Shown: positions 1-64,000 of the stretch, piece by piece | How the letters are laid out: each line of letters starts with the position of its first letter | How positions within the stretch are numbered: the first letter of the stretch is position 1 | The notes under the pieces: model-generated | What the model was told of the DNA's origin: nothing | Databases searched by the model: none | Seen by the model: the letters and a program-made list of their open reading frames with translations, nothing else | Program-made: the position numbers and the translations under genes | DNA from: Corythucha ciliata | Lineage: Eukaryota > Arthropoda > Insecta > Hemiptera > Tingidae | DNA: 64,000 nucleotides | Assembly (NCBI GenBank): GCA_038030265.1 | Contig: CM075940.1 | Coordinates: forward strand, 9,486,001-9,550,000 | Reading direction: 5' to 3'

Positions 1-780
1 AAATTTTACGTGCCACTTAATATGCTTCGTGTAAGTGTCATCGTATAGCTTTTATAGATGCCTTTTTTAAAAAAATTTTTGCTTCGCAAAAAATACTTGA
101 AATTGCGCTTTATGCTACCGTTTCGTGTGAAAAGAAAAATTGAATTTTGTTTTATACGCTGGGACCATAGCAAAAAAACAATAGCACTGTAAAACTGACT
201 GTTTAATGTGATGTTTTCATGCAAATGTTGCCAATTTTTTTTTCTCAATTGTTTACCACTCAAAATGCATCATCATCAACATATCCTCAGTATAATATCG
301 AATTGTATGTCGTGCTTCAACTCTGTATGTCTCAATAAACTACTGTAGTCGTCAAAATGTATATCAGCAGAAATTCGCTTCATTTTTATAGATATTGAAG
401 AGTTGTAATAATCCATATCAATGAAAAATGTCATGGTTGTGGAGTAATTCATTTAGCCTTTTCTAACTTATCAAAAATGTGATCCCTCCCTCCCAGGCGA
501 TTCTAATAATTTAATTGTAAGAACAATTTGTTTTGAACAATCACTGAATTTATTTATTAAAATGTTATTTATTAGGTGATGCCAAAACTTTTTTGTTGTT
601 ATTTTCTTCGTTGTGTACCTAATTTTATGTAACTATGAATTTAATGTATAAAGACTGAATTTGTATATTATGTACCATACGCAGTTGTGATAACAACTTG
701 TTTTTATTACGAATACGTAATTTGTATTTATGAAATGTGTAATTAAAAAACTATAAAGCAATATTTTGTCTGTTTTAAGG
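1..780. other. AT-rich unassigned stretch, possible 3' UTR
   Basis: No coding exon is recognisable here. The stretch is AT-rich with many ATTTA and TGTA motifs and an AATAAA at 334-339, which would suit the 3' untranslated region of a + strand gene lying to the left of the window. That reading is only an inference, because no stop codon or coding exon can be tied to it. The composition changes at about 780, where GC-richer repeat family A begins. Confidence 0.25.
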
Positions 781-839
781 GTTCTATTGTCGCCAGCAGT
801 CTTGGCCTAAAGCTGAAGAGCTACCAAGTCCGGCGCAAA

Positions 840-1730
840 TCGAAATGCTTGGGGGGAAAAAATGACTTAAAATGCTAATTTTTGGCCACTTCGAGAGGCG
901 CTAACGGTCCCTTTAAGGCCACCGACTGAATTTGTTAGTTGAGCACGACCTGTGAGACTCATAAAATGCGTTCGACTCAATTTGGAACTTTTTGAGAACA
1001 ACGCCCGTCTAGCGCTATAGGCGTATTGGGCCAAAATTATTTAAAAATGGACGAAACAACGTTTCTTGTGTGGTGAGGGGGTGGTAGTGGGGAGCCTTTG
1101 AAGTTGTTCTGACCTGATTCCGGCGATTTTGGTTGCTTTGCCCCGCTTTTAGTGTCCGCACGTGTCTCTGAGATGGGGCGGCCACTCAATCGACAGCCCT
1201 TAAGTCAAAGGAATTGCCGGGCTGATGAAACCAGGACCGAGGAGCTCAGGTAGCTGAAAGGTCTGAGGTCTGAAACGGAGACAGCAGTTTTTCGCGATTG
1301 TTTGGTGGGTCTTGCCCCCAAAATCTTTGTCGTTCATTATTTAACTCGGCAGTGGCGCCTAGCCACAACATCCCTAGTCCCTGTTTCGCCCTCACGGTTC
1401 TCATCAGTCCTGGGGAGCCGGGTCCTTCCTGATGACTCGGTTTTGCTGGGTCGGTTGGAGCGCTCGGGGGCGGGAGTTGTAGTGCAGTGGCACCTCCGTT
1501 CCCATTGAGGGGCCCGGGCGGTCCATCGGCTCCGTACTCGGCTCAATTGCCGGGCTGATGAGACCAGGACCGAGTAGCTCAGGTAGCTGAAGGTCTGAGG
1601 TCGAAACGGAGACTGGACCGCACCTTCGGTGCAGTTGTTCTTCGGAGCCTCGTTGGTCCGCTCTAGAGTCGAGAAATATGGGCCGAATGACCTTCCCTAA
1701 GAATCGCTCACATAACAGGACGGTGAACAG
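840..1730 (+). repeat. Dispersed repeat family A, mosaic copy
   Basis: This is one of five copies of a GC-richer dispersed repeat; the others are near 38430-39400, 40590-41060 (opposite strand), 46440-47135 and 53200-53860. Shared landmarks include a phrase like tttttggtcactttnagggg followed by cgctgacggtccctt, a phrase like gattccggcgtttttggt, and ggagtcgagaaaatcg. Within this copy a ~70-bp segment starting aattgccgggctgatga occurs twice (1212-1283 and 1545-1613), so the copy is internally rearranged. There is no credible open reading frame and the element class is unknown. Confidence 0.6.
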
Positions 1731-1734
1731 TGAA

Positions 1735-2075
1735 AAACGCTGATTTTGGAGTTTTTTGGCGTTTTTCAAAGTATTTTGGGGTTTTTTTCACAGATTTTGG
1801 AGTTTTTCGCGTTTTTCGATTCCCGCAGTTTTGGGCGTTTTTTTGCCATGTTGTCTTAGTTTTTTCGTTGTTTCACAGTTTTAGGCGTTTTTCACATCTT
1901 TCTGCACGTTTTCGTAGTTTTTTGTGTTCTTCCTACAGTTTTCAATATTTCTTCAGTTTTTGGCGTTTATCTCAGTTTATTGCATTTTTTCGTAAGTTTT
2001 ACATTTTTTCAGTTTTACGCAAGAAGAGTTCTTTGTGTGATTTCGGCGTTTTTGGCCACTTTGGCCCGTTTATAT
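1735..2075 (+). repeat. T-rich degenerate minisatellite
   Basis: About 340 bp of imperfect ~20-30 bp units built around cagttttnggcgtttttc. The short open frames across it simply reflect T-richness (Phe-rich translations) and are not genes. The array follows family A directly and ends before a poly(C) run near 2107-2120. Confidence 0.65.
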
Positions 2076-2524
2076 TTCTACAGAAAAGACCAGTATAATC
2101 ACTCACTATGCCACATACTCCCCCCCCCCCCATGTTCAAAGGTTCGAGGGCTGAAAAGGGGACTAAACTACAGCGAAGAAGTTCGGCGAATTGAACTAGT
2201 TAAACCAACACGTTGCAAACTAGACAAAAATTATAATTTTTTTTATTGATGTCCTCAAATCAACATAAATTTGTGCTTGTTAAGGGCAATTTGCGAACTT
2301 AATGCATCGATTTAAATTATTGGGGGTCAAATAATTACAAGGGCGAATTTAGCAGACTATTGAGTGCTCGTGTCACAGACGGTCATTGTTGGGGGGGGGG
2401 GATTTATGCTGGCAGTTCTTCAGCCCTTTCTTTGATTATGAGGGGCTGACATGTTTTGGAATTCCTCTGCTCCCTGCCACCACCCACTTTTCTCACAGGA
2501 AAAATACCCATCTGTGCATTTTTT

Positions 2525-3615
2525 CCCCCCTTAGGCATCGGCTACTTGCTCATTAGCCAGATCTGTAAATTGTAAAATAAAAAGTTGTACCCTCCCTTTA
2601 TGGCAAACATAAATACAACTTTCATCCAATGAATAAATTGAAAATCTTCCGGTTTAAAAATGTTGCACGCACGTTGTTGGGTTAATTAGCGACAAGCGGG
2701 GCAGGGTATGGGACTTTATTCCTACGTCCCCCCTCCCCTCTCACCATTCCACAATCCAACGACAAGTCAAAGTTAAGCAATTAGTGTTCCACATCCCACA
2801 TCGTTCACAAGTTGAAAAAAGTGAAAATAAAAGCGTAAATGGGTAGACAACAACCCGCATGGCCCATCGAGTCGTGCGTGTTAAAGCATACCTTTTATGG
2901 CGAAAGTTGCAGCGTCGCGACTGCGACGTTGCCATATCTTTTTTTTCTTTGTCATCTTCATTGCTTGGTATTGCGGGTCAGAGTATTCTCCACCCTTACA
3001 TAGCGGTGCGTGTAAACAATTCAACGTGTGGGGGGGGGGGAATGGAAAAGATGTAAACGAAGAATGATCTGGCAACGCTGCACCCGTTCCCTCCCCTGCT
3101 GTCACTAATGACAAAAAGTCAATTATATAAGCTAAATTACTATTAAAAGGGCTGCAATTTACATTCTTGGTGCAGGAATTTTGGTCCTGCAGGGGGCGCC
3201 TTTTCAACACTGACCATTGCCCAAAGATGGATCTTTTTCTACGTAATATATTTACCTAATTTAATGAATAAGTATAGTCACAGGCGTTTTTATTTCAAAG
3301 TGAGATCCCGCGAAGAGGATCCTTTATTCCTTTCATCGAAAATCGAGAAATCTTCCTTGGTGTCTCGTTGTCCTAGTTCCGGTCTTCCGGTTATTCGATA
3401 AGAATCAGTTTCAGTTGTACTTCCATGCGCTGAAGATGGCGAGCAGCCGAAACCGAACCGTTTTTGACGCACCTCAACGCGGGAAGACAGACAATGTAGG
3501 CTCCTACGGCTACAGCTTTATGCATGCATGACCTACTGACCCTCTTAGTTTAAGCGATCTTACTAACAATATAAACGAGATTTGTTTTTCCTTTTAATTA
3601 ATAAGAAGAATAAGA
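2525..3615. repeat. 1.1-kb tandem duplication, copy 1
   Basis: This segment is repeated almost exactly at 3624-4712 with an offset of about 1,097 bp. Landmarks are shared from ttgctcattagccagatc at the left to ttttaattaataagaaga at the right. Differences are a few substitutions and small indels plus variation around a poly(G) run near 3028. Each copy has the same 60-codon open frame on the - strand (3290-3472) and a 31-codon + strand frame from an ATG in the context AAGATGGCG (3435). Neither matches a protein I recognise, and conservation between such similar copies says nothing about function. No terminal inverted repeat is evident. Confidence 0.85.
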
Positions 3616-3623
3616 TATTTTAA

Positions 3624-4712
3624 CCCCCTTAGCATCGACTACTTGCTCATTAGCCAGATCTGTAAATTGTCAAATAAAAAGTTGTACCCTCCCTTTATGG
3701 CAAACATAAATACAACTTTCATCCAATGAATAAATTGAAAATCTTCCGGTTTAAAAATGTTGCACGCACGTTGTTGGGTTAATTAGCGACAAGCGGGGCA
3801 GGGTATGGGACTTTATTCCTACGTCCCCCCTCCCCTCTCACCATTCCACAATCCAACGACAAGTCAAAGTTAAGCAATTAGTGTTCCACATCCCACATCG
3901 TTCACAAGTTGAAAAAAGTGAAAATAAAAGCGTAAATGGGTAGGCAACAACCCGCATGGCCCATCGAGTCGTGCGTGTTAAAGCATACCTTTTATGGCGA
4001 AAGTTGCAGCGTCGCGGCTGCGACGTTGCCATATCTTTTTTTCTTTGTTATCTTCATTGCTTGGTATTGCGGGTCAGAGTATTCTCCACCCTTACATAGC
4101 GGTGCGTGTAAACAATTCAACATGCAGGGGGGGGGGAACGGAAAAGATGTAAACGAAGAATGATCTGGCAACGCTGCACCCGTTCCCTCCCCTGCTGTCA
4201 CTAATGACAAAAAGTCAATTATATAAGCTAAATTACTATTAAAAGGGCTGCAATTTATATTCTTGGTGCAGGAATTTTGGTCCTGCAGGGGGCGCCTTTT
4301 CAACACTGACCATTGCCCAAAGATGGATCTTTTTCTACGTAATACATTTACCTAATTTAATGAATAAGTATAGTCACAGGCGTTTTTATTTCAAAGTGAG
4401 ATCCCGCGAAGAGGATCCTTTATCCCTTTCATCGAAAATCGAGAAATCTTCCTTGGTGTCTCGTTGTCCTAGTTCCGGTCTTCCGGTTATTCGATAAGAA
4501 TCAGTTTCAGTTGTACTTTCATGCGCTGAAGATGGCGAGCAGCCGAAACCGAACCGTTTTTGACGCACCTCAACGCGGGAAGACAGACAATGTAGGCTCC
4601 TACGGCTACAGCTTTATGCATGCATGACCTACTGACCCTCTTAGTTTAAGCGATCTTACTAACAATATAAACGAGATTTGTTTTTCCTTTTAATTAATAA
4701 GAAGAATAAGAT
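3624..4712. repeat. 1.1-kb tandem duplication, copy 2
   Basis: Near-identical second copy of 2525-3615. The junction between copies is a few bases long (taagatatttta then ccccctt), so this is a direct tandem duplication rather than two insertions with target-site duplications. The right edge falls at aataagattaattttt, where the sequence diverges. The poly(G) run near 4127 differs from that in copy 1, and several single-base differences (for example 3942 region and 4018) show some time since duplication. Confidence 0.85.
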
Positions 4713-4899
4713 TAATTTTTCCTGTGTTAAAGTTGCATGTAGTTAGGACTATCACTTGCAATTTTTTCAAAGACTTGTCGCCGGTGGTCACCGTTTGATG
4801 GAAGAAATGGGGGGGGGGGGAGAAAAGGTACCTTTGCCCACCCAGTAGGAATATTGGATGGGCGATAGCCCACTTCGCCACCAATACTCTACGCCTCTG
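4713..4899 (-). mobile_element. Truncated hAT-like element end
   Basis: Read on the - strand, the segment begins CAGAGGCGTAGAG and continues into cgaagtgggctatcgccca. The same terminus closes the array at 31320-32720 (CAGAGGCGTAGAGTTAGGGA). The CAGNGGCGTA start is typical of the hAT-like elements in this window. A poly(G) run lies just inside it (~4808). No partner terminus or target-site duplication was found on the left, so this is a relic. Confidence 0.5.
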
Positions 4900-5139
4900 G
4901 CTGACGCCCACTTAGGGGCTATTTGGCCTTGACCGCCTATAGTTCTAAATTCAGCATGTTAGGAGGGACTCATAACCAGTGTATAGCTCATATCGAAGCA
5001 GTTTGAAAAATGGTAGAAAATGCTCATTATTAGACTGGAGCAATGGTGAAAAACTTCTACAAGATCCCCAGGAGGCCCTGGAACGAGGGAAAACTATGCC
5101 CGAGCTTACATGTACTCATCGCGATTTGGCTGGGGGTGA

Positions 5140-6550
5140 CTATCTTTATTCCCAGCACATTCTATTCTCCTGGTCATTTGAGGACCAGAAATTGTCAAAA
5201 ACGATGACTTTGCCCCTTGTTCTCGTGTTTTGAGGCGATTTTCGGTCTTTTGTATTAGGAGAATATGATGTGTTAAGAGCACGACTCCTCTAGGAAGAGT
5301 TTTTCCTATAATTGGTTGGGTGTGGCTTGAAAAGGGCATAAAATTCCCACGTGGTTATGAAACGTTCCAAGTGAGCCCAAATTGTTCTCGAGAATGATAT
5401 CGGGCACCCCTAGAAATTTCGCTCTCTTAACCCATATAGAACGCTCAAAGTCGCTCTTTACTTGTAGTCGCGCATCTGACCACTTTTAGGCGAAAATTCC
5501 TCCGGTAATGACCTTCCAGTACATTCTATTCTCCTGGTCATGACGATCCAAATCTTTCAGGACCAAATCTTGTCAAAAACGACGATTTTGCCCCTTTTTT
5601 CAAGCGTGACACTAAAGCGGCGATTTTCTGTTTTTCGTATTAGTGCTAGGAGCTCGGCTTCCTTTAGAATTTATTTTGACAACGAGCTCCCAGCACGTTC
5701 TATTCTCCTGGTCATTTGACGACCGAAACTTGTCAAGAATAACAATTTTGCCCCTGTTTCTCGTGTTTTGAGGCAATATTCGGTCTTTTGTATTAGGAAA
5801 ATATGATGTGTTAGGAGCATGGCTCCGAAATAGTTTTTTCCTACAACTGATTGGGTTAGAGAACCTTTAAAACACAGGTACTGCAATCGGATTTCAGCGC
5901 CATATTTGGTCCCTCAGTCGTTAGGGTAAACACAATATCATGAATGAAAAAATTGTCATCGTAACAGCAAACAAACGCGTAACGTGGTCGAAATGAATAA
6001 AAATATCCTAGTTGTCAATGAGATCAGGTGATAATTATAATCATATAAGGGACCAAGTATGGCGCCAATTTGCGTGTTGCAGTACTCGTGTTTTATAGTG
6101 CCTTAATTGGGTGAGAGGCTTGAAAAGGGCATAAAATTCCCACGTGGTTACCGTTCCAAGTGGGCCCAAATCGTGATATCGCACACCCTTAGAATTGTCG
6201 ATCTCTTAACCCACATAAAACGCTCAAAATCGCTCTTTAATTTTAGTCGTCCATCCGACCACTTTACGGCAAAAATTCCCCTCCTAACGACCTCCCAGTA
6301 CATTCGATTCTCCTGGTCATTCAGGATCAAATCTTGTCAAAAACGACGATTTTGCCCCTTTTTTCAAGCGGTATACTAAAGCGGCGATTTTCTGTTTTTC
6401 GTATTAGGATAATATAATGTGTAAGGAGCTCGGCTTCCGTAAAAAATCATTTCGTCGGTGCACATTCTAATCTCCTGGTCTTTGAGGACCAAATCCTGTT
6501 ATAAACGACGATTTTGCCCCTTTTGACTCATTATTTCTCAATAATAAGTC
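5140..6550 (+). repeat. Family C ~380-bp repeats, tandem/partial copies
   Basis: Several full and partial units of one repeat are strung together. Landmarks in order are cattctattctcctggtca, aaaacgacgattttgcccc, atgcggcgattttc, ggctccnnnnnagttttt, cctataattggttgggtg, ggcataaaattcccacgtgg, atatcggacacccctagaaa and aacccatatagaacgctcaa. Unit starts are visible near 5150, 5519, 5690, 6297 and 6460. Further copies lie at 6940-6997 continued at 9765-10075, and at 28975-29600. There is no coding capacity, and one unit is split by the small element at 5870-6093. Confidence 0.75.
5870..6093. mobile_element. Mariner-like foldback MITE, TA TSD
   Basis: A 224-bp segment has matching inverted ends. The left begins AAACACAGGTACTGCAA and the right end, reversed, begins AAACACGAGTACTGCAA. 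The arms continue to a shared GCGCCATA and TTGGTCCCT. TA dinucleotides flank both sides (5868-5869 and 6094-6095), as expected for Tc1/mariner-type insertion. It interrupts a family C repeat unit. It is non-coding and must depend on a transposase supplied elsewhere; the superfamily assignment is inferred from the TA duplication only. Confidence 0.6.
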
Positions 6551-6997
6551 TTTGTAATCGTATCGCAAAAAAAATGTTTTGACCCCCCTCTCAAAATTTG
6601 TAGTTTTACGTTTCAAAGTGCGTAGAATCTAAATCTGAAAAAAAAAAAAAAATGTTCGTCCGCCGATCGGGCCATATCTTGCCCTAGGACTGCTCGAAAA
6701 AACTCGTTCTTTCGCACATAGACTCCATTTGGGGTCTAGTTGGTCCTAACATCTGATCAGTTTGATCAAATAACTCCCTGGGGTTTTACGGGCCAAAAGC
6801 GGTTCCAAAATGGGGATTTTCAAAGGATTTGGGATCGTAGGGGCGTGGGGTGTCGATTTTTGTGTAATTTCAAGCCGAATTTGACTACATCCATGAATAA
6901 TAAACCCATAAACATTCGAAATAATAAGGCATTGTTCGATAAATCGCAGCGTTTTTTGAAGTGTTATGCGGCGATTCTACATTTTTCGTAATAGGGT

Positions 6998-9756
6998 CAG
7001 GGGTGGGCAAATTACAGCTTTTTGAGTAATTAATTACAAATTACAAATTACTTCCAAAAAAGAGGACTAATTACAAATTACAAATTACTTTTCACTCCCA
7101 CAAATAATTACAAATTACAATTACTGTAATTGAATTACTTTTTCAATTACCAATTACCCAAGAGCAGGATTAGGGGGAACACCCAAGCGCCTTGCTCTTG
7201 TTCACTGTCACTTTTTTAGTGCGTCCAGCCAACAATCGAACGTCAGAACAGATCTTTGAGATAGGAAGCAGGAACAGCATAGCCCCAAGATGCCAAACGC
7301 GTCGCATGAGTAGGGTTGCGAAATGTCCGGGATCAAATTTGCTAATTTGGCTAATTTTGCCCCACATCCCGGCCTGCGAACTGTCACGGGGAACCCCGGA
7401 TAGTCATAGTTTGCTAATTTGGCTAATTCGCTAATGGCTGACTCGTGGTCTCGCGATGCAACTTCCAGACCAAAATTAAGAAAAAATCACTAATTCGTGG
7501 TACATGGCGGCCATTTTTACGAATAAATTGTGGAAATCAACGCAAAAGTGTTGTATTTGGGCAAACCCCGCGGTTAAAGTTGAGAAATCACGCTATAATA
7601 TTGACAAATAAAAGACGCTTTCATGTTAAATTGGACCAAAATGACAAATTCACAACTCAAATAGCGTAAAATCGCCCAGTCGCGTATGAAAAAGGGAATA
7701 GGCTGCTGAATGGCCGCAAAATAGCACAAAACGCTATTTCACAGCTGAAATTTGGAAAAATCGCTAATTTGCAATTTGCAGATAAAGTTGTGGAAAAACG
7801 TTAATTCGCGGATACAAAATGAAGAAAATCAGTAATTCGCGGCAAAAATTGAAAAAATCACCTAAAATTAAGAAAAATGTTAATTTTCAGTTCAAATTGG
7901 GGGAAAAGTGCTAATTATCAGTTAAAAATGGAAAAAATTGCTAATTTGCAGCTTAAATTGAGTCAAACGCCGATTCTTGGCAAAAATTGACTAAACTCTG
8001 AAGGTAATACACGGGTTGGAGACGCTACCACGCTACTAAAATTTAGAAAAAGCGAAAATTCCCAGCTAAAATTGAGAAACATCACTAATTCACGAATTAA
8101 GGTGTCGTGAAATTTATAATTTAAAAATGATTATTTTTTGACAGAAATAAATGGATAGATGTAAATTTTTTGGTTTGAAAAAAAAAAAAAATAATAAAAA
8201 TACATTTATAATTCAAATACGCACGTTCTGAAGGCATTTTTGTGGCTAAAATTCAGAAAAATGGCAAATTCATGCATGGCTATAGTACAATGTTAAAAAA
8301 TACGCTAATTCACGGCTAGAACTGAAAAGAAGCAATAATCTATATCTATAAAAGTTATACAACATTGCTAATGCGGTGGTAAACTGTGACAAACTGCTAA
8401 CTTGCGGGTAATATTTAGAAAATAATATAATCAGCATGGTCAAAATTAAGAGAAAGGTTAATTTTAAGCCTAAAAATTGAGAAAACTGCTAATTCGCGGC
8501 TAAGAATGAAAAAAATCGCCAATTTACAGCGAAAAGTGTGCCAGACGCCAATTTGTGACTGAATTTGAGAAAATTCGCTAATTTACAGGTTTGAAACGCT
8601 ACGACACGTCGCCGCTACAATTTTAAAAAAGCGCTAATCGCGGTTGAAATTGAGAAAAATTCTATTTGCACCAAAAACTGAATATACGCTAATTTGCGGA
8701 TTCTGAAGGCAACTTTTCAGGCTGAAATTGAAAAAAAAAAACAAAAAAAACACCGATTTGTGGCAATAGGTGAAGAAACCGCTATTTCGCGTGTAAACTG
8801 ATTGCATTGTGTGCTGACCATGCATTGCGTATGGTGAACCAAAAAATCCTAATTCGTGAAAATTCCCTTTATTTTGCGGCTAATATTGAGGAAAACACTT
8901 AACAAAACGTTAATTTCCAGCTGAAACTGAGAAAAATGCTAATCCCGTGGTAAAAAAAAATTAAAAATCGGTAATATGCTGCTAAAATTGAGGAAAACGC
9001 CAAAACTCGTGGATAACTTAGAAACACTGCTCACGGGATAAAAACGATACTTTGCTGCTAAAGTTGAGAAAATGCGCAAATTCATGGCTGTGGTAGGGGG
9101 TGGGGCAAAACCGCTAATCTGCTGCTGAAATTGAGAAGAACGATACACTCGGCCAAAATTGAGAAAAGCGCTAATTTGCGGGTAGAGTCCAAAAATCGTC
9201 CTTAACTGAGAGATTGAGGCTATGATGAGGTCAGCAAAGTGTCAAGATTGAAGAATGTGCTGGCTGGGTGGAATGATGACTAAAATGTGAAATTACCCGC
9301 CTCCTTTCAACCTTACGAGATTTCAATCTGATCCCCCCCCCCCCAGGTCAAATTCCTACTTACGCCACTGGTTTGGGGTTTCGATCTTTGAAACTTGTGT
9401 ATACCGTTTTTCTCAAATGTCAAATTGGCAACCCCAATCATGGTTGGAGCTCGAGGATATCGCTCGTGTCATAATTGCTTTGAAACTCTTATTTTTCAGA
9501 GAATTTCATGCAAAAACTCCTCCAAAAGCTCCAAGTAAAGCGCGAAATAGTAACCGCTGAGTTTTCAAAGTAAGATTGGCTCTGAATATGGAAATGTAAT
9601 TGGTAATTGTTAATTACAAATTACGTCGAAAAAGTGCTTTTAACTACAAATTACCAATTACAATGGCGTGTTGTTATCAATTACAAATTACCAATTACTA
9701 ATTGTAATTGAATTACGTAATTCAATTACATGTAATTCAATTACTGCCCAGCCCTG
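6998..9756. mobile_element. hAT-like element with 8-bp TSD AATAGGGT
   Basis: A 2,759-bp insertion is flanked by perfect 8-bp duplications AATAGGGT (6990-6997 and 9757-9764). The ends are CAGGGGTGGGCAAATTAC at the left and, reversed, CAGGGCTGGGCAGTAATT at the right. Both ends run into arrays of aattacaaattac units (7025-7160 and 9590-9750). The interior holds a large family 1 minisatellite tract. Removing the insertion restores an ordinary family C repeat (tttttcgtaatagggt joined to actatagtgcgttagga), which is strong support. An 8-bp TSD and CAGGG ends fit the hAT superfamily. No transposase is present, so the element is non-autonomous. Confidence 0.82.
7435..9370 (+). repeat. Family 1 minisatellite array, copy A
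   Basis: Degenerate ~30-35 bp units, each built from gctaattcgcgg followed by ctaaaattgagaaaaa, run for almost 2 kb. The tract is a diverged copy of 20085-22258: both start with tcgtggtctcgcgatgcaa and share poly(C) and tacgccactg at the right edge. The right edge, reversed, reads CAGTGGCGTAAGTAGG, a hAT-like terminus, but no left terminus is seen, so this inner element is truncated. Copy A keeps the uninterrupted TTAA (9202-9205) that is duplicated around a 391-bp insertion in copy B. Confidence 0.75.
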
Positions 9757-9764
9757 AATAGGGT

Positions 9765-10075
9765 ACTATAGTGCGTTAGGACCTCGGTCTCTGTCAAAAA
9801 TTGCTTCGTTGACGAGCTCTATGAACATTCTATTCTCCTGGTCAATGAGGGGCCAAAATATTATCAAAAACTGCGATTTTGCCCCTTTTTTTTAAAGTGT
9901 TATGCGGCGATTTTTCATCTTTCGTAATAGGATGATTCAATGGGCTAGGAGCTCGGCCTCGAACAATTTTTTACACGTGGTTCGTCTGAATGTCCACAAA
10001 ACTCCCACGTCGTTATTAAGCCTTTCATAATGGGCTCAAATTGCTCTGGAAGGTAACATCGGGCCCCCTTTTTTT
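9765..10075 (+). repeat. Family C repeat, right part of split unit
   Basis: This continues the family C unit interrupted at 6997. It reads through gcgttaggacctcgg, cattctattctcctggtca, tgcggcgatttttc, ggagctcggcctc and a degenerate ataatgggctcaaattgc. It joins the left part at 6940-6989 once the element 6998-9756 and one AATAGGGT copy are removed. Confidence 0.65.
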
Positions 10076-10199
10076 CAAGTGTAATGCGGCGACTTTTTTG
10101 GGTTCTAAAAAAGTGAAATTCTGTCAAAATTGTTTTTGGAAGAGGCAATCCCTGGGTTTTAGAGGCATGAAAAAGAGCAAGACTGTGGTACGAAATAAC

Positions 10200-10430
10200 A
10201 AAAATTCTAGAAATTGGGTTTTCAAGGTGCCAAATTTGAAACGTTTGGTTGTGGAAGAGTGAAAATCTCCGTATTTCGCCGAATTAGCTTTTTGAATGAA
10301 GCGAACCTGCGAAACTGATTTTATAAAAGAGCTAAAGCCACGAAAGTTCGGTTTTGAACAGGCAAGAGTCCCCGAAATAGTGTTTTAAAAGAGCCAAGTC
10401 CTCGAAATTGGGTTCCTGACGTTACAATGT
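10200..10430 (+). repeat. Family 3 minisatellite, short tract
   Basis: Several degenerate ~30-bp units follow the pattern cgcgaaattggnttttt then gaagagccaa. The same unit type recurs at 23770-24220, 25030-25480, 27340-27580, 30780-31175, 54720-54985 and 59330-59640. Confidence 0.5.
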
Positions 10431-10436
10431 GTAGGG

Positions 10437-10562
10437 ACCGAAAAGTAGGACAATATAAGAGGACAATTTTGACCTCCCCCTGGACACCTGAAAGAGAAGC
10501 CCGGACGTCCCTGGACGCTCCAAAAAGTAGGACATGTCCGGGTAAAGTAGGATGTCTGGTCA
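10437..10562 (-). mobile_element. hAT-like MITE fragment
   Basis: The right edge, reversed, reads TAGGGTGACCAGACATCC followed by a stretch containing ccggacatgtcc. This resembles the widespread GGGTGACCAGAC-type termini of hAT MITEs, here with T instead of C at the first base. The left edge (gtagggaccgaaaagtagga) is a weaker match, and no convincing 8-bp duplication was found. The assignment rests on the terminal motif alone. Confidence 0.35.
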
Positions 10563-12288
10563 CCCTATAATATTCCTCGGAAAACCGAAAATCTCTCCAC
10601 GTATAGAACCCGCCATTCTGTTGTGGGGTGAACGATAATCTTACACGAGGAAAATTTGTCATTCAGGACAACTCAATTCCGTTTAAATTGTTCTAGAAAA
10701 ACTATTCGTCATGGAAAGTCGGCAGTTTTCTTTCAGGAATTGTGAAACATCGTCGGTTTCGCAATATTTTCATGAGCGAGAATGCCAAATACGTCAGTGG
10801 ATTTGGCGGCATATTACGCGGTTTTTTATTTCTCGCAGAGCTCGACGAGAGCGCCACTAGTTCTCACGATTTTGCGGGAGCCTCTCAATCACGCTTCAAG
10901 AACAAGAACGTGGTTTTGTACACTTTTTTTTTTTGTTGGTGTGATCATCGCGCATTTGGACTTTTTAATTAATTCGCCCTCGAAGCGAAGGGTTTTCTTG
11001 AAGTGACATATCTTTTTGAAGAAATACAGGTGAGTCTCTCACGTTAAATTAAAGTGTTTCCAACGTTCTTGTCATCGCTATGGTCATTGTTTGTTATGCC
11101 CTTTGTCCCTGTTAACTTTTTGCATTTTCTGCAATAAGTCCGTCTTTTATACCGAAGACGCCCTCGCTCATAGTTAGCCCCCGCCCGCCCGGTGATCAAA
11201 GCTTTTAGGGAGAATCAACTCGTTGGAAACAAGTTGAATGGGCGGCGTGTGCCACACCGCTCTAAACTCGGCATTGTCCCACTTGTTTTGTCACATTTCG
11301 TCGATTCCTTCTTTCGCCAGGAACGAGGAGATTGCCGGACGTCTATACGATGATCGTAGGGTTTTGTATTTTTGACCGGTTGTTCGTCCTGGCCCGTGCT
11401 AGTCGGATTGTAATGAAATAGGCAGCTTATTAGTTGATTAATGTTAGTGCCTGATAAGGAGTTATAAGGTCACTAGACGCTAATTCTGTTTTACTCCGAG
11501 GGAATTTGTGAAGTAGTAATTTGATGCCTTCATTTCTTGCAGAGCTGACCTTGTCGGCTTCACAATGACCTTCCAGGGGTACGCCAACGTGGGTGAAGTA
11601 AGACCCCCCCCCCCTACAGAGGAAAGGATCGCCTTTCCTTCATGATTCAACGGAAAACTCAAAATAGCATAGAGATTTGCGACCTCTATGCTGATCACGG
11701 GCCCTAAACCCTTACCTCATCGTCCATTCCACTACAAACTCTTGTAATTCTACCCCCCAAAACCCCTAGGCAAGAAAGGTGTAGGGGGTGAATCGGTCCG
11801 GTTAACAACAGACTAATCCTGTCCAAAATTGACCATTTTATCCAGACTTCATCAATTTTGGTCTGGCTATTGACCCAAATGACAATTTGCTTCTCCCCTC
11901 TGAATTAAGACCATTCTGCTCCTCCCAGAAATGTTTCTTAAGCCCATTTCCTGAGTGACAAGGTCGTCTGGGGGGGAGGGGAGTCCAGTGCGCCCTCAGA
12001 TCCGACAGTTCTCTGTAATCGATCGTTTTGTGTAAGACAACGTAGCACTCGGTCCAGAAGATGTCAGTTGACCACTGAAGCTGACGTTGGATGATTAAGC
12101 TATAACTGACACGATAGCCGTTTCCCCTCTCGAAATTGCTCTGGAAACGGTCAACAGTTTAGACTTGTGCCTGTTGGGGTTGACCATGTCGTGCTTTGCA
12201 TGCATCACCACTTAACGTGTTTGAATCTTGCTTGATCGTGTAAATTGCCATCCAATCAACTTATCCATTTTTTCTTCAATTTTTATAG
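10563..12288 (+). other. NAP1 upstream region, possible 5' UTR exon and intron
   Basis: No coding exon is seen. The first NAP1 coding exon is preceded by a splice acceptor (ttttatag, ending 12288) two bases before the ATG, so at least one non-coding 5' exon must lie upstream. A good donor, gaaatacag/GTGAGT, at 11029-11035 is a plausible partner and would give a ~1.26 kb 5' UTR intron. Transcript data would be needed to prove the pairing. The stretch also holds a poly(C) run near 11604. Confidence 0.35.
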
Positions 12289-12290
12289 AA

Positions 12291-13952
12291 ATGTCGTCCA
12301 AAGCGAACGACAAATCACCGAAATCAAACGCTAGCGAGAGTGACACGAGTGAACCCGCTCAGTTCAACAGTGAAATCGCTTTCGGAATGAAAGATTACAA
12401 TATTTACGAAGTTAGTTACAATTTCTTTCCTTATTTTGTATTGTGGACTTAAACGAGAATTTGTGTGTGGCTCACAGCTTCTTCCAGAGCCGGTTAAACG
12501 TCGTGTGAACGCCCTCAAAAAACTTCAATATCAAGCCACTTTCATCGAAGCTGACTTTTTTGCAGAAGTCCACAAGCTCGAGTGTAAATATCATCAGATG
12601 TACTCTTTACTGTACGATAAGGTAAGTCTTTTGGCCACTTTCCATTCATGGGATGCTCTGCAAAGCCTTTTTTTCCCCTCCCCTACAGAGACAGACAATC
12701 GTATCCGGTGACTACGAACCAACTAACGAAGAGTCTGAATTCAATGAAACGAGTGTGGCGCTTGGGAATATTGAACTTCCTGAAACTCTGCGCACTCAGC
12801 TCAAGAGACACTATAATTACAGTGACATGTATGCAAACTGTGATGCATTTGCTGTGTTTTAAATACCGGCTAATTTTTTTTTTCTTTTGTTTTTTAGTGA
12901 AAGCAATGTCAATGGCGTCCCTAACTTTTGGCTTATAATTTTTAAAAATGTTGAAATCTTGAGTGACATGGTTCAACCTCACGATGAGCCGATCCTGAAG
13001 CATCTTAAGGACGTTCAAGTGAAATATCTTGAAAAAGATCCCATGGTGAGTGATTTTTTTTTTTTTTGCTCATGCCTTTTTCTGGGGAAGAGGGAGGGCG
13101 TGCTGGGCGCTTTTAAACACTCGCCGCTGCTTTTTAGCGAAGTCGGCTTTTACAGGATTCGAACCCAGGGCCTGCTGGGTGCGAAGCGCGCAGTGTATCC
13201 ACTACACCATTGAGTTGAACTGCTCATTTCATAATTTTTCGTCTTTTTGTTTTAGGGTTTCATTCTAGAATTCTACTTTTCTCCAAATAAATACTTCAGT
13301 AACTCAGTTCTCACTAAACGATATGAAATGCGGTGCCAGCCGGACGAGGATGAGCCATTTAGTTTCGAAGGACCAGAAATCTACAAGTGTGAGGTGAGGA
13401 CTCTTATTCTCCGTTGATTAATTGTCCCGATTTTAATAATCAATGAATCTACAGGGGTGTGTAATTAACTGGTTCGAAGGACATAACGTTACCGTGCGAA
13501 CTGTGAAAAAACGGCAGAAACATCGGTCTCACGGAACGTTTAGAACAGTCACTAAAACTCTTCAGAATGATTCTTTTTTCAATTTCTTCTCCCCTCCATC
13601 TGGTAAGAAAACACCTCTGAATTGCCTCACCGTCAAAATATTTTTAAACCGCGGTTGCTCTTTAGTTCCTGACGATGAAAATCAGGACGTTGACGATGAC
13701 ACCAAAGCGCTTTTGACGAGTGACTTCGAGATCGGTCACTACATTCGCGAGAAAATCGTTCCTCGCGCCGTTCTTTATTACACGGGCGAGGCACTCGGTG
13801 ATGAGGACGACGAGTACGAGGAGGATGAAGAGTCGGAAGAGGAGGAGTCGTCGGAGTCGAGTAGCGACAACGAGAATGAAAATAAATCGAAACCGGACAA
13901 AAAGGCGATCGCACCGGGGCAGATGCAACCGCCTGAGTGCAAACAGCAGTGA
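12291..13952 (+). CDS. Nucleosome assembly protein 1 (NAP1/NAP1L)
   Basis: Histone chaperone of the NAP1 family, which in other animals shuttles H2A-H2B and aids nucleosome assembly. The coding exons are 12291-12410, 12478-12621, 12689-12828, 12898-13045, 13256-13393, 13455-13602 and 13666-13952, joined in frame to 374 residues (human NAP1L1 is about 390). Family landmarks in order are PVKRRVNALK (around 45-54), GVPNFWLIIFKN, LSDMVQPHDEPILKHLKD, LEFYFSPNKYF, PFSFEGPEI, a basic loop TVKKRQKHR (~246-254) expected to bear a nuclear localisation signal, NDSFFNFFSPP, DFEIGHYIREKIVPRAVLYY, and an acidic tail from ~325. The protein ends in CKQQ, as NAP1L1 does, a potential prenylation motif. Six introns are 61-69 bp except intron 4 (210 bp), which holds a tRNA-derived relic. 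The exon 3 donor is a weak GTATGC, chosen because only it keeps the frame. The ATG lies 2 bp after a splice acceptor. Confidence 0.95.
13150..13217 (-). tRNA. tRNA-derived relic in NAP1 intron 4
   Basis: On the - strand there is an A-box match TGGTGTAGTGG (13209-13199) and a B-box match GGGTTCGAATCC (13166-13155). The D-stem pairs perfectly (GTGT with ACAC). The presumed anticodon loop reads CTTCGCA, giving TCG (Arg-like), but the anticodon stem and acceptor stem do not pair and the T-stem is poor. This is therefore a tRNA pseudogene or the head of a tRNA-derived SINE, not a functional tRNA. It sits inside the only long intron of NAP1, antisense to the gene. Confidence 0.55.
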
Positions 13953-14256
13953 TTTGACTGCATTTTCTCTTCCTTAATTTTAATTTCTCTTAATTTTTTG
14001 TCTCGATCGACGCTAGGTTTATCCATGGGGGACTGGTTCAGCATTTTATGCCACGGGTGGAACGTTTTTTTTTTTTTTTTTTTTAAAAAACGGTTGATTA
14101 TTTTACCGTTGCGGCCCAAAAAAAAAAAACAGCTCCTGTTTCAAAGAAAAGTCACGTGTGCACCGCGGCAAAAAAGTTCATTTTTAGAGCCGTGAGAGAT
14201 GGCTCGGCTTCACTTCTCCCGTCCCTAAAAGAAATCAATTTCTTGCCTCGGTGCCC

Positions 14257-14262
14257 AATAAA
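14257..14262 (+). terminator. NAP1 polyadenylation signal
   Basis: A canonical AATAAA lies 305 bp after the NAP1 stop codon and is followed by a T/A-rich stretch. It is the first canonical signal on the + strand suitable for NAP1 before the convergent CHMP2A gene. Confidence 0.6.
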
Positions 14263-14883
14263 ACAATTTATATATATTTCTTGGAAATCACTGAGTGTCC
14301 AATGTTTATGTTAGATGAATGCCATTAGTTACTGTCCCTAGATTCGACCCGAAATTGATCATTCGAGCGTCATATTTCATTAATTTTGGAAATACAGCCT
14401 CATCAACGAACAGAGGCAAATACATTTTTAAATATTAATTTATTGCTTTTATTATCCTTGGCTTCGAGAAGCGCTTACCATGATAGGCAGCATCCAAAGT
14501 TGCGGAGGGGCGAGGATGAAAATTGCGTCGACGCGTACCACTATCGCTTTGTTACCAGTCGTGACTACGCGATCAGAGGAATAGACACTCCTAGTGTAAT
14601 AAGTGGCAATGGGGGGGGGGGGCATCCATACGAGCGCAGCCGAAATCCCTAACTTATTTATTTACAGATATCTCAGCAAATTATACTAGAGATGAACAAT
14701 AGTTCCCCCAAGAAGTTATTAAACCACAATTAATTATAGAACGTCACCGAAGATGGAAAGTAAAGATAAGAGGCAATACATTAAAATAGTTTTAATAATA
14801 AATGATTTAAATTAGGAGACTGGCATCAGTACAATAACCACAATTGAATAAGAACAAATTTCAATTTCTTTCTCGCCAAGAAT
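14263..14883. other. Intergenic spacer between convergent genes
   Basis: This is the tail-to-tail gap of NAP1 and CHMP2A. It contains - strand AATAAA signals at 14444-14439 and 14453-14448, and another overlapping the CHMP2A stop codon (14888-14883), any of which could end CHMP2A transcripts. A run of about 12 G lies near 14611. The 88-codon open frame over 14386-14652 shows no recognisable protein. Confidence 0.5.
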
Positions 14884-16331
14884 TTATTCGCGGCGCAGAT
14901 TGTCGAGTCGCGCTTGAAGGTCAGCGTCAGCATCTGAAACAGGACCCCCTCCGGCACCACCGGCTGCTGGTACCGCGACGCGACTCGATACTGACAGGGA
15001 GCCCGACGCTTGAGGCAAACCGGACAGTTGGTCGGTCAATTGAAGTCCAAGCTCGTCGAGAACTTGAGAAACGACGGCATCGCTGAAAAAAAAAAAAACG
15101 TAATGTAGCCCTTTAATGCGTAATTGGTCGGGCGCCATTATGCTAAACGTATCGCCGTTTAGAATGTAGGAATGGACTTGCTTATGTTGCCAGGGGGGAA
15201 AAAATAAAGAATGGACACGTAGAGGGCGTATCTACACCCTTCCCAGGTCAGTCGGAAACTCGCAGCAGGCTGTAACTTGTCAAATCGACTTAGGGCTATT
15301 CTGAAAAATCACTTGTTCTAGTGGTGCTTGGGGGGGGGGGCATGGATCCAAAAATCTGACTTTACGATCATATGATAAGAATTATTGACTATCTCAGAGG
15401 AAATCTACATTTGTTCGGGACGTACAGTCAAAAGAACTAACTGGCCACAATCGATTATTTGACATATGAGCTGGATCTTTGTCCAAGAAACTTCAAGTTT
15501 TGCTTATACAGCCTGACGGAGGGAGCGGGATTTTCTGAGTGTGAGAACCACACTTAAGTGACTAGGCCTCCAACGTAGCCAAGCCCAGAATACCCAACTT
15601 TCAAAAGCACTAATTGGCAGGAACAAATCTGGGGGTCGCTAAAAACCGTTCAGGGGGCGTGGGCGGGGAGAGTCAGTCTTCTGGTTGGCAGCAGTCAGTC
15701 GAAAGGACGAATCAAAAATTCTCTCACCTTTCTTCTTCGTCACCCTCGTCCTCCATCGCATCATCAATGGCATCATTCATAATCTCCTCCTTCATGTCCA
15801 TGATCTCACTTTGCTTCTCGAATTCCTGAAGGATTTTCTGGATTTGCGGGAGGTTGAGCTGCCTGTACGGAGCACAACAGACAATAAAGCTTCCAACGCT
15901 GAGCCATCAAGTGGCGAATCACTCACCGGTTCATGCTTTGCATAGCCCGACAAACACCCTTCATCGCTTGTGCCATTGCGTTCTGCGACCGAAGGGTTTG
16001 AATTTTCAAGGAGACAGCCTGAATATTCGCTTTCATAAGCATAAATTTCTTTTCGTACCTCCTTGTTCGAACCAAGTCTTTGGCCATGATTTTCACTGCG
16101 TCCTGCCGATACGGTTCAAAGTAAAAAACAAGTCGCCCCAGAGCCCCCCTCGAAACAACTCACCATTTGTCCCTCTTTAGCCATTTTCTTTATGTCTGCT
16201 ATGATTTTCTTTTCTTGCTGCTCCATACGCGATTTTTCTCGATCCAAGTCTCTCATCGCTTTATTCAACGCCCTTTGATTCTTTCTGAGCATCTCCTCCG
16301 GAGTGACTCGCTTTCCAAACAGCCACTCCAT
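14884..16331 (-). CDS. CHMP2A: Charged multivesicular body protein 2a (ESCRT-III)
   Basis: ESCRT-III subunit (Vps2 orthologue) that co-assembles with CHMP3/CHMP4 on endosomal and other membranes for scission and recruits the ATPase VPS4. The exons on the - strand are 16331-16164, 16102-15927, 15862-15728 and 15082-14884, total 678 bp or 225 residues (human protein 222). The start MEWLFGKRVTPEEMLRKNQR matches the family N-terminus. It is followed by EKKIIADIKKMAKEGQM, the basic helical core (DAVKIMAKDLVRTRRYEKKF, IQAVSLKIQTLRSQNAMAQA), and LPQIQKILQEFEKQSEIMDM with DDAMEDEGDEEE. The C-terminus carries a MIT-interacting motif, L215-QAR-L219-DN-L222-R. Introns are 61, 64 and 645 bp, all GT-AG. 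Splice phases are 0, 2 and 2. The start codon is the first ATG of the exon and lies 6 bp after a likely 5' UTR acceptor. Confidence 0.96.
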
Positions 16332-16337
16332 TTCGAG

Positions 16338-16421
16338 CTATTGACGGAATTTAAACTTGTTAAGCACAGGGCGAGTAAAAACTTATAATTAAACTTTTTA
16401 AAACTTCATTTTCTTACTTAC
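16338..16421 (-). other. Putative CHMP2A 5' UTR intron
   Basis: A strong donor GTAAGTAAG starts at 16421 on the - strand and an acceptor caatag ends at 16338, six bases before the ATG. The resulting 84-bp intron matches the size class of the other introns of this gene. No transcript is available to confirm it. Confidence 0.4.
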
Positions 16422-16588
16422 ATAATGTTAATTCACAGTCCTCGTCAACAAAGATTTGCCAAATGAGTCATAATCTTGACAAACGGTGAATCCCTCTCTG
16501 ATAGCGCTACAAGGTGCGTGATAACATTGAATGACTAATCGGGAGGGGACCGTCGGGCATAGGCAACCCGCAACACATCACTTCCTGA

Positions 16589-16596
16589 TGACGTCA
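16589..16596. promoter_or_regulatory. Consensus CRE/ATF palindrome
   Basis: The perfect palindrome TGACGTCA lies about 260 bp upstream of the CHMP2A ATG, in the expected promoter zone given a short 5' UTR intron. CREB/ATF family proteins bind this sequence in animals. Use in this gene is inferred from position only. Confidence 0.5.
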
Positions 16597-17475
16597 GCTG
16601 CACACTTAACGGTGGCGCGGATTCTCAGGTAGGCGTTTCACGTTTGTTCAAGTTTTTGAGAAGAAATGACCTAGCGGTGCAAGTAACTGGCAATAAGTCA
16701 TAAAAGCGTGAAAATCAGAAGCCCAAAGAGTCGTAGAAAGGCAAAATTTGGGAGTTACAACGGTTGGTCGTTGAATAAAACTTTTGGCATTTAGCTTTCA
16801 CGCAATTTTAGTCCATTCAGTCAGGCAATTTAGAGCACAAATAACAAGTAAATGCAGTGGAAACGAGCTAAAAACCAAAACTAACAGAACAAAGTACCAA
16901 GACGGGTCCTGATGATTTTGTCGTTTTTGCGATGAATGTAACGTACATGTCTTCCTCATTTTGTGAAACCAGAAGGTTAGCAGTTTTCTCCAATGTATTT
17001 TTGAGTCAATAATTTGCCATGATCACTTAGGCGTTAGAAGAACGATTTTTGCGATTTTGGGGGCATTTTTTTCAAGTGTTTCGATTTGATCTGGCGGATC
17101 TACACCTATCGGGGCCCCGGGCGGAAATCACTCTAATTGTAAGTCTCTATGTAACGGTCCAGCTTATCCTAAATCCTCAATTCACCCAAAATATCAAAGT
17201 TAATAAATTAGTAACCCTCCCCTTCGTCCCATCCTAAATTCCCAATACAAAGAAACCGCCCCCAATTCCCCGCCATCACCAACTGTGCGAATTGAGGGCA
17301 AAGGAAATTCGGCGGCGTGAGAACCTGCAACGGTCAGCAGACCCAAAAACAGGGGCGTAGGTACGGGGGATGATAGATCCCCCCCCCCAGAGCCACAAGT
17401 ATTCGAACGAAGGAGCACTAGTACCATAACGAAGAGCCCCATAAAATCTCCATGAGCGTTTCACGTTGAAGTAAG

Positions 17476-18811
17476 CAGTGGCGTGCCCAGGAATTTTTCT
17501 TGGGAGGAGTTTTCAAATTACAAAATTATATGTATATAAAATGGTGATTTTTTTGACAGAAATGGTTGGGAGGGGGGGTCCTTTATAGTCAATTCTGCGC
17601 CAATAGTCAATTCATCTTTTAAGGGCGCGAATAGCCAGTTTGGCAATTTTTTCGGTGCAGCATGGCACAAATCGTCATTTAAGCCATCTATACGAGGCGC
17701 GAATGATCAGTTCCGGTATTTCTAAGGCACGAACTGTCCGCAGTTTCACCGTTTTCAAGCCGCGGAGGATCAGTTTTTTTTTGGGTGCCGATAGCCACTT
17801 TGAAGACGCGCATGCAGTAGCCTCTGTATAGGGCGCAAATGATCTGTTTAGCTAATCTTTGGACCGTGAATTTGTGGTACGAGTATGCCATTTTTAGGAC
17901 TTAAAGAGTCAGTTTTGCTATTTTTATGGAACGAATCGTCAGTTTAGACATTTTCAGGGCACGAGGTTCAGTTTGGCCATTTTCGATGCTGGATAATGGT
18001 TGATTTTGCATTTTCAGGGCATGAATCATCCGTTTCGGACCTTTCAAAGCGCGAATCTCGCGGGCCGCTATACGGCGGTCAGTTATGCTGTTTTTAGAGC
18101 GAGAAATTTCTATTTTTCTAAGCGCTAATGGTCAGTTTGGCCAATTTAAGGACAGGAATCGTCTGTTTAGGCATTTTAAAGGCGTGAATCGTCAGTTAAT
18201 CTATTTTTAGAGCGCACAGAGTCAGTTTTGCATCAGTCCTTGCATAGTCAGTTTGGCCAATTTTAGGGCGCATAGTCTTGAAGCTTGACATTTATACATA
18301 TAGGGCGTCAAACCAAGGCGATTTTTAGCGTGCGACTGGTCGAATTTGCCATTTTCAGGGCGCGAATCGTCAGTTATACTTTGCTCAAACATAGCAGCAT
18401 AGGCGGGTCCAATTAGTACCTTCTAGCCATTTACGCACGAATCGTTATTTTGACCATTCTTGGCGCGCAAATGGTTTATTTTGCAGCTTTCAAGACAGGA
18501 ATAATCTATTAAGGCATTTCCAGGCCGCCTAGAGTCATTTTGGCCATTTTAGAGCGAGAATCGCCAATTTGGCTATTTTTAGGGCTCGTGAAGTCATTTT
18601 GGCGGTTTTATAGAGTGGTAAATGCCAATTTTTAGGGCGCAAATATAGACATTTTAAATGCAAGAATCGTCAGTTTTGCCATTTGCGGGCGCGACTATAG
18701 TCAATTTAGCAGTTTTTAGGTACCTAGTGAATTACTGTCCTGTCAAGCCATTTTTAGTCAGTCTAGCGAAGCACACAATCTTCCAAGCCCAAGCCCCTAG
18801 TTGTTGTTGTT

Positions 18812-18852
<41 letters not shown>

Positions 18853-19895
18853 ACACGAACACGAATGTTAAATTTAGACATTGTGAAGGCTCATTTTGGC
18901 TATTTTTGACGTGCGAATGGTCGTTTCTGCCATTCTCAGGTCAGGAATAATCTGTTTATAAACTATCTATGTGCTAAACTCTCTATGCCCTTGTTCTGGG
19001 GCACATAGAATCGGTGTTGCCGATTTTGTGGCTTGACTGTCCAGTCTGGCCATTTTTAGGGCACGTAGAGTCAGTTTTGCCATTTATATAGGGCGTGAAT
19101 AGTACGTCAAGTCATGGCGCGAAAACCGTCAGTTTGGCCAATTTTGGCGCGCGGGTGGTTGATTTTTGCCATTTTTGGAGGAGGAATCATCTGTTCAGGC
19201 ATTATCAGTGCACAAATTGCCAATTGATCCAGTTTTATGACTCTTAAAAGAAGTCAGCTTGGACAATTTCAGAGCGGGAATCACATGCCCCCTTATTCTG
19301 TAACTCTTAACGCGTGCGTTAGCGAAATCAACAAGACGAATAATTTTAAAAAATCAGCTGAGAAATTTTGCTAACGCACACGTTATGAGTTACAGAATAG
19401 GTCCACAGCTTGGCTATTTTTAGCGCACTTATGTATAATCAGTTTAGCTTTTTTCAAGGCGGAATCAGTTTTAGCCATTTTCAGGGAGCGTGAAGTCAGT
19501 TTGGCTATTTTTATGGCTCAAATAGTTAGTTTTGCCATTTTGGGGCGCGAGTATAGTCAGTCTAGGATTCTGTATGGTGGGGATAGCTAATTTAGCTAAT
19601 TTTAGGCAGCAAATAGTAGAATTTCTCAAGCCCCTCTCTCTTGAACAAATCCCGAATCCATGCCTGGACAGTGGAATAGTTACTTAGTGGGACTAATTGC
19701 TAAAAAACGAACTTTTAGGGTTAAACAAATCACGTTTTTGTTGTTTCTTTTGTTTGTTTCTTTTTTTACTTGTTTACTTATTCATTTTATTTAATTAATT
19801 TATTTATTTTTTATTTCTTTTTCTTAACGATGGTCGGCTGAAGTACTCTGGGAGGGGTTCTGACCCCCAAAATCCTCCCCATGGGCACGCCACTG
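17476..19895. mobile_element. hAT-like element carrying family 2 minisatellite
   Basis: This 2,420-bp element has 14-bp identical inverted ends CAGTGGCGTGCCCA and 8-bp flanks GAAGTAAG (17468-17475) and GAAGTTAG (19896-19903), one mismatch. Almost the whole interior (about 17580-19640) is a degenerate ~30-36 bp repeat with the pattern gggcgcgaatcgtcag followed by tttggccattttta. A 36-base poly(T) lies at 18813-18848. There is no transposase. A small foldback element (19292-19400) sits within the array. The element lies inside the outer element 17350-22258. Confidence 0.82.
19292..19400. mobile_element. Short foldback MITE (TTATTCTGTAAC ends)
   Basis: Inverted arms of about 36 bp, cttattctgtaactcttaac then gcgtgcgttagc on the left, mirror gctaacgcacacg then ttatgagttacagaatagg on the right, with a ~40-bp loop. 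Total length is about 110 bp. It interrupts the family 2 array. The superfamily is not determined and no clear TSD is visible. Confidence 0.6.
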
Positions 19896-20084
19896 GAAGT
19901 TAGGTTTAGCAGATTTTCTGGACTTGAAGCAGCCCGAAAAGGCCCGAGTGCGTCCAGCATTTTCCTTGGACTTCAGACCCAACGCAGTAGTGTACCGAGG
20001 TACCTGGGGGGGGGGGGGGAATTCGCCCCGGACCCTCTATCAGACAAAAATTGGTAATATTCGTGGTTGTAGCTGCTAAAAAGC

Positions 20085-22258
20085 GCTGATTCGTGGTCTC
20101 GCGATGCAATTTCCAGACTAAAATTAAGAACAAAATCGCTGATTCGCGGTACATGGAGGCCATTCTTCGAATAAGTTGTGGAAATCAACGCAAAAGTGTT
20201 GTATTTGGGCAAACCCCGCGGTTAAAGTTGAGAAAACACGTTATAATATTGACAAATAAAAGACGCTTTCTGGTTAAAATTGGACAAAAATGGTAAATTC
20301 ACGACTGAAATGGCGTAAAATCGCCCATTCGCGTATGAAAAAGGGAATAGGATGCTGAATGGCCGCAAAATTAGCACAAAACGCTATTTCACAGCTGAAA
20401 TTGGGAAAAATCGCTAATTTGCAATTTGTAGATATAAAGTTATGGAAAAACGTTAATTCGCGGATACAAAATCACTAATTCGCGGCAACTATTGAAAAAA
20501 TCACCAATTAGCGCAGCTAAAATTATGAAAAACGTTAATTTTCAGTTCAAATTGGGGAAAAGAGCTAATTCTCAGTTTAAATTGGAAAAAATTGCTAATT
20601 TGCTGCTTAAATTGAATCAAACGCCAATTCTTGGCAAAAATTGACAAAACTCGGTAGGTAATGCACGGGTTGGAGACGCTACCACGCTTCTAAAATTTGG
20701 AAAAAGCAAAAATTCACAGCTAAAATTGAGTAACATCACTAATTCTCGAATTAAGTGTCGTGAAATTTATAATTTAAAAATGATTATTTTTTGACAGAAA
20801 TGGATGGATAGATGTAAATTTTTTGGTTTGGGGGAAATAAAAATACATTTATAATTTGAACTCGCACCTTCTGAAGGCATTTTTGTGGCTAAAATTCAGA
20901 AAAATGGCAAGTTCATGCATGGCTATGGTATAAAGTTAAAAAATACGCTAATTCACGGCTAGAACTGAAAAGAAGCAATAATCTATACGTATAAAAGTTG
21001 TATAAAATGGCAATGCAGTGGTAAAATGTGAAAAACCGCTAATTTGCGGGTAATATTTAGAAAATAAAATAATTAGCCTGGTCAAAATTAAGAGAAAGGT
21101 TAATTTTAAGCCTAAAATTTGAGAAAATTGCTAATTCGCGGCTAAAAATGGAAAAAATCGCCAATTTACAGCTAAAATTGCGCCAGACGCCAATTTGTGA
21201 CTGAAATTGAGAAAATTCGCTAATTCACAGGTTTGAAACGCTAAGACGCGTCGCCACTACAATTTTTAAAAAACGCTAATTCGCGGTTGAAATTGAGAAA
21301 AATTCTTATTTGCACCAAAAACTGAATATACGCCAATTTGCGGATTCTGAAGGCAACTTTTCAGGCTGAAATTGAAAAAAAGCGCCAATTTATGGCAATA
21401 GGTAAAGAAACCGTTAATTCGCGAGTAAACTGAGAAAAATCGCTCATGCATTGCGTATGGTGAACCAAAAAAATCCTAATTCGTGATTGAGGCTAATATT
21501 GAGGAAAACACCAAAACTCGTGGATAATTAAGAAACATCTCTCACAGGATAAAAACAGGATAAAAAGCGCAAATTCATGGCTATGGGAGGGGGTGGGGCA
21601 AAACCGCTAATCTGCGGGTTGAAATTGAGAAGAACGAAACACTCGGCCAAAATTGAGAAAAGCGCTAATTTGCGGGTAGAGTCCAAAAATCGCCCTTAAA
21701 GGTGGAGTTGTACATGTGTTTACTCGACCCCCCTCCAATCATACGTCGCCTACTCCACGTTACGGAAATTATCGCCGTATTTCTGCACCAATCGTGGACT
21801 TCAAGGGCTCATTTAAATCTTCAGGAAATTCCGCACAACCGATCTTGCTTTCCTAAATAAGTCGTCGAAAGAGTGCGAATTTTCAAGGTAAAAGTTTATG
21901 TGCGTTTTACAGTTATTTTAAGGATGAAATATGAAAAAGGAAGATCGTACAGTTGTGCGGAATTTCCTGAAGATTTAAATGAGCCCTTGAAGTCCAGAAT
22001 TGGTGCAGAAATACGGCAGTAATTTCTATAACGCAGAGTTGGCGATGTATGATTGGAGGGGGGTCGAGGAAACACATGTGCAACTCCCCCTTAACTGAGA
22101 GATTGAGGCTATGATGAGGCCAGCAAGATGTGCAGATTCAAGAGTGTGCTGGCTGGGTGGAATGATGACTAAAATGTGAAATTACCCCCCTCCCCTCACC
22201 CTTATGAGATTTCAATATGATCCCCCCCCCTCAGGACAAATCCCTACCTACGCCACTG
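20085..22258 (+). repeat. Family 1 minisatellite array, copy B
   Basis: Diverged copy of 7435-9370. Its units follow the pattern gctaattcgcgg, then ctaaaattgagaaaaa. The order of recognisable variants is the same as in copy A (for example tgttgtatttgggcaaaccc, ttctgaaggcatttttgtgg and gcgtatggtgaacc), so the two are whole-element copies, not independent arrays. It contains a 391-bp insertion (21700-22090) absent from copy A. Confidence 0.75.
21700..22090. mobile_element. TTAA-flanked foldback MITE (piggyBac-like target)
   Basis: A 391-bp segment lies between two TTAA copies (21696-21699 and 22091-22094). The two ends are inverted: the left reads AGGTGGAGTTGTACATGTG, and the right, reversed, reads GGGGGAGTTGCACATGTG. 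The long arms (~150 bp each) continue through cggaaattatcgccgtattt-like and aaatcttcaggaaattccgc matches. The homologous site in copy A (9202-9205) has a single TTAA in the same flanks, an exact empty site. TTAA targeting with precise duplication fits piggyBac-mobilised MITEs. No coding capacity. Confidence 0.85.
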
Positions 22259-23401
22259 CCCAAAAATATATAAGCGGGTGCAGCTCTGGACTAGTGGACT
22301 CGCGCTCGCTTCGGTCTGGCTTGTCAACTTGTCGCCACACGCTCGGTCCAATTAAGTCTCCCATGCTGCTGCCCCCCCCCCCCCCCACAGTCATCCTCCA
22401 AGTCTCCCCATCCCGTGCCAAGTCTCCCGCGGTTCAGGAATTGTGAATAAATTGTACAAATATTAAGTGTAGTCGTGTCGTAAAATAAACCTAGTTAAGT
22501 CTCCGCGTCCGTCATTCAAATCGTGCCCCTTCACAGTTACCCTTTTCCCCGATTTCCTTTCCTGGGCCGGCCTAACGAGCCACCCTCGTTTCCACCCGTC
22601 ACATCTATATAAACAAGAAATATAGTTTTTATGTATCGTTGAACTATGGCCTTTTAATTATTTTAGACACGAATTATCACTATTTCCACACCCTATATCG
22701 CCAATTAGTGCTTATGCCCAGTTATTAAGACGCAAATTTCTTAACTTTAGCCGCGAATAAATTATTTGTGTCATCTTCACCCTCAAATTACCGCATTTCT
22801 CAATTTCAACCGTGGATTAGGGGTTTTGACCCCCCCCCCCCCAATAGCCATGAATTTGCGATTTTTCTCTAATTTAGCAGCAAAGTAGCGTTTTTATCCC
22901 GTGAATTAGCGATTTTTCACAATTTTCCACGAGTTGGCGTCCTCCTAAACTTTATATGAAAAATTAACGATTTTTTCATATTTTTTTAGCTGGGAATTAT
23001 CACTTTTTTAAATTTTTTCCGTTTCGTTTTTTTTTCCGTAACGTTTTCCTCAATATTAGTCGCAAAATTCGCCTATTTCATGATTCGGGCAGCGCCGTCG
23101 TTGGCCACTTGGGAGCTAGCTCATATGGGCAGTCTTCTTCTAGTTTCTAATGGAGACTACCTACAACAACAGTTTCCCTAAATGGCCAACTACAGCGCTG
23201 TCTGAATTATGAAATAGGCGAATAGTGGTTTGTAAAAAAAAAATTGCCACAAATGAGCATTTTTTTGTTCATGACATTCTCTATGGATAAGCAATTTTTC
23301 TCAATTTTAGCCACGAATTGGCGTTTTCCGCAATATTATCTTCAAATTGGCGATTTTCTCATTTTTAGCAGCGAATTAGCATTTTTTCTCAATTCAAGCT
23401 G

Positions 23402-25902
23402 CAGGGGCGTAACGTGACATTTTGATGCCCGGAGCGGTGGTCATGGTAAATCCCCCCCGCTATTATCAAAAAATGCGAGTATCGGGCTACTTGCCTCAAT
23501 CGGAAATCATCCAGGGCTTTCAGGGTTCTCGGGGAAAATTTTCTCCCAAACATCGTATTCGATTTACCTGGGAAGGACCTATTTAACATATACGCTTTTT
23601 CCGAAACAAACAGACCGGCGTGGTATCGGATTGACATATTCTTGGCGTGGGAATGTTTCTCGGGACAAAAATCGGCAGTTTCATAGTCCCTGTGAGCTAG
23701 ATTTTCAGTAATTAAGCCAATATGATGTAGGTACGATCAAAGATTGGGGGAGGGGTATGTTCCGGAGAAGACCAACTTCACGAGAATGGGTCTTCAAGAA
23801 ACCGATTTCGTGGGGTTTAATCGTTGAAAAAAACAATCTTGAGGGTTTGGCTCTGTAGAAAAAAAAGTCATGAGCTCGGCTTACATGAAAAACTCAAACA
23901 TTGAGGGTCCGGCTTTTCGAAACGGGTTTAACTCCTGAAACCCCTTATTTGGTGGATTGACTCTGAGTAGAACCAACTTCACAGGTTTTGCGCTTCAATA
24001 AACCAATCTCAAGGGATTTTGTCGTTCAAAAAACCGATCTTGAGGGTTAGTATCTTCAAACAATAGAATTCGCGGAACTTGGCAGTTGGCATACTCAAAA
24101 TACAAATTTTGCGGGTTATTTTACGGATTGGGCTCTCCATAAAAACAAATTTTCCTCCTTTGGTTAATCAAAAGAACTCAATTCCGTGAGGTTGGCTCTG
24201 TCAAATTCTTCCAGTTTAACTTGGCGTGTGGAGGGACCGAGCGTGTTTGCGTGGAACACTGACCGGTTGTGGGATGCAACTCGCAGCTTCTGGCACGCTC
24301 TGTCCAGTTCTTAGACTGTTTTGCCTCCAAAGAGAGCGATGGCATCACCAAGACTTAGCTTTCCGTCAACTTCATTGCAGTTTTTACGCCTCCTCCCCAC
24401 TAACTGGCAGCCATTATACTGTTATTGGGGGTGCCCTGGTCTGCAATCGACCATTTTGTGCGGTTTTGGTGCCTCTTGGTAGACCTGAAGCAGTGGCGGC
24501 GAAAGTCAGACGGCATTGGGGGAGCAAAAATCCGAGCAGTTGAATTTTGCCCCCCCCCAATCCATGAATTATAAAGTTAAAGAGTCATTTATGTATTAGA
24601 GAGAGAGAGAGAGTGAGTGAGAGTCACTTGGACGTGAATTAGCGTTCGTTCTCTATTTCATCCGCGAATCAGCGCTTGGTTTTTTGCAATTTTATCCGTA
24701 TATAATGAGCGCTTATATTATGAGCGCTTTTTCTCAAATTTCAGCCACGAATTAGCGCTTTTTCTCAATTTTAACTGTAAATTGTAGAGCATTGTCTCAA
24801 GTTTGGCCGCGAATTACCGTATTTCTCAATTTTACCCTTCAAAAAACGCCTTTTTTCAATTTCAGACACAAATTAGCGGTTTTTCTAAATTTCAAAATTT
24901 TCAGGGGCTCCATCCGAAGGCCGCTAGGAGGCGCTATCTGTCCCCCTCGCCCCTTTATCGAAACACTAGAGTCCCTGAAATACTTTTTGACTTTTTCACT
25001 ACTTATTTAAACCCAAGCTCTGATTTCGCACTTTAAAAAATAATTTTCGTGGGGTCGGCCTCACCAAAACCCAAATTTTACTGGTTATAGATATATCGCG
25101 GAATCCAATTTCGCGGACTTCACTCACCCAAAAAGCCCACCCGGGAGACGAAACAGTTAATTCCCGAGACACCTTCCTCTTCTTGGTGGTTTTGTTCATG
25201 GCTAGAACATGTGGTTTTCATAAGCTTTAAACCCGCATTTTGGGGATTTGGCGCTTTGAAAAGTCCAATTTTGCGGGATTTACCCTTTCAACACCCCAAT
25301 TTTGTGGATTAGATGTCACAACACCCAATTTCACTGGTTTCCGCCTACCCAAACATTCAAGAACGAGATTTCGTGGCGTTAGCTCATTAAAACCCAATTT
25401 TTCGGGTCTGGCTCACCGAAAAAAAAATCGCAATTTGGCGGGTTTCGCTGCATCAAAAACAAAATTTCACACTATTGACCCCTTCGCAGTAACTCTCACA
25501 CCACCCTCTGTGCAAAAGGGAAGTCTGTCAGGAAAAAGAGGAAATTGTATACGCTCTTATAATAAATAAGTTGTGGATCGATAATTTTTAGAGAAGCGAA
25601 TTTAAAGTGAACCCATTCTTTTTTTCAATTCATGGGGAGCACCGCTCCCCCAACCAGACCATTGGGGGAGCATTCGCTCTCCCTGAACCTCACTTCCGCT
25701 GCCACTGACCTGAAGCCACAATTTCTATCACGGAGCATCTGACAACTATGGGCACTGGGCAGTTGAATAGATGTGGATTTTTTTGTACCGGTGGTGCGCA
25801 AAAGGACTCTATAGTTATCCCAACTGTGCTCGGTTTATTTAACATATTCACATTTCAAGAGATGCCCGAGGCTCACCCCCCCCCCCATACGCTACGCCAC
25901 TG
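23402..25902. mobile_element. hAT-like element, TSD TCAAGCTG
   Basis: The left end is CAGGGGCGTAACGTG and the right end, reversed, is CAGTGGCGTAGCGTATGGGG. Perfect 8-bp duplications TCAAGCTG flank it (23394-23401, 25903-25910). The left body (23770-24220) contains family 3 units such as aaaccgatttcgtgg. A second hAT-like element (24491-25707) is nested inside, so the original element was about 1.28 kb. It inserted into the inverted family 1 array. No transposase frame is present. Confidence 0.8.
24491..25707. mobile_element. hAT-like element, TSD ACCTGAAG, innermost
   Basis: This 1,217-bp element has ends CAGTGGCGGCGAAAGTCAG and, reversed, CAGTGGCAGCGGAAGTGAGG. Both run into a shared ttgggggagc segment. 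Perfect 8-bp duplications ACCTGAAG flank it (24483-24490, 25708-25715). Inside are a short inverted family 1 tract (24640-24900) and a family 3 tract (25030-25480). Its right terminus closely matches the one at 59256. It lies within element 23402-25902. Confidence 0.82.
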
Positions 25903-26689
25903 TCAAGCTGTACATTAGCCTTTTTCTTAATTTTAGTCAGGCTAATTATTGATTTTCTCAATACTACCCACAAATTAACGTTTTTTTACGCTTCCTCTCG
26001 GTTTTAGCCGCGAACCAGCGGTTTTTTTGTATACATGATTTTGCCGCTTTTCTCAATTTTATCCAAAAAGTTACCTTCAGAAGGCGCGTATTCAACTTGG
26101 AAATTTTGCCACAATTTATCCGCGAATTAGTGATTTTACACAATTTTGACCGCAAATTAGCGCTTTTTCTCAATTTTGCTGCCAATTTCCCATTCTTAGC
26201 AGGGAATTAGCACTTTTTCTCTATTTGAGCTGAAAATTAGCGGGGTTTTATTTTTCGACGCGCTAATTTTTAGTGATTTTTTCAATATTAGCCGCTTTTT
26301 TAACATTGTAGTCCCGCATTGGCATTTTTCCTCCAATTTTTGCTACGGATTAGCCTTTTTTTTTAGATTGTAGCCCCGCATAAACAATTGTTTTTATTTC
26401 TGTTACGGATTAGCGCTGTTTTTCAGTTTTAGCCTCACAGCTTTCAGAAGCCAGGGATTTGCGTTTTCTGAATTTTTGCTGCGAATTAGAGATTTTCTTC
26501 ATTTGCATCCGCGCATTAACGTTTTTCCTATAAACTTCATCCGCGAATTAGCATTTTTTATCAAGCGCGCATTCGAGACTGAAATTAAGAAAAAACGCAC
26601 ATTGACAACTAAAATTGACCCTGATATAACGAACTCTGCGTTATAATCAACAAGCAATTTTAAGGTCCCCTGATGTTGACAACCAGCTG

Positions 26690-27286
26690 CCGGAGTGATA
26701 TTTCTATTTTCTGTCGTTCGAATTCGTTTCCTGTCGTTCAAATCTTTCTTCTGTCGTTAAATCAAAATTTTTTCGTGCATCAAAGTCATTTTTAGTCGTG
26801 CTTTTCCCCTTTTCTGTCGTGGAATTAAATGGCACCCATTCATATAGAGCCGAATCCAATAATTTCTGTTCTTGAAGGATTTTCCATGCAGTACAAAAAT
26901 TGGGAGCCTCATTCACCTTGCGAAAAAAAAAAAAAAAAATCGTTGGTATATCCCCCAAAAAAGTGTGGTCCTATAAATAGAACTTTCACTCACATTCAAC
27001 TCAGAAACGGGAAATTCAGTCCCATTTTATTTCAATGCTCGGTAAATAGAACCTAAACTTGAGCCCCGGACACCGACTATTTGGCCCCAAGGACTGGCTG
27101 TTTTGCTTTGAAACGTGAACTTAGGTCCCAAAAGAGACAACTCTGACTTCTAACTTCGCAGTTTGGAGACAGAAAATCTCCTGGTTGATTTGATTATTTT
27201 CTGGTCAATTTTGTGGGATAAAAAGATTATTTCCGAGCCGAAAAAGTCAAACACCCACTAGTCCATACTAAATCTGCGCCTATCGA
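26690..27286 (-). other. Short ctgtcgtt array and unassigned flank
   Basis: At 26708-26820 a motif ttctgtcgttnaaat repeats about five times, a small degenerate tandem array unlike families 1-3. A poly(A) run lies near 26924-26939. The rest, up to the left flank of the next element, shows nothing identifiable. Confidence 0.4.
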
Positions 27287-28740
27287 CAGGGCCGTCTTTA
27301 TTAAAGTTGGGGGCCCGGGATAACAGTGGGCCCCCTCTTTTACCGAATTTTGCTCACTATAACACATTTTGTATCTGATATAGTAATTTCACGGGTTTTA
27401 CACACTGGAACACCATTTTTGCAGGTCTGACTCACTAAAAAAAAACATGTTTGCTGATTTCGCACTCTAAAAACCATTTCGCGGATTTTTCTCACTAAAA
27501 CCAAATTTTCGCGGTTCTGACTCACAGAAAACCCAGTCGTGGTTGTTCTACTGCTGACAAACAAATTTTGCGGCTGTTTGTTGCTGAAAAACTATTCGCC
27601 TCCACGACGGAAGAGTCCAGTTTGGGGGACTTGGAATACCGCAGTTACCATTCCACAGGGCCTTCCGACCAAAATTCAGAAATAGAATGCACAAAATACA
27701 GTTTTACAGCAGAGATGTTATAGGTTTTAACAGTTCACGACCCTTTAACTATGCTAATTCAGTTTCTGGGGTCGAATTGACGATTTCTCGCTTCGATTTA
27801 CCTCGCGTTATAATTGATGAGCTACCGAGTTCTCTTTCTGGTTACTCATCCCCCCCCCCCTTGCTGCAAGGGCTGAGAGCCCTTGTTCTCATTTCTAGCG
27901 GCAGTTATCACTTGTTCTTAATTATGGCAATGAATGTGCGATTGTTTCACATTTAGTTATGCGAGTTAGCGCTTTTTCCCCATTTTAGCAGTGAGTTAGC
28001 GATTTTTCTAAATTTTATGGTGCCGGGTTGATTTTTGCGTGCATCAGTAAATTAAGATGCCCCGCAAATTATCGCTTTTTTTCAAATTTAGCCGCACATT
28101 AGAGCTTTATTGAAATTATTTCATATTTAGTCATGAGTTAGCACTTTTTCTCATTTTTAGCCGTGAATTAGCACTTCTCAATTTAGACCACGAATATATG
28201 ATTTTATCAGATTTAGCCATGCTGCCGCATAGCGCTTTTTCCTCATTTTAGCATCGAATTAGCAATTTTCCTCAATTTTAGCAGCAAACTGCGAATCTAT
28301 GCTGCTAAAATTGGGAAAAATCACTAATTCACCGATAAAATGGGGGGGGGGGGAAGCACTAACCACTCAAAGTTAAATGTGAAGATATTGAAAATTCATG
28401 TCGAAAAAACAAGTAATTTTTTCCCGTTTTAGCAGCGAATAAACGGTGTATTCACACATACCTATGAATTGGCGCTTTTTTCTCAATTTTAACCGAGAAT
28501 CAAGGTTTATCTCTATTTTGAGCGCGGATTAGCTAAGGGGCCCCTCATCACTTTTTGCCCCTCATCCCTTCATCATTGTGCTAATGGTTCCGCATCATAA
28601 ACAAAAACCCTAAAACATTCAGTCTCATGAAAAAATAAATATTTTATTTTAGGTTCGATCAACGTTGGTCGCCTATCCATAGAAGATTCCATATTAGAAA
28701 AAAGATCTGAAGAATCCGGGGCCCCCTTGACCTATCGGGG
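27287..28740. mobile_element. Probable hAT-like element, TSD CCTATCGA
   Basis: The left end CAGGGCCGTCTTTATTAAAG follows CCTATCGA (27279-27286), and the same 8-mer recurs at 28741-28748. About 20 bp inside each edge the ends share an inverted gggggcccnggat segment. The extreme right end (cctatcgggg) does not match the left CAGGG, so the right terminus is altered or the boundary is slightly off. Contents are a family 3 tract (27340-27580) and an inverted family 1 tract (27950-28510), the same two-part structure as in 24491-25707. Confidence 0.5.
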
Positions 28741-28974
28741 CCTATCGACTTTCCATGGATAGGAAAAACTTCTTCAACGTGTACATTTTAAAATTGCTCA
28801 TGAGCGTTTGTTTAATTAATTGGCGATTTTTCGGCAGAAGTGACAATTTTTTAGAAAAAGGAGTGATTTTTCTATGCAAAATCGCTTGTTTTGACCAGAA
28901 AAATCCAAACAATCTTTGCGAATTTTTCCATTCTGCCACAGAAAATAGATATTTTTTGACGAAAATAGCTAGTC

Positions 28975-29600
28975 CTGGCAGATACGATGTTCCCCCGTGT
29001 TGTGCGGCGATTTCCGGTCTCTCAGGACAATATGATGTGCTGGGAGCCTCTGGAGGAGTTTTTGCCTATAATTGGTTGGGTTTGGTAGTAACGGGCATAC
29101 AATTTCCAGGGCGATTTGGAGCGTTCTAGGTGGTCCCAAATTGCATTCGATGGTGATATCGGACACCCCTTGAAATTTCAATCTTTTAGCCCATTGTATA
29201 GAACGCTCAAAAACGCTCTGCAATTGTACTCCCATGTTAATTACACCTAACCGTTCAAAACTCTTCTAGGAACAAGCTCCCAACACATCCTGTTCTCCTA
29301 ATCAATGTTAACGAAAACTTGTGAAAAACGACGGTGTTGCCCGTGTTATGCGGTGCTTTTCTGGCTCATGTAACAGGGCTATAATATGATGTGGTGGGAG
29401 CATGGCTCCGGATGAGTTCTTCCCCTATAATTGGTGGCATAAATGGGCATAAAATTTCAAAGTGGTTATTAAGCGTTCTAAGTGGGCCCGCATTGCTCTC
29501 GAGGTATCGGACACTCCTAGACATACCAATCTCTTAACCCATTTAGATCGCTCAAAAACGCCCTGGAATTGGAAGTTAACCACACCTTTAAACCAGTTAA
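28975..29600 (+). repeat. Family C repeat, two adjacent copies
   Basis: Two consecutive units carry the family C landmarks: tgcggcgatttncgg, atatgatgtgntgggagc, cctataattggttgggt (second copy cctataattggtggcat), gggcataaaattt, atcggacacncctngaaat and aacgctcaaaaacgc. The head-to-tail order confirms a tandem repeat period of roughly 300-380 bp. Confidence 0.7.
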
Positions 29601-29689
29601 CCACACGCGTTTAAAACACCGAAAACAAAGTCAAATTGTACAGTAAACGAAAAAAAGCAAGAGTTAAACAACTTGGATCGAGCGATAAC

Positions 29690-30496
29690 CCAGAGACTAT
29701 GCGGTCGACTACGCCACTCCAATTGTTCCAGTTACCAAGAAAGATGGTTCTGTCCGAATCTGCGCAGACTTTAAGCTTACTTTAAACCCTCAATTTGTTG
29801 TTGGGTTGGTCAAATACGATGAAATAAAACGGTGTTGACTCCCAACGAAGTTTTGTTTATTATACTTAACAAAAGCTTTTAACCTTCTTAGGGGCATCAT
29901 CAGTGTTAATCAAACCTACAAACCGAACGAGGGGGGGGGGGGTAACTACATTCCTAAGTTTAAAATAAAATTAAATAAATTAAAAAACTTAAAAAACTCA
30001 ACAACTTACATGAAATTTGAGTAAGACTAGATAAATATCGCAGTGTTTGGTTGAACACCTTGTCTGTTCTATTCTTTAAAGGGTGGTGATATTTATCTAG
30101 TCTTACTCAAATTTCATGTAAGTTGTTGAGTTTTTCAATTCATTTTATTTTATTTTAAACTTAGGAATGTAGTTAACCCCCCCCCCCTTCGTTCGGTTTG
30201 TAGGTTTGATTAACACTGATGATGCCTCTAAGAAGGTGAAAAGCTTTTGTTGAGTATAATAAACAAAACTTCGTTGGGAGACAAAACCGTTTTATTTCAT
30301 CCTCAATTAGTCGTTGAACTCGGGAATAACACAGTTTTTTTTTTTTTTTTTCAAAATCGATGTTGTTCAGACATTTAATCATGTCGAAATTCATGAAGAC
30401 GACCAACTTTTCTTAACAATAAAAACCCATCTCGGTCTTTTTCAGTACCAGCGTCTTCCATTCGGAATTTCCAGCGCACAATTTGACAATTTGTGA
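29690..30496 (+). pseudogene. Ty3/gypsy reverse-transcriptase relic
   Basis: Two fragments of one retrotransposon reverse transcriptase flank an insertion. The left part (~29700-29804) encodes the fingers-region motif [20 protein letters not shown]. The right part (~30350-30496) encodes IDVVQTFNHVEIHEDDQLF and the motif THLGLFQYQRLPFGISSA, both characteristic of Ty3/gypsy polymerases. Between them lie a 484-bp foldback element and a poly(T) run (30335-30350). The catalytic YVDD segment, RNase H and integrase are not present and the frame stops soon after 30496. The relic is inactive. Confidence 0.8.
29818..30301. mobile_element. 484-bp foldback element inside gypsy relic
   Basis: The arms at 29818-30039 and 30088-30301 are near-perfect inverted copies around a 48-base loop. 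The ends read GATGAAATAAAACGGT on both arms. Even the poly(G) run (~29931) in the left arm is mirrored by poly(C) (~30178) in the right arm. A related phrase flanks the element on both sides (cctcaatttgttgttg at 29789 and cctcaattagtcgttgaa at 30301), possibly a diverged target duplication. The RNA of either strand would form one long hairpin. The class is unknown. Confidence 0.75.
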
Positions 30497-30779
30497 TCTC
30501 CTTTTCTTAACTTAAAAACGAAGGTGAAACGCTGCGCCGTTCACAATTTCTTAGCGTATAAAACAACGGCTGCCCATTTCGCTATTAATATCTCAATTTT
30601 CCTAAAAAATAATCAAAAACATATTAAAAAAATTGATAGTGTGGCAACGCGGAAAGGATGTCAACAAAGTAAACTCGAAGCCAAACAGTCAAAATTTCTC
30701 CTCCGTGAATGACTCACTCACGAAAAACTCATAAAAAGCTTACACCGTATAGACATGGGCAAAAGTCGAGTGCAGTGTT

Positions 30780-31175
30780 TGAGTAATCCAAGCCCGTGAA
30801 TTTTGTTTTTTGAAGAGCCAAACCCACAAGATTAGATTTTTCAACGACTAAACCCCGTGAAATTGGTTTTTTGAAAAGTTAAACCTGTGAAATTGATTGC
30901 GAGAATGGATTTTTACTGAGCCAAATCCGCAATATTGATTTCATGCAAGAGTCACCCCTACAAAAACTGTTTTTGGAAGAGACAAATCCGCTAAATTTGG
31001 TTTCTTAAATTAGCTGGGCCCGCGAATTTGGTTTCTTGAAGGTTGAAACTCCACAAAATTGATTTTGGATGGCCCTTGAGCCCACAGAATGGACTTTTTT
31101 GACGTCTTGTAACACGCGAATTTTTTTTTTTTTTTATTGAACGACTGAACCAGGCAAAATTAGTTTCTCCGTAAA
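30780..31175 (+). repeat. Family 3 minisatellite tract
   Basis: About 12 degenerate ~30-bp units follow the pattern cccgcgaaattggttttt then tgaagagccaaa. They are followed by a poly(T) run near 31120-31135. No hAT terminus adjoins the tract. Confidence 0.6.
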
Positions 31176-31319
31176 TAGTTGTTGAGTTTTTCCCGAGGTG
31201 TTGAAGTGGGTCATTCTATGGTGATGGCAATGATAGTGTGGCGGGAGGGAGGTGGGAGTGTCCAAAGTCTTTTCCCAAGTGCTTGGAAAAAGCGGTACAT
31301 TTGTGATTAAAAGTAAACA

Positions 31320-32720
31320 AACGCGATAATTATCGGTTTATCGATGCAACTTTCAGTCCAAAATTGAGAAAAAATAACTGATTCGCGATGTATAAAGCCC
31401 TTTGACGGGTGAAATTGAAAAAAAAAAGAAGAAAATTCGTGGAAATCGTGGCTAACATTGAGAAAAAGGCTAATTCGGGGCTAAAATGGAGAAAAATGGC
31501 TAATTTGCGGAATAAAAACGCTGCATTAAGGGTAAAATTAGCCCGCACCTAAAATTATGAAAAATGCTAAATCACGACAAAAAATTAAGGTACATTACTA
31601 TTTCGCGGGATGAAACGCCAATTATTGGTAAAATTGAGGAAAAGCTTTATTTCACTGATAAAACTGGGGAAAAGTGCTAATTCATGACTGAAATTAAGAA
31701 AAGCCCCTAATTCACGGGATAAAAAGCGCTAAATCACGGCTAAAATTGAAAAAAAAAATCGCTAACTCGCGGATAAAATCGCAAAAATGTGCTAATTCAA
31801 TGCTCAAATCTAGAAAAAAAAACTGGTTCACGCCTGAAATTGAAGAAATTTAAAGCCAATTCACGTCTTCTGAAGCCAAGTTTGCGGCTAAAATAGAGAA
31901 GAGAAAAGTCGCTATTCTCGGCAGAATTGTAAAACTTAAAAATTCGATAATTTGAGGGGTAAAAACGCAACAGTGCAGCTAAAATTGAGTAAAAACGCTA
32001 ATTCGCGGATAATATAAAGAAAAAGCGCTAATTCACAGGACAAAGACGGCACTATGCAGCTTTTGAGGAAAAGCGTTATTTCACAGATAAAACTGAAAAA
32101 AACAAAAAAACAAATTAATTCAAGGCTACAATTAGGAAAAGTCTCTAATTCACGGGATAAAAACACTGTACTTTGCATATAATACTGAGAAAATACACTA
32201 ATGCACTTATGAAATTGCGAAAAACTGCCGATGAAAAGCTAAAATGGAGAAAAATGAGTAATCCATCAATGAAATTGAGAAAAACAGCTAATTTACGTAT
32301 AAATTATGGGAAAAGCGCTCATTCACCGCTATTAAATTGAGTAAAATGCCAATTCGCGACCAATTTTGCGTCTAAAATAGAGGAAAAGCGTAAAATTTGC
32401 GGCTTAAAAAGACATAAATCGCTAAATCACTAATTGGGAATATGCACAAATTCACCGCTTAAATGGAGAAAAACATTGGCTGGCGGCTAAAATTGAAAAC
32501 ATGCCAATTCATCGGCTTCTAGCGCCAATGACAGTAAAATGAAGACAAATTTGAGAGAAGTCGCCACCAATTCGCTAATTCATGGGTGAAATTGATAAAA
32601 ATCGCTTCTTTGTCAGGTGAAAATATTTGGGGTGGGGGGACGAAAAGGTACCTTTGCCCACCCAATAGGAGCATTGGGTGGGCGATGGCCCACCTCGCCC
32701 TCCCTAACTCTACGCCTCTG
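31320..32720 (+). mobile_element. Family 1 array ending in hAT-like terminus
   Basis: About 1.3 kb of family 1 units (gctaattcgcgg with aaaattgagaaaaa) is followed by a terminus that reads, on the - strand, CAGAGGCGTAGAGTTAGGGA then ggtgggccatcgccca. This is the same terminus as at 4713-4899. No left end or matching 8-bp flank was found, so the boundaries at the left are uncertain. Confidence 0.55.
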
Positions 32721-35700
32721 AGCCCGGTAATTTTTTGAGTGGTCATCATTAAATTAGTCCTTCGGCTGAGGCGTTAATCATTGCTCCAATTGTCACTCCC
32801 CCCCCCCCTATAACTCCAAGTATTCTGCACTGCCCCACCCCACTCACCGCCACCGCACCGAGGGCAATAATTTCAATTTTACTAAAACAAAAATCGTGCA
32901 ACAGCGACAGCCATAGCGGCGTTTTAAGGGAACAAATAGGACATTCTCGCTGAAACCATGACGAACTGGTCGGTGAAGATCAACCTCACATCGACTGCCT
33001 CGTCAAGACCAACTGGAACACGCTTTACACCCTCACCTACCCACGAATTTATTTTCGTCTGACGCGGGTCAAAATCAGTGTTTCAGTCCACGCGTGCTGT
33101 GAAAAAATCCAATTTATGCCGCCTAAAGTGGAGATATTAGCTTTAAACAATCCCCTTCCCCTCCTATCTTTTTGACTCTCTCCACCGCGTTAATAACGAG
33201 GTTTTTTCGATGATGGAACGCAAAAACCGAAATTCCCCTTTCAGTCCAGATAGTTCAGATAGTGTTGTGTGGGTTTTTAGTCTCACGTGGTTGAGTCAGG
33301 CGCTCCGGTATATTTAACCATTTTCGTGGGGATTTAGCGGCAAAGAAAATACGGGGCGGGGAATTGTGAAATTCCACGTTATTCAACCTTCCCCCCCCCC
33401 AACCGCACCTCATTCCGATCCTACTGTTTCATATGGAGAAACACAAATTCACTCCGGCAGCTGGCGGACACATTTTTCATCAATTCAATTTCGTATCTCG
33501 CAAGTTGCAATGCTGTATAGTCCCTTTTCAAAGTCCTCGCGTTTAATCGAGCTCTAAAATTGGAGCGTTCGGGAAGGGGGGGGCGGTATTTTCAAAGTCA
33601 ACGGTCCTTGGCCTTAAGGGCTGGTCGATTGTGCGGCCGCCGCGCCACGAGGCACCCGGGAAAATTCATATGCGTCCCCTGAAGAAAACGTGCGCGTGCA
33701 AGAGGCCACCAAATAGATAGAATTTTGATAACAGGGGCCCCATAATTATTTCCGCCGATGGGTGGGGGGTTTTAAACTTGGTCAATTTTCGGTGCAGCTC
33801 AGCCATCACAATTTATTGATGTTTTTGATGAGACTTGAATAGCCTGTTTTTTATCCGGTCAATATTTTTGTTTGGACCAAATTTTCTGTAGTGAGTAATG
33901 TGTTCTCAAGTTTTTAGAGAGTAAATTGTCATTCTCAGGGTGAAATACTGTTTCACCAAGGAAGAAGTCGATTTCTAAGGCTAAATTCATATTTCCGGAG
34001 GACCAACATTATTACGAAATTAAAATTTTGGTGGATAATTCTCGATGACTGTCAGTTTCAGGTGAATAACAATTTGTTCATGTATTTCAAGTTGGTTGTA
34101 GTCTATCGTACAAAAAGGTTACGAACGTCCGTGACAATTTGACCTTTCCTCTATCGTCATGTCGCTCAAAGTTTTGACGCAAATTGCTGTTGAAAAACCA
34201 CTTTTTTCATGTTTGATTGGTTCAAGGGGCACGGGCACCAAACGTCTGCCCCCATGGGTCCATAGCGCTATTATAAAGAATTCGAAGTCAAGTGACCTTA
34301 CAGTTGTTGAAAAGTTTAACACGAAGGCTTCCTTCACCGAGGTCAAGATATTGCAACTTCGCGGACTCGAATGCTGCCCTCGAAGTCTCACCCTCACCTG
34401 AAACTCCCTGGAAAAAGAAAGAAGACAAAAAGAAAAAGAAAAAGAACAGGGTTGGACACGGGGGGGGGGGCGCTCTTGGGAAAAGATCCCCCCCTCCACA
34501 CTGCTTTGTCTGTGCTTTGGAGGGGAATAAAAAAAAGTTTACGTTCGATAGACACCGAGGAGGGGTTGGCGAGCCGAAAGGAAAGGAAATGTATTGCCAT
34601 TTATTATTGGAGTTGCCATGGCGAGAAGGGCGTGGCTCGCATGGCCGGCAAAGCGGGTTTGTAGGAAGGGGGTCGAAGTCGGTTTCTCTAGATGAAGAGT
34701 GGAGGGGGAGCTGTGTATAGGGAGGACCAAAAATGTTTTTCAGTAGTGGCAAGAGCGTGGTGGTGGTTGGAGAAACGCCTGATAAGTTTAGGTAGCCGCA
34801 ATCCTGACGCCTATTCAAGAACAGCCGTTTTCGAGGGGTAGGACCCTGCTCCTACATTCCTGCCCCCTTTTAGCCCACCCCCACAATATCGGTGAGTTTG
34901 GTGGCCGTTAATTATATTTTTTTTAAATTTTTACCCGTAATTTCTGTAACTCCCACCCCTCTTCCACCGACCACTTTTAAGGCTGTAAGCATTTGAAGAA
35001 ATAAATAAATCAATTGTATATATTTGCTTTGTTGGTTTGTTACAAAAGTCCGATCAAAGAGAAAATTTCAAGCCTTCTCTTATTAATTTCCGACGTATTG
35101 AAGATACTGATATTCCCCATCGTTTTTTTAATTAATTGCTTAGGGATTGGTAAAATCGAAATGACACACTAAACCACGTGTTCCTCCCTCTTGCAATGTC
35201 AGTTTTAGGCCCCATTTTGTTCCTTCAAAAATCAGATACCATCCAAATCTTCGAGAACTTGAACCACCTCCCCCCCCCCATTTTACTTTAGAACCGGTAG
35301 GTCTCTTTATTACTCACGTACTTTTTACTGTACATTTGATAGAACCACGTCTGCCAGTGGAACACGAAAGTTACTCCCCTCAGCAACCTTCAGCAATCAC
35401 GCTGTAATTATTGTGTGTTGATTTTGCCCCCCCTGGCTCCATGCGTTTGATCCCCCCCCCCATTCACTCTCTCTCCCTCTATCTCTCTCTGACCACCACA
35501 CCCCTGTGGTGATACAGCTACTTAACGTGCAAAATCTCAGTCTACGGCACGAAAATGCTCGAAAACTCTGTAAAATTAATTTTTCTTCAAGATGTGTAGC
35601 TTGCTCCGTATTTTATGGGTTTTTCATGCAAATGACTTGACTGCATGTAAGGAAAAACTGGTTGTTCTTTTTTTCTGTGTCCGCACCATGTTTTGAATTG

Positions 35701-38194
35701 AGGGATCAATTTTTTTTTCTGAGGCACTGGAAGGAGGGAAGGTGGGTGGCCAAAGATTTGTTGAAAATTATAGGACTTTTCTGTAAGCATGCAGAAATAA
35801 AAATTATGTTATGACGGGACGTTTTAAGACATTTCTATACATTTTATTGGAATACAATTAATCTTTTTATCTTTCTATATTTTTCACGATTCTGCAAGAA
35901 TAAATTTTTTTTATAAATAGTTGAATTAATTTACAATTCAAGACAGTCATTAGCATAAATTTGAATTTGTGTTCCTGTGAAGTTTGAACCTACTATTTAA
36001 GTTACTTGGCTCTACTCAGTAAAAATTTGATAAATCAAACTTCCTTTAAAATTCAAAGCACAGAGAGACTTAATAGGTCTGGGCCACCGTTTCCCGCTGT
36101 ATTAATCCCTTGCATTTCTTTTGTTAAAATTTTAAATTTGTGATTCTTGTTTTTGTTGTGTTTGAATCTAGGTTGTTGATGCTTCGGATCAGGAACTGTA
36201 GAGTGTTCGGACTTTTGTTTTCCGGGATTTTAAATTGAATAAAAACAAATGAGGACGCGAAGAATCAAGAGGAAGATGGCGTCAAACGCTTTTCCGATTT
36301 CCGTGCCTGGCCCCCAGCAATAAATAAAACTTTAGTATTTTTCTTTTTCTTTTGTGAAAGCTCTTCTTCTTTTTTATCACTCTCTCTCTTTTCTTTATAT
36401 TTCTCTCCCTTTCGTGAGTGTTTCCTTCGGAAAACATTTGGAGGCAATTAAAATCAGTGTCGGGTGTAAAGTGAAGTGCGGTGACAGTGGCATGTGGACC
36501 GTCAACTGGGGTTTGAACACGCCGCCCACCAACGGACAGCCACTATCTCAACCGATAATAGGTATTTGTTCACAACAAAAACAAGTAATTTCGAGCTGCT
36601 TGAGAAAGATACTATGGTGATTGGGTTTAATCAATTGATCGCTGGTCTTTGGGCTGAAGCTGGTTTCTTGCATTTAATGACTGTCGGGCTACAATTGAAT
36701 TAGAGTGGATATAATTTAATTCCTTAAATTAGTTCGGCGTACAAATTAAATATTAAATATTATTACTATTTTTTTAAAGTCATCTTAATAATGAGATGAG
36801 TTTTGAGGAAGAGACGAAGGAGAGGAAAAGAAAGAAAAAAAAAAAAAAACTTCCATTTTTATAGTTCAGGGGAATGGGAACCCAATAAAGAAAAAAAATG
36901 TCTACCGTGAAGCCTTTGAAGTTTATTGTGGCTTTTCAAACATTTTTTTTTTTTTTTTTTTTTGTGCGTTTCGAACATTATTTTTATGATGTCCGCGTAG
37001 GTCTCGGGAACGTTCAATTTTATTCGCTCGACTTTGTCAGGAAAGGTTTTAAAATGCACGAAACGCCGCCGCGCCGCCTTTTAAGTCATATTTTTAGTTT
37101 TGAGGTGAATTTTCAAAAGAGTCCCTTCGAATCGCCCTATAATGGGCTGTTGAGATTGCTTGAGACCTCACTCGCACATCATTGAGGCTTATTCCCGGAA
37201 GCTTTCAATTAGCTGGAGGAATTGACGCTTTAATTCGAGGGCCTACAATCTGATTAGTCTGGTGAAGTGATAATTTTGACTAAAAAAAACGACGACAACA
37301 ACAACAAAAAAACTGAGAGGACGTTTAAAAGGCAATTACGGTCACGAATGAAACTGTGAAATATCCGATCAGGCGTATGCTTGCTGGCACGGAAACAACT
37401 CGAATTGTCGTTCGCCTTTTTTCACTCCCATAGGCCCTTACTCCCTCGTTTCTGTTGAGAACACTCCTTCTGTACTAATCATCCCACAGAGCATTTTTTT
37501 ATTTTTTAAATGATGAGCGTGAACTAACGCTAAAAAATCTATAAATTTCCATCAATTTCTACAACATCTAGGGCGGTCCCTTTGCTGGGGTCTTCCACTG
37601 TGAATCGTAACGAAACAAGGAAGGTCAAAAGGTCGTAATCATTTGTTTAGGTGTTCTTATCGCCAGAATACTATTCCCTATTAGATCGATAAATAATGTC
37701 GTGTCATAGCTGTCTGTATGGTTTCAATCCACTCCATACAGTTTTTTTTTGTGTTTGTTGAAAGGTTTGTGTGGGGGGGGGGGAGTTAAACATATCCCCA
37801 CATGTTGCCACTGATAGTCGAGGCATTCCAAACATTCGTCACATTATATGCCATACGCATAACCGCACCCCTTTCACTCTTCGCCAACCTTTCCTTGCAC
37901 GCAACTTATTCGGCGTTCACTTCATTTAACTGACACGTTCTTTCACTATTGGTCAATCAGCGCCAGACCCTTGTCGAAACAGTAAGGGGAGGGGGGGATA
38001 CGGCCAGACCAGACATCAACTGCCGTGCCGCACCAGACATCAATTCGTGGCTTTTAGTGAGAAGCAGTGAAATTTGGCAAAAATTGTTTTATCTTAAAAA
38101 TGTGCTGCCCCTGAAATAAATTACCGGGGAAATTCGAGCATGTAAAGATCATTGATAGGAAAACATGAAACCCTAAAATTAGTTACTCACTGCT
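32721..38194. other. Unassigned region, no gene recognised
   Basis: About 5.5 kb without a supportable exon or named repeat. The open frames over 34119-34820 overlap on both strands in a low-complexity lysine/proline-rich stretch and are not credible genes. Poly(C) or poly(G) runs lie near 32797, 33390, 34459, 35268, 35450 and 37773. A CT-rich microsatellite lies near 35460-35500. A T-tract (~36940-36962) follows an A-tract (~36834-36850). The stretch 36440-36560 is GC-balanced and could hold conserved non-coding DNA, but nothing specific can be said. Confidence 0.3.
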
Positions 38195-38202
38195 CTTTCT
38201 CT

Positions 38203-38389
38203 CAGAGGCGTACCCAGACGGGGAGCGATAGGTGGATCACCCCCTCCGGAAGACCGTTTTTAGCCAAGTTTTTGCGAAATCCCAGCAATGCTAAGGGCAT
38301 TCATTACAACATTCGTCCCCCGCCGGTCCTTAGCAGGCTGCGGACTGCCGGAATCGCCCCCTCCGGGAGTATTTCTTGGTACGCCCCTG
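38203..38389. mobile_element. 187-bp hAT-like MITE, TSD CTTTCTCT
   Basis: The ends are CAGAGGCGTACCCAGACGGG and, reversed, CAGGGGCGTACCAAGAAATA. Perfect 8-bp duplications CTTTCTCT flank it (38195-38202, 38390-38397). The arms share an inverted ccccctccgg segment, so the element folds back on itself. It is the shortest hAT-like element in the window and contains no minisatellite, which separates the transposon ends from the array cargo seen elsewhere. Confidence 0.8.
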
Positions 38390-38429
38390 CTTTCTCTACA
38401 CCTTCCACCATGCGAGGTTGGCCTCTCAC

Positions 38430-39400
38430 CAAGGCAAAACGCTCATTTTTGGTCACTTTGAGGGGCACTGACGGCTCTTTAGGGGCGTTTTAGGCGGAAC
38501 CGGCAACATTTGTCAATTTAGCATTGCCTTAGTGACTCACAAACCGCATCGGGCTCTCATCGGAACACTTTTTTAAAAAACGACCCAAAATTTCGCCCAC
38601 TCAACCCCCTTGGACGATTTCTGCGAAATTGATATAAAACATTTCAAATCGGTCGAAACCGCGTATCTTAGGCTTTATGTATCAACACTAATAATCCCAA
38701 AATTGTAATTTATTTTCAATCAATTCGTTGAAGGTGTTCTCCTCGTGATTCCGGCGTTTTTGTCCACCTTAGCTTGTTATTTCAGGAGCCGTCTGAATTT
38801 ATACCCGCAGTCAAAAGAGGCTCAGCTCAAGTGGACCTCGTTGGCCCGCTGCTGGAGTCGAGAAAATCGGCTGATAACAACAACGTGCCCATATGCTCAT
38901 TATTTGCCCTATAGGAACATTTTACCGGGCGCCAGCTGCATACCGTAATTTAGCATTGCCCGAGAGACTTAATTCATGTAACTCGCAACGTTTAACGATC
39001 TTACACGTGGAATGGATTTTAAAAGAATTTCGACATCACTGCGGAATTTCACGGAAAAGCCTCGACGCAAGTGTGAACCTCGCTGGGAATCGAGAAAACC
39101 GCGTTCGGCGAAACGCTGATATTTTTGCCCTCTTTATATGGGACACTGGCGCCTCCTTATGTGCGTTTTGGTCGAACAATTTTGATTTATAGGGTGGCCA
39201 CATAAATCGTTCGATTTGACGAAACTTTGCCTCGGCCTAGGGGTTTTTTCGACCCGAATATTCGAAAAACGTGACGAATTCTCGATCAGACGAGCCGTCG
39301 TCGAGGTTTTCTCCGTGATTCGGCGTTTTTGACTGTTTTACACAACTATTTTCTGTTTTCCCCTCGCCATGCCGCTGTTTCCCGGCAAACATCGGTCATT
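38430..39400 (+). repeat. Repeat family A copy
   Basis: Landmarks of family A in order: ttttggtcactttgagggg, cactgacggctcttt, ccggcgtttttgtccac, gtggacctcgttggcccgct, ggagtcgagaaaatcgg, then a second partial unit with gaatcgagaaaaccg, cgatcagacgagccgtcg and a further gattcggcgtttttgac. This implies at least two units in tandem, with a unit of roughly 500-600 bp. Confidence 0.6.
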
Positions 39401-40589
39401 CTATACTTACAGCACTAGCAATTCAAGTTCTGGACTCCCTCCCCACCCCAATTGAACTTTTTTGGAGAACCTTATAAAGACGCTGAAAATCGCTCACGGC
39501 GATAAAACCTTCAAAGTCATAAAATAAGAATCTTGAAATTGCGGTTCAATGATTCAGATGGGGGATAGACAAACAGAGTCTGAAAGAGTATTGAAGTATC
39601 CGACGGCAAAAAAAAAACAAAAAAACAATTTTTCCCAGCCTAAATATCCAATGTCGAGGGCTAAAATTGTCATTTATGCTGTGGCTAGTCACTAGTCGTA
39701 GACTAAACTGAGGGTTTTTGGGCCTAACAAATCAGTTTTTTGCGATTAAATGGGAAGTTTAGCGGTTAAATATTTATTTGCATTGCTATGCGTGGTTTGC
39801 CTGTTCTGAATTTGAGGGGATTCGAAGCAATTTTAAACTTTTTGCCACCAAACAGCCGTGACGTTCTTTTTCGGCTTCGTTTTACAGTTTCATGACGGAA
39901 TTACCAGTCTCTGTGGAGGACGAAGGGTGGATTAATTAGCCGAAAATCAGTTACATATGATCCTGGCTGCTGATCAGTGAGCCTTAATTGAAAAAAGGGC
40001 GATTTGGTATTGGATAGTCGGGATCTGAAGCTGAACCAACACTTTCGTTGAGTTTCGTGAACACCGAGGTGTACCAGAAATGATTGCTGTATAGTACACG
40101 CTTTTAAGGGATCACTTAACCCACACAGCAAAAGTTAATTTTCCCTGCTGGGTTAAAAATAGACACATAACTACGTTTAACTCGCTCAATTTCGCTACCC
40201 CCCCCCCCTCCAGAGGTACCCCCTTCTCGGCTCTAACGACAGTCGAGCGCTGAATGAAGGCATTTTCCATTAGAAATCAATGCTGAACACACGCGTTTGG
40301 GCCTCAAATATTTTTTCACGTGAAGCGATCGTGCGCTGTTATCGGGCATGTAACCGGAACTAATTGATGAGAACGTGTTAAAACAAAAATTAGCAGTAAA
40401 AATAGTATATAAAAAATTATTTGTTTGGAAGTGGCTATAAAAAATAAACAAATCCGTTACTCATCTTCTGCCAACTTTTCCCATCCATAACGAGTTTTTA
40501 ACTTCTCGCACCAATTTTGGCTCACTGTAAAAACAGAGGCCATTAATAAATATATATAAAAAAAACTTCTCGTGCAGGGATGGGCTAAA
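39401..40589. other. Unassigned stretch, no gene recognised
   Basis: No conserved protein, RNA gene or clear repeat boundary is visible. A poly(C) run lies at about 40198. Short open frames (60-76 codons) show no family features. Confidence 0.3.
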
Positions 40590-41060
40590 AACCGCGATTC
40601 ACTAAACTCAAGGGGTCCGTCAGCGTCCCTTAAATTGGTTTCGGCCGATTTTTTCGACCCCAAACTGGGCTAGCGAGGAGGTAGCACCGTGCGGCCCCAC
40701 AGACTCTTTCTTGGGAGCTTGTCGACGGGGCGTGGTCGCCGTCCGTGGGAAAATTCATTCGGCCCCTGACAACTGGCCAAAACGCCAGAATCACTTGCAG
40801 AACTGATCCCGATGGAAATGTGCCAATAGAGGGGCGTCAACGTCCCTTAAAAGTGACCAAAAATGGGCCTTTTCTCGTTGTCACATACGGGCTTATAGGC
40901 TGAGAGCTGCTCTGCCAGAGCCCTATATAAGACCTCCGGGGCTGTCGACTTGCGTGGTCGCCGCAGGGAAATTCGTTCGGAGCCCCTGGAAATGTGGGCA
41001 CAGGGGGACAAAATTGGTGGCTTGTCACGCGGGGTGAATCACGCGTTTCAACGGATCGTC
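40590..41060 (-). repeat. Repeat family A copy, inverted
   Basis: The family A phrase ttttggtcacttttaaggga followed by cgttgacgcccctct is present on the - strand (near 40870-40830). The surrounding GC-rich sequence shows two similar parallel blocks, for example gtcgacggggcgtggtcgcc (~40720) and gtcgacttgcgtggtcgccg (~40945), so the unit is partly duplicated. Confidence 0.5.
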
Positions 41061-43149
41061 ACTCGAAAATCCCGTCTCGATTTGCAAGCGTCTGGTAAAT
41101 TACGATAACCCTCGGTTTAAAATTCAGCGTTTTGGGATTAAAAAGGGGCGAAGCTCGCTTGATTTCATTGAAAAAGTTTCGTTTATCGGTTTTTCGTTTA
41201 TTGTTTTTAACGATGTTTATAGCAGGCGCGAGGGTGCGGTAGGGATCTCGCCTCTCTTTCCCGGGGAGATAAATAAAACTTCCGTATACCGGAATCTACG
41301 AGTTTTGCGTGATTTCTAGCGCTCACAGACCGTACTGGCGCTAAGAAATTAAATCACCAAAATTAATTTTATTGAAGCCCAGTCCGAGCCTTGCCCTGGG
41401 TGAGAAGCGCAATCGTAAACATGTGGCTCATGTGAATTCACTGTTACAGTTGCGTAGCAGGCAAAAAACTTAGCTGGAAAGAAGGCCAAAACCAAAAAGA
41501 AATGACTGTCGTTTCGGCAAAACTATTTAAAATTTGATTAGCTACGATGTAGTAGAATGGGTGATCGGAGAGGGGGAACAACAAGCAAAACAACCTCTTT
41601 CAAAAAAAAAAAAAAAAAATTTAAGGGATACCCTCCCTCGGAAAAGTTTGACGAGGGTTTAATGCTCAGGTATAGGGGACTGCTGACACCCCTTCTGATC
41701 GCTAAAAAAAATACGTGCGTTACGTTAGTGGCGCGTAATCCACATTCCAAGGACATCAACGTTCATTTCTTGCCGCCCGATTCGGACTGAAATGTCCCTG
41801 CGTTCACGCATAGTTGTAAAAATGGACGTTTTAGAACTGATGATGAGGACGCGTAATGCGTTTGACGTGAAAACGATTGAGATTAGCGAGGATTTGCTAT
41901 TAAAGGAACTGTCACTCCCGTGTTAGTCTTGTCTGGGTGTTTAATATACACAGAAGAGGGTTTTTTTTTGTCGGAGAGTCGGAAAAATGTTAGGTGACCT
42001 TATTTACATCGATTTTCTGTCAGTGATTGACTCTCGTATTGAAACCCTTCTGCTTCCGCACTCTTGAGTGAGGTCCAACTTGTGGGCCTCGGAAGAGTCA
42101 CTGGGATTGTATAGTTGTTGTAGTTGTGGTGATAATGGGGGGGGGGGGTGCGTTCTGACAAGTTCCGCGACTCTGGTTGGTTTGCATTGATGGTCTGGTT
42201 GGTGCCTTTTCTTTAGAGGGACACCACTAAATTGACAATTTTTTCATTATGAAGAATACTGCATAATGAAGAATTGTAAGAAAGAGGTGAAAGGTTTTGT
42301 GGTTTGGTTGGATGAGGGGGGGGGAGAGAGAGTTGATTTCGGCATAGGGCCGGGAGACCGCTTCACGTTTTAATCAACTTTTATTGCTATTAATCCAATG
42401 TGTTGCGTATAATGGACTGACAGACTGCGGTTTACCGTGATGGGGGGGGGAGGGGATGGATCGCACCTCGCTTTCTATTTTTTTAACATTCTTTAAACGG
42501 GGATGCGGAGGTTTTAGTGTGGCAAACTTTACCTGCAATTTACTCACGGTTGGTTTCCTTTCGACAAAATATAGAGGGATCTTCCCACCTTAAAAAGTCC
42601 ACCTTTAAAAGTCACCCCCCCCCCTCACCGCTAAAAAAACTTGTTTTTCAGGCTTAAGTATTACGTGTTTGCACGGTTGTGTTTCAGAAATTAACAATTC
42701 GCCACCAACGAAAAAATTATTGTTAACGAATCAATGGAGGAATTAATTTATAATTATTTTCGAGTTTTGGCTTCCATTCTCCCCGCAGCAACCACACTTT
42801 TGCGGTGCTTCAACACCATTGTACCAAAAAACGCAATATAGTGGCTTGATAGTTCCACAGCCGCCTAATGACTACAGTGCCACAATAGGCAATATAGTAG
42901 CTAATTTCAACTGAATTTATCTCTTTGCGGACTAACTTAAGTATTTTGGTGATGGTGTAGTGAAATTTCGTTCAAATTTTGTGTGTAGTCAATTAAATCC
43001 TCCCAAAAAAAAAAACATCCCCTCCCCCAATCCAATACTTCTATTTCCTGGGTGTACGCTTCATTGCTTCTCCGCAGTTTCCACTTCCATTCGCAAATCT
43101 TGCTCATTCTCTTACTCAAAATTGTCCCTTTTTTTGTTTGTATTTACAG
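41061..43149 (+). other. Region upstream of Lim1 coding start
   Basis: No coding exon is seen. The first LIM exon is preceded by a splice acceptor (tatttacag, ending 43149), so a non-coding first exon and the promoter must lie here or further left. Several poly(G)/poly(C) runs (about 42138, 42316, 42440, 42614) are clustered in it. No promoter element can be assigned with confidence. Confidence 0.35.
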
Positions 43150-43856
43150 GAAGGGGCGGCAGCAGCGCAATGATTATCGTCTGCGCAGGTTGCGACAAGC
43201 CTATTTTAGATAAGTTCCTCCTAAATGTTAATGATAGAACGTGGCACGCCGATTGTGTCCGCTGCGTGGACTGTCATGCCAATCTTACGGATAAGTGTTT
43301 CAGTCGGGAAGGAAAATTGTTTTGCCGGAGCGATTTCTTTAGGTAATTTTTTATATTTGAATTCTTTTCTAAAAATGTCTTCTAAAAACGAAAAAAAGTT
43401 CTAAAATTCAATTCGCTGAGATATTGATGCTTTGAGGGTCTCAGCTCTAAACTGTACGAAGCAAATTTTGGCACAGTTTTGAAGAAAAAAAAAAATCGGG
43501 CATTGCTTTCGATTAAACTTGTTTTTGACGGGATGAAAGTAATCAACCGAGAGAGAGAGAAAAAAAAATGTGTGTTTTCTGGGGTTTTTATTATTTTTCG
43601 AAGGGGGGAATCGGGTCAGTTTGACGGTCGTTACCGGATGTTATGTGCAGGCGGTACGGGACCAAATGCGGCGGTTGTCTTCAGGGCATCTCACCAACCG
43701 ACCTCGTGAGAAAAGCACGGGAAAAAGTCTTTCACTTGAACTGCTTCACTTGTATGATATGCCGGAAACAGTTGTCGACGGGCGAAGAACTGTACGTTTT
43801 AGATGACAACAAGTTCATATGTAAGGAGGACTACATGACGGGAAAAGGATCGCAAG
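43150..43856 (+). CDS. Lim1: Lim1 exons 1-2, tandem LIM zinc-binding domains
   Basis: The first coding exon begins after the acceptor at 43149, with 20 bp of leader and then ATG at 43170. LIM1 zinc ligands are C5, C8, H26, C29, C32, C35, C52 and D55. LIM2 ligands are C64, C67, H86, C89, C92, C95, C115 and D118. All sixteen are intact, with the C-x2-C-x17/18-H-x2-C spacing of the family. Arg58 is split by the 308-bp intron (donor AG/GTAATT at 43343). The coding start [19 protein letters not shown] places the first cysteine at residue 5, as in other Lhx1/5 proteins, supporting this ATG. Confidence 0.94.
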
Positions 43857-46800
43857 GTAGGACTATCAATTATATCAATTTTTTTTAAAAGCATGTATGA
43901 GACCCGGTCTGTCATTAGCTCATCATACACGTAGGAATCAAATTTTTCATCCTCGATTTTAATTTTTTTTTTAAATCTAATCACTTCAGGAACGTCACGC
44001 TTTAGCAATTAGTATTTTTCGGTATTCATCATTTGTACCCTCTTCACAGTTCAGTACTCGCTTGAAGTTAAGCCTCCCCCTCCCCTCTCTCGTACTCATT
44101 CCCTAAAACCCGCTTTTTAAGTGTAACAAACACGCACATACTTCCATGAACCACTAGCAAAATAATGTATTTTTCTGTTCGTTTTGAGATCGTAGAATAC
44201 AAAATTAATAGTAACAGCGTGGGCGCCATTACACGTGTACTTCCTCGTCTCCCACCCCTTACACACCGGGAACATTGAAGTAAAAATAAAAATAAGGATA
44301 CAAAAAAAAAAAAAAGAAAAAAAAAAAGTGAGCCCGAACAAAAAAAAGACAGCCTTTGTCTCCTTGGTTGACGTGAGGCGTCTCGTGGATTACTCGGCTT
44401 GCTCTTTGTTATAATCAAGATAGTAGAAGACGTGGAAGGGGAGGGGGGTATGTTGTCCCCCGGCTTGTCAACTACTGCATATAAAGCAACTAAATAAAAC
44501 CTGAGGAATATTCAAAATTTTATGACGCTTACTGCCACTTTTATTACTACTCATTATAGCGTTGAGTTGTGGTGTGCTCGAGGAAGCGGTGGTGTCGCGT
44601 GAAGTTTTACATTCAGACTATTTTTTTTATGCTTCATACCTTAAATATGCTGGTTGTGGGATGGGTGGGTGGGTGGAGGGGCCCAGCGCTGTAATTATGA
44701 GACTGTGATTAACGGCAATAACGGGTTCACCAAACTCCTTCGCTATTAACGCAAAGTAATTAACGACAAGTATTAATGAGAGAACTTAAAAATGACTTTT
44801 TTGCGACTTTTGTGAACTAGGAACGGAACTGGCCAAGGTTCCGGGGGCTAAATTGACGGTTTCGACGCTAGTATAAACGTTTTTTGGAAAGATTTGAAAG
44901 TTTACAGAGTCTGACCCATTGATTGTCCCCGCAAGAAGAAGACCTGAGCCCAAATAAAAATTTTTATAGTTAGCGAAGCTCAAGGAGACGAGTGCCTTTA
45001 AAACCAATTTGTATATAGAGTTTCAGTGGGAAAAAAAGTGAGTTGGAACCTTCTTGGCAGACGGGCTATGTGACCATTGCCTACAAAGTAAAAGCAAAAT
45101 ATTGAAATGGAATTATTGTGAAATGTTAATAAACTACTACTACTACTACTACAGAGTTTCAGCAGCCAAATTACAATTTTGTCCGAACAGCCAGAATCTT
45201 GGACTTTAACGGCAGTTCCGTGGCTAATTTAACTGAGTTTTGCACCGTGGTCGCACAGTACTGGCTCATAACTGCGTTGCAGCGCGTGTATTCACGATTT
45301 TCACTAATTGTAAGCCGAGTTGTGACTTAAGCGTGCGGAAAAACGATCCATTGCGGTTTGAATTGCTAAATTACAAATTTTTCGGGGCGGGAAGGATGGG
45401 CAAAATGATCAGATACAGGGGCTGTGTGAGCCTGGTGTGTTTCACGGGGGGGTTGTAGCATTGTAGCTAATGAGAGCTCACTTTTGACTCTTTATATGAG
45501 TACATTGCAAAGTTGTCGTTATACCCAAAACCAAAGTTCCTTTTCGAAAACAACTATTTTACCGCTGAAACTTGCCTCTTTTTTAGGTTTCAAAATCACC
45601 GTTTTTGTGATCCCGGACGTATGCATTTTCTTGAGACGTAATTTGCACTTTTTTTTGGTCAAAAACGCGTGCTGTGCGTGCTCCTATTTGGCGTGCGAGT
45701 GAGTGTTTCGCGAGCACCAAGTTTTCTGGAGCGTGATTGACGGAATCTGGGTGGGTGTATATTCGATTAGATGGAGCGAAGTGTCTTATGGTGGATTTCA
45801 CCACCTCGGCTTAAGGTTCGGCTTAAAATTAAGTCGGACTTAAGGGAAAAAATGCATTGAATTTTATGTAAACAAGGTTCGACTTAACTAAGCCGAACCT
45901 TAAAGCCGAGGTGGTGAAATCCGCACCATTAGTGTTGCCATTTCAAGACTGTGTCATTTCCCGACACGATCTGTGACTGGGTCTATAAAAGTCAGTTTTC
46001 CTCTCGAATTCAGGCAACAGTGTCTAGGGCTGATTGATGAGATTCCAAGTTAAAAATTCCAATTACAGTTCATTTCTATGGGTTAAACCGAAAGTTCTCT
46101 GGCCGAATAGGCTCATTCCGAGGGAATATTTTCAATTTGATTGCTAAATTAGACAGTTTTTAGTGCTTCTCCGTCCTCCGTCTATTTAATTATCTCAACA
46201 ACTAAGTTTTGACGGGAATGGTGAGTTTCTGAAGGCAAGGTGGAAATCCCGCAACCTCGACCCCTGTCAGGCGCGGATCCGGAGTCGATTTAAAGTGGTG
46301 AGGGGGGGGGGCATTCACTGGCCACAGCACCCTACCAGCCCTGCCATACAATTTCTGTGTAGCAAATTAGCTCTAAAGTTTTCAAACAATGAGCGATACA
46401 AAAAAAAAAAGAAATCCGAACGCGGGAAAGTGAAAAAACGTAAAATAATTTTGACGTGTCTTTTGGACCATTAGCGTCCGAAGAGTACTGCCGAGTATTT
46501 GAGTAGGCGAACCCAAAAATATGACGATGCGTTCAACTTCCTCCCTCAACACGATTTCCGAGTGGCAATGAGAATTCGCGCTAAACGGGAGCCCCCCCCC
46601 CCCCGACAGCCCTGAAGTCCACCAGAAAGAGACTCGACCTGAGCACAGCCCTTGATAGGCCGCTGTGGGGCCGGAAAAATCCGTCTTAATTCAAAACGCT
46701 CAATTTTTGGGTCAAATTAAGGGTCTGGCGGCCCACTCAGTGGTGGTGTTATGGTGGAAACCGGCTGTATTGGTCAATTGAGCATTGGCCTCGTCCGGCT

Positions 46801-49800
46801 CAGCTCAAAACGCACTTAGGAAAAATGATAATAAAATTTGAGAATCCTTTAATTTTGACGAAAATGACAAAAACTGCGTTTGTGGATTTCTTGTGACGGG
46901 GAATCAGACAATCGAGACCGATTTTTGATCAGACGAGCGATTCAAGAAGTTCTCCCTGGTGACCCCGCCGGGGGTTGGCCCGCACTTGCGTGTAAACATT
47001 TTCAGGGTCAAGGATGGGCCTCGATCCATGTGGACCTCGCTATAGGCCGTTCTGTGAGGTCGAGAAAATCTCCTGAAACCAATGACAAGGCGAGACGCAC
47101 ATTTTTGGTCACTTTATAGGGGGCGCTGACGGTCACTATTCACTAATCACTTTTGTATAATGGTTATACCGAGAGTATTGTGAATCAGGGAATCACGTAA
47201 ATGACTATTCACATAGCAGGGAATAACGTAATTTTCTTGTAAATTACGCTATTTCCTGAAGAGTTCAGGGATTATTGTACATAACAAGATTTACTTCGCA
47301 TTCACGGTAATTCCTATAGCGTAATAATTCACGTAAATAACTGTAGGGGATGTCGTGAATTCCATGGAACGTTGTCAAAATAAACAACATAGACTGACTG
47401 TGTTAGGTATTAACGACAATCACTAGGAAATAACGTGATTTTCAGATTCACAACATTCTCGGCAACAGTCTACCCAAAGTTTTGCGGGCAATCTTAAAAT
47501 TGAACCTGCCGGGGTTTCATTACATATTCAGTCGCGAAATTGTGGTAATTACTGGTAAAAATACTAGTAGTCAGATAACTCTCATTTTCTCCATAATCCA
47601 GAGCCTTAATTTCAGCCAGAAAAAACAGACTACACGAAATTAAAATGGGGTGATCGTTAGGTTACTCTGAAAAACTGAAATTAACCGCCACAGGGAGAGT
47701 AATTTTCCCCAAAGTAACTTGAATCTCGACAAAGAATTGCACGGACAGTAATTGAAAGTTTATCATGCGTTATCGTGCTGGGTTATTACCATTTTACATC
47801 CATTTTAAAAATGTCTAGCGAGATTACATCACAAATGCAAAAAAATCCGTATTTTGAGAGGAAAACCGCTGCCAACAAGCTCAAAATCTGTAGTTTTGCA
47901 AGTTCTTCCGTTGACCATCGTTATTCTCACCAGCCATTGCTCCACCGTGAGTAAGAATTACTAGATTTTACAGCAATGGTCCCGGGCGTGTTTTTTTTTT
48001 TTTTCAAGCAGTGGTGTTTGGAACTGTTCTATTGAACAACTAGTAATTTATTGAGTAAGGACAACGTTTAATACTGGGAAATACACTCTCCCCTATTGAT
48101 TTTATTCGTCTTGATCTATTGGCTGTCATTATTTTTGACGCTGTCCGAAACGTTTTCAAAATGCCTAATAATAAAACAGGTGCATCGATATTCTGTTTAA
48201 AGTGATTTAAAAGTGTAATGAACGGTAGGAGAGAAGGTGACCACGAAATTAAGAATGTTCCGGTTTGCTCTTGGTGTACGAGCGTGACCTCGGGCTACTC
48301 GGATCTTTCTTTTCTTCGCGCATACTTTTTTTTTTTGAGGCTTGAAAATTAAATCATTTGCTGAGCTCAGCGAGAAAATTAATAATTTCTCTTTCTCTCT
48401 TAAAAAAAAAAAAAGATGAACTTGAAGGGACCACACAAAGCTTTTTACGAGGATCTCCTTCTTTGAGACAACGCTGTTTCGACCAGTGCGTTTCAGGTTG
48501 TTACTCCTTTTCTATCTCTTCTAGCCTTGCTTAAAATTGGTAGTACCTTCGATTAGGTTACGTGGACTGGCATCAACGTAATTACAGAGTAATTTTAGGA
48601 GAAGGCCAGCATCCTACGTGACAGCTCCCTGCATTTCTTCTTCCCAACCACCTCCCCCCCCCCCGATCGTCATCACAATCCAAAATTTCTATCCACATTT
48701 TCAAACTACCGATACGTACATCCCTATGATAATGATCTCTCCTTGAAACCACTTTCGATTTGGCTGTGAACATAAATATTTCACCTTGCAACAATCAATA
48801 CATAATTATTATTATCATTCAATTATCTCAAACATAACACGTTTTCTTTATATGCTTCCCCCACAAATAATTACTGAGATTACGAAGGGAAGGGGGGGTT
48901 GAATTAAAATTACAATTTTTTTCAACGCAGTAACACGATACAAAGCACGATCAACGCCGGTAAAAAGGTGGACCACTGTATTCATTTTTAACAATGCGGC
49001 AGTGTATATCCCAAACGCCTCGACCTATGCGTTTTATTTGGCTTGAATCAAAGCTCATAAGTCAAGGTACACTTTGGGCTCTCTGACTATATACCGTGAA
49101 GCTGCAAAAATATTTATAATAAACTGCAGTGAAGCAAAGGCTGCTGGAACGATGAAAAATTACGTTTTGTTTTTCTATTATATATTCACCTTCGGTAATT
49201 AAAAACATCGCCAAACCGGTTTTAAGAATTTTTAATGCGTGGTTTTAAATTAAATTGGAAAGTAGAAAGGCCGTAAGTTAGCGGGGGGGGGGGGTGCTCT
49301 CAGTATATTTATTGTTCCCGAAATTTTGTATTTTTTTAATAGAAAGAATTGATTTTACATTTCGTTCAAGTAAATTGCCTCATTCGTTTTTTAAAAACAA
49401 TTGAATATATAAGATTTTATAATAATAAATTAATAATAAAATCATAATATTGAATTGTTGTTAAAAGATGAATGAGACTACAGCGATAAAGTTTTTATGG
49501 CTCCAGTCATCACGCTACGGAGTGTTGAGCCTAAAAACACTCAATTCACCTAAATTTATTTGAAAAAAGAAACTGGTCTTTTGCTGCAAAGTTATGACGG
49601 CGTCTTGGAATACGAGGGAGCCCCGAAAAAATTTTGCCACGGTCCCACTCGTTCGATTCTCTCAAAATGAGAACCATCACCACCCCGCACACAACCCCCA
49701 TAATACAGCGAGTTTGTGAGTCCGTATATATACGAGGAAGTAGAGCTTCTTGTCGACGAAAAGATGGGATGGGAGAGTATGGGTGAGTGGAAAAGATGAC

Positions 49801-52800
49801 GAAGAAGAGAGAGAGAGAGTGAGTGTGTGTGTGAGACGGGGGAGGGGAGTGAGAGAGTAAAAAAATGGTTAGCTGTGTATATCGTGCAGGAGGGGGGGGA
49901 GGTGAAGAGAGGAGGAATGGGATGAGATTTGTTCCTGTTTGTATTGGAGTGTTGTAATGGTGTGTTGGTCGGTGAAGCGGCACAAAGAAGGCCCCCTGCC
50001 GTGGGGACACTGTTGCCTACCAGCGGGGGCTCCGACCAACATTCTTTAGACTATTTATATCATAATATACACCATCAACCTCACCGACACCTTTGTTTCT
50101 TCCCACAACGTCTTACATTTTGTCTATAACTAAAAACGATAACAATCCACAAAAATGTCTTTTATTTTTATTATATTGGGACCCATTAGCTTGTTGCCAT
50201 TCATCGTCCACCCTAAACCGTGCACATTCGAAAGACGGGACGATAATTCTATTTTCCACTGGTTAGCCCATTTATCAATGCACTGTTTACCTCACAAGTA
50301 GTGGTGGAGGGAGGGGGGGTCCTTCATTGTAGATTTGAATCAATTCGCGTGGAAAACCCTTGTATACTTATAAGCTATATTATGAGAACAGCAATTCCTA
50401 TAGTGCCGCTGCCTTCACATTACACTGTGCCTCGATTGTACTATCCAAGTCCAACATGCGATATTTTCATTTTTCATTTTATAGGTCGGAATCAGTCAAA
50501 CTATATAGGATCCCTTAATGATGTCATTTCGGGAGATGGAAAAAGGCGAAGTGATTCGAGCGCCGGAATCAAAATGATTTCCAAAGGTGCCAGAGAGCAT
50601 CATGAGAGGGGTTGTTATAAGGTGTATATAAGCCAATGAGTAAATCGGCACAAGCATTTCCTGCTCGTCCAAATTTTATAAGGACCTCGGTGGTTCTTTA
50701 TTAATTAGAAAAAAAACAAACTCGTAGATACCAATAAATTAAAAGCGGAATAAGCGGAGATAACTATTAGTGGCGCATGGCCAAGGTCACAAAAACCCCA
50801 AGCGAGTGTCGACAGATTCACGGCCAGTCACCTTTTATGAAAAAAAAAATACCACCCTCACCTTTCGTGTCCTCATCCATTTTTAACCCCCAAGGGCCCT
50901 TTGGGTCGTTATTAAACGTCGGACAGGCCCCCCAAACCCGTGAAAATAAAGCCCCAAAGCCTCCGGGGCTTGGAGTATTTCAAATTATCTAATAAGAGAA
51001 AACTGTCATGCGGAGGCTAATATATTACAAACGAAAGCTCGGGCTTTTTAAATATGTGAAACATTTGAAATCATTTACATGAATAGAATCAAAACACAAG
51101 CACGGGAAAATTATAATGACCAGTGTGGGTGGAGTGAGGTGGTTGAGGGTTAGGGGGGGAGGGGTGGTATGCTGGCAGGGTGTTTCACCGCAGGTAAAAT
51201 TGCGAACGCGAAGTCACGCCCTGCTACAGTTTTTACTGCCTATTGCACTGCGTGCATTTTTTATTTTGTTCGATTGCAGAACTCTGATGGCACAAACATA
51301 TTCAACGTGATGCTGCAGTGTTATCGTCGACAAAGTGTCCTTATTAATTAAGCGCTCCGGGTTTATTCACCACCGTTAAACTCTGAAAGCCTCCCCCCCA
51401 ACCTCACTATATGCTCCCTTGCCGGTAATTGCAGTTAAACCCTTTCGTAGTACATTATGCAGGTTCCACATAGAGCCATACATTGCTTAACTTAGGGGTT
51501 TTCACACACGCAGAACAATAACTAAGAAACGTTTAATTAGCTTTTGACGAAACCCCTCTCGCAAGACGCAGCCAGCACGGACTAATATAAAGCCTCATGT
51601 CAAAGCGTCAAGAGCTTGTTAGTTGTTACACTCCTATTTCTCTCTCTCTCTCTCTCGATCCCATTGCTGGGTTTAAACGAAACAAAATATTTCTTGAAGT
51701 TCACGCATTATAGAACCTTTAAAGCCTCAAACCGGCGTCTGTTTTAGCCTCGTCGAAACAAAGATTCATGTTTTTGTATAATCCTCGAGGCTTCTTAACT
51801 ACGAGAAGTCACGACAAGCTCTGTTTAAAAGTTTACATCTCCAAAAAATTGTACGTATGGAATTATCCTTATAGGCGTCGTTTCAAAGGTCGTTAACTTA
51901 AAAAAATAAAAAACTTCAAAGTGTGTGTTATGAGGTGCGGGGGGGAGGGTGCGTCATGCATCATAGCCTAACGAAAAAAAGAGTAAAAGATGCAGATATG
52001 GTTGGAGTAGGTAGTGCCAAACGTCTGGAAGATGAGAGGGGTTACACGGGGGAGGGGGTGAGAGAGCGAGGGGCTGTCTAAAGGTGATGTATAAAACGCG
52101 GCGGGGAGGAAGAGAGAGCCCGAAAAAATATTTCCTTTCGGTCGAGAAACAAAAAGAAGAGGTATATTAATGGAAAAGAGGCCCGGGGCACAATAGCTAT
52201 AAATCAATAATATGGCGGTTCCATTAATACCCGTCTAGCTCGAAGCCAGGCTACCTTTTAATTGGATGCAATAATGCTCCCGTTGTTGTGTACCTACTCT
52301 TCGGGGCATACAATGGCGTGTTAATCCGTGAACCCTTCCTATTGTTACACTTCGATTGGATTCGAAAGCAAATGTGGAAAAAAAGCAACAGCTATTTGAA
52401 AGCTGTTTCATCGAATGCAAAAATCTCAGAAATGTCTGCGTTAAAACGCTCATTAATGATTTTCAGCCGAATACACTAAATTTTAATGTCAGTGATTTCC
52501 CTCTCTTATCAATGTCACACTTAATTAATTATTTCCCATTTAATTATCATCCCGTTTAATAAAGTGTTCAAGTGTTCGTATAATATTGACTTATTTGCTT
52601 ACAATGTAAGCTGAAGGAGGGGCATTAGATCGAAACAACATACTTTTTCTTTAACTTAAAACGAGTCTCGACTTTTTTTTTTTTTTCCAAGGGAGTTCCA
52701 CCCAGACGCCGTAGCTAATAAGGACCACTAGTCTTGGAGCCATCCTTTTCTTATTCGGTCAATACACCAAGCTTTTCAACTTTTCATTCTCCTTAAATAA

Positions 52801-52811
52801 TAATATAAGTC

Positions 52812-52847
<36 letters not shown>

Positions 52848-55800
52848 AGCACGCTGTATTTCAACGAAAAGGCAAGGCGTGCGGTTATGCATTAATCACC
52901 GCGGGTATATGCTGACGTTAAAAAAATACGTTAACGAGCGGCTAAAATCCAGATGATACTGTTTTAATGACGTTGCATGTTACTGTGATTTATTTAATAA
53001 CAAATTAAAATCGGACTTCCTTCGGTCGATTCCAGTCGGAAGCTAGGTGATGATGGTGTAAATAAACGCACCGAAGGTTTTTTGGAACATGAGGGGTTTT
53101 CGTGGAGGAGGGAAGGGGGTCAAAATTGATATTTTTAAGAATTCCACCACATTGGTTCAAGAGCAGCAATAATCCTGGCTCTGCTGTTCTCAAAGAACGG
53201 GCTCCTTCGGGCGACGGCCGCGTAAGGCCCTAAAGTCCTAGGAACAGGACTCGGCGTATAGCACGGACGTCGCTGCCTGGCTCTGGTCTCGAGAAAATCG
53301 GATCAATCGAACGATATCGCGAAACGCCCTTTTTCGCTCTCCATTCGGGTACGCTTTGGCTGAAGCCGGCTGGCATTCCGCAAATGGACCATTCTCCGAG
53401 AAAATCATAAAACGCGTCTTGTACAACTCGAAACACTTCCTCTAAAAATCAGCCACTTTACCCCTGGACGATTTTGACAAATGGCGACGAAATTGCGTAT
53501 CTTGGGGTTTTGCCGCAAAACGGAACATCCGACAATAGAGACGGTTTTTCGAGCCGACGATCCGTTGAAAGGGTTCTCCCCCGAATATTTCCGGCGTTCT
53601 TGGTAGCTTTGGTTCGCCCCGTTTTCCGGGGACGCACATATTGTCCCGCGCTCTGTTGGCCACGCAATCGAAAGCCCTGAAGACCAAGAAAGAGCCTCGA
53701 CTCCGGCGCGGTCCTCGGCGACCCACATGCGGGAGTCGAGAAAAAACGACCGAAACCCGATTTTTTGAGCCCCAGTCATCCGGGAAATTCGTTAGGACAG
53801 AAAATTTGACACAGTCCGGCCCTAAAACCGTCGTGTGATGCAGCTCCGTGGACACCAACGATTCACTATTTCACTCAGAGACATTGCTGTGATAGAACAG
53901 TTGCAGTTCCCTCCCCAACGCCTCCTGCCATAACGCCTTAAAATTGACTATCGCATGAACCCCACAAGTGTCTGCTATCGATCTGGAAACCGCAACTGGG
54001 GGTTGCTGTTTGTTACGGTTATAAACCCTAGAAACGGATTAAATGATTCTAAAACATCGTCGAATCCCCTCCCCCCAACATCAGTTGATAAAGTGAGTCT
54101 CAGAACTTACGAACTGCGGCTGAACTGCTCACGATGAACCGAACAAATGGCAATTCAACCCCTGAAACTATAGCCATTTTAGCGAAAATCGTTAAATTTG
54201 CCTTTAAATCTAATTGTTTACTAAATTTTTGGGGGTCATGTGACCCCAATGGTGGACAAGTCGGAACTTAGCGTCAAACGGAGACCCCAAAAATGACAAC
54301 GCGTCGGCAAAATCTTGGCATATAATTGCTCTGAAATAGGATTTTTTTAAACTGAAATAAACTTCTGTTGGGTCTCAGGAACCCATAGAAACTGATTTTT
54401 TGGCCAGAAAAAACTGGGAAAAGCTTTTTCGGCCAAAAGCACGGCACCGCCTAAAAACCAACGAAGCCCACCAACAACTCAAGAAGCTTGCCGGGTTTGA
54501 TTCATCCTCCTTTTGAAATTGACTGTCTTGTGTCCAAAGAAACTGCTCTCGACCTGCTCATTTATGAAGTTTTCACTTCCGAAACTGTGAAATTGTTGGC
54601 GGCGATCATTTTCTTGCTCGCTGACTGAAATATCCATGGATCACATACTCTTGGTTGCCCTAGGTAGAGAAGGAGAATTGAGTCAATGACGCGCAGGCAT
54701 TCTTACCTCCTCGAAGCTCAACGCGCAGAATTGGGCCTTTTAGCCGAGCCAAACTCCTAAATTTGGCTTTTTAAATCAGCCAAGTCCGTGGAATTGGTTT
54801 TTAGAAGACCCAGAGGACCACGAAATATGACTTTTAGTGAACCAAACCTCAATAAATTTGATTTCTGTTTGAGCCAAATCCTCATGATTTCTGGAAGATC
54901 CGATCCCACGAAATTATTTTTTGTAGAAAGGAAATCCACCAATTAGGCTTTTAAAATTAGCCAAATTAAGTGAAATTTGCCGTTATAATTCGTTCGATAT
55001 TGGGCAGTCGATGCCCCGTCCTGACGACACAAATGAACTCACGGATCATGCCAAGTCGGCCGGGCTATAACGGTGGCAGTCATCCCCTCCCGCCCGGGTT
55101 GAAATTGACTATTATTGGGTTTAGTGATTGGAATAGGGAGGGGGGGGGGCGCTGCTCGGATTCAGACGACTTCAGACGCGGAATGCAAGACTCTATAAAC
55201 GTTAATTTTGTCCCATTTCCCCCATGAGTGAGTTTCTCGGACTTCTTATCTGCCGTTAAATGAGCCTGGAAGCCCTAGGAACTGACAATTTAACCCAAGC
55301 ATTCGTATTTCTGTCCGAATAAGACCTGGAATCCGACTCTTGGGGCTGTTTTCCCGACGTTTTTTGCCTTGATGACGCATAGGACATTTCCAATAAACTG
55401 AGCCCTCTCATCTTGCCTCGGGCTCATCTTGGTAGAGTCGATTTCACCTTAAGCTTGGGGCTTTCTGTGCCAAATTGACACTGTCAGGCCGGATAAGAAG
55501 CCCAGCATGAAATTGCGGAGGGGGGTTGTGAATGCCGGTGCTGAATTAACAGTTTGGGAGTGGGGGTGAACTTGCCAGATTTTGTGTCATAAAACCTAGT
55601 TTTCTAGGTAAATTTGATGCCTGCGTCGGGTAAATCGTCGGTTTCCGGAGTGAAACTGGAAGTTATCAGGGCAGATGATGAATTCAAAGGGAAAATATGC
55701 TGTACGTGGAGCATTTCAAGTTTCTATAAAACACCTTTTAGCAGTTTTTGGATAAAATAATCTGTTCTGTCCTGATGCCCGCTGTCAGGAACTGCCGGGA

Positions 55801-58800
55801 TTGCAGCCCGGTCTGTTCACCTATACGCGCCCTGTCACCCCTTCAACGTCTTTACGATGGTTTTCGTCACCTGCCTGTCCCACATATTGGCGTTTCACGC
55901 GAATGAAGTTTCAAAGGGTGGGGCTTGAAGTTCGAATGGTCAGCTATGCTCTGTAGGTCAAGGGCTTCTAGCGAAATCCACCTTGTATAAATTTATACAA
56001 GCGAGGTGAACTTTTGCCTCTTGAGTTAACTTTGTTCTTTTCTTTCACACTAATCAAAGCCTTAACAAATGAATCACGACATTAATTTATTAAATAGTTG
56101 CAAATGCAATTCATTAATACTTTGATATTAAACAGGAAAAAGAAGGTTTGTCAAAAAGAGATTTACAACTCTTGTTTGATCGATAAGCTACGTCATTCTC
56201 CTGTCACTCACTTCAACACTGTTTTTCCTGACCGAAACTCTCCTGCCCTTCCATAGCTCGTGTCTCTTGGTGAACGCGATTGCGTGCGGTGTGAGTGATA
56301 TTTTTAAGTGTCTATTAAAACTATTTTCAAATTTCAAACAGCATGGTAATGAAACTTTTATTTTAAAGCTGATATGTCGGCGTGGGAGGGGAGTGATTTT
56401 CCCTCAACACCAAAATTTTAATGTCCTTTGACGTGACGTTTTCATAACTTTAAACAAAAAAAAAATTATTTTACCTGCAATATTTCATAATACATAAAAT
56501 AAAAAGAGAACGAATGGAGTTATGCTGAAATAAAATCGTTACCTCTTCGGCGACAGCCGACAAAAGGCGGGCAATCTATTGACGACGCAAGAATTTTATG
56601 TTGTTTTATGTGTACAAGACCATAAAAGTAAAGCTCTTGACTTTTGATTGACTGTAAAGGCTGAAGAGCTGTAAAAAGCAAGTTAAGGCCAACGCAAGAT
56701 TCTATAGTTTTTGTACGGGCTTTAAGGTCACTAGAGAAACTGCGTCCTCTCCCTTGGCCGTCTTCCCTATTCCGTTGGTTTGAAAAGAAAATGCCTATGA
56801 GGGAAATCGTTGAGGGGAGACGAGCAACAATGAACTATTTATTTGAATACTTATTATCACTAGTGTAATTTTTCAGCGTTACAGATTACACGCGTTTAAA
56901 AGAAGGCTATAGTATTATTATTCTACAACCAATAAAATTGAATATCCAGTTTTCTACCAGCGTAGTTTAAGAGGCAAGCGACAGCATAAACAAAATAAAA
57001 CTAGGAAGTCCAGAAGAAAGCCCTAAACAATAAAACTTTGGACTGGATTTCGTGGGGGAGGAAGGAGACACTCACATCATGTACACCTTCCTCGCCATTA
57101 TAAACCAAGAGCGATGAAATTTGGCCTGGAGTTTATTAGGTGATAAACCGGTGAAAGAGACACTCCTCACACCCACTCAATCCATCTCTTTCCAGGAATC
57201 CTCGGCTTAAAGAAACTTGGATCTCAGAAATTGATTTATTATTTATAATTTTGTTCTGAAGTGACAGTTTTACTGTGGTAAATTGTAAATTTACCGGATT
57301 AATTAAAATTTAAAGTTTTTACAGCCTTTAAAGGTAACCAAAGTTGAGCGTTCGTGCAAAATGAAGTCGTAAAATAATTTCCATTGGATGAATTTCGCTT
57401 TTCCATCTTTAACACAGAGCTCCCTTCTTGGATATATATATTTATTTCTTTGTCTCGTTCAAATGAAACCGCATGGAACTCAGAGCAGCAAAAGCGCTTT
57501 AGGCGGGATGTTTTCGAGTAATATAAAAGTTTTAATTACAGGCGTTCTCCCAAGTTTAATGTTCGGCCTGTGAACCAAAGACCTCGCTAATCGACTTCTG
57601 TCCATTTCAGAATTCTCATTTCTTTTCAGTCACTGAAGAAAAGAAAAAGAAGACGAAAACAAAAAAAAAAAAATCCCTGGGATGTGGGTGGGAACAGGTA
57701 GCCGAGGATGGAACCAATCTTCTATCCCGCAATTATAGACAGACACGTGATGCCCACCTCTTTCAGTCAGTGTCACTTCTTATTTTAATAGTTGAATCCT
57801 CCAGCAATTTTTTCCGTGATCTTCCTGGGCAGTAAAAAAAAAGAAATAAGAGGAAAAAATATAACCTGGGGGCCTGCGTTCTTAATAACATTTACGTATT
57901 TATACATATTTATAGTAAAAGACGAATTCGATGCGTCTATCAACTTAATATACTGTGAAGAACATCTCTGGTTTTATGGTTTGATCCTTATACATGATGG
58001 GAATGGTGTTCAACGTGTATTCTACGCGAGAGTCGTACGTTGCTCGTGAAGTCTTCGCGAGCTTCCGAGGAGCTGCACATTCCCCATTGAACGCGATTGT
58101 ATTATAACATTGATTGTGAAGAATAAAAATATTCCAGACGGAACTGGAATTGACTAACGTGTCACTTCAATAGGCACCATCACCCACTCTAACAGCACTC
58201 GTGTCCAGTCTAGACCGCGAGTGGCTCAAATTGGACCTCTTTCCATGAATCAAAAAACTGCTGTTCCTGATTTTAGTGGACTGTCGAGGAGGGTGGGGGG
58301 TTATCTATGGCAAGAGAATGTATGTGGCTCAACCGCTCGAAAGGGTTATTTCTCCTATTATTACGAGCGTTCGCATTGGGTGCCCACACCCTGCCTTGCA
58401 GTGAGATCTCCCCCGAAGCCCCTGAGCTGCCTCGACAACAACAGCTTAATACACCGCAAACCCGATAACCGTGAAACAAGAATATGAAGCACATGAGACC
58501 CCCCCCCCCACCTCATCATCAATGTTCTTTGTCTTCGGCGGTCTTTGACTTCAGAAACGACCCTAAAACTACTAATAATTTTTATTCTTCAATCGCCTTT
58601 CTTTAACTATCTTGATGGAATATGATCGAAGAAATGCGCAATTATAAAGAAAAAGAAAATAACCGCTGGCGCGTTATTCGCCATGGTGCAATGACCAGAA
58701 ACCGAAAGCTCTTCTGGAAAAAAAGCAACAGCGAAAGCACCCTTCTTAACTATAAACATGTCGACTTAAGAGCGTAAATTATTATTTATGGCTAAGTGAC

Positions 58801-61800
58801 AGCATTATGTGACCGTTCGGAGGATCATGTAGGAGTGTGTGTGTGTGTGTGTCTGGTGAGTAGCCCGTAGGTATTTGAAAATTCAATGCTTTTTAAAAGA
58901 TTTTTCTTTGCGGGCTTCAATAAAACTCAATTTTTATTTACGACAATTTTATTTTTATTTTTAAAGCTCGACTCAAAAAAGCGTGCAAAAGGTAACCACT
59001 TTGAAAACAAGAGAGTCGACGTCTACAGGCTGCATTAGCCCCTCCCCCCTCCCTTCACACACACACTAACTGCAGCTTTAACTCCCCACTTCAAGCAATG
59101 TTGTCGCATGAAATAACGCTAATCCACAACACACGAAAAGGGCCCTGAAACGAGCAAGGTAGTTCAGGAAACAGATTCCCTTCCCCTCCCATCGCAAATT
59201 TTCTTTGATGGATCATTCGCTTTGGAACTTGATGTAACGGCCCCGTGTCTGAAAACAGTGGCGATGGAAGCGAGTTTCTAGGGGGAGCGAATGCTCTCCA
59301 CACTCGCAAAACACTGAGAATGGGTCAACAGTGAAATTTTGCTTTGTGTGCAGCGGAACCCACTAAATTGCGCATTTTTGGGATGAGTATGAGACCGTGA
59401 AATTGGTTTTTAGTGAGAGCCAACACCGTGAAATGTTACGTTGTTTTCAGACCCGCGAAATTAGTTTTGTAAACAAAACTAGAAGAGCACGGTAACTCGG
59501 GAATCTACTGCTTCGTCTCTCCGGCTGGCTTTTTGGGTGAGCAACGCCCACAAAATAGAGTTCTGTGAGATCCAAATCTGGGAAGGTTTAACTCCTTGAA
59601 ACCGACTTTTTACAGTGTTAAATCGGCGTTGAGGTTTAAAGTGGTCTTATGCTCTTCCCCTCCAAGTTTCCGGGCTGAGTACGCCATTTTATGGCCGACT
59701 CGGCTCATTTTGGCGTTACCTAATAAAACCGCGCCTTTCGGCCACAATAGGCGCCGGAAAAAATTAGCCTGGAAACAAGAGAATTTCATGGAAGATAGAG
59801 TAAATTTAGCGAAGAATTTGAATTTTTTGGCACCAATAAATATTGTAATTTTGGACATTTAGACATAATTGACTCGAAACACAATATTTGCGTGAGGAGG
59901 GGGGGGGGGTAAAATCTGAAATGCTCAGATTCTTGCTTTCCCCAATGCCGACTGACTATACGCTTTAACCCCCCCCCCCCCAGGGGTGGCCAGCCCGGGG
60001 CCCGCGAGCCAAGAAGTGGCCCTCTGAGCCTTTTACCAATGGCTAGCCCGTGGCCTGCAGTGGTCAATTATCATTTATAATGTTGGATTTTGGCACTCCC
60101 GAATTTTCGTGCAAATGGAAAACGCGCTATTTAGAAGGCGGGCTGTTCTTGGGGCAAATCAGCCGATAAAAGTTTGGAAAGAGCCAATATTATTCGTGCC
60201 CACTTAATCCAGACCAAAATTGAAAATGGCGCTAATTTGGGGCTGAAATTAAAATAAATAAATGGCTAATTCACGGACATCAGAAGTGAGAAAAAGTGCT
60301 AAATCAAGCCTAAAATTAAGAAAAATACATAGCTAATTCACGAGGTAAAAAGTTACTTGACGGCTAAAATTGAGAAAAAGCGCTAAAATTGCTGGTAAAG
60401 TGTAAAAAAAAACAAAACAAAAAAACAGCAACTCGCGGTTACAATTAGGAAACACGTTGATTTACGGATAAAATAGTGGAAAATCGATAATTCACCAATA
60501 GTTTTGAGAAAAAGCTGTCACGCTTAAAATAACGAAAACATAAATTCTCGGCTTATTCAAAACGCAGGTTCGTCGCTCAATCTGAGATAACTCGCTAAAA
60601 GTGAAAAAACCGCTAATTCACGGGAAAAATTAAGAAAAAGTGCTAATTCACGCATCAGCAGCTAAAATCACGAATTCACTGCCAAACTAATCGCTAGTTA
60701 AAATCACTAATTCCCATGCTAAAATGGCGAAAAATCGCTAATTCACCAATAAAATTGCTAAGAAGCGCTGAAGTGTGGAAAAAACGCTAATTCACAGTTA
60801 AAATGGAGAAAACGCCAATTTGCAGCTTTTGGAGCCGCGTGGCTGAAAGTGAAAAAAATCGCTAATCCACGGCTAAATGAGGAAAATGCGGCGAAAATTG
60901 GGGGGAAAAAAGTTATCTTTCACGGCTCGCTAGGAGGCTAAAATTAGGTAAAACGCCAATTCACAGAAATGAATTGAGTAAATGGGAAGTTGTATGGTCT
61001 GTGGATGCCACTTCGTGGCTAAAATTAGACGGGTAAAATACGCTCATTAGCGGCGAAAATAAGGAAAAATACAAATTCGTTTCAAGAAAACTCGCCAATT
61101 CGCGGCTTAAATGAAGACAAATTTCAAATTTGCGGCTAAAATGGAGAAAAATAGCTAATTCGCGGGTGAAATGGAGACAAATCTCTAGTTCATCGATGAA
61201 ATTGAGAAGAAGTGATGGCGAGGGGGGAAAAACCGCTAATTCGCGGCTCCTAAAGGCAACTTCCGCCTGGGGGCGGCAAATGTCCAAGGCCGGAACTTGA
61301 ATGAGCTGCCCCGGTGTGCAAATGGAAAACGTTAGTATGCTTTCGCTATCTAATGTTATTGAACAGGCCCAGAGTCCGTTTTATTCTGAGCGTCTCGGCC
61401 TTTTACTAAAAGATCAGTGTTGTGTTCGAGGGGGTGGCCCGCCCGAGTTCTCACAACCAGGTTTATGGCCCATGACCAAAAAAGGTTGGACGGCGTTTTA
61501 TGGTGACGCACCCTGCGACCTGGAAGCTACCAGCATCCAATTTCGTCCAAACGTCACACCATACCTGCAAGTCCGACAATTCTTTTTCTTGCCTTGAATT
61601 TTGTCTCAGAAACTTAAGTTTTTTGGGACACACAAAATCCAACTATTTACCCCTTCCCCTCTGTCAAACTTATACGTTAGATTTAGGGTTAGGTCGACAA
61701 TGTTCGTTTAAGCGTTGCTAAGGGTTTAAACGATTTTGTATTCGAAATACTACATTCGGATTGGGGTTTAAACTCTTAAGCTCAGCTTAGTGTTAAACGG

Positions 61801-64000
61801 AACTTTAAACCCATGTGGTCGACCCGGGCTTAAGAAATTATCAAATTGAGCTTCAGAATCGTACATATGAGCTGATATAAGTTCACCCACCTCAAAAAAT
61901 TGGTTTTTCTGCGGTGACTTTGACCGTGAATTTGAAAAAACATTGCCCCCCCCCCCCCTGACTCTCAGTCAAATCAAGAAACATGGAAGCCTCAGAAGTG
62001 GCCTTAATAACAGCCCAGAACCCAAAATTAGCCTCTAAACCGGGCCCAACTGTCTCAAAATTAAATTACTGTTGAAACGGAAATTTTTAGCTTCCGTCCC
62101 CCCCCCCCTTAGGATTTTTGGCACTGATAGTCCCATCGTAGGGCCTTCTAGGCACCAGAAACAGCCGCTACTCTTTGAAATTGTGGTGAGTCCGTTGGTT
62201 TGAGCTCCCGCTGCCGCCAATCGTGTCAATGTTGATAAATTCACAGTTATCGAAAGGGGCTTCTCTGGTATAAGAGGACGAGGTATAGTACTGTAAGTCC
62301 AGGACTGTGTGCGTACACACATCCCCCCCCCCTCTCACTTTTCAAAAAATAAATGAATTTAAGCGTATATTGCCATTGTGGAAAACCTAGAGAGTTACCA
62401 TGGCAAAAAAAAAGAGAGTAAGATGCACGAAAGATGAGGGGGGTCAGAGCGCGTGTGCAGTCGGTCATAAGTCAATAGACGAGTCCCCTCCCCACTTTTC
62501 CTATGTGAATTTCTTCTTATTTATCAGTGGCTGAATTACTTCTCTGGAAGTAAGATAATTCAGCCTGGAAAAATGGCACTCTTTGTTATATTTTTTTTTG
62601 GTGGCTAAATAAATTGACGGTTTCCTGACCCGAGTTTCTACGGAGGAAATAATGATTTTGTCTGGTGAATTACTAGGCTAATTACGAATGTGAATTAATT
62701 GGTTCATAATCTGAGACTTCGATACAGCAGCGATGGCCTTTGAGAAAATTGTCCAAGTGTCTGGAAAACAGGAAACCTTAATTAGTACCTCGACTAATTA
62801 AAAACAAACGAACCTGAATGTTGAGCCACATTTTTCCAAAGTCATTTATTACCTTGATTTAGTATTTTAAAAGAATCCTTCATTGAGCTTGAAGAATTAA
62901 AACAAAATACAATTAAATTACTCACGTTATATGTTGGACACGAATAAAAAGCAATATTTTTCGATGCTACTCGTGACAGGAGGCTCTGATTATAGTCTGG
63001 AATGAAGTTTATAAGCTCACGCCGTCCATCCCTCTCTCTTGGGTTGGCTAGGTGTTGTCCTTTTAGAAATTATACGGGGCGTATACAAGCATCGCGTCGA
63101 ATTTCATATGAAAAACATTGGCCAGGGTGACGTTTTGAAATCCCCCCTCCCTTCTCCTCCACCACCACCTCCTCACGCTAGAATTGAGTCCTTTTCTTAG
63201 TTCCTTAGAGGGCGTAGAGATCAACCCCCGGGATTTTGGCAAACAACTTAAAAACTACAATAAAAAAGAAAAAAGCTTAGGTAGTGCGGAAGCATGGGTG
63301 GTCCAGTTGACAATGGATGTCAAGCAGCTGGGGCTGCAACACCTCTACTGTTCACCTGTCTGTCGGATTAGCCCTCTCTTCTTGTTGTATCGGTGAAAGT
63401 CTTCGGCTTTTGATTCATTTCACGTTGCTGACTTCAATATTTTTTTTTTAAGCTGCGTCGATGACGCGGAAAACAATTAAGAGGTGTTTCTTTAATGAAG
63501 CTTGTCCATTTTTTTTTCTTCTGTTAGTTAATAACCTGTCAACCAGTGACACATGTTTAGAAGCTCATCATCATAATTTATCCTCTTGTGTTTTCCCAGG
63601 CGACACACTACCGTTCTCTGGTTCTGAAGAGGATGACGAAGAAGAGAGCGGATCTGTAGGACTCCTGAAACAGCACCACGGTCACCTTCACGGAGGCGGA
63701 CCGCAGTTACACCCGCCCGAAGGATCGACGACCCCTGCACAGATTCCAAGTAGCCAGGATGCGAAAACGCAGGAGGACTCGGAAGATCAAGGTACAATTT
63801 TGTGTACCCTGCCTCTCTATATATCAGTCGATGACAATTGACCGTCTTTTGTTGTTTTTTTTTTCTCTTATTTTACATTTAAAAAAAAGGATCGCTCGAC
63901 GGCGACCCAGAAACGAGAGATTCTCAAACGGAGAATAAGTCGCCCGAGGATGGCAATTCGGGATCGAAACGACGAGGGCCTCGAACAACAATAAAAGCCA
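43170..64000 (+). CDS. Lim1: LIM-homeobox transcription factor Lim1 (Lhx1/5 class), partial
   Basis: Developmental transcription factor; Lhx1/5 proteins in other animals act in head, neural and kidney/appendage patterning and bind LDB cofactors through the LIM domains. The exons are 43170-43342 (coding part), 43651-43856, 63600-63791 and 63890 to past the window end. They join in phases 2, 1 and 1. The order is LIM1 (residues 5-55), LIM2 (64-118), an acidic/histidine-rich linker, then the start of the homeodomain ([12 protein letters not shown]). The match across both LIM domains ([44 protein letters not shown]) and the [10 protein letters not shown] homeodomain arm identifies the Lhx1/5 class rather than Lhx3, Isl or apterous. 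Intron 2 is 19,743 bp against 308 and 98 bp for introns 1 and 3. Most of the homeodomain and the C-terminus lie beyond 64000. Confidence 0.93.
43857..45026 (+). other. Start of the 19.7-kb Lim1 intron 2
   Basis: Intron donor G/GTAGGA at 43857. No exon, RNA gene or defined transposon is seen up to 45026. An A-rich tract lies near 44300-44335, and the open frame opposite it (44117-44418, - strand) is only its low-complexity translation. A run of gtgggtgggtgg lies near 44660. Confidence 0.4.
45027..45152 (+). mobile_element. Retroposed fragment with (CTA)n tail and 10-bp TSD
   Basis: A 126-bp insertion is flanked by perfect 10-bp duplications AGAGTTTCAG (45017-45026 and 45153-45162). It ends in an AATAAA followed by about seven CTA triplets. 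A long TSD plus a short 3' microsatellite tail is the signature of target-primed reverse transcription, so this is a SINE or a severely 5'-truncated LINE. The body has no family features I can name. Confidence 0.75.
45789..45928. mobile_element. 140-bp foldback MITE, TTA TSD
   Basis: The inverted ends read TGGTGGATTTCACCACCTCG on the left and, reversed, TGGTGCGGATTTCACCACCT on the right. The arms continue through ggcttaaggttcggctta. TTA trinucleotides flank both sides (45786-45788 and 45929-45931), as PIF/Harbinger-type elements produce. It is non-coding. The superfamily is inferred from the 3-bp duplication. Confidence 0.7.
46440..47135 (+). repeat. Repeat family A copy in Lim1 intron
   Basis: Landmarks: cgacagccctgaagtccacc, gacaatcgagaccgattttt, gatcagacgagcgattcaag, gttctccctggtgacc, tgtggacctcgctataggcc, ggtcgagaaaatctcctgaa and tttttggtcactttataggg then ggcgctgacggtcac. 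It is the most complete single unit of the family in the window and suggests a unit of about 600-700 bp. Confidence 0.65.
47172..47463. mobile_element. ~290-bp foldback MITE
   Basis: The inverted ends read CCGAGAGTATTGTGAATC at the left and, reversed, CCGAGAATGTTGTGAATC at the right. They are followed by related aatcacgt motifs. Internally aataacgtaa and cacgtaaata motifs repeat. A target duplication is not clear, so the superfamily is open. Confidence 0.6.
47464..53199. other. Lim1 intron 2, unassigned with simple repeats
   Basis: No exon or defined transposon is recognised. Simple repeats present: a T-tract near 47992-48004, a GA/GT-rich tract at 49809-49834, (TC)n at 51640-51657 and a 29-base poly(A) at 52815-52843. 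Poly(C)/poly(G) runs lie near 48654 and 49281. A proline/serine-rich frame at 49546-50010 (- strand) spans the GA/GT tract and is a low-complexity translation, not a gene. Enhancers of Lim1 may lie here, but none can be identified from sequence alone. Confidence 0.3.
53200..53860 (+). repeat. Repeat family A copy in Lim1 intron
   Basis: Landmarks: cgtcgctgcctggctctggt, ctcgagaaaatcggatcaat, gcgaaacgccctttttcgct, gacaatagagacggtttttc, gagccgacgatccgttgaaa, gttctcccccgaatatttcc, aagccctgaagaccaagaaa and gggagtcgagaaaaaacgac. It holds roughly one and a half units. The GC-richness here opens several frames on both strands, none with protein family features. Confidence 0.6.
53861..54719. other. 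Unassigned, weak repeat of ~gaaattgact motifs
   Basis: Nothing coding. Phrases of the type tgaaattgactnt and ggaaaccgnaact recur irregularly (also near 55070-55340), suggesting a further, very degenerate repeat family whose unit I cannot define. Confidence 0.3.
54720..54985 (+). repeat. Family 3 minisatellite tract
   Basis: About eight degenerate ~30-bp units with the patterns gagccaaactcctaaattt and gtccgtggaattggttttt. Same family as 30780-31175. Confidence 0.5.
54986..59255. other. Lim1 intron 2, unassigned
   Basis: No exon or bounded element is recognised. Poly(G)/poly(C) runs lie near 55138 and 58498, and (GT)n at 58834-58852. The sequence around 56000-58200 is AT-rich, unlike the GC-richer repeats on either side, and may be older intronic DNA. 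Confidence 0.3.
59256..59640 (+). mobile_element. hAT-like terminus followed by family 3 array
   Basis: The left end CAGTGGCGATGGAAGCGAG followed by gggggagcgaatgctc matches the reversed right terminus of the element at 24491-25707. Family 3 units follow (59330-59640), the same cargo type. The left flank is TCTGAAAA, but no right terminus followed by the same 8-mer was found, so the element is truncated or rearranged. Confidence 0.5.
59893..59980. repeat. Poly(G)...poly(C) hairpin
   Basis: A run of 11 G followed by taaaa (~59899-59913) is mirrored by tttaa followed by 11 C (~59965-59980), forming a G:C-rich stem around a ~55-base loop. It may be a small foldback element or an eroded transposon end pair. 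Confidence 0.4.
59981..60065 (+). mobile_element. hAT-like terminus (CAGGGGTGGCCA)
   Basis: The sequence starts CAGGGGTGGCCAGCCCGGGG and continues cccgcgagccaagaagtggc. This closely resembles the CAGGGGTGGCCAACC termini of hAT elements of the Ac/Charlie type known in many animals. The other end was not found in the window. The left flank is the poly(C) run, so a TSD cannot be judged. Confidence 0.55.
60220..61265 (+). repeat. Family 1 minisatellite array
   Basis: About 1 kb of degenerate units with gctaattcacgg or gctaattcgcgg followed by ctaaaattgagaaaaa. It lies in Lim1 intron 2. The terminus at 59981 may belong to the element carrying it, but the right boundary shows no CAGNG end. Confidence 0.65.
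61266..63599. other. End of Lim1 intron 2, unassigned
   Basis: No exon is seen before 63600. Poly(C) runs lie near 61945, 62098 and 62322. The frame at 61301-61597 has no recognisable family. The region 62560-63000 is AT-rich with a repeated aattcag/gaattact motif. The intron ends with a pyrimidine-rich acceptor (ttttcccag) at 63599. Confidence 0.3.
63600..64000 (+). CDS. Lim1: Lim1 exons 3-4, linker and start of homeodomain
   Basis: Exon 3 (63600-63791) encodes an acidic segment ([12 protein letters not shown]), a histidine-rich stretch ([11 protein letters not shown]) and a Ser/Thr/Gln-rich part ending EDSEDQG. Exon 4 begins at 63890 after an unusual acceptor in which the AG follows eight A residues (aaaaaaaag), with its pyrimidine tract some 10-30 bp upstream. 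It encodes [20 protein letters not shown] and then [12 protein letters not shown], the conserved N-terminal arm of the Lhx1/5 homeodomain. The reading frame continues past 64000. Confidence 0.93.

What the first reader, a model, noticed from the sequence alone, without database searches (positions are those of the whole stretch)
6998..28740. hAT-like elements that carry minisatellites as their body
At least five elements with CAGNGG-type ends and mostly perfect 8-bp TSDs (6998-9756, 17350-22258, 17476-19895, 23402-25902, 24491-25707, probably also 27287-28740) contain little besides degenerate 30-36 bp arrays. This suggests satellite-like arrays are spread as cargo of hAT transposition, then expand or decay in place. 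The three array families recur together in specific elements (family 3 with inverted family 1 in 24491-25707 and in 27287-28740), so the arrangement is heritable. I know of no named system of this kind with three distinct arrays, though novelty cannot be tested here.
Basis: partly seen in the sequence, partly recalled or inferred. Interest (0 to 1): 0.88.

Follow-up and report, generated by a model that had tools for sequence, protein, structure and literature searches.

The report
hAT transposons carrying decayed minisatellite arrays

Summary
The sixth, 27287-28740, has a TSD-like repeat but no matching ends.
Families C (6 of 7 other fetched copies with a perfect new TSD), B and E (homology stops at the element ends) are multi-copy units.
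The bodies are three 30-bp minisatellites that fill 15.0% (SE 3.2) of 260 sampled kb. TRF called 7.9% of their window bases.
Arrays of a kind share one consensus. Neighbouring F1 units are no more alike than units of different arrays (0.601 both). So arrays were probably uniform when made, then decayed by point mutation. "Expand in place" is not supported. Younger hAT bursts copied arrays already degenerate, partly by nesting (B in A, C in B, E in D, D in an array).
Only 1 of 41 sampled array blocks has hAT-like ends on both sides, so hAT as first spreader is likely, not shown.
Closest known: oyster Cg_HINE Helentrons. New variant of a known kind.

The parts
6998..9756 (+). Family A hAT-type element, CAGGGGTGGGCA ends, TSD AATAGGGT; its array belongs to a nested, left-truncated family B copy (right end 9370, target GTTTGGGG)
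   Evidence: ends, TSD; 88% to 20085-21511 and 89% for 9200-9370 vs 22089-22258; the same nesting in two other copies
7458..9197 (+). F1 array (30-bp unit GCTAATTCGCGGCTAAAATTGAGAAAAATC)
17350..22258 (+). Family B hAT-type element, CAGGGGCGTAGGTA ends, TSD CCCAAAAA, interrupted by family C and by an inverted-repeat MITE-like insert (about 21695-22096)
   Evidence: 39 other places, 87-92% identical, among 40 scored; TSDs of other copies
17476..19895 (+). Family C hAT-type element, CAGTGGCGTGCCCA ends, TSD GAAGTAAG/GAAGTTAG, body mostly F2 array; inserted in family B
17614..19581 (+). F2 array (30-bp unit GTCAGTTTGGCCATTTTTAGGGCGCGAATC)
19985..20307 (+). Older hAT-like 5' domain 'G5' (CAGTAGTGTACCGAGG...) running into the F1 array; related domains precede F1 arrays at other sampled loci, mostly 62-71% identical
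   Evidence: no paired 3' end found
20058..21691 (+). F1 array inside family B
22694..23404 (-). F1 array, left part; interrupted by family D
25901..26619 (-). F1 array, right part; joins the left part in register when D and one TSD copy are left out
23402..25902 (+). Family D hAT-type element, CAGGGGCGTAACGT ends, TSD TCAAGCTG, inserted into an existing F1 array
23768..24215 (+). F3 array (30-bp unit AAAACCAATTTCGCGGGTTTTGGCTCATTA) of family D
   Evidence: part of the D left end is followed by F3 in L018 too, in two near-identical copies
24491..25707 (+). Family E hAT-type element, CAGTGGCGGCGAAAGT ends, TSD ACCTGAAG, nested in D; body = inverted F1 then F3
24627..24896 (-). F1 array of family E
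25037..25471 (+). F3 array of family E
27287..28740 (.). F3 then inverted F1; 8-bp direct repeat CCTATCGA but ends do not match: boundary unproven
30793..32719 (+). Inverted F3 then F1 array with a hAT-like right end (CAGAGGCGTAGAGTTAGG on the - strand); left end not found
59981..61254 (+). hAT-like left end (CAGGGGTGGCCAGCCC) and 5' domain 'H', then F1 array; a related pair at L009 7121-8644
   Evidence: right end not found

Best explanation
These are non-autonomous hAT-type DNA transposons whose bodies are pieces of three old 30-bp minisatellites (F1, F2, F3). Shown: families B, C and E are multi-copy insertions with inherited array bodies; new 8-bp TSDs for B and C; nesting of B in A, C in B, E in D and D in an F1 array; one consensus per array kind with a star-like relationship of units. 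Inferred history: (1) uniform arrays of one unit each were scattered over the genome, probably already inside several hAT families, since hAT-like 5' domains of about the arrays' own divergence adjoin some of them; (2) the arrays then turned over little and came to differ from the consensus at about a quarter of positions by ordinary point mutation; (3) younger hAT bursts re-copied the worn arrays as fixed bodies, and hATs landing in arrays or in other hATs made composites that travelled as one (B within A). The arrays need not do anything for the transposon: they are passengers defined by where the ends happen to lie. The moving enzyme would be a hAT transposase encoded elsewhere (not found here).
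For: TIR/TSD scan with decoys. Family C: 6 of 7 other fetched copies have 8/8 TSDs, each a different sequence (L003 read by eye), copies 91.5-95.3% alike. Family B: 39 other places at 87-92% among 40 scored of 5,743 candidates. Ends of 5 copies were read: 2 have 8/8 TSDs, 1 has 7/8 (by eye), and 2 show B at target GTTTGGGG in sequence that matches the inside of element A. Family E: homology stops at the element ends. Arrays: 38,939 of 260,000 sampled bases; reversed-sequence control 4/1/2 hits against 608/139/140 (window included). One consensus in 17 F1 arrays. F1 units 0.601 alike when adjacent and 0.601 between arrays; F2 0.588 and 0.584, F3 0.564 and 0.555. Substitution pattern broadly like that of decaying C copies: non-CpG ts/tv 0.74 vs 0.97, CpG 1.51 vs 1.22. 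D lies in register inside an F1 array. Window-derived, I and G5 termini lie within 700 bp of an array in 32 of 36 hits, with 45% as the ceiling of sequence that close; 10 of 14 when C copies, L003 and seed loci are set aside (my count).
Against: Only 1 of 41 sampled array blocks has inward hAT-like ends on both sides within 700 bp. Strict pairing in L009-L028 found no convincing element enclosing an array (one weak candidate, L024 4832-9953); L029-L034 were not scanned that way. Inward versus outward end motifs near blocks, window included, are 15 vs 7 at 600 bp, 10 vs 5 at 400, 18 vs 11 at 1000, but 5 vs 5 at 200. The G5 model was built from array flanks and its last columns are array, so closeness is partly built in for six of its eight hits. 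G5 and H have no TSD-paired right end. F2 and F3 units 10 or more apart in one array are slightly more alike than units of different arrays (0.599 vs 0.584, 0.585 vs 0.555). No transposase was found.
Confidence: 0.6

Rival explanations
1. The arrays are an independent dispersed satellite (spread, for example, as extrachromosomal circles or by another element), and hATs merely inserted into them and picked up pieces. Carriage by hATs is then a minor, late effect.
For: D sits in register inside an F1 array; the L015 element nearly so (best offset -1, then 0). Of 7 family C copies, L008 has F1 array on both sides and L005 mostly on one. Most sampled arrays lack two hAT ends. Uniform arrays at the start fit circle-derived arrays as well as transposon-borne ones.
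Against: hAT-like 5' domains of similar age adjoin some F1 arrays: 8 of 8 G5 hits in window plus sample lie within 51 bp of an array, but six of them built the model, and at L009 the array is inverted; H twice. Of the 7 C copies three have no array within 250 bp. No other carrier was noticed, but none was tested for.
Confidence: 0.29
2. The arrays are working parts of the hATs, for example subterminal transposase-binding repeats that any family needs, like the repeats inside Galileo's inverted ends.
For: Different families hold the same units, close to one end. F1 and F2 align better than 150 of 150 shuffles, and all three units hold a CGCG core (seen directly).
Against: In F1 the CGCG core is less conserved (60-64%) than all other positions but one (position 29, 55%; the rest 66-83%), so there is no sign of constraint on it. 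F1-F3 and F2-F3 alignments were reached by 31 and 37 of 150 shuffles; ungapped F2-F3 by 5 of 150. Array orientation differs between and within families.
Confidence: 0.07
3. Each array grew in place inside its own element by slippage or unequal exchange.
For: Longer duplications do exist, such as the shift of about 880 bp in L014 3014-5023.
Against: Neighbouring units are hardly more alike than units of other arrays (F1 0.601 vs 0.601; F2 0.588 vs 0.584, F3 0.564 vs 0.555). In simulation about 45 or more duplications per 50-unit array would be visible, fewer might not. Copies of C differ by few indels near unit length.
Confidence: 0.04

Closest known systems
Cg_HINE non-autonomous Helentrons of the Pacific oyster (PMC7492417; outline, abstract and sections 6 and 7 read)
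   Same: Dispersed short tandem arrays are the central body of many non-autonomous DNA transposon families; exceptionally two kinds of array lie in order; flanks identify the carrier
   Different: Carrier there is Helentron (subTIRs, palindrome); here 8-bp TSDs and CAGNGG TIRs. Oyster monomers differ by 8.5-21% within clusters and group into distinct clusters with homogeneous arrays, some related to each other; here three 30-bp units recur beside several different hAT-type ends, differ by about a quarter from consensus and show no clear array-specific homogenisation
Tetris foldback element of Drosophila virilis (PMC4079207; passages read)
   Same: Non-autonomous DNA transposon with internal tandem repeats and TSDs of 8-10 bp linked to satellite arrays
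   Different: About 220-bp repeats lie inside its inverted ends and were proposed to seed satellites; here 30-bp arrays lie between short TIRs and look older than the bursts that copy them
Galileo (P superfamily), tandem repeats within TIRs with extra transposase-binding sites (as cited in PMC4079207 passages; Galileo papers themselves not read)
   Same: Tandem repeats inside a cut-and-paste transposon
   Different: There the repeats hold binding sites in the TIRs; here no constraint on a core site is seen
Pearl/CvA of bivalves, SGM, Xmix/Xstir, Tc1-mariner MITE with miDNA4 (table passages of PMC9659126)
   Same: Non-autonomous class II elements connected with satellite or minisatellite arrays
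   Different: No hAT case stands in the part of the table that I saw, nor one shared between several TIR families

Membership tests
hAT superfamily DNA transposons (non-autonomous) | 8-bp target site duplication | tested here: met
   5 window elements at 7-8 of 8 with decoy control; 6 of 7 other C copies at 8/8; 2 of 5 B copies at 8/8 and 1 at 7/8
   11-15 of 16 TIR matches in the five elements; not met by 27287-28740
hAT superfamily DNA transposons (non-autonomous) | A hAT transposase in the genome with matching ends | not tested
   The PF05699 search of the genome did not complete (and repeats). No hAT-like frame caught my eye in the first 60 residues of the 30 longest of 200 frames, which is no test
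Helitron/Helentron (Cg_HINE type) | No target site duplication (recalled); subTIR and 3' palindrome in place of TIRs (PMC7492417) | tested here: not met
   TSDs and TIRs present; subTIRs and palindromes were not searched for
Foldback transposons (Tetris, Galileo type) | Long inverted ends that contain the tandem repeats | tested here: not met
   C has one-way F2 between short ends. L014 shows F3+ F1- F1+ F3- order, but no bounded element was shown there
Classical satellite DNA | Long arrays kept alike by concerted evolution | tested here: not met
   Sampled blocks 0.15-6.3 kb (stretches were 10 kb, so longer arrays could not be seen) with star-like units

The most novel reading that the evidence does not exclude
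In this lineage different hAT families repeatedly took up the same small set of 30-bp minisatellites as their bodies, so that a library of arrays was exchanged among transposon families (by nesting, composite formation or gap repair between arrays) and came to make up about 15% of the genome: a shared-cargo economy between TIR families rather than one carrier per satellite.
Probability: 0.3. Interest if true: 0.75.

Novelty: new variant of a known kind. Interest (0 to 1): 0.55.

Why it matters
If it holds genome-wide, a large share of this genome is a repeat class that Tandem Repeats Finder mostly misses (949 of 11,954 array bases in the window lie in its rows of period 28-62) and that transposon annotation may leave unclassified. 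It would extend the idea that DNA transposons spread satellite-like arrays from Helentrons to hATs, and it suggests a way to read age: arrays that are star-like across loci are older than the bursts that copy them. Because the same arrays recur in several families, it makes the question of how transposons swap internal sequence testable in one genome.

Tried and rejected
Chance matches: rejected by decoy TSD offsets and the reversed-sequence control. 27287-28740 as a sixth element: not accepted. In-place expansion: disfavoured on lag profiles with a simulated positive control. An error-prone array-making process: considered because transversions outnumber transitions in units (2500 to 1917), but in C copies the two are equal in number (324 each), so no special process is needed. 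Common descent of all three units: only F1-F2 clearly exceeds shuffles. Finding the right end or TSD of G5 and H failed; L026 2801-5326 gave an 8/8 repeat and a shared GGCGTCTAT near both ends but shifted TIRs, so it is only suggestive. Autonomous hAT: none found; the domain search did not complete. Frames of the sample showed retroelement-like and one P/THAP-like frame to the eye (recalled, not searched). Organism identity was not established. Literature: no title or abstract opening in the listings reports a hAT with a satellite body (one search listed no paper); most of those papers were not opened. No paper printing three stretches of the F1 unit was found. PMC3879986 (Donax MITEs) is not held. 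Passages only were seen of PMC9659126, PMC4079207, PMC2871265 and PMC10048060. The partial I-type hits in L021 and L031 (4) are internal stretches without array nearby and count against that terminus as a marker.

Rows dropped before counts: arrays of 40 bits or less; F1 units with fewer than 24 aligned or 15 matching positions, F2/F3 units under 80% aligned or half matching; alignment blocks under 22 of 30 matches; self and secondary pieces of the genome matches. Units were aligned to the consensus, which biases their identity to it upward; the comparison of near and far units is treated alike.
Full report
Setting. I take it to be eukaryotic from its size and a NAP-family exon.

The elements. 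The sixth has a TSD-like repeat but no matching ends. They are nested: C lies in B, E lies in D, a left-truncated copy of B lies in A, and D lies in an F1 array whose 30-bp register fits best at offset 0 when D and one TSD copy are left out.

They move as families. C: a genome search scored 40 of 7,110 candidates. Seven other copies were fetched; all seven match C over nearly its whole length, six have an 8/8 TSD (L004 has a damaged left end), and copies are 91.5-95.3% alike. B: 39 other places, 87-92% identical, among 40 scored of 5,743 candidates. Reading the ends of five copies gave TSDs TTCTCAGA and TTCTTCCG at 8/8, TCTCAAAA/TCTTAAAA at 7/8 (by eye), and two copies with B at target GTTTGGGG whose flanks match the inside of element A (78-93% identity), as in the window. 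The outer ends of those two A copies were not read. E: homology of other copies begins at query 87-92 (12 matches; element start 92) and ends at 1308-1309 (14 matches; element end 1308). Both array parts are matched, at 73-89% identity for matches of 200 bits or more (40 of 2,415 candidates scored). E looks older than B and C.

The arrays. Three units of 30 bp account for the bodies: F1 GCTAATTCGCGGCTAAAATTGAGAAAAATC, F2 GTCAGTTTGGCCATTTTTAGGGCGCGAATC, F3 AAAACCAATTTCGCGGGTTTTGGCTCATTA. In the sample F1 covers 27,408 bases (28 arrays, 13 of 26 loci), F2 5,336 (6 arrays, 5 loci) and F3 6,195 (16 arrays, 10 loci): 15.0% in all, SE 3.2%, or 14.2% if chromosomes are weighted by length. The reversed-sequence control gave 4, 1 and 2 hits against 608, 139 and 140 (window included). 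The profiles were trained on the window and L009-L028; of the six later loci four hold arrays, L032 only a short one. Arrays are scarcer in chromosome middles: 6.9% of bases in the inner 40% (12 loci) against 21.9% outside (14 loci), Spearman 0.50, p 0.01. The best-scoring places of C and E lean to the arms too, those of B do not clearly (KS p 1.4e-7, 0.005, 0.25). That test was made after seeing the data.

How the arrays got so worn. Each of the 17 F1 arrays examined yields the same consensus (one has one undecided base), although units are on average only 0.73-0.79 like it (14 arrays). F1 units next to each other are 0.601 alike, units 20 or more apart 0.596, units from different arrays 0.601. 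F2: 0.588, 0.599 at 10 or more apart, 0.584 between arrays; F3: 0.564, 0.585, 0.555; their array consensus units differ at up to three positions. Simulation shows that many local duplications during decay would have been seen, a few would not. Substitutions in units resemble those between copies of C. So arrays were probably uniform when made, then decayed independently, with little turnover. The degenerate array of C was then copied as a fixed sequence.

What carried them first. Older hAT-like 5' domains precede a number of F1 arrays. G5 (CAGTAGCGTACCGAGG...) occurs at L013, L014, L015, L020, L026, L033 and in B, 62-71% identical in most pairs compared, and at L009 with the array inverted. 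H (CAGGGGTGGCCAGCCC...) occurs at 59981 and L009. A CAGGGGTGGGCAAGATACTTG end stands beside the arrays of L019 and, damaged, L022. Six of the eight G5 hits built the G5 model, whose last columns are array; L033 and L009 are new, and L003 has the domain cut by an inserted C. Termini from the window, I and G5 lie within 700 bp of an array in 32 of 36 hits. Of the 36, 14 are C ends in loci fetched for C and 8 fall on L003 or on loci that built the G5 or I queries; of the other 14, 10 are near arrays (two of them near-identical copies in L018) and four partial, internal I-type hits are not. Against this, only 1 of 41 sampled blocks has inward ends on both sides, and G5 and H have no paired right end. 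I therefore hold hAT as original spreader likely but unproven. On rechecking I lowered the best explanation from 0.62 to 0.60 and raised the independent-satellite rival from 0.27 to 0.29, because closeness of G5 to arrays is partly built into its model.

Relation to the literature. Tandem arrays as bodies of non-autonomous DNA transposons are known, best from oyster Helentrons (PMC7492417: abstract, sections 6 and 7 read). The carrier, the 30-bp units recurring in several TIR families and the star-like decay differ. No title or abstract opening in my listings reports a hAT case; most subscription journals are not in that library.

Limits.

Noticed in passing
window 13440-13952 (+): Exon of a nucleosome assembly protein (NAP, PF00956, E 1.6e-32), so the window is genic.
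   Followed up: partly
window 19284-19412 and 21695-22096: Two inverted-repeat MITE-like inserts, one inside element C and one inside element B.
   Followed up: partly
window 2520-4719: A 1.1-kb sequence occurs twice in direct tandem order at 98% identity.
   Followed up: no
window 38203-38389: A 187-bp hAT-like mini-element with an 8/8 TSD (CTTTCTCT) and 14/16 TIR match, without array.
   Followed up: no
L015 5964-7840: Foldback-like element with inverted ends of about 605 bp, CAGGGTGTTCGG termini and a 7/8 TSD, inserted in an F1 array.
   Followed up: partly
L014 576-6848: Mirror-like order F3+ F1- F1+ F3- over 6.3 kb with a G5 domain between the two F1 blocks, plus a duplication shifted by about 880 bp inside the F1 array.
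   Followed up: partly
L009-L034: F1-F3 arrays are rarer in chromosome middles than in the arms of the sample.
   Followed up: partly
L012 8053-9087 (+): A long open frame that looks P-element/THAP transposase-like by eye (recalled, not searched).
   Followed up: no
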